Positions 1 through 64,000 of a stretch of 64,000 nucleotides of DNA are shown in pieces (the first letter of the stretch is position 1; each line of letters starts with the position of its first letter). A model generated the notes under the pieces. It worked only from the letters and a program-made list of their open reading frames with translations, had not been told where the DNA came from and searched no databases. The translations under genes and the position numbers were made by a program. Source of the DNA: Nannobrachium achirus (taxonomy: Eukaryota > Chordata > Actinopteri > Myctophiformes > Myctophidae). The DNA is taken from positions 29,996,055 through 30,060,054 of the forward strand of contig OY997649.1 in the NCBI GenBank assembly GCA_963921795.1, read 5' to 3'.

Positions 1-124
1 AGTAGATAAAACACCTTCCTGGTGTCATGTGCGGTGTATGAGGTACGTAGATAAAAACACCTTACTGGCATGTGTGAGGCAGGCAGCGAACAGATGTGCA
101 TTGAAAACACCAGCCATTTCTTCC

Positions 125-221
125 AATATAAATTCAGATTAGGCCAACTGCAAAGTGCAAAGAGAAAATCTCCTGGTCAGGACATTTTCTATTTGCAGTT
201 GGTCTAATCTGAATTTATATT
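125..221. repeat. 30-bp-arm inverted repeat
   Basis: The left arm 125-154 (AATATAAATTCAGATTAG...) is complementary to 192-221 with one mismatch, leaving a 37-base loop. It may be a small MITE remnant or a hairpin RNA; nothing else supports transcription. Confidence 0.75.
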
Positions 222-279
222 CATTTAAGATGATCCAGTTCCTGGTGGAGGAAAATGGATGGTGTTTCTCCTTTTGGAG

Positions 280-444
<165 letters not shown>

Positions 445-579
445 GTGGTGCCCTAATATTTGGAGTACAGCCCACTAATGGAAGATAAATGCAGAGTAAA
501 TGGATGACGGCAGACTACGACAATGCCTCACCTGTAATGACACAAGTAATCTCACTGATGTACTATCTGTAGATGAGGG

Positions 580-623
580 GACGCTCGCACGCACGCACGC
601 ACGCGCGGTCGGTCGGTCGGTCC
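580..623. repeat. (GCAC)n then (GGTC)n short tandem repeats
   Basis: A run of GCAC units is followed directly by GGTC units. Confidence 0.85.
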
Positions 624-1469
624 ACTGGTTGGTTAAATGGTTTGGTTGCTGGCAGTTTGCAAATGGAAGTCATTTCTGCATTTGAAGTGGGGGAGATATA
701 GAATGAGGAATGATAACGGAGCGACTGCCCAGGCCTGCAGGAGAAGCACATTTACCTCGGACAACGCAGAAGGAGGAGAGCATGTGCTGCACTTTAGTTC
801 CATTTCCAGGTGGAATAATTTAGAGGCATCAAATGTTCTTACCTTTGAAGCCACCTAAAAGTTAGTTGTTATACAATGTACTAATTCTGTTTTATTGGAT
901 AATAAAGAGATGTGATCTTGTAATAAAGGACATTGGGCAAAGGGACACTTCTAGAATTACATCACATCATTAATCTCTCCCACCACAGGTTTCAGAACAG
1001 GGAAAAAGACCCAAACTTTAACAGCTATACTCTGCTATACTACTATTTCCCCTTGTGCAGGCATCTAGGCTCATATAAACACCTCACACTACTTCCTATA
1101 AGCTGCAAGCAATGTGGGGGATGTACAGATTGAATCTTGTTCTTTGGCTGTGCTTGTTTTAAGTTTAAGGTTGTGCAGTAAGTGATGGTGTAAGGTGGGA
1201 TGACAGGAGTCTCTGTCTGCATCACAATTACAGAAGCAACACAGTCACCCCCTGGGAATGGAGTGGGAGGAAAGCTATAGCTGCCATGTTGGAAGTGGAT
1301 GCTACTGTTTCCTCCAGGAATAAGAACGTCTGGGAGTGCAGGAGAGCTCAGCCTCACAGACGATTGGATCATCAGTGCCATACCACTGGTCTGACGGCCC
1401 TAACAATTTAGATTTCCGTCCCCTTTTGAAACAAGAATTGACACAGTCAATATATAAGCTGGTCAGATG

Positions 1470-1608
1470 GAAAAAAAAATGTTTTTTGAAAAAAAAAAAA
1501 AAAAAAAAAAAGTTTTTTGAAAAAAAAAAAAAAAAAAAAAAAGTTTTTTGAAAAAAAAAAAAAGTTTTGGAAAAAAAAGTTTTTTGGGAAAAAAAAGTTT
1601 TGAAAAAA
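1470..1608. repeat. poly-A blocks punctuated by GTTTTTTG
   Basis: At least five A blocks separated by short GTTTT/GTTTTTTG spacers form a decaying tandem array. The inverted copy is at 55425-55514 with different block lengths, the main difference between the two duplication arms. Confidence 0.85.
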
Positions 1609-1756
1609 CTCGGGCGTGCTCAAACAACAGTAATAACTGCGTATTACCTTACTGTACTTTACTGTACTGTATACTGTACCTCACTGTACTGTACTGTACA
1701 TATTCTGTGTTCTATATCTATGAAGTCTGTGTTCTAGATCTATGAATTTTGTCACT

Positions 1757-1882
<126 letters not shown>

Positions 1883-1889
1883 CTTTTAC

Positions 1890-2132
1890 TTATAACTGAG
1901 TACATCTACAGTGCAGTATTGATACTTTTAAGATACTTTAAAAAAAACAAGTGTAAAACATTTGAGTACTTTTTCCAACAGCTACTTTCCCCCATAGCCT
2001 GGAGGACTCCTGCTAAGTTTGCAGTTGCCTTAGAGCCTATTACTCTATAAATCTATCTGTGATGTCTGATTGTACTAAAACTAGCATGCTTATTAGGCAG
2101 TAGTGGGAAAAGTACTCGCATTCTTTACTTAA
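1890..2132. repeat. AAGTA-rich interspersed repeat, split by the TTAA insertion
   Basis: Contains TTGAGTACTTTTTCCAACAG and TGGGAAAAGTACTCGC. It resumes at 7555 after the 5.4-kb insertion. The family recurs at 18500, 26700, 52620, 57225 and 63730. Confidence 0.6.
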
Positions 2133-3401
2133 AGGGGAGCTCCGGTCGTTTTCAAGGGCTTTTGTAACCCCATATTATCATATTCTAACTTGGAAAACAA
2201 AAAAGAAATTTATTTTTGTGGTACATTTCCATTTTTTGGGAAACGCGAAGCTATGACCTCACTTCCTACAGCACCAACCTCACTTCCTCCAGCACCCATA
2301 ATCCTTTGCGCAAGCAGCGCTTGGAGAAGAGAGCCAAAGCTAAGCTAACAGCGTAACCATAATAACATCCTCGCTGCGTTGCTGTTTTAGTTTGTTTGTT
2401 GCTGTTGGTTGGAAGTCACGTAGTAAGAAGATGGGATGTTATGACCGCAGTGATGCTGAGCAGTTGTAGAAGTTTTGAAACGTGTGCAACTGTGTCGGTG
2501 AAACAACATGGCATTGTTGTTTTACCGTGGTGTTATGATTGAATGAAGCCGAGCGACGGAGCGAGCCCCGGGTGCTGCTGCTGCCTGCAGAACGATGGGA
2601 CATGAATCTGCGGTTGTGTAGTGATTAGTAAACATTTCACAACAGATGACTTCCACCGAGATGTAATGGCAGGATTGATGGACACAATGCAAAGCTAAAT
2701 GTCCCTTGTAAAGCAGAACATAGGTATGTACTGTATGTTTGGAATTAAAATGCCACTCTACGAAACATAATGTATAATGTACAAGCAAAGGTTGCAACTT
2801 GATTCATGTTTGTAACACTTATTTTGTTGTCATCTCTTGTCTTTAGAATCATCCATCTAATGGGTGGAGAGGCTTCATATCAAGGTGTATTCTTTCAAGA
2901 GGTAGGACTACTTTTAGGCTATTGTTATTGCTAGCGATGCTAATCTTTAGCCTGTAACAGCAGTGCGGTTCCAACATTAATGTAAATGTGCGGGGCACCC
3001 AAAAGTGGTGAGATAAAAGTCAACAGAGGGGACTGTATTATAATGTATATGAATCGACAAACAACCCCTCCCCCAGTGGCTGCACAGTAATTATGATGTA
3101 ACGTGAGCTATTATAAAAGATGATGATGATGATGATACTACACTCTGATTCCTAGTGTAGGCAACCAAACGTTGGGTACTTACAACTGTGAAGTGTGTGA
3201 ATCACTAGAATATATTTTATTCAGACAAACTCATAAACAAACTGAATCCACATAACTCCATTAAAACACATAGCAGTACTGTAACACTCCCCTTCCCTCA
3301 TTGACCATACATGAAGCTAGATCGCATTGTTTTTTTTTTAAATGTTTTTTACTGATGTGCGTGGTCTAAATGTTATTGTTTTCTAGATTGATATTGCTAT
3401 G

Positions 3402-4061
3402 TAGCCGCAAATTGCAACACTAGATTTTTTATAATCGGATGAATCTAGGGTTGCAATACCTCCCATAGGCAGCCAATGCATCAAAACAGTTTTTTGCTAT
3501 CTGATTGTATTAAACGACTTCAAACTCAGCAATATTGCGGCTCTATGGAAAGCTTGGAATTTACTCTTGCTATCTGCAAAGTGTTTGTTTCTGAAAAATC
3601 CACTGTATAATTGTTATGATTTATTTTCTGTCAAGAAATCCGAGCAGACATGGTTTATTTTCTAAGTGTTGAACTTCGGAAGCGCTCGTCTTTTATAACG
3701 CCATGTCCCGCTGCCTCCTGCATAATGTGACATTTAGAACCAGGTGGTCACAGGACCGTTGAGGGATTTTCCACGAGCGCATCCAAACTCCAGGATTTAG
3801 AAAAAATTATCACCTGAAGCAAATTTCTTGGATAGAAAGTTGCTCCTAACATGTATACTGTGGATTTTTATGAAACAAACACTTTGCAGATAGAAAGAGT
3901 AAATTCCAAGCTTTCCATAGAGCCACAATATTGGTGAGTTTGAAGTCGTTTAATACAATCAGATAGCAAAAAACTGTTTTGATGCATTGGATCCCTATGG
4001 GAGGTATTGCAACCCTAGATTCATCCGATTATAAAAAATCTAGTGTTGCAATTTGCGGCTA
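3402..4061. mobile_element. 660-bp foldback MITE with 9-bp target duplication (MULE-like)
   Basis: Arms of about 215 bp starting TAGCCGCAAATTGCAACAC are inverted at 4061 back to about 3850, enclosing a loop with GC-richer sequence. The direct repeat ATTGCTATG flanks it exactly at 3393-3401 and 4062-4070. A 9-bp duplication with long inverted repeats fits Mutator-like elements; Merlin is an alternative. No coding frame. Confidence 0.82.
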
Positions 4062-5196
4062 ATTGCTATGCATTTGTTATATTGTTGTTGATGTACTGAC
4101 ATTATCCTATTATATTGATATACTGTATTACCTGCTTATTGTACATCGCTTTGGATTAAAATCTGCTAAATGCCTAAATTGTAATCATCCAGCACTTTTG
4201 CCAGTTACTTTTTATTCTTTTGTACTACACTGTTTTATAAAGTAGGGTTTAAACTTACAAACAAAAAACTGTTTAAATATGGAGATAAGAGGTTTGTGCC
4301 CGAGAGCAACCCCCCAACATTACATGAAATATGTAACATGGTAAAATGCAGTGTTACTGTTGTTAGCTTATAGATCTGTTCTTTTTTTTTTTGCAAACTG
4401 GTTTAGGATTCTCATTATTGCATGGTGTGATTACTAGAAATGGGGTAAAAGCTATGGCAACATTTTGAAATGTCATTGTAAAAAATCTGTGTACCCTGAA
4501 ACATTTTTCCTCCTCTTTGTCTATAATTGCATAAGGTGCTGACACATCACATAATCCACCGTCCAAGATGATGTCCATAGCAGTCCTGCGGGAAGACAGC
4601 GGTACAACTGTCTACATCGCCCTCTGAAGAGATGCCGTAGAAGAAGCAGCTTACAAGGAACTCCCAGGAATATTATTTACTCTCTCGATTCATACAGCAA
4701 TGTGATCTAATTTTTTTATATTAGACTACTCTAAAGCCTCTTTCAACTCTAATGTTGCCTCGCCTGTGCTCTGTACACCCAGTAATAAGCTTGTTATTTT
4801 AATAAGTCAAATTGGGAAATAAGATAAAAGTGAGAGAATAATTTTCCAAATCCTAGGGAGAAAAATAATCATTTACAAGAATCGTGCTGCCCTTCTGCAG
4901 ATATAAGTGTCTGCTAAATTTCTAAATTAGATCAGCTAACACAGGGAACATGTCAGAACCCTAAAACATCCGGGACAACCATGTCCTTGCTCTGGTCGAG
5001 AGTGTGCGCTGCTCAACCCATTTTCAGTATTGGCTACAGCACAAACTATTAGAATAACGGTTTCAATTTCAGGTGGACTACACACTAAAAAGGCTAATAA
5101 AAACAATATATAACATCATGAGCTTTTTGGTTTCATCCTTGCAATCTGTCATGAAAATATGTATTTACCGGTAATATATTATTTGCTGGAGTAGAG

Positions 5197-5363
5197 CAGT
5201 GGTTCTTACTCTGGCGTCCCTGCAACAATCATATTTGAACTGGGGACCCCCCACCCTGATAAGCACTTAGACTGTAGGAGTTGATTCCGTTCCACAGATA
5301 AATATTGTGAAACTAGCCGATCTACAAGCTCAAACTCCCAGACTCAAAGGTTGAGAACCACTG
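5197..5363. mobile_element. short hAT-type MITE (CAGTGGTTCT family)
   Basis: The ends CAGTGGTTCTTACTCTGG and CAAAGGTTGAGAACCACTG are inverted repeats. Flanks gagtagag and gactacag agree at 6 of 8 positions, as expected for an aged 8-bp duplication. A half copy of the GATCTACAAGC hairpin lies at 5309-5333. Confidence 0.65.
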
Positions 5364-5767
5364 GACTACAGTAATGCTCAGAAACAGAAGTACTTGCCAC
5401 TGTGTTTGTTACATTGTACTGTGTTTACTGTGTTACAAATGGCAGGTTCACACAGCACTCCATACTGTGTACATTATATTTCTTACAAGTAAAAACAGAA
5501 AAGAAGGAAAATCAAATGTATTGAATCTATTTTATTATCTATTATGACAAGGATCATAGAAATGTTCACATCTCTATGCATTTGTTATGTATAATACAAT
5601 ATAATGATGCCAGGGTAAGAAGACGTCGACTCTCCACTTGCGACGACTCTCCAGGACACTCCAAACGATACCGCAGTGCCTGCAGTGAGAAGAAGAAAAT
5701 ACTGTAACATGTTGCATTGTCTTTGTCACACAAACGGTTCATCGCCATGGCAGCTTATCGTGTACAT

Positions 5768-6147
5768 CAGGGTCTGCAACCTTTTACAAATGAAAAGTGC
5801 CATGGTTTTATTTTTTTAGATAGTGTGCCATGTCAACATGAATTTTAATGACAAGCCATCATAAGTGTGGACATTTTGATTGGAAGGACATAACAATCAT
5901 TAGACTCTGAGCAATAAGTCACTTATCTCCCAGACTCCCTCCCCAGTCAGAGTTCATAGCTTTAATGAATGTAGAATTATATGCAGGATGTCATTTGCTG
6001 CAAATTAGGTGACTTAATTTAATTTACCATGTTTAAAATATATATTTGAAATAAAAATCCTGTCTCACACTTCTGCCAGTGTGCCAGTGATCACCCCCCC
6101 CCCCCTGTGCCAATGTTGGCACTCGTGCCTAAGGTTGCCTAGCCCTG
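5768..6147. mobile_element. hAT-like MITE (CAGGGTCTGCAACC ends)
   Basis: The terminal inverted repeats CAGGGTCTGCAACCTT and AAGGTTGCCTAGCCCTG enclose AT-rich sequence and a C run at 6096-6106. No clean target duplication is visible, so the superfamily is inferred from the termini. Confidence 0.6.
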
Positions 6148-6369
6148 GTTTTTGTCATGGACATACAAATATTAAATATGACCAGAGACAGATCTGCTAG
6201 CCCTAAATATTAGCCTACTAGTGCTGTTCTCAGTGTGTTGAGGGACCTTCAGTTGAAGATGGTTCAAATGGATCACAGGTCTATTTTCTGAGAGCAGTGG
6301 TGTAAGCAGTGCTTGTAAAATGTTGAGGCTTTTGTACTTTGAATAATTTCCAGCTTTCTGTACTGGTAC

Positions 6370-6790
6370 TTGACTCGAGCTCGAATCCAAATATAGTACT
6401 TGTACACCATTACAATCATTTGAAAACTTGAGTTACTTTGCACATAAATGATTATATTATAAAACCTAATTAATCAACTTTAGCCCTATTTTATATCCAG
6501 GCTATTTGAAAATAGACGATCTACAAGCTCACAATGTGTTGATGCGATGTGTTGTGAGTTTGTGGATCTGCCATTTTCAAACATTTTGTACTTTTAAAGT
6601 ATATTTTGATGCCAATACTTTAGTACTTTTACTTCTTACAGAACGTTTTCTATATTGCAGTATTGATAGCCTACTTTTACTCAAGTATCTTAGTCCTTTT
6701 TCCATCTCTGTCAGAGTGTAGACCTACAAATGGGACCAAATAGACCCATAGGAGGTACTGGAAAATAAAAGTTTTGAGAGCCACTGTACT
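6370..6790. repeat. AAGTAC-rich teleost interspersed repeat with hairpin
   Basis: Pieces such as GTACTTTTAAAGTATATTTT and GATGCCAATACTTTAGTAC recur near 8525, 26800, 53935 and 57270. The GATCTACAAGC hairpin (6508-6579) sits within it. Non-coding. Confidence 0.6.
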
Positions 6791-7370
6791 AGTGGACTCC
6801 TAATGTGAAATACATAGTAAAATCAGTGCCATCATACATATTTTAAAGTAAACTTAGGCCTACAGACTTTACATTCTGTAATTGGGATTAATATAGGAAT
6901 GTGCATGCCAGGACACATTGATGATGACACTCACATACACAAATAAATTATACATGAATGAAACATACCATTGGGTCTCGGTTGTCTCTTCCAGTTCAAC
7001 TTGGGGATCCTAGCAGCATGGAGCAGTAGTCACAACAAACGGGCAGAATAACTTGGGTGCAGAGAATGGTCCTATGACAGTGTGTATGATGTTAGCTTAG
7101 TGGAGTCCCAGCTGGCAGAGAGACGCCTCGTCTTTTCTCTCTGGTTCACGTCGCTGCTTTTTTTTTTTTTTTCTTCCTTCTTCTAATGTAATGCATAGCC
7201 TACTCCAGTTCATATAAAAAGTAGTTCTACCGAAGATTCTGCCAGCAAGTCCCTATGTCAGTAGAAAACATGTCTGAAACAAGTAACAACCATACTGTTG
7301 TTGCTAACTAGCGTTCACGCTACGGCAACCACACCGGGTCAAATCCTACTGTAGTTTCTGCAGCTACAAC

Positions 7371-7444
7371 GGCCTCCCACCACGTACGTCATAGCCAGGC
7401 GTTCCATTGGCCGAATCAGTCTATGACGTACGTGGTAGTAAGGC
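7371..7444. repeat. hairpin with ACGTACGTCATAG arms
   Basis: CCACGTACGTCATAG at 7378-7393 is inverted as CTATGACGTACGTGG about 26 bases later, and the outer GGCC also pairs. It lies in the subterminal part of the 5.4-kb TTAA insert. Confidence 0.7.
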
Positions 7445-8824
7445 CCCCTACTGTCCACAGAACAGTAATGTAAGGAAATAGACGCGTTTTAGCATGAACG
7501 TAGTTGACTAAAAGAACACAGACTTGGTTGAAAACCGGCGAACCACTCCTTTAAGTATCATGCAATACTGCAATGTCAGTGGAAGTCTTGTATTCAAAAT
7601 GTAGGATACTTGAGTACAAGTATAAAAAGTATTTGTATTAAAATGTACCAAAAGCAGAAAGTACGCATTATGCAGAACTTAATGTAACCAAGGTGTTCAA
7701 ATAAGTGTATTGATTGTAGGCATTTTCCAAAATCTTGTGGTATTTCACTGCTACATATCGTTCTAAATATATGCTTTCTTGTCATTTAGTACAATGAATG
7801 TGTTACCGTGTCTCTAGAAATGTGCTCATTATTGGTGAAGATACTAACTGTAATTCTCAAAGACTCGCATTGGTTCATTCAGCACATCGTTTTTGCTCTG
7901 TTTCATTTGATATTAAAATGCAACTCGAATTAATCTACTGTGTGGACACTGATCAGATGACAGGAAGAAGCAGCTCATCAATGAATGTACTTTGTGTTGC
8001 TTTTGTAAATTGTGTAGGGTACGATATTTTCATGACTTCACACCAAAGCCCATATCATGGTCATAGAGTTAAATCATTGACAACTTGCATACTCGTTCAG
8101 TTCATATGTTAATGCAGATGGTATGCAGATGGTGTGACACATCACCTACTACAGCCTACAACGATGCCCAGGGCAACACTGCATATTGTCTATAAATGGC
8201 TCACAGTTTAAATAACGTACGGTTTATTTGGACAATCATCTGTAACAGATGAAGTATAATTAAATACGACGTGATTAACGTTTGTTTGACATCCTCATCA
8301 CAATTACATTGGATGCATCGCGTTGATTAAAGTGAATGGCTGCTATAGTTTTGCTAGTTTTCATCACCTAATCACCTTCCTTTCATAACCTAATCTCTAC
8401 GTTTAGAATTGAAAGAAAAATAATGTTAATGTTAGTATGAAGCTAATTATAAAGCTTAAATGGATGATGATGTCAACAATGACTTGTGAAAATCAAAGAA
8501 TGATAACCGATCTACAAGCAATCATACAAACATTTTGTACTTTGATGCCAATACTTTTGTACTTTTACTCAAGTATAGACCTCTCTTTTCTTCTGTTTCA
8601 TTTATCACAAGCAGGCTGGCCACAGGCACCGGCTCAGTGTGAAGGAATGGTGCTCCCTGCTGGACAAAATATTTCATTACAGCAGTACAGGTCTGGCTCC
8701 CAATCATGAGCTCGGTGACCATGTGACATGGACAGCCAATCGGCAAATAGGTCCCCTAGGTCCCCTGAATGTCTCAGGACAATGTAATCTGTTTAAAGAG
8801 CTGGTCCTGCTGACCAGCTAAAAA

Positions 8825-9850
8825 CTCCCCATCAGACTAAAAGCCCATTAGTCTGACGGCCCATTGTCCAGACTACAAAAGCCCCCTGCCCAAATATACA
8901 CACTCCCTAGAATTTTTCACGATTCAAGATTTTTATTTGTTACATCTCATATACGAGTACACGAGTAAATATCCTTGGTATCAGTTCCGGATGGTGCTGC
9001 ATGGTATAGAAGGCAACCGAGTGCAAAGCAGTTGCACGTGCGGAAGATACCATAGCACCAGGTGTTGAAATCAGCCCAGCCCCTGCCCAGCGGAAGATAG
9101 GGCCCTGGGGTGGCACGTTTGCCAAAAATGGCAGATCTACAAGTTCATAATCATGACATTGATTTGAATCGCCCAGCCCTATGTTTTGTATTTTGTGAAA
9201 TACACCATTTCATTCAAAATACAAATTTGACATTTCTAGCCAACAGGCAGGCACGCACTGATATTAAGATACTAGGGGCAAAAGACGACAGAGGTAGCCT
9301 AATCGGAACACCTAACCATGAATAATGTCCGACAATAAATGGCAGGGCTCATCAACATCAGGAAATCTCTCCATCAAAGCATAGCAGATTTAATCCACAA
9401 CAGTATTGTCAGTGAGTATTGTAGCCCAGATCATGCCGTGTGCCTAGATAAAAAGAAGTCAAAGGTCCAACCATCCGTCCTCTCCCTCTCACAGTGTGAT
9501 ATCATCTGAGAAGTGCAGTCTGAGTCATTCTCTGACACACACATGTAGAGCTTTAAAAATAGAACCAACTGGATAAGAGCACAAACAGTGTTACTCAGGA
9601 AAGTAATATGTTACTTATTATATATTACTCCTTAAAAAGTAATAATATCATCATTTATTTTACATCACCAGCAATATGGTATAATATTACTGTTTTGGCA
9701 GAGTAATCCCTTACACTACTCGTTACTGGGTAAAGTAATACTATTACAGTAATATATTACAAGTAACTAATTACTGCCCAACAATGAGCATAAAGATGTA
9801 CTACCATGCACATAAAAATACATACATACGGTAGCAACATCTGTTGCCAC
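8825..9850. other. non-coding stretch with hairpin remnant
   Basis: No convincing exon. A half hairpin (ggcagatctacaag) lies at 9121-9150 and short TATTAC-rich repeats at 9600-9770. Confidence 0.5.
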
Positions 9851-9921
9851 AAACACACACACACACGCGTCGCACACACACGCACGCACGCACGCACACA
9901 CACACACACGCATGCGCACGT

Positions 9922-9993
<72 letters not shown>
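9851..9993. repeat. (CA)n with CGCA interruptions
   Basis: A mixed AC/CGCACG tract followed by a pure (AC)n run of about 35 units. Confidence 0.95.
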
Positions 9994-9995
<2 letters not shown>

Positions 9996-10747
9996 CTCCT
10001 AGCCATGGCATTGTCTTAGCACACAGTCACACACAAATAAATGCACACTTGCATACACATGTAGGTACAGTATGTCTGTATACAAACCCTTAAAGACAGA
10101 AATATAACAGAAGCAGAGATGTCACCTACAAAAAGTTAGGATGTATCATTTCATGGTTAATTAATACCAGATTAATTGGGAGCTAATTGCATGGTAATTT
10201 GATTAATGAAGAACCAGTTGTATGTGGCAGTTTGATGATGGCAGTGAATTGTGATGTGCTATTAAAAAGAAGCAGGATCGGTGACTGCGTTTCTTTTTGG
10301 ATTTGCCTTTTATTTATTCAAAGCTATACAATACATACTCAGGGGTTAAAGTTCTCAGTCCTGGGGACTGATTTCAGTCTTGAGGATTCCATAGGAGCTA
10401 TTTCTGAGATCAGTGCAGATCCGCAAAATAATAAACTATAACTAAAAAGCATTTTTTATTTCAAGATATGAGTATTTGCATTGGCCAGACTAGCATAGAA
10501 TACAACAGAACTTCAGAAGATACTTCTATAAATTGGCACACACACAGAACCTCAGGGAAACACCTCAAATATTGGTGTACGCTGCGCAAGCCACGTTTCA
10601 AAAATCACATATTTGGGACATGGTCTGAAAATAAATTTCAGTCTTGGGATTTCTTTTGGCTTTAACCCCTGCATACTGTAGACAGAGAAATACAACACAA
10701 ACTGTTTATGCTATTATATAACAACACTGCAACACGATGTTGTGATA

Positions 10748-11475
10748 TACCAGTAAGACTCCCTAATCGGGAGATAAGCGACCGTCAGGTCGCAGAGTGA
10801 TTTTAGGGCAAAATGTATAGGAGCAGTGTCCAAAAATGTGTTTGAAAAAATCGGCCAGATGGTGGCGCTATATGGGACAGATCCATGTTGATGACATGAG
10901 TGTAGACATACTGTGTACCGATTTGCGTGATTTTAGGGCAAAATCTGTAGGAGCAGTGTCCAAAAATGTGTTTAAAAAAATGGGCCTGATGGTGGCGCTA
11001 TATGGGACAGATTCATGTTGACGTCTCTCTTGGCGCAGCCGAGGCGTACGCGTGGTTACCGGCCCCGGCTCTCCCGGTCGCTCCTAGCCCGAGTTACGGC
11101 ATTTTATGTGTGCTGCAGTGGCGGGGGTCATCCACTAGGGGCATCCATTCTGGAGCACCAGGAGTCGGTGGTGAGCAACGGAGGAATTCCCCGTGAACAG
11201 CCCCGTTTGGGTGGTCATTTGGTCATTTTTGCACTTTTTGGTGGCGGTGGAAGGGGGTCCCCGGGGGTCCCTGGAGCTCCGGCGGTCCCTGGTGGGGTGG
11301 AGGTTGTGGATTGGCAGGCAAGGAGTGTGTGTGCAAAGTTTGGCATGGATTGGGGTAACGGTGGCGGAGATATGAGTTGGGGAAAAGTGTGACATGACGG
11401 ACAGACTGACAGACTGACTGACAGACAGCCGGTGGAGGTTTTGGTAGTAACTGCGACCTGACGGTCGCAATTAAA
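10748..11475 (+). repeat. GGTCGC-hairpin repeat, copy A
   Basis: It starts TACCAGTAAGACTCCC, continues through a GCGACC...GGTCGC hairpin, and ends GCGACCTGACGGTCGC near 11475. Inside are two tandem copies of a unit of about 125 bp containing GGTGGCGCTATATGGGACAG (10800-10925 and 10928-11020), then a GC-rich block and a GACA/GACT stretch. Related copies are at 46474-47180, 47160-47951 and 59538-60399. It is a non-coding interspersed element with hairpin ends rather than ordinary inverted repeats; its class is unknown to me. Confidence 0.75.
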
Positions 11476-11542
11476 CTAAGCATATGACAACACTGTATTA
11501 ATACAGTATACAACTATGCGATGATGTGGTGTCATATACTGT

Positions 11543-11556
11543 ACTTTAAGACTGAA

Positions 11557-11608
<52 letters not shown>
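11543..11608. repeat. (GACA)n microsatellite
   Basis: About 15 perfect AGAC units. Confidence 0.95.
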
Positions 11609-11609
<1 letters not shown>

Positions 11610-11734
11610 TGTATGTATTGAATTCAGGTGTTGTAGCAGCTAAAGGCAAATGTAAAATATCTGCAAGGAACTGTTCATGTGCATATAAGAAATTTCCAAT
11701 GTATTTTGGCTAGGACTCCGTTACACATTCATAG

Positions 11735-12134
11735 TAGGGATGGGACGATAAGCGATATTATCGTATATTAATTTGTGATAAAAAACACTCACGATAATCG
11801 TATCGTGGAGATTTCATTTATCGTGATATCGTCCTCCGTCATGCACTGGGATCAATTCACCTTTTATTTGCTGAGCTGCATATCCGGTACCACTTAAACC
11901 CTCTAGAATTGGTAAAAGGTATTTATAATATACGTAATTACTAATTGATAGTCTTTTTTTTTTCACTCTCTATCAAATGTCTTTGCCAAAAAATAGCTGA
12001 TCTACAAGCTCACAGAGCTTGTAGATCTGCTATTTTTTGGCAAATGTTCCGCCCAAGGATAATGGATTTTGATTATCACAATTTCTTTTGTCACAATAAT
12101 CGTGATATGACATTTTCATATCGTCCCATCCCTA
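11735..12134. mobile_element. hAT-type MITE, TAGGGATGGG family, copy 1
   Basis: Inverted ends TAGGGATGGGACGATA and TATCGTCCCATCCCTA. The exact 8-bp target duplication ATTCATAG lies at 11727-11734 and 12135-12142. The interior contains the GATCTACAAGC hairpin at 11982-12044. At the point where copy 2 (48598-49488) has a TTAA insertion, this copy has the empty site. Confidence 0.9.
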
Positions 12135-12142
12135 ATTCATAG

Positions 12143-12682
12143 TGCATTTGCACACATTCACCCCAGGATGCTACCCTGCACATCCCACCGTCTAATCCCC
12201 ACAGTTGGAGATTTCCACCCCACTGGAATGATTGGAGGTCAAATACCTTCTCCAAGGACACGTTCCTCTACATATATACAGTACAGTACAGTACAGTACA
12301 GTGTGCACAGTACTGTAGCAATTTAAATTGGCTCGGTTTATCTGAATATTGGAGACTGTATGTGGATTCATGATAACCTCAGCAATATACAGATTAGTCC
12401 GCCTTCTACAATGATTTTGTCCCAGAGGACCTTATGGTTGGGGTTTAAAATAATATATTTTATAATTTGATGATTGCCTTTGTTGCTGCTTAAACGTCAC
12501 CTCACCTCTGTAATTTAATTCATGAAACAATTACAGCTGCTGTCACTGTGTGTGGGGAGATGGGACTATCGGTATTAAACTATGAAATTAAACAAACATG
12601 TTTAGCCAGGCATCGTCTATCTAACTTTAGTTAACTTGGAAAGTTGGCACATACTACTACTAGTAGAGGAGCCTATCAATTT
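12143..12682. other. no gene seen
   Basis: AT-rich, with a GTACA tandem tract at 12282-12303. Nothing else recognised. Confidence 0.5.
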
Positions 12683-13165
12683 TTGTAATTTTGGAATGAT
12701 AATTGTTGGAGACATGTATATCTTCATTCTTGGGGTTCTCACAATGCCAAAAAAACATGTCTTCAATTTTTCTTTTTGGGTTCAGCATGTGTAATTAGCA
12801 TAATTAGCCAATTAATTGCCAAAACAGTAAATAGCAATAACTTTGCTTCTGGGTAACTTATAAAGGTGATCTAAGAGTCTAAGTCCATGTTTGTGAGGTC
12901 CAGAAACTCATCTGTTACCATTGTGAAGTCATACAACCTTTCCTAATTAGCATAATTAGGATACATTATGCAAAAACGAGGTGAAAATAAGCAAATTGCT
13001 GCATTTCTTTGTTTTAGTCAACTTTGAAAGCTTCTCACAGACTCTAAGATGTATGTTTACAAGTCCAGGAATTATTATTATCCTATACATGAATCATGCA
13101 ACCTTTTGTCTGTGTAATAATTATGTAATAATCACACCGAAACCAGAAATAGCTATATTTCTTTA
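12683..13165. repeat. left long terminal inverted repeat of the 3.2-kb unit
   Basis: Pairs with 15375-15879. Both arms are AT-rich with repeated TAATTAGCATAATTAG-like blocks, and the match has small indels throughout. Confidence 0.8.
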
Positions 13166-13261
13166 TATATCCCTCATATAAAATAAAGAACAATATGAGA
13201 AATGGTCACAGAATTATCAGATTGTTTATACTAATATGTACAGAAAGTTCTGTAAACACAT

Positions 13262-15277
13262 TTAAATAGAAGGGTCTCCATCTTCGTCATCGTCAATCCC
13301 CAACAGTTGTGCCTTGCTTACATTACAACACACCTCTTCATCTTCCCCACACATGCACATCTCGGAGCAGTTCAAATTTTGAGATCGACAAGAACAATGT
13401 GACATGCACTGGGATTTCTTGCAGCCACATTTGATCAGTTGAGTAATGGTGGCTGGAGCTGGGGGATCCCGTGTTGTGACTGGCACCAGATGATCTCCCT
13501 CAGCCTCCCATCCATATTCAGTTGCTGGTGGCATCTGTGGGTTAGGTACGTGGTCCTGATACCATACCATTGCCTGGTAATGGGCACGGGCAATGGCTTG
13601 ATGTAATGCTCTTTGTGTAGGTGGCAGCTTCTCTGCTTATAATTGTTTCTTTGTGAATAACCTCCACCTGAGTTCACCAACATCCACAAGATTTGTACCG
13701 GGCTCGTACAGCTGGCAAACAAATGCTTCAGTCTTTTTTTCTGTGTCAGAACTGAGCTTTTTTGAAGTACTTAGAGTAGCAAATGCAGATACCACCTCCA
13801 CAGGACACCGGTTTAGGGCTTGCCAACAGGTTAACTTTCCCTTTCCAGCAAAATGGCCTGTCTTCTCTCTCGTCTGGTCAGCTCCAGTGAAGGCATGGAA
13901 CCCTGGTAAGACTGAAGTCCTCGTTTCACCCAGTGCCTGCTCTACTGGCTCAAGTGAGATGATACATTTTTGTTTCCCACACCGGTGATGAAATAGGTGT
14001 CCTTGCACAGCTGATTGTACCGTCGGATTGCAAGAACAAAGACATCAGTGTCCGGGGACTCAATGTATAGCTGTGTTGCCCCTCTTTGGACAGCATCCAG
14101 GCTGTGCAGGATTATCCTTGTGTCAGCCTCTTCCTGTGAGCTGTGGAGATGTTTTACATCGATATAGTTTGAGTGGACATCTTGCCTGGACATCTTGCAG
14201 ACAGTCAGCTCATCTTTGGTGTGGATACCTGACAAGAACTGTTTTTCAGACACCTTCCCTATCGGTGTGTTGTCTTCCACATGATAAGTGGTAGGGGGCT
14301 GGCATCGCATACGCGTGGCCTCCTTCAGTGAAGATGCAATATCATAGCGGTCAAATACTACATGGGTCTCACTATGTTCTTTGGTCTTCCTGTCCAGTAT
14401 GGCTATGAAGTGGTCAGCCCACTGGGAACATATCTTGATCCATGATGGCTTTCCCATGGCCTCTACCAATGCCATTCCATCTATGACACTTACACTCTTA
14501 GATGGCAGGGGACAACTGTCAGTGGCAGCACTCTGTGGTTGCTGATCAACACCAATGTCACCAGTCCTCTTCTCATTCTGCAGCTCCTCGAGAATGGTCA
14601 TGAGCTTGCTCTTGTCTGTGTAGGGCCGAAGCTCACCAGTCACTGTGAAGAGAGCATGTGGTTTGGCAGTGAACTCGTGCTGGCCAATGGCTTCTTTGAG
14701 GTTGATCTCTGACCGTGATCGAGCAACAATCAGCATTCGAGCAAACAATGACCTGTCATCCTTCAATTCCACCACCTGGTCAGTGAGCTTGTGTTTCACA
14801 ACTTTTCCTGCACTCTTCCACATCTTCAGTTGAACCTTTTTCATTCTGGCCCAGACACTGACTTCATTTTTGTTAATGCACGCTTTCACAAAAGGAACAT
14901 AGTTCTGCTGGCCAATTTCGTCTTGGCTGCATACATCTTTCTCCACGTGGGGTGGCATCACAACTTTTGTGATGATATTGGGTAGGTCTTTGCCATCATA
15001 TGTTAGAGGATTCAAAGATGACTTGATCACATGCTTCAATCGAAGTACATTCTTTTCCTGCCTTGTCCAGACAGCAATGGACAAGTCATGGTTTTCCTTT
15101 TGTGTAGCTGTTTGTGTGCCAGCCATCTGGCATGCTTCTTCAGCAAGTCTACTCAGCTCTGGTGCGACCAGAGAAGAACCTTTCCCTAGCATTAGCATTC
15201 TGAGTAATGCCCACAAAGCCTCCAGTGACCTTCATGATGCGATTGTGATGTGTCCAAGCAGCATCATTCAGGTGTTT
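13262..15277 (-). pseudogene. XPG/FEN-like nuclease with Cys8 tail, Academ-like transposon protein, broken
   Basis: Minus-strand coding remnant inside a unit with long terminal inverted repeats. In order: a short block with GGFVGITQNANARE (about 15230-15190); a 424-codon open segment; a nuclease block; and a C-terminal cysteine cluster. The open segment carries acidic motifs expected of a PIN/XPG-type nuclease: VIDGMAL, VVFDRYD, SSQEEADTRIILHS, SPDTDVFVLA and, after a frame change, FHAFTGADQ followed by GHFAGKGK. The tail has eight cysteines spaced C-x-C-x4-C-x3-C-x-C-x6-C-x3-C-x-C (about 13430-13350), then an acidic end. Three lesions are visible: a one-base frame change near 15165-15182, a one-base loss in the A run (plus-strand T5) at 13967-13971, and an in-frame TAA at 13637-13639. 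The N-terminal part of the family is absent: a stop lies at 15278-15280. Uncharacterised animal proteins share this architecture. XPG nuclease plus Cys8 finger is the published description of Academ transposons, so that assignment is inference. It is not functional as read. Confidence 0.75.
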
Positions 15278-15374
15278 TCAATAACTATGATTAGCTTTAT
15301 CAGCTGTGATCCCTCACAGCTGAAGCGCAGTTGCTTGACTAATTATGACAAGAATTAATCTATGGATATCCTAA

Positions 15375-15879
15375 CAGAAAAAGAAACAGGTAATTTCCTA
15401 CTTTCAGACTAATTAATAAATCATGTATGCAGATTATACTAATGACAAAAGGTTGCATTTACTTACATCAGGATATGAATTTCTGGACTTGTAAACATAC
15501 TCAATTAGTCAATAAGAGTCTCAGATTATCTCTCCAAAGTCAGCTAAATGTGAAAAATGAAACGATTTCCTGATTTTCAACTCGTTTTTGCATAATTTAA
15601 GCTGATTATGCTAATTATGAAAGGTTGTATGACTTCACAATGGTAACATATGGATTTCTGGACCTCACAAACATGGACTTAGACTCTTAGATCACCTTTA
15701 TAAGTTACCTAGAAGCAAAGTTATTGCCATTTCCCGTTTTTGGCAATTAATTGGCTAATTATGCTAATTACACATGCTAAACCCAAAAAGAAAAATTGAA
15801 GACATGTTTTTTTGGCATTGTGAGAACCCCAAGAATGAAGATATACATGTCTCCAACAATTATCATTCCAAAATTACAA
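15375..15879. repeat. right long terminal inverted repeat of the 3.2-kb unit
   Basis: Inverted partner of 12683-13165. It sits directly upstream of the coding remnant's truncated 5' end, so any promoter of the element would lie here. Confidence 0.8.
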
Positions 15880-15905
15880 CCAGCAGAATCACTTGATTGG
15901 CTCCC

Positions 15906-16330
15906 CCACTATACTAAAGATAATCAGATCATCCATGAGTAGGCTACATTTTTATGTTTTATTTATAAATGTCAGGTTCATGTTGCGCTGCTGTCTCCGT
16001 CTCCGTATGTGCCCAAAAGAACTGATCTACTAAGCTGTCGACATGCCATGACGAAGTACGTTGATAGCTTGGGTGTCTGGTTTTTTGGAGGTACCGGTAG
16101 GTGTGGCACATTACGCGTTGGAAGCTATGCCATTCGTTCACCATTGTATTTTTTAGCCGGTGTGAACAATGCCATCCACTTAGAACAATTTTTAAAACTA
16201 TACTTTTATAGTTATAGTGCTCAGCCTCCCTACGAAGGGCGTTTAAGGGCGTTTCAGGCCGCTCTTGGAAACTGCTGCGTAGGACAGTACTGCGTAGGCT
16301 AAGAAGGATTTCGGAAAGCTTTCAGGAAAC
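15906..16330. other. no gene seen
   Basis: Ordinary-looking sequence downstream of the long-TIR unit, with short GGGCGTTT duplications at 16226-16255. No exon recognised. Confidence 0.4.
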
Positions 16331-16556
16331 GGGTTTGGTTCAACATGACTTCTTCCAGGAGTCTAGTGTTTCCCGAAGCCAGGTAAGAAGACATGTAACG
16401 CTGTGCTCTTGAGAACCATCTTGCTACTAATGAAGATATTGCGTAGGCTACAAAGCCTTCGGGAAACGGTTTGAGGCTACACGCACAACCTCTTAGGCTC
16501 TTACGCATGTGCGTAAGATATGCATAACCTAAAAATCGCTTTGGGAAACCCGGCCA
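16305..16556. repeat. probable MITE with GGGAAACCCGGCC end
   Basis: The right end GCTTTGGGAAACCCGGCC and internal inverted motifs (GCGTAGGCTA, TTTCGGGAAACG) look like a small DNA-element remnant. The left end and target duplication are unclear. Confidence 0.4.
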
Positions 16557-17016
16557 TTGACATGAGTCATGTAGGATCAGCATTGCAAGGCAAGAGTTGA
16601 ACATCGAATTGTAGGCCTAATGTATATACATTTTCAGAGCAACGTCTATGTTCGCATTTGTTGAGAATCAATTTGTGACCTGAATCATCTAAATGGAATG
16701 GAATTGTGGCATACCAAACGATTCAGACCCCTAGAAGCATGCCCTGTTCTAGTTGGATTTCTGTACTTTATACTGCTGCACTTCTCTGAATGTTACAGAT
16801 GGAGAGAGACGGAGAGAGTGGCAGAGAGGGAGAGACATTGCGTTTCAGTAGAACGGGTACTGCGCCTCATTCCTAATTCCTAATGTGAATTAATGCATAA
16901 TAAAATAACGTTTTCCATTTGCAAGCAGTAAATTCTCTTTCCTGTCAATGCTTCACTGCACATTTTCCCTATCCAAATCTAACGTTGTATCCATTGGCCG
17001 CCTGTATTTGCATTGC

Positions 17017-17076
17017 GATAGTACAGTGAAGTAAGACGCTCTTGTGTATAAGAGTGTCTTACTTCACTGTACTATC
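17017..17076. repeat. near-perfect 60-bp hairpin
   Basis: 27-bp arms (GATAGTACAGTGAAGTAAGA...) pair with one mismatch (a G:U pair in RNA) around a 6-base loop GTGTAT. Size and shape resemble a small foldback element or a microRNA-like precursor; no seed family recognised. Confidence 0.75.
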
Positions 17077-17079
17077 ATC

Positions 17080-18140
17080 TATGCTAGCTGCAGTTTTCTG
17101 ATTCTTAGCTGCAACATCCAAAGTGTCAAATAGCATAGGTTTTATATGGCTTCTGGTAAAGCAGTCAGTGTCTTCTAGGGGCATTTTCTTTCTTGAGCTC
17201 AAGCATCCCTTCAAAGCGTTTCGGCTCCATGAGATCATGACTTTCTTTGGGCTTCCAGCTACACCCTCAGTCTGAACTGCTCCAAGCTGGTGTGCCTGGG
17301 TTCATATGTTGTAGCACGAGGCCTAAATATGTAGGGAACACTCACATCTCATGTGTAATTCCCCTTCCCCGGCCTACAGCATAGAGGAAGAATGACAGCA
17401 AAGTGAAAGCATATCCCCCCGCCAAAAAAAGAGTGGAAACTGGACCTGATCCTAATAAAGCTTTGAACAAAGCAGTCTATTACTGCCAAGCAGACCGTGC
17501 ACGGAGGAAGTGCTAAGCATGACAGACACAGTGATGGCTACTGCCTCTCCCATCTCATCCACTCAGACAAACTCTGACCTTCATCATTACACAGCGAGCA
17601 GAACTATCAGGGGACACAGGCAGACTAAAACCCAGCCTTGATTCCACAGCTCCGGATAAATAATAGAGTGGCAGTCACTTCCACAGCCTATGTCCAGCTT
17701 CACACTTTTATTCTGCACCCATCCTGTATTAGTGCTATTTATAATGGTAGCACTGCAAGAATCCACCTGCATGTTTTTATCCTGCATCTCTACTAGGGAT
17801 AAACAGTTCATTGAAAATAACAAACAAAAAAAATCATGATGTCAGGATTCACAATTACAAAATTGTGAATCTTGGCAATTGATACATCTTATTTTGTCTG
17901 CTGTTACAACTTGCCCTTGTCTCGTCACCATTGCACAATGATTAATTAGCAGAACAATATACCACCTATCTTTCCACCCGACAGGCTCAAGGAGGAACAA
18001 TTAAATCACATGACCTCATTGGCTAAAGGCCCTTTGTTTGTACTGTCCACCGGAAACAGACAGCACCGAACGCAATACTGTACTGCCGCAAGTAACTAGT
18101 AGACTGCACCAACTTGCGTCTTGTGCACTTGTGCAATTCG
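17080..18140. other. no gene seen
   Basis: Mixed unique-looking sequence. No exon, RNA gene or clear repeat found. Confidence 0.4.
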
Positions 18141-18147
18141 TGTCACC

Positions 18148-18302
18148 CCAAAAGTCAATAAGAGTTCAATGGACCTTTTTCTGTTTTTTGTAAACCCAAA
18201 ACCCCCAAAGTCTGTTGAGTTCAAAGGACTTTTTCTGCAACTCAAAAACCCCAAAAGTCCATTGAGTTCAATGGAGGAGTGCTAAGGAGGAGTGCTAAGC
18301 TT
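18148..18302. repeat. degenerate tandem repeat with GTTCAATGGAC units
   Basis: Three loose copies of a unit with CCCCAAAAGTC and TTGAGTTCAATGGA, then a 13-bp duplication of GGAGGAGTGCTAA. Confidence 0.6.
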
Positions 18303-18377
18303 GCCCCACTCCGTTAAGAACAGTTATGCAGCATGCCATAGCTACTGCTGTGTGTAATTGGAGAGTCCAAGTCTTTT

Positions 18378-18690
18378 CTTGGTCTACAAGCTCACAACAT
18401 GTCACAACGCGTTGTGAGTTTGTAGATTGGCTATTTTCAAGTAGCCTAGTTATAAAATAGGTCTAAAGTGGTTAATGTATGTTTTATAATATTATTTATA
18501 ATTCATATATCAAAGTAACAAGTAACTAAAGTTTTCAAATAATTGTAGTGGAGTAAAAGTACAATATTTGGATCCGAGATAGAAGTAAAAGTATTGGAAA
18601 TTGGAAATACTCAAGTAAAATACAAATATCTCAAAATTGTACTTAAGGAACGTACTTAAGTAAATGTACTTAAGTACTGTACTGCTGAGA
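18378..18690. repeat. hairpin plus AAGTAC-rich interspersed repeat
   Basis: A GATCTACAAGC-type hairpin (18378-18438) is followed by AAGTA-rich repeat with GATCCGAGAT and TACTTAAGTAAATGTACTT. Nearly the same sequence recurs at 57330-57545. Confidence 0.65.
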
Positions 18691-18719
18691 ACTGTAAGAC
18701 CAGACACCAAATCAATTTA

Positions 18720-18775
18720 ATCTGTCTCTGATGTGCACTTTCTCTGATGTGCACTTTCTCTGATGTGCACTCTCT
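18720..18775. repeat. 19-bp tandem repeat, three copies
   Basis: The unit TCTCTGATGTGCACTT is repeated three times. Confidence 0.8.
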
Positions 18776-18789
18776 CTGACACACTGATA

Positions 18790-19555
18790 CGCTCTCTGAT
18801 ACATGCAAACACATATTAGTAGACTACCAACTGTTCATTACAGAGACGCATAAGCAATGCCATACCATACAGTAAAGAATGAAGCCAAGTTACCTGATAT
18901 AGCAGTAAACAGTATACCTTCCTTTGATGTGAACTGTAAAGAACAATGTTCCATCAATTTAACAGTGTAGGCCTACATATAATGTATGGTCCTCATTCAC
19001 TTTTTAATTTGGATCGCAAGTGCTGTGAAGCCAGCATCCACCATCCTCACTCCCAATTCATCAGGCTTCAGAGATTAAACAGAGTTACTAACATAACTTG
19101 AACTCATTGGATTCATTGGATTCATGTCCTTTCGTTTTAAATTTAAGGAGAGAAGTTCAAAGAGTCTGACCCAGCCCGATCTATTAATTAAACAATTGGT
19201 CAGAGTCTGGCCCTAATCAACTCACAGTGTCGGGTCTTGGTGGGACCTGAACAGCTTGCATGACTCTAGTACGTAAATGTGAGGGAAGATTTAATTGCAT
19301 ATAGCTCTGTCTGTGTCTATATGTATCTGTCTGCAGCTATTGTGAAAAACTGATAAGAATCATATTTCTTGTCCATTCATCCAGCAGGCCATAGATCTCG
19401 ATTCCCAAACATTTTCCAAATCAGTCAATGACAACAATGTCATTTTGGAGAATTAATTTTCACAGAGCAATCCTCAGGGATACCGTGTGTGTATGTATGA
19501 CTATTGGCTGGTGCGATCTGGGTGTGATTTTTGGAGCGGTGAAAGCGCTCCCAAT
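18790..19555. other. no gene seen
   Basis: No exon or repeat recognised. Confidence 0.4.
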
Positions 19556-19559
19556 AGAC

Positions 19560-19632
19560 AGGTATGTCCGTGGGTATGTGGGTGGCTGGGTGGCTGGGTG
19601 GCTGGCTGGCTGGGTGGGTGGCTGGCTGGCCA
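19560..19632. repeat. (GGCTGGGT)n tandem tract
   Basis: Imperfect GGCTGGGTGGCT units on the plus strand. Confidence 0.85.
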
Positions 19633-19689
19633 TGTCCGTAGCCTGGCAATACCTTGAGTGGCCACACACAACACACTAGTTAAAGGAGG

Positions 19690-22050
19690 GGCGCTGTTTT
19701 GTGCAGGCCAGGCACACTCACCACTCACTCACAGGCACAGTTTACTCACTCACTCACATAGGGTACAGCTGCTCAAATTCACCGCTCCACTTCGAACCGA
19801 GGTTTGATTTTTAAAAGGAGGATGGGCAGCAGGAAAGCTGAGATAACACAATGTGACAGAGGTACAAAAATAAACTGTGTGCATGATTAAATCCTAGACC
19901 AATATGGAGTGGCTACGGACATCCCACCCAAAATGATGCCAAAATGTCCACTTGAATAAAAGATATCTCAAAATCTCATGGGTGGATTGCCACAAAACAC
20001 AAAACAGCAAAGCCCCTGAAAGGGGCTAGCAAGGCTTTTAGACTGCATTAATTTAGTGTTAGGGTTTTATTCAAATGCTGATGAAGATTATGATAAAGAT
20101 AATAAAGATTTGATTTAGGGTAACTTCTTTTTTTCTTCTTTTTTTTTTTTACATTTGATGTATCTGCCTTTAATCCAACACCCGACTTCGTTTTACTGTT
20201 ACAAGGTCATGCAGTTCACCTGCTTACGCTTATCTAAGCCTTTCAGAGTGTACCATAATTGTGAACAGCAGGTTCACACAGTGGCTGCCTCAGATCAGGG
20301 ACTGAGGATATTCAGATTGGTGATACTAACTCAGCGAATTTGAGCTTACGAGCCGCTGCACTGATTGCATGCTCAGCTCTTTTGATTAGCTGTAAAAGGC
20401 TGTCTTAATGAAAATCACGTCTTCTACTGTTTTAGCTGTTCCACGCGCAGCCTCGTGCTTGCATCGTAGATGAGCTTATGAATACCGCTTTGGAGAGAAT
20501 GTGTGATGACTTAATACTTTGTGATGGGACTTAAAGGGAAATCCCGCGGGTGTGACCTCAATATTGAATAAGGTCCTATGCAAACAGAACAGTGCAAACA
20601 TCATTGGTGTCCTGGTGCTGCTGTTGTATAACAACTGTATCATCATAATGTAATTATGTAAATGCTAAATCAGAGTATAGTCAATCTCACAAACAATAAC
20701 ATTACACTTGACTCAGAACTTAGAAGCACCTTAACTCAAACTCTGCCCTCAAAATACCCCTTTGTACCCCTTCTCTGCCATGCCCGTAGAACCCGTAAAT
20801 GTAATACAAATTAATTAAAAAACATTTTTTTATCGAAGCGGAACTAAAATAGGCCGGAACTAATGCTCCGTGATCGGTTTCTACACGGACACATTATTGA
20901 GCGGACAACTTAACATTGGAGTCCCTGAACCGGAAGCGGATGTCCGTCCTCTATTTTGGCCCGTTAGCTTTCTGTCTGAACTCCGCGGCTTACAGATGGA
21001 GAACTTATTGATCAATTGAAAAAGTGTCAACGGATTTGAGAAGCTGATGGAATACGCGAACACACGATGCATAGCAGTGTCCGATCACGCACGATGGGAA
21101 CTGGACGAGCGCCCACGTTAACAGGTAGGAGAAGCCGGCAGTGAAAGACATAGAGAAATTAACGGGCTTTACGGCCGTAAACTACGAATGAGTTAATTGC
21201 CAATACGTAACACAAACAGGAATTGGTTCTAGTCAATGAGCAATATAAAATGTAATAGGTTAAGATAAACGAGAATACACACACATCATACATAATTAAT
21301 TATTACCATATTATATATGAGTATATAGTAGAGGTATGTATAATTAATGTTAATGATTTTTTTGTGATCATAGGTTCAGGTCTGGATGGAACCACAAATC
21401 CATCTAATCCTTATAACTCTTGCAATATCCTGCAATAGTCTTCCTTACATGTCTTTCCTAGACCCTCTCCACCCTTTTCTGTCTCCCTCAGCAAAGTCCA
21501 AATGGGAATGTGCTGCACACTCAGCAAAATGTGTTTTGTCAATGAGGAGACGGGCGAGGGTCGAATGACGCAAACAATATCAATATCTCCGTTATTCAAA
21601 ATTTGATATCATAGAAACGAGAAACAGAGCTCCTCATTGTTTGTGGGATTATGCATTCACCATACGCTATCAAATAGCTTCAGCAGCATAATAGCGAATA
21701 GATAATAGGTGAGGAGTTACAGCAATGACATCTTTCTCACAGTAGGTTGACATGCAAGGAAATTGCTGCATATAGCCATTTCCAGGCTCCTTTAGTTTCA
21801 CAGGGTCACAGGGTTGAATGGTTCATTACCCTAACATGTATTAGATCTGGGCTGCCTACTTCCTTTTCATTCTTATTCACTCCCCTAACTATGAGGTTTT
21901 GTGAGGAATATCTAAAACAGAGTCCCTTAGATTGAAATGATCCACTACTCCACTAATAAACTTCTCTGTCTGAACCCTTTCACAAAGAAGCCAACTCTTG
22001 TGTTCTGAAGTGTGAAACTCTTTTGGATTCCAAGTTTCCCATTTAAGGGA
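19690..22050. other. no gene seen
   Basis: Open frames here are short and lack splice sites. Poly-T lies at 20129-20150. Otherwise unremarkable. Confidence 0.4.
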
Positions 22051-22054
22051 GTGG

Positions 22055-22710
22055 TATTTAAAGTCATACTGTGTAACCTTTTCAAATAACTAATTCGCTG
22101 CCACGTGACGATTTTGACAAGTTTTTTTTTTAGTATACGCAGGATGGCGCTGTTTGCTATCCTATGTGTTGACAAATATTTTCTGATTCTGGGGTATGTC
22201 GCCCGATTTGTGCAAAACACATTTTTGGACTACTCTACTACAGATTTTGTCCAAAAATCACGCAAATCGGTACACAGTATCTCTATAGTCATTAAACAAA
22301 ACTGGTCTTTCCGATTTTTCATATTCCATTCCGATTGGCTACGATTGGCTTCCAAAGTTTGCTCCGTATTTAACAAAATGCTTCAAATCACTGCATGTGA
22401 TTTCCGTGAAATTTGGCTACTGTTATCTACTTGGCTACTTTTATCAAAATTTCAAGAAAATCGTTACACATGATCTCTATAGTCATGTAATAAAGCTGGA
22501 TCTGTTTGATTTTTCATATTGACATCTGAAGTTTGCAGTATACATTACTCCCACAAACAAATCGGTACACATTATCTCTAGTAAAGTGATCTACACAAAT
22601 CCATCTAATCTTTCATATTCCATCCTGATTGGCGAATTCCGAACATTGCTGGCCCACAATAACCTACTATACCTGACCTGGCGGAGACCTGTGCTCCGAG
22701 GAGCACTTCT
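22055..22710. repeat. TTAA-type MITE end joined to GGTCGC-family interior
   Basis: Starts TTTAAAGTCATACTGTGTAAC, like the 495-bp TTAA element at 48757. It continues with CAAATCGGTACACAGTAT repeats shared with 10915, 30940-31200 and 60130, and ends CTCCGAGGAGCACTTCTTCT. The right boundary is not clear. Confidence 0.5.
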
Positions 22711-23054
22711 TCTAGTTCAATCTCATTTACAGTATGTCAGTATTTATTTATTTATTTGACTATAAACAGAGGAGAGTGGAATGTATAGTATCTCTGGGTC
22801 TCCAGAGGCTTGTTTTAGAGCTGATCCTCACTGGCTGGCATACTGTAGTAATGTTATGATTAGTACATGACATGTGACTGTGCGTACGTCTGTGCGTGCG
22901 TACATACCTACTTGTATTACTATCCACATGGGGACAAAATATACTGTCATGGATAGCAAAACCAAACAGCGAAAGACTTTTAGAGAGTTTCAGGATAATG
23001 TTAGTAGCATGTAGTAGGTAAGTAGGCATGTGGGAGTTAGGTTTGGGGTTAGGG

Positions 23055-23405
23055 TAAAAAAGAAAATAGACAAAAGGCGCTCGGGCAGAGCAGTGTTAAA
23101 TTACATGCCCATGCAACCCACCAATGCGGAGTCTAGGGGTTAGATTCCACCACGGTGCATCCGGCTTTGTCGAGCGTCTAATATACAAACACAGTTGTCC
23201 CTTGTTCAGGGAAGGGAAGCTTGGCGCGGGGTGGGGGCAGAGGTGATACGTTTTCCTGGTGGGGGCTCCTCACTGGCATGTTAGCCAATAGGATACAACA
23301 GCAGTGACAACACACTGAAATGTGTGTGGGGAGGATTCAATTGGCGTAACGACTTAATTGGGGAGAAAAAGGAGGTAAAAAGCTAAAAAAAAGAAAGAAA
23401 AAGAT
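23055..23405 (+). mobile_element. tRNA-derived SINE-like element
   Basis: Tail features GTGTGTGGGGAGGATTCAAT and TTGGGGAGAAAAAGGAGGTA before an A-rich end, and a head containing GGGTTAGATTCCACC (B-box-like). The arrangement matches a common fish SINE type. Confidence 0.6.
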
Positions 23406-23507
23406 AATCATTACATTTGCTTTTGACGTGACTACATGGATAGTAATGTGTGTGCACTCGCGCACGCATGCCTATGTGCATGCCTGTATATGTCTGCAAT
23501 TTGAGTG

Positions 23508-23511
<4 letters not shown>

Positions 23512-23581
<70 letters not shown>

Positions 23582-23620
23582 GCGTGCGTGTGTGCGTGTG
23601 TGTGCCTGTGCCTGTGTGAC
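23512..23620. repeat. (GT)n microsatellite
   Basis: About 30 GT units followed by TGCGTG and CCTG variants. Confidence 0.95.
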
Positions 23621-24036
23621 TGTGCATGTGAATGCAATCTGTTGTACATCGCCCTAGGAGAAGTCAGGGCAACCAAGCATAAGACTGCAGTCACTTCTCG
23701 TTCAGTCAAGACAGCGCTGTACACCTGTGTGTTCTCCAATAAAATTGCTCCATTTGACGTAGCTCCGCCTTTCTCACAGCAATAAGCTGGCAACACACGG
23801 CACTTCTAATGGAAGCCGACAGTTCTATAAATTGACACCAGAGCAATCCACACGCGCATTTGGCACGTCAACATAAAATGGAATTTCTGTCTGTCTGGAA
23901 AAGGAAGAAATCATGTCAAAGCCAAATGTCTATGCATACTGTATCTGTGACCTTCTGTTAGTGTACATTCTACAATATGACCTTTGCTTATAACTTTAGT
24001 CTAGAGCAATGCAAGTGTTCGCACATGTTTTTTGGG

Positions 24037-24245
24037 CTTTTATGCTTTTATTTGATAGGAGAGATGGGGAGTGGGGGGAGAGATGGGGAGTGGGGGGAGA
24101 GATGGGGAGTGACATGCGGCAAAGGTCGTCCGGATCGGGAATGGAACTGGTGATGAGGCCAGGCATCCATGCCTATGTGTATGTGGCAATGCCTAAGTGG
24201 TATGCGCCTGGACAGGTAGGCCAGCAGGCTCCCCGCAAGTGTTCA
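24037..24245 (-). mobile_element. SINE, minus orientation
   Basis: Read on the minus strand it has a tRNA-like head (CGATCCGGACGACC region) and ends in a T-rich/AAAGC tail. The plus-strand copy at 52300-52465 shares the ACATGCAGCAAAG/CTTTGCTGCATGT and AATAAAGGC parts. It includes a 20-bp tandem (GAGATGGGGAGTGGGG) repeated three times at 24058-24112. Confidence 0.6.
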
Positions 24246-24883
24246 CACTTTAATATTTGTATAATCAAAAAACTAACAAAAAACAGTAACCTCTGCCTCT
24301 AGCAACAACAACAAAAATCGCAAAAAAAAAAAGTCTAAGGAGAAAATGATTGATCTAGCTTAGGTTAAATGGTTCTGTACAATACAGTATTACAGGGGAG
24401 TCCAAAGTGCAATTTCATACGGCCCGCGGCTTCATTCCTAAATTGTATTATAAACGGCCCACCATCAAAAAAATAATATTTTCCCAGAGTATAATTTGTC
24501 AGGATTCCTCCTTGTTGTCTCATTCTGAAAGGGTCAAAGAAAGGCTATTTTATTGTATTTCTTTTACCTTGCATGTCTAGTTAACCAAAGTTTGGACAAC
24601 CCTGCAGTAGTATGTGATGCAATAGCAATGTATGGACTGGGGTTTTCTCATGTAGACATACGAATGGACTGCATTATATATACCGCCTTTGTACAAAAAT
24701 AATGTTTTTTTCACATTCATCCATTAACACACAAATTCACACACTGACGGACGGCAGAGTAAACCATGCAAGGCACCGACCTACTCATTGGGAGCAGTTT
24801 GGGATTCAATGTCTTGCTATGAGAGGCCATCAACACTGGTAACTATAGACTAAGATACCTAATATAATAGGGTGAGTAGTACT

Positions 24884-25363
24884 CAGGGGTGTTGCACCAA
24901 ATACTGGGTCCTAGGTACAAGGATTCACTGCAGGGCCCCCATGAATTATCTTCATAGGGGGAGGGAGTTTAACCCATTTAGACTGGGAACGCATTATTAC
25001 ACATTATTTTGTGCTTTAACTATTGAAAAATAGCAGATGTACAAGCTCACAGCGCGGCACCGAGTGCCTCGCTGCGAGCTTGTAGATCTGCTATTTTTTT
25101 AAATCGTGAAAAGTCTTTTTTTGAAAAAAACGTTTTTTGGACCCCCAAAAGTATATGTATTTGGCCGTGGACCCCCATCTCAAAATATTTAGTTCCAGGG
25201 ACCACCCAGAAGTGAAATTTGAGTTACAAATGTTCGCGTAAAAAATGCATATATACAGTATTCAAAGATTTGCACACATTTTCACGACTTTTCAAAAATA
25301 GCAGATCTACAAGCTCGCAGCGCGGCACTCGGGCTGCCCCTGGTAGTACTTGTGGCGCCCCTG
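24884..25363. mobile_element. hAT-type MITE, CAGGGGTGT family, copy 1, with duplicated right junction
   Basis: The left end CAGGGGTGTTGCACC is preceded by GTAGTACT (24876-24883). The right side ends GCCCCTG plus GTAGTACT twice, at 25343-25350 and 25364-25371. Two GATCTACAAGC hairpins lie inside (25025-25100, and a half copy at 25293-25333). It matches 50104-50606. Confidence 0.85.
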
Positions 25364-25810
25364 GTAGTACTGTATGAGGTGAACATGAAGATGTGCCTCT
25401 GGGAGAAGGAGTGACAGCCTTTGTAGTCATCAGTGCTAAGCAGAGTGGACAGAGTCCTGCGTGGCCCCAGTGCCCCGTGGTTCGACCCACTAGCAGCAAT
25501 GCACTCTGTGACAAGATGAGAGAGAGATGAGGACAATGTGCTTAACACACTGTACTACATTTTACAATCACGATGACCCATCTCAGCAGATCATTTAAAT
25601 GCTTCGCTGCTTGCGTTTTGTTAAGATGACAGGTATTAGAAAGTAGACATAAGACCGTTTTTAACTACACTGTATAGGTATGTGTCTGGGGGAAAACATT
25701 TTGGGATAAGTGCATAAAGATTCAAGATGCTTGGCAGTAAGGCATTTTCATATTTTCAAACATGGCCCCCTTTGAAAAGATTTTGGACACCCCAGCCATA
25801 AAACATTGTG

Positions 25811-25858
25811 CATGGCACTGAGTGCCACGCTGCGAGCTTGTAGATCTGCTATTTTTGT
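25811..25858. repeat. half copy of the GATCTACAAGC hairpin
   Basis: Reads GCGAGCTTGTAGATCTGC then TATTTTTG. Only the right arm is well kept. Confidence 0.7.
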
Positions 25859-25973
25859 AAAATCTAGAACATTTTTGCAAATTTCAAATTGTGCAAAAAT
25901 CCGAAATTTTTTAACTAAAATCTTTGCTTCTGTAGGGTTCTTGACAGGAACACCTTTGAGAACCACTGAAACA

Positions 25974-26242
25974 TATCGTCTTTGTCGGGTGGAAACCTTG
26001 TGTCTCCAAGTTTCAAATGTGTACAGTATGTTCTTTCGCGAAGTAAAGCCCTGCTTCATCATACAAGGCCGTCGCACAAAAGTTGTGAAAACAGCCGATC
26101 TACAAGCACACAACGCCTCGCACCGCGAGGCGTTGTGTGCTTGTAGATCGGCTGTTTTCACTAGTTTAAATCATTTTTAAAATGATAAATTCAAAATGAA
26201 CGGTTTTGGACATACAAGGTTTTCACCCGACAACGACGATAT
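25974..26242. mobile_element. foldback MITE, ATATCGTC family, copy 1
   Basis: Ends ATATCGTCTTTGTCGGGTGG and, inverted, CACCCGACAACGACGATAT. Its centre is the longest perfect GATCTACAAGC hairpin of the window (26087-26160, arms of about 35 bp). Related copies are at 29038-29263 and 43011-43213. Confidence 0.75.
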
Positions 26243-26295
26243 GTTTTTCAGAAAACTGTTAGGATTTTAGAAGACATTTTTAGAATCAATTTCAG

Positions 26296-26705
26296 GTCTT
26301 AATGGGTTAAGGAAAGTGTTAGCGAATGCTCAGACCAAGGAGCTGATCGTGGACTTCAGGAGGCCGAGGAAAGAGCACACACCCATCTTCATTGATGGAG
26401 CTGCAGTGGCAAGAGGTCAGCAAGTTCACGTTCCTGGGAGTACACATGGAGGAGAAGGACACGCATGGGAGGGAAAAGTCTCAGCAGCGACGCTACTGTT
26501 CAGAGTAGGCCCCCACATCCTCAGGCCATACTACAACAGCTCCATTGAAAGCATTCTGTCAGGCTGTGTTACTGCCTGGTACGGAAAAATGCAGCGCCCA
26601 CGAAAGGAAAAACCCACGGCGAATGGTGTGCACGGTCGGCCGAGCGCATGATCGGAGGTGGGCTTTCCTCACTCCAGGAACTGTACAAGAGTGTGTACAA
26701 TGTGT
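26296..26705 (+). pseudogene. LINE reverse transcriptase C-terminal fragment
   Basis: Frame-broken remnant of a non-LTR retrotransposon ORF2 3' part. Plus-strand frames give ELIVDFRRPRKEHTP, then SKFTFLGVHMEE, then SIESILSGCVTAWYGK, in that order and in different frames. These are typical of the region after the reverse transcriptase core in fish L2/Rex1-like (CR1-group) LINEs. Several indels make it dead. It is followed by AAGTA-rich repeat. Confidence 0.8.
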
Positions 26706-26880
26706 AGTTGTGGAAAAAGTACCAATATTTCTTTAAAGTCAAAGTATCAATACTGAGATGTAGAAATACACTGTTGCAAAAAAGTAAAAAATTAAGTAAA
26801 AAAGTATTGGCATAAAAATGTACTCAAAGTACCAAACGTAAAAGTACTCATTGTGCAGAATTTCTCATTTCACAAGTTAA
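26705..26880. repeat. AAGTAC-rich interspersed repeat
   Basis: Contains AAAGTATTGGCATAAAAATG and AAAGTACTCATTGTGCAG, shared with 7650 and 57270. Confidence 0.6.
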
Positions 26881-27031
26881 AAATCCAACACATCTTTTGA
26901 AATGGCTGAAATATATGGCTGAAGTGGTTAATGTATGTTTTGTAATACAAAGTTTCACTGACGAAAACACAATAAAAACTAAGCTAGTTTTTAGTGTCAT
27001 TTTATGTTTGGTCGTGCTTGGGTGTTGCGCC

Positions 27032-27070
27032 TTGAAAAAGGCAGATCTACAAGTAGATCTGGTATTTTCA
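27032..27070. repeat. minimal GATCTACAAGC hairpin
   Basis: GCAGATCTACAAGTAGATCTGG: the two arms meet almost without a loop. Confidence 0.75.
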
Positions 27071-27533
27071 GCATGCAACCAAGTGTAAAATCAACATCAA
27101 GACCCAAGTGTAAAATCACCATCAAGACCCGCCAAAATACATTTTTGTCAACAAAATCAACTGTAGATTTAGTCCAGGTATTCAAAAGGCCATGACTAAA
27201 TCAACACTGCTCTATGCTCTCCCTTTTATTTTTCTCCTTGCCCCACCTCTCCTTCTTTCTATTTTTTACAAAACGTATGGAGCTTGCAACAAAATAATGT
27301 CATTCACTTCTTTACAACTGTAAACCTGTCATGTGACGATAACGTTGCTTGATTCCGATTATTCCGCCAGTCACAACGCGAGGTCAGAATTGAAATGACT
27401 GTGGTAATGTAGAGTGTGTGCCACCACATCCATTGTTAGTACTCCTGTGTTAATGTTAGGGTCACTGCACTGCATGCCCAAGCTAATCCATTTTATTAGC
27501 CTCATTCTCTGTTTCTGAATTACACACGGATGT

Positions 27534-27650
<117 letters not shown>

Positions 27651-27764
27651 TACAAAATAACTCAAGGGGATGGCAACTCCAGAATGGATTGGCGGGAAGG
27701 ATCAGTAAGATGCCTTAAACAGATGATTAACGAAAAAAGAAGAAAGGAAAAAAAAGTCAATGTT

Positions 27765-27925
27765 CAAAGTCACAATCAATGGCAAGGTCAAAATGGAGAG
27801 TGGCCGTTCAGTAAGCTGGCTCAAAGAGATAATCATGTTGAAAGGATCAAAGGTCAAAGTCACCATCAACAGACAGAACAAGAGATGTTGCTGCAGGCGA
27901 GGTTTACACCCCCACATGCATTTGT
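27765..27925. repeat. interspersed repeat shared with 56334-56430
   Basis: GGTCAAAGTCACCATCAACA, ACAAGAGATG and GGTTTACACCCCCA recur beside the kinase pseudogene. Non-coding, class unknown. Confidence 0.55.
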
Positions 27926-27929
27926 TTTA

Positions 27930-28860
27930 TAGCAGTGTGACCCACTGATGTTTACTGACTAAAGCGCCTTTCAGACGGGGCACGGTTTGGCACCCTTTGA
28001 ATGAGAGGCGGGCGATTATTCTGGACGCGCGGAGAGGTTGAGGTTTGTGTCTCCACATGAGAGACCGCCGTCCGTCTGTAGGGTGCTTAACAGAGACAGT
28101 AGGTCTCTCTCTCTCTCTCTCACGCACGCACACAGACGGACAGGGGAGGATTCAACCCTATGCTGCGACTGAGTCTCGTCCCATCCCCTCGTACAGCCAT
28201 GGCTCCTACAGAGCTCACAACTAAGCGCTAATGCACCATCCAGTAAGAATCCAAAAGTATACATCTATTTCATTATACATTTCTAAGGGGTGCCGGTGCA
28301 ATCCGTCACAGAGAACACAATCAGAGGCAAAACAGACAGTATAACTTGCTCCTCCTAATTCTCCAAGTTATCCAAACAACACACCTACCAGTATTTTATA
28401 GAACTAGGTGTAATTTAAGTTGTAATTTGTGTCTACGCTGGAACTATTTAAGCGGACACATCGCTTAAACTGAATTAGAAATGAAATCCAGACTACGCTA
28501 TGTTTGAACTTTTTCTCATCTCGTGCAAAGATCCAACCCCGCTCGTCTGTCGCTCTCCAGAGAGCTCACGCCACACACACCTGGCACCACAGACATCTAA
28601 CAAAAGGTTATTAGAAATCGGTAGAAATCAACGCAATCTTTTTTCGTTTGTTGTTTGTTTGTAAGCAGTCACACTGAGGATGAAAATGTGTTCCAAATTG
28701 ACCCTTTTAAAGTGACATAATGGACCACCCCATGTGACCACATGCCTCCAGAAGGAGCAGCTTGCCACAGTGACATGACCAGTAGCGGTGTTCCGTTGTC
28801 AGCTGGTATCAGCCAGGTTCCAGACATACTGTGCACCATGACAGTGCCAGAGGGTGGTGG
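27930..28860. other. no gene seen
   Basis: A short (TC)n tract at 28104-28122. No exon recognised. Confidence 0.4.
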
Positions 28861-28867
28861 TGCTTGC

Positions 28868-29000
<133 letters not shown>

Positions 29001-29037
29001 ACGCGCGCGTGCGTGCGTGAGAGGAGAGGAATGCTGC

Positions 29038-29263
29038 ATATCGTTGTTGTCGCGTGGAAACCTTGTATGTCCGAAACAGTTCCTTTTGTATTCATAATTC
29101 ATAAAAATGATTTAAAATAGTGAAAATAGCTGATCTACAAGCATGTGCTTCTAGATCTGCTATTTTCACTAGTTTTGTGCGACACTATTGTATGATGAAG
29201 CAGCAAAATATACAAATCTGAAACTTGGAGATACGAGATTTCTGCCCGACAGTGACGGTATAA
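29038..29263. mobile_element. foldback MITE, ATATCGTC family, copy 2
   Basis: Diverged relative of 25974-26242, with a short central hairpin at 29121-29168 (AGCTGATCTACAAGCATG) whose arms extend into GTGAAAAT/ATTTTCAC. Confidence 0.65.
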
Positions 29264-29504
29264 TTATTTTTAGTTAGAGCTAACTTACAGTCACAGCCTG
29301 CGCTGCCTTAATGCAAGGCCACCGCCGCTGTGTCCTTTTACTAGCAGCCTGAGGTCAGGTTGTGGCCACACTGTAAATAGCACATATAAGACAGCGGCGT
29401 GTGAATGTTTTATCACAGTCTATCTACTGTACCGTAGGTGCGTTAACCACTTACACCGGGTTCTCCCAGGGCTCTATACTTATAGTATTTACACCAAATA
29501 TCTT

Positions 29505-29605
29505 ATCCCAAAATAGATGATCTACGGGTCACAATTCTATTCTAAGCTCACATCGCATTGCACTGTGACGCGTTGTGAGCAGATTTTGCTATTGTTTTGG
29601 CCCAG
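29505..29605. repeat. degraded GATCTACAAGC hairpin
   Basis: AAATAGATGATCTACGGGTC on the left and GTGAGCAGATTTTGCTATT on the right, with a long spacer. Confidence 0.5.
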
Positions 29606-29699
29606 AATAGGGATGCTATAGGGTTCAAGTGCTTAAAACAACAAAGAGGACTAGCGAGTCCTACAGGCCTCAACCAGCTTTTATGACGTATCGCATATG

Positions 29700-29850
29700 A
29701 TTTTACTTGAAAGTGGCGTAGTGGGGTTGAAGCCAGGCCATGACCTCATGCATGTTAATCCTCACTCTCTTGCATTCCCCTGTCTCTGTCTCCACTGTAT
29801 TATTTAACATTATTTATTAAAGCATAAATACCAAAAAAGGAAAGAAGAAG
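29700..29850 (+). mobile_element. SINE tail fragment
   Basis: The series CATTCCCCTGTCTCTGTCTC, a TATT-rich part and AAAGCATAAATACCAAAAAA resembles the 3' region of the SINE at 52300. Confidence 0.45.
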
Positions 29851-29859
29851 AAAATGCCT

Positions 29860-30575
29860 TCGGCAGTTCACTCCACTTACAATTGATTTCTTTATATAAA
29901 AAAATATGAGAGCGAGTATGGGGACAAAAAAGAGATAATATTGGAGTCAGGGGGTACAAGTGCATCCAGAGATGGAGGCTTTAAGCCTACGTTATACTTA
30001 GTAGTACGATGGTGTCACTCGCCGATAACAATTGATTTGAATGAGTGCATAAAATACTTTTGTTGAGTGACACCGTAGTATTATAAAGTGTAAGTTAGGT
30101 TGTTTATGCCTAAATCATTACCATCATCACCATCTATAAGCTTAACGTTTTAACATAATTGTCAGTTCAAACAGCGAGAAAAGGAGAAAAGGTCACAGTC
30201 AGTTTACAAAAAGGCAACTAAAAGGGCCAAGATCCAATACTGCTTAAATCGGGGAAATCTCGCTATTTCTACGTCCCATTATTTCTACTACGGGCGTCGG
30301 CAGGTTTAGCTACTCGCCAGCGTCAGGGTTACTGAGGTTACGAGTTAGGGTTTGGGTTAGGTTTAGGTATAGAGGTTAACATTCACCAACGTCGGCAGGT
30401 TAGCTACACACAAGCGTGAGTTAGCATTTCACCAGGTTAACATTCACTCGCGTCGAAATACTGGTACGTAGAACAAATGTTATGTCGAAATATCAACACG
30501 CTCCCGCTTAAATCAGCCAAGGTTGCTAGGATTTTTGGAGCTGTGTGAAGCACAGGCTCCCTATACGTGGCTGTG
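29860..30575. other. non-coding with short GGTTAG repeats
   Basis: A CGTCGGCAGGTT motif occurs twice (30295 and 30390), with GTTAGGGTTTGGGTTAGG between them. No exon. Confidence 0.5.
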
Positions 30576-30581
30576 TGGGTC

Positions 30582-30633
<52 letters not shown>

Positions 30634-30648
30634 TGTCTGTGTGTATGT
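30582..30648. repeat. (GT)n microsatellite
   Basis: GT run bounded by CTGT units. Confidence 0.95.
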
Positions 30649-30939
30649 AGCCTGAACTTCCTAAACTTCGGCACGCCACTAGTCCCACAGTTTTGCCACC
30701 ACACACTCGCGCCATATGTCAAATTGACCGGCTTACTCGGGAATCGTGGGCTATTACTTTTCTAAGAGAAAGGTTCTATAGTTTAATTGATATTAATTTA
30801 TTAGTGAATTAATTTTCCCCATTGACTTATAATGGGAATCGCAAAAACTCACATTCAATTATTTGTCTCTCGCAAACCATAGGGGCTAGAGTTTCAAGAC
30901 TTGGAGAGGAGGTTCATAATGATTTCAAGGATTAAATAA

Positions 30940-31200
30940 AAAATAATTGTGTCATTTGGCCGCATGGTGGCGCCATAACACCCCACTTTACGTTTTGGCC
31001 TGTAACTCTTGAACCGTAGGTCGGAAAATTAAAAATATTTTTTCCCTGGATTCCTTGGGTCATGACGCATCTCCCCATATAGGCCACGCCCATTTGCGCC
31101 ATGATAGATTTTCCGCCATCTTGAATTTTCTCCAAAACACACTTTTTGCTCCTTTTCCTACATATTTTCTTCAAATGTCACAAAAATCGGTACACATGAT
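30940..31200 (-). repeat. GGTCGC-family internal fragment
   Basis: CGCATGGTGGCGCCATAA and AATCGGTACACATGATC match the interior of the elements at 10748 and 59538. No terminal hairpins here. Confidence 0.5.

Positions 31201-31202
<2 letters not shown>

Positions 31203-31273
<71 letters not shown>
31203..31273. repeat. (AC)n microsatellite
   Basis: About 35 units. Confidence 0.97.
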
Positions 31274-31274
<1 letters not shown>

Positions 31275-31279
31275 CTCCA

Positions 31280-32649
31280 CTTCACACGGGTGTGATTTTT
31301 TATGTTGGTTTACCCACCCATGATAGACATGAGTACTGAAGAAGATGGGATTCACGTACCATGTGTTGCATAAAATAAAATAAAAGTCAAACAAGGCAAG
31401 TTTAGTATAGTTCGGCAAATGCTTGAACTTTTGGTCAAGGTCATCAATCTGCATAATGCAAAAACATAATATAATATATCATAATATATTTTATAATATA
31501 TAAAAATAAAACTTTATCATGAGAAGCTATACTAAAGACTGTAACATCCCAGGGGGACATTGGTGTGCTAATCAGCCACAGAAGGAAGACAGAGAGAGTA
31601 GATGGCTCTACCTCACTCTCCGGGGTTTGTTTCCCGCACACCAAAAGGTACACACATATAGAGTAGTACACACACATAAAAACGTACACAAATACACACC
31701 TCCTTTCCCAATGAAACAGAAGACCTATTAGCCTGAAGTTGATTTAATTAGAACAGCAGTGAGGCACTAAGGAGACATCCCATCAGCATTCAGCACCCCA
31801 AACTCCTCCCCTGGCAGTAATTGTCTTTACACAAGTTTTTACATTGAATTACAGGGGTTGTTGGCTGAGGCTAAATGTGAACTATCCTTGGGGGTCCATC
31901 CATGCACCTGTTAGTGAATGATATCACCAGTGGTTTTGAGCTAAACAGAATGTGCCTCTCTATCAAAAATTGTTTCCCTTTAAACCTTAACCACTATTAG
32001 TGCTAGTGCGGATCTTGGTGGTACAACAAGACTTTGGGGCCGGAACATGGCGCAAGATGCACACTGGCGGGGAATTATCAATCGTGTGAGGATGTGGGAG
32101 AGGCACAGAAGGGCATGTGGTGTTTACAAGGACCACGACTTTGCGCCGCCTAACTGCTTGGACCAGGTCAACTTGTGTACAGCGAGTCATGCAATCATCT
32201 TTTGTGCTGCTTTCGTCACTTTAGCTTTGTCACTTTAGTCACCCCAGATTGATGTCTCTCCAAGACAACGTAAACCAGGCCTGCTTATCCTAATGCTTGT
32301 CTGTTTCACTTAGAATCAAGTTTAAGTTTGTGTGCATTCTAACAGTTAAATGCTGAGGCTATAATCCAACAAAGCCTTCTGTATTGTGACTCATGGAGAA
32401 TATTGATGCTATATATCGTATATCGTTCTCTTTCATAAAAATCCTTTCTTGATTACTCAACGAGATCAATTATTACACATTCTGCCAGGTTCTGTTTGGC
32501 TCAGCTCCAGATATTGAACCATTTCTTACACTGAGAAATGCTACTCATATAAGACCAGTGCCAGATATATTAACTGCATTTGTTATTTTCTCCCAAGGTA
32601 ATTGTAGATCATTTGCTCTTGGCCAGTTTAAGATGCTGTATATTTGTTG
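31280..32649. other. no gene seen
   Basis: AT-rich tract at 31460-31510. No exon or element recognised. Confidence 0.4.
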
Positions 32650-32653
32650 TTAA

Positions 32654-33295
<642 letters not shown>

Positions 33296-33299
33296 CTAA

Positions 33300-34550
33300 T
33301 CTACTGCCTCACATCCAGGATAAAAAAAAGAAAAAGAACAGGTAAAAACTATCTTTGTAGTAAGTCTACAGATACATTTATATACAGTAATAGTCTATAT
33401 AATGAGTTCACACTTGCGGCCCTATTTTGATGGAGAAAATTAATATTTGGTGCTATATCTTGACTTGCGTTGTGGGGGTGTGACCCAATGCTATTTTGCG
33501 AACTTCTGCCAATTTGGATATAAACAATACAATTAGTTTAAAAAAGTATTATTAAGGCCTCAATTTGGAATACAAATTATCAAGTAATGTAGTCAAGAGT
33601 AAAAGTTACATTTTACAATGTTTATACACAACTGCTGCTCTGTTTCTTCATTACATTATTACAGTATGTTTCGGTTTTCTTTACAATAAAGTGGAGGCAA
33701 GCTGCAGGATGAGACCATGCACTTTTGTGATGGTTTCTAATGTATGACAATTTTAACAGTGTTTTCTTTTTCTTTTTTTCAATGCTGCTTACCCTGTTAA
33801 CGCAGCCAGCACAGACGCATGCACATTGCACATACTGCTTTGATCTTGAGAGCGTGCTGGTACTGTAGTACATGCAATGGAGGGGAAAAATAGATATAAT
33901 TGCCCGCACCTCCGGTGCTCCATTTACCAAGCTCTCATTTTAGAAAGTGTTTATTTAGCAGTCTGAAGTGTTAACTCGTGTGAGGGAAAAAAGAATTAAT
34001 ATAATCCGCCATTCGACGACTGCACACTGCAATGGTTAATAAAGCATTTCCCTTGCACTGGCATATTCATGCAAGTTGGTGCATTAACATGACATCAGCA
34101 GTGGGGGGAAATACAAGAGCAAATTCAGTGTTGAGTTATTGTGTAATTACTCACCACCTGGCCATCGCTACTACTGTATGTTACAAAAGACACACAGTAC
34201 CTGTACTATTGTACAACATATCTCAAGTTCATTGAAATGAACGGAGGAAGTCCAATGATGATCTGAAGTACTGTATTCTCATTGTCAAGAGCCCTTTCTT
34301 TCTTTGTTGAGATACTGTAGATATAGACAGACATACAGTACATATGACAGCTCACATACAGTGGTTTAGCTATACATATTATGTACTGTATGCATGCAAG
34401 GGCTCTCTCTCTACAATAAAAATACAGTACTTCAGTGTTACAGTTAGTTTGAGAAACCAGTTAGATTGGGAAAGGAGAGCTTGTTTTTGTTCACCTGGAT
34501 GTGGAAGAAGCCCATGTCTCAGTGGTAGCTGGTGAATGCTAACCTGGTGA
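33300..34550. other. no gene seen
   Basis: No exon recognised; short AGTACTGTA-like motifs only. Confidence 0.4.
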
Positions 34551-34553
34551 ATG

Positions 34554-34770
34554 CTACTATGCCTAAACCTAACCCTAACCTCAGTAAAACTATGCCTAAA
34601 CCTAACCCTAACCCTAGACCTAACCTCAGTAAAACTATGCCTATAGGTCCTAACCATAATCCTAACCCTAAACTCAGTAAAACTATGCCTAAACCTAACC
34701 CTAACCCTAACCTCAGTAAAACTATGTCTAAACCTAACCCTAATCCTAACCTCAGTCAAATTGTTCCTAG
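34554..34770. repeat. CCTAA-rich minisatellite
   Basis: Five copies of a 33-48 bp unit beginning ACTATGCCTAAACCTAACC and ending CTCAGTAAA. The inner CCCTAA motif is the vertebrate telomere hexamer. Confidence 0.85.
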
Positions 34771-34795
34771 TTCCCCGAAGGAGGCACCGCCTGCT

Positions 34796-34950
<155 letters not shown>

Positions 34951-34959
34951 ATTAACTAG

Positions 34960-35910
34960 TTAACTCACAATCCTTTTAATGCCACTATTTTTTTTAACTT
35001 GCGATTAATGCAGCTGATGTTTGAGCCTCGGTGCGCTCCGTAGTATAGAGAGTGAGGAAGCGAATGCGCTGACAACTCGCATCCTATGCTCGCAACAAAT
35101 ACCGAAGCGTTGAAACGGCACATCTGCAGACAGCGCAAGCCCCAGACACACAAGCTCCCAAGAACAGGAGCGCTCCAACTTGTGCTGTACACGAGCACAT
35201 AGTAGCCTACTAGCCTACGTTCGTTATACAGTGCCCCCCAGACCCCCGCACCAACACACTAACAGTGACCACCAAATTCATGCAACAACGGCCAGAGAAC
35301 CCACATAGCAAACAGGTTTGGCCCAAATCCGGCTGTTATGGCCCACATCCGGCTGTTCTGGCCCAACTCCGGCTGAAATCTGGCAGGTCTGGCTGACTGT
35401 GGCTTGTGTGCCACACATCTCCAACAAGCCATCAGTACTCTCTACATCATAACAGCTGGGTTTCTCATAGTGAACTAGGGTGCCCAATAACACCAGTCCA
35501 GGGTGCCTCAGAATATTTTGATAATATTTAGAATGTATCAATATTACTTCAGTTAAACCAATTTAGACCCTCTAATGCCTCATGCTTGCTTTGTAAAACA
35601 CCCGAGTTGCACTGTACTTGAGTTATATTTATACACCAACTCTCTTCACCAAAAATAGCCGATCTACAAGATCTTGTAGCATCTTGTAATGAGCTTGTAA
35701 ATCTGCTACATTTGGTGAATATCCCCTTAGAATAGGGATGTTGGGGTTTAGTGATTGCTATTTGTCTACTCCCATGTTGATATGAGTATTAATATCAGTT
35801 TTAGGTAGATTTAGAACAAATACAAAATATGCGATTAATTGCGATTAATCGTGCGATTAACTATGGACAATCATGCGATTAATGGGATTAAAATTTTTAA
35901 TCGACTGACA
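34960..35910. mobile_element. probable hAT-type element remnant (ATTAATCG / GACAGCCCT end)
   Basis: The right end has repeated GCGATTAAT units and finishes CGACTGACAGCCCTAATA, a terminus common in fish. The left boundary lies in AT repeats and is not resolved. A GATCTACAAGC hairpin with extended arms is at 35649-35718. Confidence 0.5.
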
Positions 35911-36295
35911 GCCCTAATATATATATATATATATATAATAGCTGTCAAAATTATCGCTTTAACAGCAGTAATTAATTTTTGGGATTAATCGCGTTAAGAT
36001 ATTTGATGCATTTAATGCATGTACAGAATGTCCCGCCCCATTCGCTGATCCGAGGTGATTCTCTCGGTAGAACACCGTCGTACGGAGAGAGAGATATCAG
36101 GCTGCAGCGCAGCCTCTGCTTATCATGCTCCCCCCTTCCACCTCCCCCTTCTACCCACAGTGACACACACACACACACTTTCCGTTCGCAGGCGCACCGG
36201 AGGCGAGGAGAGATGGAGACGGAGAGACAAAGCTCTCCAAAGTGAAGTTGTTAAAACGTCTTTCATAGACCACTGTCTGGAATAATACTAGTACT

Positions 36296-37052
36296 CAGGG
36301 GCGCAGGAGGCATTTTAAAAGTGAAGGGGACACATCTGGGAGGTATGTGCGCGCGCATAGCGCGCGCGAAAAATTTTGGGGTATCCCCCCCACTTTTGGT
36401 GATATCCCCCCCACTTTTGCCCCAAGGAGGGGGGGACATATCCCCTCCACTTGAGCTGAATTACACAGTTGTTTTACGCAGATTTCAAGGCATTTTTAAA
36501 ATGAAATACACATGAATTCATTAAGTCTATATTAGATCTTTTTATTGAACCACAGTAACAAGAGGAAACGTAACATAAAATGTGTTGACAAACGAAATTG
36601 CATTTCCATTATGCATCTGTTCAAAGGTACTTACATTGTTGCTTGCTTTAAAGAACGACGTTATCGTTTTTTGTTTTTTTGACCGTTTCATTTTGACTGA
36701 GAATGATGTGAGACTAGCCTACACACACCAGCAGCAGGTCCAGCACCTGCAATGACGGTCTCCTTCTGCCACTGCCTGCCTGCTAACCCTGCTTGTCACT
36801 ATCGCGTTGCATTAATTAAACTCATTCAGAACAGCTGAGCTGAGCTGCCGACTGCACTGTGACTGCACTGGTGGGACTGTGCCTCTAGAGGGCAGTAATA
36901 CGCCTTGAAATGAGAACTACTCAGTGTGTACAGTATAATCGATCATATTTGCGGCTTTTTCTTGGACCTGAACACTGGAGGGGATATCCCCCCCACCCAA
37001 AAAAAGTGGAGGTGTTAATCCCCCCCGTCCCCCCCTACCCCCTGCGCGCATG
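36296..37052. mobile_element. hAT-type element with CTAGTACT target duplication
   Basis: Left end CAGGGGCGCAGGAGG and right end CCCCTGCGCGCATG are imperfect inverted repeats; CTAGTACT flanks it at 36288-36295 and 37053-37060. C- and G-rich blocks (GATATCCCCCCCAC) near both ends are also inverted. No transposase frame. Confidence 0.82.
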
Positions 37053-37060
37053 CTAGTACT

Positions 37061-38560
37061 ACCTTGTTGCACAACTATTGTGTTGCTCCACTTTTCAGAG
37101 CCGACCGAGTAGTAATGGATGCGTTTACTTTTCAACACTGGGCACATTTAATTGCTAGTCAGTCACGACAGTCAGCTATCTATGCTATCACTATGAAACA
37201 TTAGCAGGTTAATGATGGCTCGTTGTCGACCCTGAATGCACATTTGCCCCTTATTTGACCATAGGCAATCAGCAGCACTAATTGGCAGCGGTAACAAACG
37301 CTTGTCTTTTGTTTCTCTTGTGCATATGTGTCAGCTGAAAATTTTCTCTGTAGCCAGCCTATATATCAAGTAATTCCCTGTAGTGGATACTGGGTAGATA
37401 TTCTCCCCCTCGGTTCCACTTATCCTCAAAAGAGCTACTATGTTTTCTCATCCTGAATGACAAGTCTAAGCCTGGCTATGTGCAAAACTGCATGCAAGCC
37501 TATGTTCAGAGGCATTGTCAACATGTCTTAATTTCTTTAATTAATATTTCTTTAGTTCCCAATAATTAAACAGTGAGCCAGTGTTTTAGACATAGACCTA
37601 TTGTATTTTATTGCTACATTAAAAAAAAATCCATAAACTGAATTAGAAAGCAAATCATTGGAATGAGCAAGTCAGTGAACTCTTGATGAGAGTGAGACAC
37701 ACAAGCATTTATAGTGCATATATTTTGTGATCCAGGTTCAGACAGTACGACAGAAAATACATTTTTACTCCTCTACACAAGAAGCAACAATAAAGAGCCT
37801 TGAACCTTGAAAGTGGTTCATTGTAAACAACTCCCCTTTTTTCTCATTAACCTAACCCTGACAATCGACATGCTGAGTTCTGCAGGCTGTCCATGTGATC
37901 AACACTAATCACCTTCTCTTTGGATCTTCTCATAATGAGCCGTTAACATGAAACCTACATGGGAGAGGAGAGGAGAGGAGATTAAAAAGCGAGAGGAGGG
38001 TAGTTGTTTGGAGGGAAAATGTGCTGAGAAAGAGAGAAAAGGCAGAGCTACAAAGATGATAACTGAGCAAGAGTAAAGACGAGACCAGGGGCGCTGAGGG
38101 AGAAAGTGGAGCTGCCACACAGAAAGAGAAATGGGGGTGTCCCTTGATGAGTCCTTATCGGGTGGTGAAGTGGAGAGATTTGGGGATTGATAAAAAGGTA
38201 AACTCACCGTAATCACAGCTGAGACTGGAGTCCCCTCACAGTACAATCCACAGTTCCACACTGTACCACTACAGCTCAATTCCCTCTGCTACAGAATCTC
38301 TCCACTTCTCACTACTGTCACCATGCCAGCTCCCAATCATGGCAGTAGAAAATAACTTCTTTATTTACTTTTCATTTGTTATTGTTCAAATGATAAATTA
38401 GTTAATCAATTAAGTAATAGTCAATCAATTAAGTAACATACATTTTAGCAGTCTTTTTGGTGACACCTCTGTTGTCATTTGTTTTTTTTGTTTTGAGCAA
38501 CAGGGATCTTCCTCTGGCTTTTGTTTGGCTACATACAGTCACCATAAATAATCAAATAAG
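37061..38560. other. no gene seen
   Basis: An (AGGAG)n tract at 37960-37981. Otherwise no exon or repeat recognised. Confidence 0.4.
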
Positions 38561-38564
38561 GCTA

Positions 38565-38740
38565 GGGCTCCACCAAAAAGGCGGCGTCGTGCCAGCGTCA
38601 GACGGCGTCAAAACATGAACCGGGGCGAATTTGAGTGTCCGACGTTGATGTTGATGTCGCAGTGAAGCACCCTTCATTAATTAAAACGGCAGCGTTCCCA
38701 GCGTTGACGTTGACGCAACGCTGGACGCACCCGGCGGACC
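38565..38740. repeat. GACG/GCGTT-rich inverted block
   Basis: GGCGGCGTCGTG, GACGTTGATGTTGATGTC and GCGTTGACGTTGACGC form loose inverted and direct repeats; perhaps a MITE remnant. Confidence 0.4.
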
Positions 38741-39709
38741 CAGGGGGTTAAATAGCCATAGTCCCCCTTACAAAACTATGTCAATGTTGTATAACAGATG
38801 TCCAGATGTGTAATATAGCCCACAATGTGTGCATCTATCATACGACCCCAGTGCACCCCACGTCCCGCACCCTACAAAAGTGCATTCAAATACAGAATGT
38901 GTGATGACCCCTGGTTTCAGGTAATTCTTCTATTTGACACCACGAGGGCAGTGTTCAAATTAGGTTGGGTGGTTCATAACACGTTATTCTGTGACGTGAC
39001 AAACTCCAGCACCCAATTTGTTATTGAGATGCGCATGCCTTTTTTAAAATATTTACCATGAAATATCAACAACGCACTCCCTACCAGGATGCAGACAAAT
39101 CAGGGTGTAACGGACATAAACACATGTTTTTGTTAAGTGTATCATACTATCTTCCATGGGAGACAAGGAAAGAAGCTCATGCGTGCTTCTTCTATGTTAC
39201 GTTAGGTTACGCACCGCTGACCTCCTCCATAGAGCAAGGATAACACACACATCACCATCCCAACACTTATCGACCAGCGACTGACAGGCCACATAATTGC
39301 GTCTGTCAAACATGCCATGTAGTTGCAATTTACATGCAGAGAGAGCTGAGGATTGTGTTGTATACATTACAGCGTGTTCCTTTTCCCCTGATGGAAGGCT
39401 GCCTCGATGCCCCAGTGCTGTTGTTCGCTTTCTCTGTCACGCTGTCACATTGTTCATTTGACTAGAAATAGTGGCACTGCTATTTATCTAGTCACTATTC
39501 TGACAGGGGCACGGAGACACTGGGTGGGGTGGAATCAATATAGGAAAATCCATTAACTGAGAGGGCTCTTCCAGCTTTCCGTGAGAGCTGTGAGCGTAAC
39601 TATACTGTCTTTGTGCCTGCTTCCCAGAGACTAATTACCTTGTGTGAAAACAAACATGTAGCATGGAAGGCAGAATGTATAATTCATACCTCTGTTTACG
39701 GCTACTCAC

Positions 39710-39799
39710 ATTTTCTGTTCTGAGTTTCTTGGCAGGACAGCCTCCATCCACAGGATGTAGCATGTAATACAGTCGTACTTTATTGGCATGTTTCCGACT
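39710..39799 (-). CDS. zmat4: zmat4 internal exon (matrin-type zinc finger protein 4)
   Basis: A 30-codon exon reading [16 protein letters not shown] then [14 protein letters not shown]. It matches my recollection of vertebrate ZMAT4, where a closely similar stretch ends the first matrin-type (U1-like C2H2) zinc finger and starts the linker; the His of SRKH would be a zinc ligand. On the minus strand a pyrimidine-rich acceptor (cctttgcccttccag) ends at 39800, and a consensus donor GTGAGT occupies 39709-39704. Length is a multiple of three and both boundaries fall between codons. ZMAT4 is a small nuclear protein with several dsRNA/DNA-binding type zinc fingers and a poorly defined role. I searched by eye for the preceding exon (ending in an AHYE-like motif) and the following one and found neither, so the flanking introns probably extend beyond both window ends. 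The exon is intact, with no frame damage. The paralogue (a or b) cannot be decided. Confidence 0.87.
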
Positions 39800-40079
39800 C
39801 TGGAAGGGCAAAGGAAGAAGATTATTAGCAAGGAAGGACATATTAACATTGAACATCAGGCTAGCACAGTAATAGGTTGCCCCCATAACTAGAAGGTCAC
39901 AGATTCCAACAGAAAGTATACATAAATCAGCCATACAGTACGTACTGTGAGACACTGAAGTATTCATTTAATGTAAAATCCAAGAGAAAACTAATAACTG
40001 AGCTATCAAATAAGGAAAACTGGCAAATATACTGCGCACAGTATATGCCTGACTCTAGTCTCAATTGATAATTAGTTAT

Positions 40080-40286
40080 CTAACCCCCCCCCCCAACTCT
40101 AACAGTCATGGCTGAAGAAGCAAGGGATTCTGGGAGGAGTGCGTCAGTCAATTCCTCATTAAGTTTATCTCGCAATGATTTCCGCTTGACTGCATAAGCT
40201 CTGAGTCTGAACGTTTCCAGGTCTCGTTTTGACAATGAAGCCGGATTGCTAGAAAGGTGGGATGTACAGATGTAGAGATGTGACAT
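40080..40286 (-). other. unassigned open stretch, possible exon or repeat
   Basis: A 68-codon open frame 0.3 kb upstream (in transcript sense) of the zmat4 exon. It contains a charged, helix-like run including SKRDLETFRLRAYAVKRKS and ends at a run of C on the plus strand. A possible acceptor (cacctttctag) lies near 40253. I do not recognise the peptide and it is not part of ZMAT4 as I know it. It may be an unannotated alternative exon, a decayed retrocopy, or chance. Confidence 0.2.
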
Positions 40287-40431
40287 TCAAAGACAGGGCT
40301 GAACAATAGTGAGGTGAGCTCTATTGATATTTTGTATCTTGCCAGAAAAGGAGCACAGTGAGATGTTTTTGCTGTTTACAAGATCTCTCAAAGGTATGGT
40401 GCCGTGTAGACTAATGCCCACCCAGCCTCCT

Positions 40432-40520
40432 GTCTGTCTGTCTGTCTGTCTATCTATCTGTCTGTCTGTCCGTCCGTCTGTCTGTCTTTCTGTCAGTCAG
40501 ACAGACAGACAGACAGACAG
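40432..40520. repeat. (CTGT)n facing (CAGA)n
   Basis: A CTGT run with CTAT/CCGT variants meets a CAGA run at 40495, so the tract can fold on itself. Confidence 0.9.
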
Positions 40521-42380
40521 CTCTGAGGTTCTCGAGGACATGAGAGAGATAGGCATAGTGTAAACACATTCCTGACAGGTCAAAGAAGAAGAAACATGTG
40601 CAGAGGATATTGTTCTTGCCTGTCTTGTTTTTCATTTTGCCATCCTCAGGCAGAAGTATTCTTTTAATAAACAGTATTTCTTTTATACAAACAGGATAGA
40701 ATAAGGCTAAAAGAGACATACTCAAGTGGGCCTCTCACATTTCTAATTCCATCTATGCCAAATACTGTCATTAGTTACTGTCGTTGAAGTTTTGACTAGA
40801 AGAGTAACAACCAGCATTTATGTGCACAACCTCTTGATTTTTAATTCAAACTGGGACAAAAAATATATACTACTACTTATAAAACATCTGTTCAGATGGC
40901 ATGTACTCTGTTGATGCTTGCCTATGGGTAATGATACCCCTGCATACAATAGATTTACAGTTGAGTGGGCTAAATACTTTCCCCAGGGACATAGGACAGT
41001 CCGTCTGTTTCTGCTTGGGCAACGGGCAGTAAAGCTGAAATGGTGAACACCACTGATTGGGGGAATGCAAATAAACCAGACTAGAACTGGGTGTCTATGG
41101 CCCTCACTTTTTGTACGCAACGCATGATGCTGTAACACAGCAACGTGCACGCTTGACATAGTCAGGCATGAAAAAAAATCAATACTACATTACCACCACA
41201 TCACTGAGCTGATCAAACATCATGGGCTTGGACTGCCCCTTATAGAGCCAACACTGGGGTCACTGGTGTGAGCTAGAGTGTTCTTGCTCTACTAGTACCA
41301 GGGGGCAGAACTTGAAAAAAAACTTTTAAAACTATAACATTTATATCTTGTTTTTCTACAATACTACAGAAAGCCTACACAAATCTATGTAAAGTGCTTT
41401 GGATAAAAAGCGCTATATGTAAATGCACCATTTCCTTTTTTCTTTTTTTTTTTTATCAAACAACAATCAACCCCAAACTTAGATCACATACAGGTTGGTG
41501 GAATCAATGCAGAGCCAAAAGCAATTCCACTTTTACCAATAGGGGGCACTACAAAGTGACCTTTTGTTGCAAAAAACATGATCAATCACTCCGAATTACT
41601 TACAGATCTCAGGGGTGATGTGTCAATGAAATTGGTTTGCAAAATTAGTGGGAGAGGCCTATTTATTAAAACAAAACACTGTATATCATGAACGCAGGAT
41701 CCAATCAGCAACTAATGGACCACAATGGAACCAACCTGGGACTTTTTGTGTTATCCCTTTGTCTGTACAACGTACCTCTACTGTTAACACACGTGTTCAT
41801 AAAGTATTCATTCAATCATTCACACAAACTTGTGTCAAACATTCAGAGCTGAGGACAATAAAAACTAGCACTATGTAAAGAGCCGGTTCAAAGTGTTGCC
41901 TAAAGTACCGTACAATCACATAGTAAAAACAGCGTCAATAGCCTCATTGATTTCCATCGTCACTTTTTGAGAACAAGCACACTGAGGGCTAAACATTTTA
42001 TTCAGCATTCTATGCCCTGTTTTCTGATAGGCAAGTTCTAAGGAATTAATCTCTCATACAGCAAACTAAATGTAATCCAGGAAAAAGCAACGACTTTTAG
42101 TCATTAGAGTAACAGAAAAGGAAAAAGAGACAGGTTGAATGAGAAAGTCTCGTGCAAAAATGGGTCACTCAGTATCTATTGGTAAATGTTCCTCGTAGTT
42201 GGTAAATGTTCCTCATAGTTGTACACACGCATGCTGCATTTCCCTCAAAGTCATTTCAATGCAATTACCGATGATGTGTTGCTTGAGGTGGCACACCGAG
42301 GTGTTTCGTAAAGGATTCATGTGAGGTGTTGCAACACCAGCTGTCAGCTGAATGGATGGCTCCTGAGAACACTGTCAGTC
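40521..42380. other. non-coding with one LINE/SINE tail
   Basis: GTGCTTTGGATAAAAAGCGC at 41393-41412 is the standard fish L2/SINE 3' tail. Otherwise nothing recognised. A 20-bp duplication (TTGGTAAATGTTCCTC) lies at 42179-42220. Confidence 0.5.
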
Positions 42381-42385
42381 TGCAT

Positions 42386-42480
42386 TAGTGATGCACCAAT
42401 ACCATTTGTTACTGCCAATACTGATACCGAAGACCTTTTCAGTAAAGTACTTTATGAACCAACACTGGACAATAGTTCTG
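42386..42480. repeat. hAT-like end (AGTGATGCACCAATACC)
   Basis: AGTGATGCACCAATACCATT is a common vertebrate hAT-type terminus. The other end was not found. Confidence 0.45.
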
Positions 42481-42681
42481 AATCAGTGGATGAAAGTGAG
42501 ATGCAATTTACTTTTCTCCATTAGAGAGCTTGAATATAAAACCGCAAATTGTCGTGTTGTGCGTTAAACAATTTGTACGCAGAAAGAGACAGAAAAGTGA
42601 TTGAAAACGCTGTAGTGTGCATGCGATGCCAGGTGGCTGGGTGGCAACACTTCCTTATTCTACTTCCTTAACACATTAACT

Positions 42682-42739
42682 GCCAGAGTTAAGAGGAGAC
42701 TAGGGAAAGTGCCAGAGTTAAGAGGAGACTAGGGAAAGT
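42682..42739. repeat. 29-bp tandem duplication
   Basis: The unit GCCAGAGTTAAGAGGAGACT is present twice without differences. Confidence 0.85.
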
Positions 42740-43010
42740 TCAGTAACCAATGACATCATCCATCGGTAGGCTGTCTGATAATTACAAGATTACAAATTTG
42801 GCTTCTAGTTCAGTTACTATTATCTTGGAATCTCTTCTGAACTGTCAGCCCACCAATGAGACACGAGAAGAGTTTGTTTTATCTTATAATGAGTAGTTAA
42901 AGTGCTCCTTTAAGTATGGAAAAGGATTAATATCAGGATCTGACATGCATGTGGCTCTTGGTTTTAGAACTATGAAATGTCTCTGGCATAATATTATATT
43001 TTTGCATATC

Positions 43011-43213
43011 GTCACTGTCGGGCAGAAACCCTGTATCTCCAAGTTTCAAAGTAAAGCCCTGCTACATCATACAAGACTGTCGCACAAAACTAGTGAAAAT
43101 AGCAGATCTACAAGCACAACGCCACGCAGCGCGGTATTTTTAATGATTTTTAAAATGATAAATACTGTACAAAACGGTTTTGGACAAGGTTTCTACCCGA
43201 CACCAACGATATT
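43011..43213. mobile_element. foldback MITE, ATATCGTC family, copy 3
   Basis: Ends CATATCGTCACTGTCGGGC and CCGACACCAACGATAT. A partly lost hairpin is at 43095-43142. The next MITE starts immediately after its right end. Confidence 0.65.
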
Positions 43214-43216
43214 TAA

Positions 43217-43537
43217 AGGAGTAGTTCACCCCCAAAATGATTTCTTTTTTCTATTGATTAGTCACGCCATGGAGACTAAAGTTCAATAATATATTTTAAT
43301 TTTTTTGTCGCCTTCCTAAGATAAAAATTTGATTCGAGTAAATTTACCCCCATTGATTCCGGATGGGGACCCGAATCGATTTGGGTCCCCATCTGGAATC
43401 AATGGGGGTACATTTATTGTTATCACATTTTTGTCTTAGGAATGCAACAAAAAACTAAAAATATTATTGAACTCAAGTCTCCATGGCGTGACTAATCAAT
43501 AGGAAAAAAAAAGTCATTTTGGGGGTGAACTACTCCT
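43217..43537. mobile_element. TTAA foldback MITE (AGGAGTAGTTCACCCCC)
   Basis: Perfect TTAA copies at 43213-43216 and 43538-43541. The whole 321 bp folds on itself: AGGAGTAGTTCACCCCCAAA at the left is inverted at the right, and the centre has GGGGACCC/GGGTCCCC. A solo left end of the same family is at 57280. Confidence 0.88.
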
Positions 43538-43544
43538 TTAAGTT

Positions 43545-44570
43545 CTAGAATATTTTGTACTTTACGATTAGGCTACCTCATTAACCTGTGTGCTTTAAGC
43601 TTTGGATAATATTGGTAAAAAATAACCACACTGCTGATCGGTCCAGCAGTCTGTGAGATTATCTCCTGACTTCTAGACAATTTTCCTCTGAGTAGCCATG
43701 CCGTAAGGTTTCAAGAATGAATAATTAATTCATAATGAACAGTTGTAAACAACATTGTTGCAGTGCAATATTGTCGTTATTTCATCTGTATACTGGCCTG
43801 CATAGTAAATTAGAAACAGCAGGCCTAATTGATGTGACTGTGTTTGGACGCATTCATGCTGAGCTCAGTTTGGGACAGTATCCATCAAAACAATGTGTGT
43901 TAACTTGTACCTACTGAGATTATTTTCTCAACACTGCATTTTGTCTCAGTTGGATTCTCGACACACCTTTCCATTCTACTTTTCAGGTCAAGCTATGTTC
44001 CGTCGTAAGCTTTGTTATTTGTAATTTGTAATTAATATTGTAATTGAACGATGAACATCACTTTACAAATCAATATCAAACATATAAATATTTAATTAAG
44101 CAATTTAAAAACTGCACACAGAAGCCAGAGAAGACGTTAAAATGGCCCCAGAATTGTTTTAAAGTTAAATACCCTCGTAGGCGGATCTCTGAGAGCCAAA
44201 TCCAGCTTGGCAGCAGCCAAGAGTATTATTGAGCCTCGGAGATCAATAGAGAATGGGATGGGCACTATGTCACAAAACTAGGTCATACGGTCAGTTGTGA
44301 AACTTGCATCGATAAACAAACTGCCAACAATCGCAACGAACCCTATCCACTGTGAACAAAACCCACAGATATCAAAGAGAATTGGCCCCATTGGCATTAT
44401 AAGATATGATCTTTTCAGTTCCCGACTTGTCTTAGGCCTACCTCAACATCCACTGCAATACTGCAGAAATGAGTTGCAGCATCAGTGGACCTCTGATTCA
44501 TTGTCAGTGGATGTGAAAAATAGATTTTCTAAACCAGTGATCATGTTAGGTTAAACTAAATAGTAATGAA
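43545..44570. other. no gene seen
   Basis: No exon or repeat recognised. Confidence 0.4.
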
Positions 44571-44574
44571 GGAA

Positions 44575-44650
44575 GCAGCAGTGGCTCAGTAGGTGGAGCG
44601 ACCGCCCCGGTTTGATCCTCCAGGCCACTCATCTGAGCAGCAAAATGTAT
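44575..44650 (+). mobile_element. SINE head fragment
   Basis: GCAGCAGTGGCTCAGTAGG and GGTTTGATCCTCC resemble the A and B boxes of the SINE at 60972. The tail is missing. Confidence 0.6.
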
Positions 44651-45112
44651 TCCTGCTCAGGAATCATAACTGTACCCTTTTCTTTTCTCAAAGCATGATT
44701 AGCTTCTTGGATACATTGTTTGAACACTAGTGGCATTGTAAAGCACTGTTGGAAATATATACAGCCATAGGCGAAATTAATTGGGAATCAGCTGGCAGTT
44801 TGCAGAAGACCCCCTGCTATGCTCACTCAGGTACCCTTTCACCCCTCATTTTCTGTTTTTGACGGCCTCATATTATATCTCATTTCTATTCTCCACAGCT
44901 TGAAAAGCCTTTGTGGATTTGAGTTTGTATGGTCATCACTCTTCAGGCACCTTAGTAAAGATTGACAGAATCAATAAAGAGTTCATCATTCTGTGGAAGT
45001 CAGTCATAAACAATTGGAATGGAATGAAAAATCTGACAGGATGTATTATGTTGAGTTGCATCAAGATCCAAGGAAGTTGGGTGGAAAATGTTGATGTACG
45101 TTCTACGTTTAA

Positions 45113-45417
45113 AGGACCAGGTCACCTCTGGGACAACCAGATCTTATTTTATTGTTGTGTGGGACACAATCAACACAATCCTGAGTTATTTTTTGTGTTC
45201 AATCTGTGTTTTTAGATATTTTAATATTTCAGCCGATTTCAGCATGCTACAACTGGTCATATGATGCAAAATGCATCATATGACCAGTTGTAGCATGCTG
45301 AAATACTAACATATCTAAAAACACAGATTGAACACAAAAGATAATTCAGGATTGTGTTGATCGTGTCCCACACAACAATAAAATAAGATCTGGTTGTCCC
45401 AGAGGTGACCTGGTCCT
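45113..45417. mobile_element. TTAA foldback MITE (AGGACCAGGTCACC)
   Basis: TTAA at 45109-45112 and 45418-45421. The arms AGGACCAGGTCACCTCTGGG run nearly perfectly to the centre, which contains CATATGATGCAAAATGCATC. Almost the whole element is one hairpin, so it is probably young. Confidence 0.9.
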
Positions 45418-45739
45418 TTAAGAGTTATAGGCTAAAGCGTTAAGCAACCTGTTATAGCGCCATAATATGGCTGCCACCGCTCAAAAATGCTGCGTTCATG
45501 ATTTGTGGCAATTTGTGCAAAACAGGCCCGTCCCGCAAATTTACAAAGCCAATCCTAGCCAATCCGAATGGAAAGTGATTTAACAACCAGTATTAGCACC
45601 AACATCAGGCCGATTTTGAAACATTCGGTTCCTTGAGGATCTGCGTGCAAAATTTCACACCGATCAGTGTTGGAGGCTAGCTGTTCACTGACGGACAGGC
45701 AGATATACACACTGATCGACCTCTGCAACTCCCACCCAT

Positions 45740-46015
45740 TCACTCAGATCAGCTAACACAGGAATGCTGACAGAACCCTCGCTAAAAACCCCAGGACAAA
45801 AATCCACTCGTCCTAGACAATTCACCCTCCAGGCCCCCAAACTGTGGAATAAACTCCCTCCATGTCGCACTTAGAACAAAAGACTCACATCCAAGCTTCC
45901 ACGGTGGTCTGAAGACTCACCTCTTCAGACTCTACCTAAGCGGTGCTGTGTTCTACCTGTAATGCAGGTATACGGCGTATGCTGTGAAGACATTTTTTTG
46001 TAAAAGCGTCTGCCC
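45740..46015 (+). pseudogene. L2-like LINE 3' end remnant
   Basis: Plus-strand frames give LQAPKLWNKLPP and then LKTHLFRLYL, both hallmarks of the C-terminus of fish L2-type ORF2, followed by a GTAAAAGCGTCTGCC tail. Stops and frame changes show decay. A related shorter piece is near 4915-4990. Confidence 0.75.
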
Positions 46016-46473
46016 TGGTGAACCTTTCAAAGTAGTGTATCTGATAGGCATTATGCACTGGCGTATGCCCTGGCCACACGAATAGCCGTGGATCATAGAT
46101 TATAGTATGCCCTCAAAAAAAGTCTAGAACACACCACTGCACCTTAGCCCATAACACTTAGCGTAGCACTTGCCTATCCTCAATGACCAATGACCATACA
46201 TATAAGTTAGGTAGCATATTTTAGGGTTTTATATAAACTTTTTACTGAATATGTGCTTTGTCTACCTACGTTCTTTTTCTAGTTATACTGGCATTGCAAG
46301 GACAGGCTGTAACATAAACAATATCTCTCAGACCTAGGAAAGGCATCTTGACTCAGTTACATGTAATCTGTAATGTATGATACAGCATAATCTACTGTTA
46401 CTAAAGTCACTCATAATCAATCATGATAATATATCTACTACTGTTATAAACGTCACATAATCAATCATGATAA

Positions 46474-47180
46474 TACCAGTAAGACTCCCGGGAGATAAGC
46501 GACCGTTGGTCGCTTATCTCCACAAATATCACAACCTCCACCTCTCACGTCATACGGGTAGCCATAGTTACACCTGGAATGTTGAATCTCCATATATGGA
46601 GATAACCTACGCATCACACAAAGTCTGACCTCACCAGCCCATACTTGGGCATGGACGACTTATATCTCCATATACGGAGATGGCCATATATGGAGATACG
46701 ATGACATCACAGAGTCCACAGCTGATGATGTGGCGTGATGTCATACAATACACAAACAAGCCCTATATAAAGGGGCAATTCTCACCAGGGAAGAGAGCAT
46801 TGCCTGGAATGTTGAATCTCCATATATGGAGATAACCTACGCATCACACAAAGTCTGACCTCACCAGCCCATACTTGGGCATGGACGACTTATATCTCCA
46901 TATACGGAGATGGCCATATATGGAGATACGATGACATCACAGAGTCCACAGCTGATGATGTGGCGTGATGTCATACAATAAACAAACAAGCCCTATATAC
47001 TGATGCGATACGATGACATCACAGAGTCCACAGCTGATGATGTGGCGTGATGTCATACAATAAACAAACAAGCCCTATATACTGATGCGGAGATATGAGC
47101 AGGGCAAAGGTGTGACGTGTGACGTGTGACCGACCGACGGACGGCCGGTGGAGGTTTTCATTGCGACCGTAAGGTCGCAG
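46474..47180 (+). repeat. GGTCGC-hairpin repeat, copy B
   Basis: Starts TACCAGTAAGACTCCC and ends in the GCGACCGTAAGGTCGC hairpin at 47163-47179, shared with copy C. It contains a 230-bp tandem duplication (from 46572 and 46802) and an 82-bp one (46925 and 47007). Confidence 0.75.
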
Positions 47181-48157
47181 TTTAGTATGAAAACCTCCAC
47201 CGGCCGTCCGTCGGTCACACGTGCGGTCCCGCACGTCACACGTGCGGTCGACGTGTGATGAGGTCACGATGAGTCATCTATGCCCAAATATAGATTTCTA
47301 GGTCAGATGGCCCATAGAGTTTGTGATGTCAAACCTAGCAACCCAATATAAACAAACCTGATGTCAGACCTGAAGTATCCTTTTATACCCATATATGGAG
47401 ATACAGAGATCTCCATATATGGGCATATTAGAAAGCCCATATATGGGCATATACGGATGACATCAGGGATATCCATATATGGGCATAAAAGGGACAAGGG
47501 CTTACAGTTAAGAGATCTCCATATATGGGCATATCAGAAAGCCCATATATGTTCATATACTGATGACATCAGGAATATCCATATATGGGCATAAAAGGGA
47601 CAAGGACTTACAGTTAAGAGATCTCCATATATGGGCATAAAGGGACAAGGACTGTTACAGTAGATATAGAGATGTCCATATATGGGCATAAATGAACAAG
47701 GACTGACAAACACTGAGATCTCCATATAACCTATGGGAATATAAGGGACGAGGACTGTCAGCTTGTAGACCTATTTTCTAAATATTGTTGTACATTAAAA
47801 ACTTGAAATGGGTCGTTCTGCATAGTACTTGGGATTTGTTGATGTAAATGTTCACATAGAGTGTAATAATTGGTAAAACAAACTTTTGGCCTATTTGTGG
47901 AGATAAGCGACCAACGGTCGCTTATCTCCCGATTAGGGAGTCTTACTGGTAGTAAACTGCTCCCTGACGGTCGCAATAAACTCTAAGGGGTACCACACTC
48001 TATGGGTTTGACGGTCTGACATCACGCTCTGACATCACTGTGATGTCAGGGGAGCCACACTAACAGAATCCCTTTTATGCCCTTATATGGAGATCCCTGA
48101 TGTCAACAATATTAAGCCCATATCTAACAGGATTTCATATTGAATGCCCATATATGG
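46590..48157. repeat. array of 13 CCATATATGG palindromes
   Basis: Exact CCATATATGG at 46590, 46684, 46820, 46914, 47389, 47413, 47437, 47473, 47519, 47579, 47624, 47676 and 48148, plus near variants. Each is flanked by GAGAT/ATCTC or GGGCAT/ATGCCC. The ten bases fit the CArG consensus CC(A/T)6GG bound by SRF/MADS factors; binding is inference. Confidence 0.8.
47160..47951 (-). repeat. GGTCGC-hairpin repeat, copy C, head-to-head with copy B
   Basis: Inverted relative to copy B; its far end is GATTAGGGAGTCTTACTGGT. The junction 47125-47215 is a near-perfect palindrome around the GCGACC/GGTCGC hairpin. A further solo end (CTGACGGTCGCAATAAAC) follows at 47963. Confidence 0.75.
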
Positions 48158-48239
48158 ACAGCTCATATCTGTGTGGCTGGTTCCACAGACAGGGATCTCC
48201 ATATAAGGGCATGAAAGGGATTGTATGAGCTAACTGTTG

Positions 48240-48589
48240 TGCACCTTACATCTCACATTATTTTAATGTTATGTATCTCATCAGCCAATTGCCTCCCTCA
48301 GAATCTTGTCTCCAACTTGCTTAATTGTGGTTTGAGAGTAGTCAAAAAAGCACTTCTCTGGCATATCACTGCATTCACCAAAAGTGCTGCTAACAACTGA
48401 TCTTTTGGGAAATGTCAATTAATAGCCCACTCCTTATGTTGTCCAATGAGAGCAACTCCTAATTAGCCAAAGCTGATGTCTCAAAATGAACGACAGTACA
48501 TGAAGTGTCTCGCTGGTGCAGTTTGTGCACACACCGGAGGCCACTGGCGGCATGCTTTTGCGACTGTATGTTTAGAAGTAATAACCTAC
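48240..48589. other. no gene seen
   Basis: Short unique-looking gap between repeats. Confidence 0.4.
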
Positions 48590-48597
48590 ATTTTGCC

Positions 48598-49488
48598 TAG
48601 GGATGGGACGATACGCGATATTATCGTTTATCATGATAAAAAAACACTCACGATAATCGTATTGTGGAGATTTAATTTATCGTGATATCGTCCTCCGTCA
48701 TACACTGGGATCAATTCACCTTTTATTTGCCGAGCTGCATATCCGGTAACACTTAAAGTTATACTATGTAACTTTTTTTATAAAACATATCTTAAAATTG
48801 TCCTAACTATTAAATCGCTAAAGATTTAGAACCCCCACTCTGTTAATTTCAGCCCCAAAAGCCTTTTCTTTATATGTTTTCTACATAGCTGTGACAGGGG
48901 CTGTATTTCCCGGCAAAATGATGTCATCTCCCACATGATACACTACCGGCCAATCACAGCGCAGATCATACACCACCGGCCAATCACAGCGAGTCTTGCT
49001 GTCTCTAAAGGAAGTAGCTTCCCTCAGCAACTGTGTTTACATTGGTGAAGGAATCTTGCTTGCTACTCCCTCAATCCTGGTCTAAAAATGACGGGAGACG
49101 GCTCTACGGATGCGTATCGGCGAGGCGGAGGTGCTCGCGGCGGCCGCGGTGGTCCACGGATCCCCGTTCCGGTGGTCCGCGGCGACTCCGGCCGAAAAAA
49201 GCAATACCGCTACTGACCACTAGTTGAGCAGCTTCCACAGTACAGCTTTAAACCCTCTATAATTGGTAAAAGGTACTTATAATATATGTACTTGATACAG
49301 TCTTTTTTCACTCTCTATCAAATGTCTTTGCCAAAAAATAGAAATAGCTTGTAGTTGTAGATCTGCTATTTTTTGGCAAATGTTCCCCCCCAGGATGATG
49401 GATTTTGATTATCACGATAATATTGTAAATCGCGATTTATTTTGTGCCAATAATCGTGATATGACATTTTCATATCGTCCCATCCCTA
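48598..49488. mobile_element. hAT-type MITE, TAGGGATGGG family, copy 2
   Basis: Ends as in copy 1. The exact 8-bp target duplication ATTTTGCC is at 48590-48597 and 49489-49496. Interrupted by a 495-bp TTAA element. A hairpin remnant lies at 49333-49379 at the same relative place as in copy 1. Confidence 0.9.
48757..49251. mobile_element. 495-bp TTAA insertion inside a hAT MITE
   Basis: TTAA at 48753-48756 and 49248-49251; copy 1 of the host MITE reads straight through one TTAA (near 11895). The ends AGTTATACTATGTAACT and, inverted, AGCTGTACTGTGGAAGCT are similar. The interior has duplicated CCGGCCAATCACAGCG and a CpG-rich block at 49090-49200 unlike its neighbours. Confidence 0.9.
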
Positions 49489-49551
49489 ATTTTGCCTGTT
49501 ATTACTACCTAGCAAAGAATATAATATTCCCCTGTTTATCACGTCTTATGG

Positions 49552-49774
49552 CAGTGGTTCTTAACCCGTGGGTCTGGATTTCTAAAGTGACAATTTAAGG
49601 ATTTTTTTATACTTCTAAAATGTCAAATTAAACATTGGCCAAATTGTCAATTATTTGGGCAGAAATTGTGAAAATAGCCAATCTACATGCTCGCAACGCA
49701 AGGCGTCGTGAGCATGTAGATCTGCTATTTTCACAATAGAACCGTGTCATACAAAATGTAATGCCTTACCACTG
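49552..49774. mobile_element. hAT-type MITE (CAGTGGTTCTTAACC) with hairpin
   Basis: Exact duplication TCTTATGG at 49544-49551 and 49775-49782. Ends CAGTGGTTCTTAACCCG and CCTTACCACTG. A GATCTACA-type hairpin occupies 49669-49733, arms extending to ATTGTGAAAAT/ATTTTCACAAT. Confidence 0.88.
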
Positions 49775-50103
49775 TCTTATGGAATTATCACATTGGCACC
49801 TTCCACAAACAGGCAAAATAACATTTCCTCTGCTGTATGTTGTCATCCGGCACTGAACAACACCAAAGGCCTGCTTCAGCACTACCTCTCAGCCATGCAT
49901 AACTGTCAATTTACAGGAACAGTGATGACTCATTTTCATTCTGTAGTTTGTTTGTTTATTTTATTTATGTGTTAATTATTATTATATTTTTTTCCCCAGC
50001 AATAAAAAGAGCTAAGATTTCCACCTCATTAACTCCTGTGAAGCAGACAGCAAATGAATGCTGCACATGACATCACTCTGACACACATACCAGCAGTATC
50101 CAG

Positions 50104-50606
50104 CAGGGGTGTCGCACCACATTCTGGGCCCTGGGTACAAGGATTCACTCACATTTTGTGCTTTAACTATTGAAAAATAGCAGATATACAAGCTCACAGC
50201 GCGGCACCGAGTGCCGCGCTGCGAGCTTGTAGATCTGCTATTTTTGAAAAATCGTGAAAGTTTGTCTGAATATTTCAAATCCTTCTAAGGTTTTTTTGAA
50301 AAAACTAAGTTTCTATGTCAGTGGTGCTCAAATATTTTCATGTGAAGGACCCCCAAAATGATATGTATTTGGCCACGGACCCCCATCTCAAAATATTTCG
50401 TTCCAGGGACCCCCCAGAAGCAAAATTTGAGGTACAAATGTTCGCTTAAAGATTTGCACACATTTTCACAACTTTTCAAAAATAGCAGATCTACAAGCTC
50501 GCATATATCTGCTATTTTTCAATAGCTAAAGTATAAAATAATTAAGGCCCCTCCACCTTGGGCCCTAGTAACTCAGTCCCACTTCCCCCCCAGTGTGACG
50601 CCCCTG
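50104..50606. mobile_element. hAT-type MITE, CAGGGGTGT family, copy 2, with two hairpins
   Basis: Exact duplication GTATCCAG at 50096-50103 and 50607-50614. Ends CAGGGGTGTCGCACC and GTGTGACGCCCCTG. Hairpins at 50171-50247 and 50473-50520 sit near opposite ends. A nested CAGTGGTGCTCAAA-like end is at about 50321. Confidence 0.9.
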
Positions 50607-50614
50607 GTATCCAG

Positions 50615-51345
50615 TAATGGTGAGTGTGACCATTGGAATAGACTGCTTGGCTAATGATACATGAGAAGTAATTATGAAGGTGGTGCGATGAAAATTAGTC
50701 GCTTTCTTTATCCAAAAAACCATTAAGCTCTCAGCGGGCTGCATCTGATACAAATGATGCTGCTCTGAAAGTGCAGTCACTGCAAATTTGCCTGTGTGAA
50801 AGCGTCAAGTCTGTCGTTCCTGCATAAGCATGCATTTTGTTTAGCTAAGTTGTGTAATAGAACTGAATTATACATGTTGCTTGTGTGTTCACTCGGCTGA
50901 ATCAGCATGGTATGTTTAAAAATGAGCTGTTAAGGCATAAAGTATATCAGTGTTATAGTTCATATTTGACTTTAAAGGTGACTTTTGTCCGTGAGTGAAG
51001 TTCAATATCCTCTGGATTTCAAAACCCACCAATTGTGCATCAATTGTTGTCTATCGGGCAAAAAAAAAATGTTCACACTAGGAAAAACGTATTTCTAGTG
51101 TGAATCACAAGGCACCTAGTGCTGCTATACTGGACTATGGTGTCATCCCTAATCCTCTTCTCCAAAATCAATATTGGTAAAGGTCAAACATATGGGCTTG
51201 GGAAATGGAGATTAGCTTGTCAATAAACAGCACACACTCCACACCCACACAATATGTTTTTTTTGGAGAGCATCTAAAATGATGATCGGTGGGGCAGGTG
51301 AGCACAGGCTTACAGAATGGTCAAGTAGAGGCCATTTAAGAGCAT
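50615..51345. other. no gene seen
   Basis: No exon recognised; a short A run at 51061-51069. Confidence 0.4.
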
Positions 51346-51357
51346 CATAGAATAAAG

Positions 51358-51630
51358 CAGTGGTTCTCAACCTGTGGGCCGTGAGTCTGGGCCCCCAAAT
51401 AACTTGCAAAACACTAAGATTTTATATCTTAACAACTAAGATATAATATTAATAGTTAAAGTTTCTTTAAAACCTTGAAAAGTGAGTTTTTAATCATGAA
51501 ACTGCTAAATGGTAACTTAAAGTATATTACCTTTAGTACCTTAGTTACAAAATCGATTGCTAGATCCTTAAAATAAATGCTTTTGAGGTTTTTAAGTAGG
51601 CCCTGGTCGAGAAAAGGTTGAGGACCACTA
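51358..51630. mobile_element. hAT-type MITE (CAGTGGTTCTCAACC)
   Basis: Exact duplication GAATAAAG at 51350-51357 and 51631-51638. Ends CAGTGGTTCTCAACCTG and AGGTTGAGGACCACTA. No hairpin inside. Confidence 0.9.
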
Positions 51631-51639
51631 GAATAAAGG

Positions 51640-52195
51640 ATGTATGGATAAAGATTAATATGGTTTGTATTGGTAAGATTATTAATAACTTACTGATCCA
51701 GGAGCTTTGCTTCCTCATGTCCTAAGGCAGGTGCTTATGTTGTTTTATTCATACGGATCAGTAATGCAAACATAATAAAGTGCCTGGACAATTTAGCATG
51801 AACAAATCCAATTCCAGATAATGGAAATTAAAAGCACCAGAGTAAATTCAACATTCCACTCAACTGGAAAGGCGAAATGTATGCATTAATGCTTTTATTT
51901 CAGTCAGTATGTCATACTTTGCTGAATAGGGTGAAATATTAGGTTCATTTTCAAGGCCCTCAACTGACAGGCGTTCTCAAAGATGCCATGGTCATAGTCC
52001 CTTTGTCTACTGAGCTATGTTATTAAGGGTCTTGGAATGCCATGTGTCTCCTCTAACAGCACTATGCACTGTGTTAAAGTTATTGATATTTTTGCCGAAA
52101 TTCAAAAACTAGCATTCATTCTGTATCGTTCATTCTGTTCACTTGATGATTAGAGCTACTCTAATTCTAGAGGGTGGATTAACTCAACCCCATTG
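51640..52195. other. no gene seen
   Basis: Ordinary sequence. Confidence 0.4.
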
Positions 52196-52299
52196 CTTGA
52201 GTCAAAGTATAGATACTCCTGGTCAATTAACTACACTGGAGTACTTTTACGTTTTCTTCTTAATTTCAATTCATTGTTGTATTGAAAATGAGTCTTCGG

Positions 52300-52465
52300 C
52301 CCGGAACGCTGGCTTATAGCGGTCTGGCCAACCAGGCTATAAAGCACATCTCAAGTTCGAGTCCCGTTCCTGACAAACTTTGCTGCATGTCTCTCGCTGT
52401 CTCTCTCCCCCTGATTCCTGTCCATCTACACTTGACATTCAATAAAGGCAAAAAAGCCTAAATAT
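52300..52465 (+). mobile_element. tRNA-derived SINE
   Basis: The head has GCTGGCTTATAGCGGTCTGG and a B-box-like AAGTTCGAGTCCCG; then TGCTGCATGTCTCTC, a CT-rich part, and the tail AATAAAGGCAAAAAAGCC. Flanked by AAGTA-rich repeat (52200-52270 and 52600-52690). It is not a tRNA gene: no cloverleaf. Confidence 0.75.
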
Positions 52466-52977
52466 ATTTATATAAAAAGAAAATTACCCATCATCCCAAG
52501 AATACATTTTTTTAAATAAATCATAGACAATGTATAGTCTTTTGGACATTTCTAGAGAGAATCTAGGGAAGTTCAAAGACAATATTTGTCTTTGAAATGT
52601 AGTGGAGTGAAATATCTAAGAATAGAAATAATACTCAGTAAGGTACAGATACTCAAACATTAATACTCAAGTAAATGCACTTATATAGTGTACAGTCCAA
52701 CACTGTCTAATTCTGATTCTACACTGCAAAGCTCCTCTAGCTGAGTTGCTAAGACACACGTAGCACTAGATTGGCACTGATAGGTCCTCAGTACACACTC
52801 GCCCTCAGTGACACAGAAGGGTCTGATTATAGGGAGGTAATCACTACGGACATGAGTGTTGGAAACTATAGATGGAAACTGGGCCATGACAATCATTGAC
52901 AACAGCCTAGAGAGGGCATCCTTAAGGGCAGATGAGATCATCAGGAGCCAAGAATGTAGTAGACCCCTGTAGTCTAC

Positions 52978-52978
<1 letters not shown>

Positions 52979-53058
<80 letters not shown>

Positions 53059-53115
53059 AATACACACACACGCGCACACGCACGCACACACACGCAGGCA
53101 TGCACACGCACACAT
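52979..53115. repeat. (CT)n then (CA/CGCA)n tract
   Basis: About 40 CT units, then CACACGCACGC-type repeats. Confidence 0.95.
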
Positions 53116-53119
53116 TATC

Positions 53120-53661
53120 TTAATCTTCATACATATTCAGCAGGCCAGGCTAGGACCTGAATCTGAATACATGGAATAGAATGTCTACACTTTGCTCTGA
53201 GGAATCAGCTCATATTCAGGCAAGAGAGAAACAGAGAGACGAAGAAGAGAAAATATGTGGATGGAAGGAGGCAGAGAGGAGAAAGGGTAGGAGGAGCAAG
53301 AGAAGAGATTGATCATTCTGATGAGTGAATGAGTGCGACCATTTTGGTCACACATGCACGGTCCAAAGATCGATCAAGTGTGGCTAAAGATTTTAATTCA
53401 GCATGTCTGTCTTTTTTCTATTCTTTTTGCCTACAGTATGTACCCGATTTCTCACAAGACTCGATTTCTACTATGCCTCCGATTGGCTCTTCGAGGAACA
53501 ACATGCATGTATACGGTATGTGTGACCCATGCAAGGTTGGTAAATCACCCCCTATACTTAACTCCTCCTGGAGTGCCATAACAGCAGACAGCTACAGGCA
53601 GCTCAAACAAAACAGAACTGTGTCTCAGATAAACAAATAATACCCAAACTTATGCACTGCA
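53120..53661. other. no gene seen
   Basis: GA-rich at 53220-53310. No exon. Confidence 0.4.
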
Positions 53662-55181
53662 TTTTTAGCTGGTCAGCAGGACCAGCTCTTTAAACAGATT
53701 ACATTGTCCTGAGACATTCAGGGGACCTAGGGGACCTATTTGCCGATTGGCTGTCCATGTCACATGGTCACCGAGCTCATGATTGGGAGCCAGACCTGTA
53801 CTGCTGTAATGAAATATTTTGTCCAGCAGGGAGCACCATTCCTTCACACTGAGCCGGTGCCTGTGGCCAGCCTGCTTGTGATAAATGAAACAGAAGAAAA
53901 GAGAGGTCTATACTTGAGTAAAAGTACAAAAGTATTGGCATCAAAGTACAAAATGTTTGTATGATTGCTTGTAGATCGGTTATCATTCTTTGATTTTCAC
54001 AAGTCATTGTTGACATCATCATCCATTTAAGCTTTATAATTAGCTTCATACTAACATTAACATTATTTTTCTTTCAATTCTAAACGTAGAGATTAGGTTA
54101 TGAAAGGAAGGTGATTAGGTGATGAAAACTAGCAAAACTATAGCAGCCATTCACTTTAATCAACGCGATGCATCCAATGTAATTGTGATGAGGATGTCAA
54201 ACAAACGTTAATCACGTCGTATTTAATTATACTTCATCTGTTACAGATGATTGTCCAAATAAACCGTACGTTATTTAAACTGTGAGCCATTTATAGACAA
54301 TATGCAGTGTTGCCCTGGGCATCGTTGTAGGCTGTAGTAGGTGATGTGTCACACCATCTGCATACCATCTGCATTAACATATGAACTGAACGAGTATGCA
54401 AGTTGTCAATGATTTAACTCTATGACCATGATATGGGCTTTGGTGTGAAGTCATGAAAATATCGTACCCTACACAATTTACAAAAGCAACACAAAGTACA
54501 TTCATTGATGAGCTGCTTCTTCCTGTCATCTGATCAGTGTCCACACAGTAGATTAATTCGAGTTGCATTTTAATATCAAATGAAACAGAGCAAAAACGAT
54601 GTGCTGAATGAACCAATGCGAGTCTTTGAGAATTACAGTTAGTATCTTCACCAATAATGAGCACATTTCTAGAGACACGGTAACACATTCATTGTACTAA
54701 ATGACAAGAAAGCATATATTTAGAACGATATGTAGCAGTGAAATACCACAAGATTTTGGAAAATGCCTACAATCAATACACTTATTTGAACACCTTGGTT
54801 ACATTAAGTTCTGCATAATGCGTACTTTCTGCTTTTGGTACATTTTAATACAAATACTTTTTATACTTGTACTCAAGTATCCTACATTTTGAATACAAGA
54901 CTTCCACTGACATTGCAGTATTGCATGATACTTAAGTAAAGAATGCGAGTACTTTTCCCACTACTGCCTAATAAGCATGCTAGTTTTAGTACAATCAGAC
55001 ATCACAGATAGATTTATAGAGTAATAGGCTCTAAGGCAACTGCAAACTTAGCAGGAGTCCTCCAGGCTATGGGGGAAAGTAGCTGTTGGAAAAAGTACTC
55101 AAATGTTTTACACTTGTTTTTTTTAAAGTATCTTAAAAGTATCAATACTGCACTGTAGATGTACTCAGTTATAAGTAAAAG

Positions 55182-55252
<71 letters not shown>

Positions 55253-55554
55253 GGGGGGGGGGGAGTGACAAAATTCATAGATCTAGAACACAGACTTCAT
55301 AGATATAGAACACAGAATATGTACAGTACAGTACAGTGAGGTACAGTATACAGTACAGTAAAGTACAGTAAGGTAATACGCAGTTATTACTGTTGTTTGA
55401 GCACGCCCGAGTTTTTTCAAAACTTTTTTTTTCCAAAAAACTTTTTTTTCCAAAACTTTTTTTTTTTTTCAAAAAACATTTTTTTTTTTTTTTTCAAAAA
55501 ACTTTTTTTTTTCCATCTGACCAGCTTATATATTGACTGTGTCAATTCTTGTTT
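53662..55554 (-). repeat. right arm of large inverted duplication (uninterrupted)
   Basis: Inverted copy of 1429-8824 lacking the 5.4-kb insert: at about 54930-54937 it reads through a single TTAA. It contains the (AC)n tract 55183-55247, a G run at 55251-55262, a TACTG-rich stretch, poly-T blocks 55425-55514, and AAGTA-rich repeat pieces near 53915-53960 and 54850-55170. Confidence 0.9.
53964..53988. repeat. half hairpin, mirrored copy of 8500-8520
   Basis: GCTTGTAGATCGGTTATC; belongs to the duplicated arm. Confidence 0.7.
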
Positions 55555-56044
55555 GCAAAGAGTTCAGTCAAAGCGTAGTTGGGAACAGTGCTTTTGTTGT
55601 TGGGGCATGTTCTGAATCGATGTTCCAAATCCAACAAACACAATGGTCTGCTACGCTATGCTCTGCAGCAGCCCCCCTCCCCGCAGCCTTTCAGCGTCAG
55701 ACAGCAGAGAACGATACAGTCCAAGATGATAATACAATTTAAAACTGAGAACTTTATGAGTTCACAATATCTCCACTGGAGAGGTGTCACCTGCATATGC
55801 TAGTAGTGATATTTCATGTAGTCAAAAAATTGATGGGTGGCTTTACATGAAACATGGTGGAAATGAACAGTAGGCTGCCCAAAAGAGATGATTAACTATT
55901 GGGTCGAAAATGTACTATAGTCGTAAGTTATAGCATAAACCCAATTTCCAAACATTCCAATTTCTGACTTTTTGGCCAAATATCAGATCAATACCATAGT
56001 TTTAAAACTTCAGATTTTTTGCCAATTGTCAAATATAAATACTA

Positions 56045-56333
56045 GTCTTGATGTTCTTGTGTTTGACGTACATGGGCCAGACATGTCTGTGTAGTTTCTT
56101 GAGCTCATCCTCTTTTTGCATTCTTCGTAAGGAATGGAAATGAAATAACGTTGGTTCAGCACGTCGATCAAAGGTCCATAGGTGTAAAGCAGGAAACCTT
56201 CCACAATCAGGATGTGTGTCTCCTCCTCCTTGTTGTGCTCAGACTCCGAAAGGATGTCAGTGTCCAACACAGTGCGACTTCTCAAACTTCACAGGGTTCT
56301 CCTCCCACGCATAGATCGTATCCATCATGTCAA
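56045..56333 (-). pseudogene. nicotinamide riboside kinase (nmrk2-like) fragment, broken
   Basis: On the minus strand the order is [20 protein letters not shown], then [12 protein letters not shown], then [13 protein letters not shown] and SRNYT, then [10 protein letters not shown]. This is the middle of the nicotinamide riboside kinase fold, which phosphorylates nicotinamide riboside to NMN for NAD synthesis. The N-terminal P-loop and the C-terminus are missing. The first block and the central block are in different frames (change near 56275-56290), and the residues normally between NYT and HVWPMY are deleted with a second frame change (about 56083). It is therefore a dead fragment, probably a retrocopy or duplicated piece. 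It abuts a repeat also found at 27765-27925. Confidence 0.8.
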
Positions 56334-56439
56334 GGTCAAGGTTTACAATCAGAGTCAAAATTTAAAGATATCAATAGACGTAGAACAAGAGATGCGGGCA
56401 GGGTTTGCACCCCCAGCTGCATTGCTATTACCAGCTGTA

Positions 56440-57220
56440 TGTAAATGCAAGTGCACAATTAAAATGATCCTATTGAAAACACCAGAATGGAATAATGTGG
56501 GCACGACCAACAGTTAATGTACTGTGGAGGGAGCTGACAAGCAAACCTGTTTCCCTCCCAGTTACCTTCTGTGTACATACTGTATGCAAACTCATTTGCA
56601 GGGCATTTGACTGTGCTACTGTAGTTAGAAGAGGAAAATTCAAAAGATTTCTGTGCAACAGTTTTCATACTTAAACTGTAGCTGGATAGCACTGTTGTGC
56701 TGCAGAAGCTACCGCTTCTAAGAGCATTGAAAAACGATTATGCACCTGCATTGTATGGAGAGACATGCTATTGTGCACTGCAAATACAAAATGTAAATCT
56801 GGTAAAACCTGCACAATGAAGAAAAGAGCTTCAACACTAGATAGAATGCTGGCATTTTGTGAAAATGTCTGAGAAGTGCTGACATATAGCCTGCCAGTTG
56901 ACAGACTCTGTGTGTGGGGAATGGGATTATTCTGGCTAAAGCAATGAAATGTACCGAAGATGCATGGAGCAAGGAAGACAATTCAGAGGCTAGCACTGAA
57001 ATACGCTGGTGACACAATACAAATACTTGCAAATACAACAGTGATGTGTCAAGGGAACCAACCCATAGACTGTAAAAATAAAAGTGTACACACACGTCTA
57101 CACGGACGCCGACAAGCTGTGACATTTCTCATGGTAAACTGCAATTATAATATTGCCTCACTAGACTGCCATTTTGTTCTTACATCATCCAGTGGTAGTA
57201 GTGTCAATACTGCAATCTAG
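56440..57220. other. no gene seen
   Basis: No exon recognised. Confidence 0.4.
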
Positions 57221-57224
57221 AAAT

Positions 57225-57545
57225 ATTCTGTTATAAGTAAAAGTATGAAAGTATGAAAGTGTTGGCATCAAAATGTACTTAAAGGAGTAGTTCACCCCCA
57301 GAATGTATTTTCAAATTGCTAAGGTATAAAATAGGGCTAAAGTGATTTATGTGTGCTTTATAATATTATAATTTATATCTGCAAAGAAACTAGTAATTAA
57401 AGCTTGTGGAGTAAAAGTACAATATTTGGATCCGAGATGTAGTGGAGTATTAGTAAAAGTATTGGAAATTAGAAATAATCAAGTAAAGTATAAATACCTC
57501 AAAATTGTACTTAAGTACAGTACTTAAGTAAATGTACTTGGTTAC
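57225..57545. repeat. AAGTAC-rich repeat with solo TTAA MITE end
   Basis: Contains ACTTAAAGGAGTAGTTCACC at about 57278-57297, like the MITE at 43217, then AAGTA-rich sequence matching 18480-18690. Confidence 0.65.
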
Positions 57546-57549
57546 TTTA

Positions 57550-59530
57550 CCCCACTGACCCCAACCCCAGCTAAGACGTACAGTAAACAAAATACTGTGT
57601 GAATATGGTCAATTTATCTAAGCTAATTTGAAGCGTACCTCGTTAAACCACATCTGACCCAGTGTCTATACACGAAGAAATGGATGCATAAATTAAGATT
57701 AACCCAGAGAGCTACCCTACTGTTTGAACTAAAGACCCATCTGATCCATGCATGTGAGCACTAGTGGCTTTGATGTTGTTTGAAGAGGGGATTTAAAGCA
57801 CATCAGTAGCAAAATATAATTACATCTTCAGTCTCAGCTGTGGCCTTAAGGACTTCTTTATTTTTGGATTTTAAACTTGGATTAACCTCAGTATGTGATT
57901 CAAAAGTGTGAGCGGGCCAAAGAGCTTGATGAAAATGGAGATGGAACGGAACGCCACCGTGCCAGTAAGAAGAGAAGTTTGTATAAGGGTTGTTTGGGGG
58001 GTTGCAGACAAGTAAATGTTTAAAGTCAGCATAAAGGACACAATGATAACAACTCAGAAACATTTTGAAAAGGGAATCACTATGGGAAACATCCTCTCTA
58101 CCTGAGGCTTGTTGTCGTCATCACCATATTGCCTAAACATTTCATTGCACATGAGACCCTAACTGTACTGTAGAGTGAATGTTCAGGTAAGTACTGGGTA
58201 CTGTACTAATTAGCATTCAGCACACAATAATTGTAATACTATTTGGATAGTAGAGTGGAGTTCCTCTCTTCTGCAACTCTCCAAAGCAGCAGGGGTCTTC
58301 AACAGTATTCTATTGGTATTTACAGAATTAATTAATTATTTATTACATGTTACCATGTTAATCACATGAATTAAATACAAATACTGATGGTAGAATGATC
58401 TCATGTAGACCCATACATCATGACATCATGAATTGAATACATAGGACTACAATGGAAAAAATGACCTTTTTGTGTTATCCTTTTAGCGAAGATGTATGAC
58501 TGTACCTCGTGCTGTTTGCATTTCTGTCTAATAAAGTATTCAACCAATCGATCAAAAAACATCCCCACAACCATTTATTTTCGGATAGATAACACTGACA
58601 GCATCACATTGGAGTAGTATTGTTCATTAACCTTATTTCTGGAAGGCTATGACTTTGTAATTGAATATTAGAATATCATTTGGTTCTAAATATCCACAGT
58701 TTGACAAACTAGACATGGCTATGTTCTGGAGACTTAATTCTATATTGTGAAATAGACAATCTACCCGTAAATACCTGTTTAAAAACAGAAAACATTCTGA
58801 TCTGGTCTATAAGGTCTGACTCAACATTTATGTTTGAACAAAAAGGGAGAAGGAAGTATAGTATCAGGAAGAATGGACGGCAATATTGAAATACCAGTTC
58901 ACAGAAATGGAGGGAGTTTGGTTGGAAAATCTTCTAATTTATTATAACTTCTCAGAAATCTGAGAGGCTGGCTGTCACAGGGGAGCCCAACTTTAAATGC
59001 AACAATGGATTTTTTTTTAAATTGTTCATTATACATTGGAAGAATGTTCTGGGTTTATGCCTAGGCCAGACTTTATGTGCACATTTTGTTAACTGTGTTA
59101 AATAAGAACAGTAAGAACAAATATTCTGAAATGTGTGAAAAACATGAATGTGCTCTGTATGATGTACTGTATACATAACAGTATCTGGATATATCGAATC
59201 AAATATACAAGTGGTGCATAGTGGGCACACTGGGCAGTCTCATAATGAGTCCTTTTAGCTCATGTTATTTCAGAGACTCTGGAGGCCCTCCAGTCAGATA
59301 TTCTGGTAGTCTAAAGGGCTCTGCACTCAGGCGCGATTTTGCAATGCTGTGCGGAATCCACGCTGCGGATCCGAAAAGGAGTCATAAAAGGAATGATGAG
59401 TTTTTACCGCATGCGAAATGATGCACAGATCGAACTGGGTTCGATTGGGAAAAAAACGCACTGCCGCAGACACTTGCCGCACGGCAAATTCGGAGCAGGT
59501 GTGCATGAGGTCATAGAGAATCATTGTTTT
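57550..59530. other. no gene seen
   Basis: A solo GGGGTCTTCAACAG end at about 58290 and a weak hairpin relic (AATAGACAATCTACCC) at 58750. No exon. Confidence 0.4.
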
Positions 59531-59537
59531 CTTTATT

Positions 59538-60399
59538 GCGACCGTAGGTCGCACTTTACTATCAAAACCACCACAAAGTGTAAGTAACTCCGTCCGTCCG
59601 TCCGTCCCTCCGTCTGTCTGTCAGTCTGTCTGTCACACCTCACACGTCACACTTTTTCTCTGCTTATATCTCCGCAACCGTTGCCCCGATCCATGCCAAA
59701 TTTTGCACACACGTTCCTTGGCTGCCAAACTACAACCTCCAAGGACCCCCGGAGCTCCAGGGACCCCCAGGTCCCTGGGGGACCCCCAGATGTAAAAAAT
59801 GACCAAATGCGCAAACATGACCAAATGACCACCCCAACGGGGCTGCTCACGGGGAATTCCCGGGGACCGCCGACTCCTGGTGCTCCAGAACGGATGCAAA
59901 AGTGGTGGCGCCCCCAGTGGAGGACCCCCTACACTGCAGCTCACATAAAATGCTGTAACTCCGGCTAGGAGCGACCGGGACAGCCGGGCCCGGTACCTAT
60001 TCGTCCGCCTTGCCGGCGCGGAGACCCCACCCCTCATTTCTCACATGGCCCTCTTCTAGCGCCACCATGAGGCCGATTCTTGCAAAACACATTTTTGGAC
60101 ACTGCTCCTACAATTTTCGCCCTAAAATCACGCAAATCGGTACACAGTATGTCTACACTCATCCCATCAACATGAATCTGTCCCATATAGCGCCACCTCC
60201 AGGCCGATTTTTAAAAACACATTTTTGGACACTGCTCCTACAGATTTTGCCCTAAAATCACGAAAATCACTACACAGTATGTCTACACTCATGTCATCAA
60301 CATGGATCAGGAAGATTTTGGCAAAACACATTTTTGCCCTATTTGTGGAGATAAGTGACCTACGGTCGCTTATCTCCCGATTAGGGAGCCTTACTGGTA
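59538..60399 (-). repeat. GGTCGC-hairpin repeat, copy D
   Basis: Begins TGCGACCGTAGGTCGCA and ends GATTAGGGAGCCTTACTGG, inverted relative to copy A. Two tandem internal units (60075-60180 and 60200-60320) contain CACATTTTTGGACACTGCTC. (CCGT)/(CTGT) tract at 59590-59632. Confidence 0.75.
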
Positions 60400-60409
60400 A
60401 TAATTAATG

Positions 60410-60960
60410 TGTCTGTTTTTTTCCGTGCGGAAAATCGCGCCTGTCTGCAAAGCCTTTAACTCAGTGACAGTGAGTGAAAGGCAACATCTTTATAAAAGAA
60501 GGGAGAGGTGGTACCTGCTGCCCTATATATGCTTAGACAGAGAAAATCACACACCGCTGCGGCGCTCGCTTTGTCCTTGAGGTGACAAGATAACCTGATG
60601 GTTAGAGATATTGAGCCATGGCCAAAAGGTCACAAGTTGAATCCCTTCATCTGCTTTTCCATCAACAGCCATGCGTCCTGTCATAGTGTCCTTGAACAGG
60701 ATGATCAAAAACCATACGCGCTCAATCATTGTAAATTGCTCAAGGTGGGCATATCATCTAAAAGGGCACACACAAAAAAATAATGAACTTGTGTGTCAAC
60801 TTGTGATTGGTAAGCTAGCGTTAGATAGCAGTGGTGGAAGTACTGTAGGAGCTGAGTTGAAAGGTAAAGTATAGTACATGCTGCTCTAAACACTGATAGT
60901 GGTAAATGTCTTGCTCAGAGACTTCGATTCAAGATTCTATTTGTTACATCTTAAGAGTAT
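60410..60960. other. no gene seen
   Basis: No exon or clear element. Confidence 0.4.
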
Positions 60961-60971
60961 ATAAGATAGCG

Positions 60972-61315
60972 GCAGGGGCAGCAGTGGCTCAGGAGGTAGA
61001 GCGGCCTCTTGGGAACCAGTTCGATCCCGGGTGCAATTATGGGTTCAGTGTCTTCCTCAAGGACATTTCGACACTAACTCTGGGAGTTAGTGTTGAAGTG
61101 TCCTTGGGAGTTAGTGTCAAAGTGTCCTTGGGCAAGACACTGAACCCCTAATTGCTCGCAGGTTGGTGCCTTAAACTGCCTTGCGTGATTTCCTTCGCCA
61201 TCGGTGTATGAATGGGTGAATAAGCGCCTTTATCCAAGGCGCTTTGCAATGATTGTGGTGTGTGTTGTAAATAACAGCGCCTTCATCCAAGGCGCTGTAT
61301 AAATGCACCATTATT
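60972..61315 (+). mobile_element. tRNA-derived SINE with L2-like tail
   Basis: A-box-like GTGGCTCAGGAGGTAGAGCG, B-box-like AGTTCGATCCCGG, then GGGCAAGACACTGAACCCC, GTATGAATGGGTGAATAAG and an AAGGCGCTTTGCAATG tail. A short internal duplication (GGGAGTTAGTGT) and a second tail copy (AAGGCGCTGTATAAATGCAC) are present. V-SINE-like. Confidence 0.8.
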
Positions 61316-61319
61316 TACA

Positions 61320-61913
61320 CAAGAGTAGAATTCTTTGTTTTGGTTCTACAGCAATGTAGCAGCAAAAATAACTGTGGAATAGTGGTGTGATATCTTTTAG
61401 TTTTTTGTTCAAAAGTGATAGTAATCATTGCTATATAGCTTCAGGAACAATGGACAGGTGGCGCCACCTTGAAAGATTTTCGCTATTACTTTCAATGGGG
61501 TGACATCACATTCACTTTCTAGATAGTGTTTCTTCAGGGGTCTTTAGTAAAAATATATATATATAAATTTCAACTCAGAATACAGAATACTATTTGGCAC
61601 CTTACATTTTATAGTGTTATAGTTGTTTTGTTTAATCACTTCCAATTTCACTTGTTTATCCTGTATCCTGTACGCGATTACTGTGTTTATAGGAGATGAG
61701 ATGTCAGCTGTGGCTTGTGATTGGCTGAACCGGAGGTATGGAGCGCTCCGCTGTGTTCACTTGGGCCGCCCGGCGGTGCCGAAAGTCGGGGGCGACGAAT
61801 TGGATAAAATTGGTATGCTGGCCTGAAAATTTACAGCTATTTGCCATTTACTGCAGTTCCGGAGATGGGGAGATCCGCTAATACTGAGAAAACATTCTAT
61901 ATAGCAATGATTG
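61320..61913. other. no gene seen
   Basis: Short GC-rich piece at 61735-61800 with no recognisable exon. Confidence 0.4.
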
Positions 61914-62028
61914 CTTTACAGCAAGGGTCTTCAACAGGGAGTCCGGGACCCCTAGGGGGTCCTCAGAGTTACTACAGGGGGGCCGCCAAATCTTTGTGTG
62001 ATAGCTAGGATCATGTTTTTTACATTAA

Positions 62029-62913
62029 AGGACAACTCCGCCCTAAATCACTTCTAGGCTCATTTTCCTACTTATATTGATCCAAAAAGACTGTCCATGG
62101 GGTCTATTAGGCAGAAATGCACCTTTTGTCCAGTTTCCCCAGCAGAACCCAGCAGCTCTCATAGCATAGAGTGGAGCCTATAAGCCTATCGCTTTTACAC
62201 TATTTGTTGTGGTCAAAAGTGTTTTTATTTTTCATGAATGTGGTACTAGTTGTCATTACAAACACATCCATGTCATCGTTGTCCCACACAAGCCATCACA
62301 CTCTGCTAAATAGATGTTATGCTTTTATGTGCTTTGCCAAGTCCCGGAAAAGATGCCCTGTGATTGGCCAGTGCAGTCACTTTGATTGGCACTTGTGCCG
62401 AATGATCACCTCAAAACATTATTTATGAGATTGTGGTGGCTTGTGTGGGACAACCAAGGCATGAATCTGTAATGACAACTAGTAGTAAGGCCGCAATCAC
62501 ACATATGCGTGAGACATCTTCTCCGTATCGTTTGAGAATGAGGGGGGGAGGGGGAGATCCAATTTCTATGTATGTCACGTGGTTTCATGTCATTGCCGTG
62601 TCTTGCAAGAGACAAAAAACCACGTGACCTTCATTGAGAATGAATTGGACCCATCCTCCCCCCCTCATTCGCAGACGATACGGACACGATAGCTGAAAAA
62701 AAAATGACACATCCTTAAAAAAGAAATTCACTTTTGAACACAACAAATAGTGTTAAAGCGATAGGCTCCACTCTATGCTATGACAGCTGCTGCGTTCTGC
62801 TGGGGAAACAGGACAACAGGGGCATTTCTGCCTAATAGACCCCATGGACAGTCTTTTGGGATCATAATAAGTAGGAAAATTAGCCTAGAAGTGATTTAGG
62901 GTGGAGTTGTCCT
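62029..62913. mobile_element. TTAA foldback MITE (AGGACAACTCC family), copy 2
   Basis: TTAA at 62025-62028 and 62914-62917. The outer arms AGGACAACTCCGCCCTAAAT are inverted at the right. A second nested foldback lies at about 62490-62690 (CGTATCG and GGGGGG/CCCCCC arms). Confidence 0.88.
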
Positions 62914-62966
62914 TTAACCATTTGAACCCTAGCATCCCTATTTGTGGAAGGAACATTAGCCAACAA

Positions 62967-63041
62967 TAAATAGCCGATCTACAAGCTTACAACGCGTCAC
63001 GCTACGAGGCGTTGTAAGCTTGTAGATCGTCTATTTTTGGC
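62967..63041. repeat. full GATCTACAAGC hairpin
   Basis: AATAGCCGATCTACAAGC and GCTTGTAGATCGTCTATT arms; inner pair CTTACAACGC/GCGTTGTAAG differs from the consensus in both arms. Confidence 0.85.
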
Positions 63042-63729
63042 AAAGAGGTTTGTAGAGGGAAAAGAAGAGCAGAGCAGCAAGTATTTGATGGTGCAAGTGG
63101 TTAAATGTCTAAAAATACACATTGCTCCAACATGACGACAGTGCTGTCAAACAAGTCTAAGAAATATATGATTATAATTTTTTTTAAATCTGCAACACAA
63201 TTGTATACTATATGTAGTGGGGGTCCCTGCTTCATCTCTCTCTCAGCTAAGGGGTCCTTGGCCTGAAAACATTGAAGGCCCCTGATTTACAGAGTATTTT
63301 AACAAATATCACATAATCACTGACAGAACAATGTGTGCATATTAATATAGTATCCCCCATTCCCCCTCCGCTGCATCACAACATGATCACAACATAATAA
63401 ACCCTGCGTGAGCCAAGAGTTGACCCTCTGACCTTCCAACTCCCAGATGGCGCCTCTACCCACCTACGGCTGCCCCCTATGTAAATAACTATAGCCTATA
63501 CATACATTAAGATCAATCAAGGGTACAGCCAGAGAAACACGTATGACATATTTCCACTGAAGTACCCTAATTACTTGAAGTGGGTTGTCGCCTATTAAAA
63601 ACAGTTCAAACCAACAGGGCAAGCCATGTCATGTACCTATTGACATTTGAAAAAGTGCAGCAATCTAGTGTGTGGGCAGACCAAGTGTCCCTGGAGGCAG
63701 ACAGAATGAAAGCAACATGACTCCAATTT

Positions 63730-63960
63730 CCAGTACTTTTACTTCTACTACACTACGGATCCAAATATTGTACTTTTATTGAAAACTTTAGTTATTAGTA
63801 GATTTTGATTATTATTTCCAAACCACATACATTAACTACATCAGCCCTATATATTTTTTTGGGCCATTTCGTCGCTATGCAACACATTGTGAGCTTGCAG
63901 ATCTGCTATTTTCAAAAGATTTTTTACTACTTTTTTTTTTTTTACTTTAGTACTTTTAAG
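63730..63960. repeat. AAGTAC-rich repeat with half hairpin
   Basis: GTACTTTTACTTCTACTACA and GATCCAAATATTGTACTTT; hairpin right arm at 63880-63915. Confidence 0.6.
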
Positions 63961-64000
63961 GCCTGTCCATAGTATCTTCGACATTTTCGGTGAGTTGCAA

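Follow-up and report, generated by a model that had tools for sequence, protein, structure and literature searches.

Short inverted-repeat or palindromic MITEs of fish, such as Angel, are non-coding, high-copy, hairpin-forming DNA in teleosts. The closest precedent for the hairpin module studied here is CMITE, a group of coral MITE families, described in PMC2872659 as several small families that differ at their ends and have in common a conserved internal region, about 75 bases long. As in CMITE, different element families here have one core in common, but this core is a palindrome, with both arms differing in step between families. TTAA target duplication is a CMITE feature, and the likeness of the present hosts rests on sequence. 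The likeness to Angel is one of general character, and the hairpin here is a module inside several different hosts. Yeast mitochondria have a mobile DNA family, the GC clusters, reportedly regarded as mobile dispersed short hairpins. The repetitive hairpin elements of sponge mitochondria are viewed in the same way (PMC2800124). Those hairpins are mitochondrial, whereas the present ones are nuclear and lie inside larger repeats. Finally, template-switch mutations, a process documented for RNA genes and quasi-palindromes, create or mend hairpins and predict matched multi-base changes in both arms (PMC8794818).

We analysed a stretch of 64,000 nucleotides from Nannobrachium achirus, here called the window, together with its genome. 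The hairpin loci of the window are as follows.

5314-5329, plus strand: single arm
6513-6573, plus strand: two-arm hairpin, host repeat D (about 6315-6620), a repeat of the TACTTAAGTA type
8504-8519, plus strand: single arm; an inverted duplication (1,274 bp, exact) supplies the identical copy at 53967-53982, minus strand
9129-9144, plus strand: single arm with outer flank TTTGCCAAAAA
11982-12044, plus strand: two-arm hairpin with outer arms TTTGCC/GGCAAA, in host repeat C (about 11894-12137)
18376-18433, minus strand: two-arm hairpin in host D (about 18383-18642)
25026-25098, plus strand: two-arm hairpin; a host B copy (about 25006-25319) has it at its left end
25299-25314, plus strand: single arm without partner, at the right end of that B copy
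25836-25851, minus strand: single arm of B-like sequence
26079-26167, plus strand: long near-perfect hairpin with GCACACA arms; its host A copy spans 25973-26243 and has terminal inverted repeats (ATATCGTC..)
27039-27064, plus strand: much shortened hairpin with an H9-like flank
29114-29175, minus strand: two-arm hairpin with a centre deletion, in host A (29037-29261)
35645-35719, plus strand: two-arm hairpin with outer arms TTCACC/GGTGAA, in host E
43100-43115, plus strand: single arm, right arm deleted, in host A (43005-43212)
49327-49380, minus strand: hairpin remnant in host C; the outer arms pair and one arm lacks its inner part
49665-49737, plus strand: two-arm hairpin with ACATGC/GCATGT, in host H7
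50170-50248, plus strand: two-arm hairpin; a second host B copy (50153-50503) has it at its left end
50477-50520, plus strand: shortened hairpin at the right end of this second B copy
62968-63036, plus strand: two-arm hairpin with GCTTACAA arms, in an H1-like host
63893-63908, minus strand: single arm with a partly host D-like flank

The dispersed hairpins exist as described by the sequence-only reading, which this analysis confirmed. The 11-mer GATCTACAAGC, with at most one mismatch, matches 29 times in the window, against a shuffled mean of 0.87 and maximum of 4. Arms within three mismatches of the 16-mer number 32 and group into 9 two-arm hairpins and 14 single arms (10 two-arm hairpins when four mismatches are allowed); the arms at 8504 and 53967, lying in the exact duplication, are one locus counted twice. 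The earlier count of about 20 copies is roughly correct for loci, with two full arms kept in only about half of them. The quoted arm variants were all found, namely the ACATGC arms at 49675-49727, GCTTACAA/TTGTAAGC at 62971-63033 and AAGCACACA/TGTGTGCTT at 26092-26154, and the locus-specific outer arms do pair at 11982-12044, at 35645-35719 and, as ATTGTGA/TCACAAT, at 49665-49737. Hairpin spans fall below 63 in 54 of 127 sample hairpins, and the centre is absent from many copies. Across the genome of 1.66 Gb, the exact arm TAGCNGATCTACAAGC has 274,621 matches and the reversed control has 0; both core arms are perfect at 34,169 loci. This copy number is far above that of CMITE, with an estimated 1,600 elements in one coral (PMC2872659). 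Tens of thousands of near-palindrome copies, in recognisable hosts and in one genome, offer an extensive natural experiment on mutual correction between the arms of hairpins in the germ line of an animal.

Flank clustering and alignments place the hairpin at a fixed position within at least 10 host repeats, and 185 of 242 hairpin flanks group into 28 clusters. The arm comes next in 136 of 167 flank matches, a remnant in 17, and neither within 75 bases in 14, none of which was identified as an empty site. A late insertion of the hairpin into its hosts was rejected, since 153 of the 167 matches lead to an arm or remnant. The hosts are short, non-coding and of high copy number, as MITEs are; hosts A and B measure about 200-350 bp, and no Pfam match was found in the 8 scanned open frames, out of 22 in the window of at least 120 aa. 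The terminal inverted repeat comparison covered hosts A and F. The host A copy near 26 kb scores 33.5 for its clear terminal inverted repeats, where shuffled sequence reached a maximum of 15.5, the copy near 29 kb scores 18.5, and one of four host F copies (17.0) exceeds the same maximum; host F flanks are longer than shuffled ones. A full-palindrome reading of host F has the backing of that one copy only and is not claimed. Flank clusters differ between families while the core is common, as in the CMITE group, and the core is better conserved than the flanks. The hosts thus look like mobile elements of MITE-like character, with the hairpin as a putative shared module; we infer their past movement as transposons. 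A viral or phage source was also rejected, as the single IMG/VR match lies in an unrelated coding-looking stretch and was taken as chance. A literature search for the 11-mer, its complement and related topics found no report of the repeat, the 11-mer results being judged by title.

The matched arms were probably inherited, in the main, from the founders of MITE-like families, and resident arms would then mutate independently. Many such families carry, at a fixed place, a palindromic module some 63 bp long, and each would have amplified from a founder whose arms largely paired from the outset, a short family-specific stretch beyond the shared core included. Because founders would already be matched, families would differ from one another on both sides together. 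Once a copy is inserted, its arms would mutate independently of one another; its centre is often lost.

Matched differences in both arms, as claimed by the sequence-only reading, are strong between subfamilies, where both sides are altered in 24 of 42 pairs, and are not clearly present within them. Both-sided change cells number 175 against 86.5 when shuffled (0 of 500 shuffles) and at most 77 when slid. Alignment A1 kept 45 of 61 gap-free hairpins, the remainder being near copies. Matched states at the founder level occur at several sites: CATGC, GACC, GCTC, CAGC, GCACACA and CAAAACG. Host-specific outer arms in H3, C, H7 and H9 pair, and then pairing stops. A gapped comparison of outer arms gave a mean of 5.3 for the own partner versus 3.4 across hosts (47 representatives, 8 above the 95% point), so outer-arm values are only mildly above cross-host values. 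Covariation across families would also be expected of a structured RNA gene or of selection at the RNA level. This is highly improbable: scanning the window against Rfam at gathering scores gave 0 matches, on which an RNA family was rejected, and arm changes appear independent within families. Very strong covariation in a repeat alignment can arise without matched change in copies, a warning for structure calls on repeats.

Single copies were assessed by reading changes at GA[T]C, T[A]C, G[A]TC and CA[A]GC among the matches listed, those at GA[T]C and G[A]TC coming from contigs C1 and C2 and the others from C1 alone. Among the first 100 matches listed in each genome search, the first three sites gave 92, 96 and 92 changed loci, with 84, 92 and 84 one-sided changes, 7, 3 and 6 matched doubles, and 1, 1 and 2 unmatched doubles; the one-sided count at G[A]TC includes 16 letterless rows, no place of which was listed on both strands. 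Pooled over these 280 loci among the matches listed, 260 changes are one-sided, 16 are matched doubles and 4 are unmatched, and 12 of the 16 matched doubles belong to two subfamilies. Outside these, 268 changed loci among the matches listed include matched and unmatched doubles in equal number, 4 of each, and there is no matched-change excess at the three core sites sampled. All 7 GACC doubles bear host F flank motifs, picked after these doubles were seen; the motifs occur at 0 of 7 loci used for comparison, of which 6 are one-sided and 1 is an unmatched double, and in 3 of 127 sample hairpins. Of the 6 GCTC doubles, 5 have one interior in common. The T[A]C site has 4 doubles, 3 of them matched, versus about 1.7 under independence, in 96 loci among the matches listed. 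At CA[A]GC, 46 of 53 loci among the matches listed are T/T and form one large founder family, in which the N site fits independence (CC seen 2, expected 1.9; 43 of the 46 typed).

Family B is the largest group in the sample. Within its columns 8-42, both-sided changes occur only at columns 21 and 31, in three cells, and these are the two columns mismatched in the family consensus itself. The consensus mismatches are unpaired in 17 of 25 and 19 of 25 rows, the GATATAC versus GATCTAC mismatch being retained in 17 of 25 distinct rows. Shuffles of this family favour structure (14 cells vs 8.0, 0 of 500; score 0.051 vs 0.040, 3 of 500), and outer columns 1-7 hold 11 of the 14 cells. In a within-family permutation of 82 hairpins, matched doubles numbered 16 where 8.5 were expected (p 0.02), and in its repeat on 77 they numbered 3 where 6.1 were expected (p 0.94); the excess disappeared only after five rows had been dropped post hoc, one misassigned, one out of register and three from a sub-host. 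Near-identical pairs compared by eye lack a matched difference in 21 of 22 cases and have one in 1, differences being mostly one-sided; these pairs are non-independent, since six fall among L002-L005, three among L006-L008 and one within L118.

Outside the two subfamilies, arms of resident copies appear to mutate independently at the sites tested, which argues against frequent arm rewriting and against pairing selection in resident copies. The choice offered by the sequence-only reading, selection or template switching, is kept for founders. Continued overwriting of one arm by the other in resident copies, through template switching or hairpin-templated repair, is very unlikely. Besides the covariation across families, two pairs speak for it. 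Loci L026 (T/T) and L079 (A/A) differ in both arms, with flanks about 95% alike by eye, but conversion by another of the many hairpins could explain this equally well. The near-identical B pair L025_218/L093_25 has a matched difference at a site mismatched in the B consensus, but each locus is one transition away from that consensus. Single-site counts, close pairs and the mismatch kept in family B are all against frequent rewriting, which was rejected; the matched changes predicted for template-switch systems occur here without a per-copy excess outside the two subfamilies, among the matches listed, and could belong to founders. The centre of the L079 hairpin is odd.

Pairing by descent from a few matched founders, which the sequence-only reading named as a refutation of its own claim, holds for individual copies. 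If founders are matched in active lineages only, the cause could be selection acting on the ends, or the copying of one arm into the other when an element is born or transposes. Selection on active elements, where a transposase or host factor binding the ends or the hairpin keeps arms matched in masters only, is a serious candidate, short of an even chance. Terminal repeats of ordinary transposons are kept alike by like selection, and the greater conservation of the core than of the flanks across host families is consistent with it; the two consensus mismatches of family B and the many copies without centre, seen as short spans, are not. Rare rewriting in active lineages, by fold-back synthesis that copies an arm when an element moves or a family is born, is possible, if doubtful. 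It would produce matched founders, their arms taking in some host flank, and unmatched residents, outer arms that pair and then stop, and the CATGC state without a large amplified intermediate: 621 T/A loci (AAAATAGC on the T arm) versus roughly 9,000 T/T, estimated from 100 matches listed. However, the mid-arm N site is mismatched as C/A in host C (3 of 5), host D (5 of 6) and host H3 (4 of 5), which whole-arm copying would have erased, and mismatched founders, as in family B and a 64-base family whose TGC is confined to one arm, were also amplified. A stronger form, which we hold to be unlikely, is that arms are copied mutually only during transposition or birth, never while resident; subfamilies would then be a fossil record of hairpin copying that spreads some host flank into both arms, together with module hopping between unrelated MITE families. 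Relatives could be used to test how founders become matched and how one core reached many repeat families.

Hosts C, E and H1 resemble each other by eye, so independent hosts are fewer than host names. For the host G query, at least 15 of 20 fetched copies hold a different, unrelated hairpin at that place.

The hairpins that the sequence-only reading had located in the window are present at those places, and the matched arm differences it quoted were found again in the window sequence. With up to one mismatch allowed, the 11-mer GATCTACAAGC has 29 matches in the window versus 0.87 expected by shuffling (largest shuffle 4); a literature search for this 11-mer yielded no paper about repeats, judged by title. 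Arms within three mismatches of the 16-mer TAGCNGATCTACAAGC number 32 in the window, giving 9 two-arm hairpins (10 if four mismatches are allowed) and 14 single arms, with the loci at 8504 and 53967 being one locus present twice, inside an exact inverted duplication. This duplication and other features of the window are, in window positions:

7551-8824 and 53662-54935: exact 1,274 bp inverted duplication
1423-2132 and 54932-55560: further inverted stretch, 88% identical
45236-45304: perfect 33 bp inverted repeat around a 3 bp loop, differing in sequence from the main hairpin
46573-47759: tandem-repeat cluster (periods 230, 82, 106 and 51), rich in CCATATATGG-like palindromes

Throughout the genome searched (1,658,514,493 bp, with the window at C12:29996055-30060054), the exact 16-mer arm has 137,256 + 137,365 matches and its backward control 0, and at 34,169 loci two perfect core arms are separated by 2 to 32 bases. 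Arbitrarily placed stretches (195,850 bp) contain 41 hairpins with two arms, along with 39 single arms. The TAGC-to-GCTA span of 127 sampled hairpins is exactly 63 bases in 60, 64 in 6, shorter in 54 and longer in 7, and loss of the hairpin centre is common among sampled loci. The 64-base hairpins starting TAGCTGATCTGCAAGC are a family in which a single arm is changed (TGC against TAC) and which has many amplified copies.

The hairpin resides in larger MITE-like host repeats. Flank clustering placed 185 of 242 flanks in 28 clusters, one of which merges several hosts. Alignments show the hairpin at a fixed position within each of at least 10 host repeats (A, B, C, D, E, F, H1, H3, H6, H7, H8, H9), some known from two or three copies, with C, E and H1 seemingly related by eye; host B carries two hairpins, one close to each end. 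Among 167 host-flank matches in 339 kb, 136 lead to an arm, 17 to a remnant and 14 to neither within 75 bases (6 of these from the right flank of D), and no empty site was identified. Terminal inverted repeats of host A score 33.5 (26k copy) and 18.5 (29k copy) versus a shuffled maximum of 15.5, which host F exceeds in one of four copies, with flanks longer than those of the control.

The outer arms adjoining the core are host-specific, paired for about 5 to 15 bases and then unpaired (hosts C, H3, H7, H8, H9, E and A). Their own-pair extension over 47 representatives averages 5.3 versus 3.4 across hosts and passes the 95% point of cross-host values in only 8, so this pairing is modest on average. 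At one locus (L038:301-361), alike left-flank sequence borders the hairpin on both sides in inverted order for about 52 bases (score 28), as if an inverted duplication or exchange had turned around at the hairpin. At the mid-arm N site, a C/A mismatch is common to several hosts (most copies of C, D and H3; part of H1, H7 and H8), with neighbouring sites matched.

The suggestion that the arms change together stands between families, but no clear excess of matched change was found within a family or at a single locus. In an alignment of 45 gap-free hairpins (44 distinct) from many hosts, taken from 61 available with near copies excluded, both-sided changes occur at 24 of 42 pairs, amounting to 175 cells versus 86.5 when shuffled (0/500 as high); slid controls reach at most 77. 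Within family B (26 copies, 25 distinct), shuffles also favour the structure (14 cells versus 8.0, 0/500; score 0.051 versus 0.040, 3/500). Across columns 8-42, both-sided changes fall only at columns 21 and 31 (3 cells), where the consensus is itself mismatched; the remaining 11 cells lie in outer columns 1-7. When right arms were permuted inside each of seven host families, there were 16 matched doubles versus 8.5 expected (p 0.02, 82 hairpins). Post hoc removal of five hairpins, three of them from a sub-host, one misassigned and one out of register, left 77, with 3 versus 6.1 (p 0.94). Differences in 22 near-identical locus pairs, which are not mutually independent, are mostly one-sided. 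The sole pair with a matched difference, L025_218 and L093_25, differs at a site mismatched in the B consensus, from which each is one transition away.

Whole-genome conditional counts took the left arm as changed at one core site (bracketed) and otherwise canonical, with the right partner free.

Conditional counts at three core sites; match totals are genome-wide, and loci are typed among the matches listed, on contigs C1 and C2
Site; matches; loci; one-sided; matched; unmatched
GA[T]C; 660 + 673; 92; 84; 7; 1
T[A]C; 1,288 + 1,276; 96; 92; 3; 1
G[A]TC; 607 + 675; 92; 84 (16 rows without letters taken as one-sided); 6; 2

Independence predicts doubles at about 1.0% of changed loci at GA[T]C and about 1.8% at T[A]C, so the 4 doubles at T[A]C among the matches listed are somewhat above the 1.7 expected. 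Host F flank motifs, picked after the GACC doubles were seen, accompany 7/7 of these versus 0/7 comparison loci (six one-sided, one unmatched double) and 3/127 sample hairpins. Grouped by interior, 5 of the 6 GCTC doubles among the matches listed share a single interior. Without the host F and GCTC subfamilies, 4 matched and 4 unmatched doubles are left in 268 listed loci.

The ACATGC case of the sequence-only reading concerns CA[A]GC, where 46 of 53 loci among the matches listed (C1 only) are T/T, the others being one unmatched double, four T/A and two G/A. The T/T loci form a large founder family, mostly of host H7 among those whose flanks were seen, and their N site fits independence (CC 2 seen versus 1.9 expected; 43 of 46 loci typed). 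T/A loci number 320 + 301 genome-wide, with mixed interiors.

The copy-level evolution of these hairpins is, in our verdict, ordinary. The simplest explanation has many MITE-like families carrying one palindromic core; each family would have been amplified out of one largely matched founder, with its copies then decaying independently. Coral CMITEs are described as families with different ends and a single conserved core of unexplained origin (PMC2872659), and sponge mitochondrial hairpin elements are regarded as mobile (PMC2800124). Template switching is described as able to create and mend hairpins (PMC8794818). Selection on active elements may have matched the founders' arms, but strict selection for pairing is at odds with family B and the 64-base family (TGC in one arm only), both amplified despite mismatches. 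Alternatively, one arm may on rare occasions have been copied from the other when an element arose or transposed. Copying of whole arms is countered by the C/A mismatch at the N site in C (3/5), D (5/6) and H3 (4/5).

One exceptional pair, L026_4104 and L079_301, lies on different contigs with flanks about 95% alike by eye, one being T/T and the other A/A. Locus L131 is T/T and locus L141 has T in its one arm seen, so L079_301, whose centre is irregular, looks like the changed member. In the surrounding host group (20 copies fetched of 40 scored, from 302 candidates), an unrelated hairpin occupies that place in at least 15 of the 20. The difference could be either conversion by another hairpin or a one-step double change. 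The unrelated, second hairpin of that host group has GCTAAGGTATGGCAACATGACTGGTGTCTTGCAC arms around a CG-rich centre and keeps a constant position within a repeat, with CTGAACTGACGCCACTG adjoining:

L125-L130, L132, L133, L135-L137, L139, L142-L144: loci of the second hairpin

It was looked for in the 64-kb window and not found there. Its centre varies in length, like that of the main hairpin.
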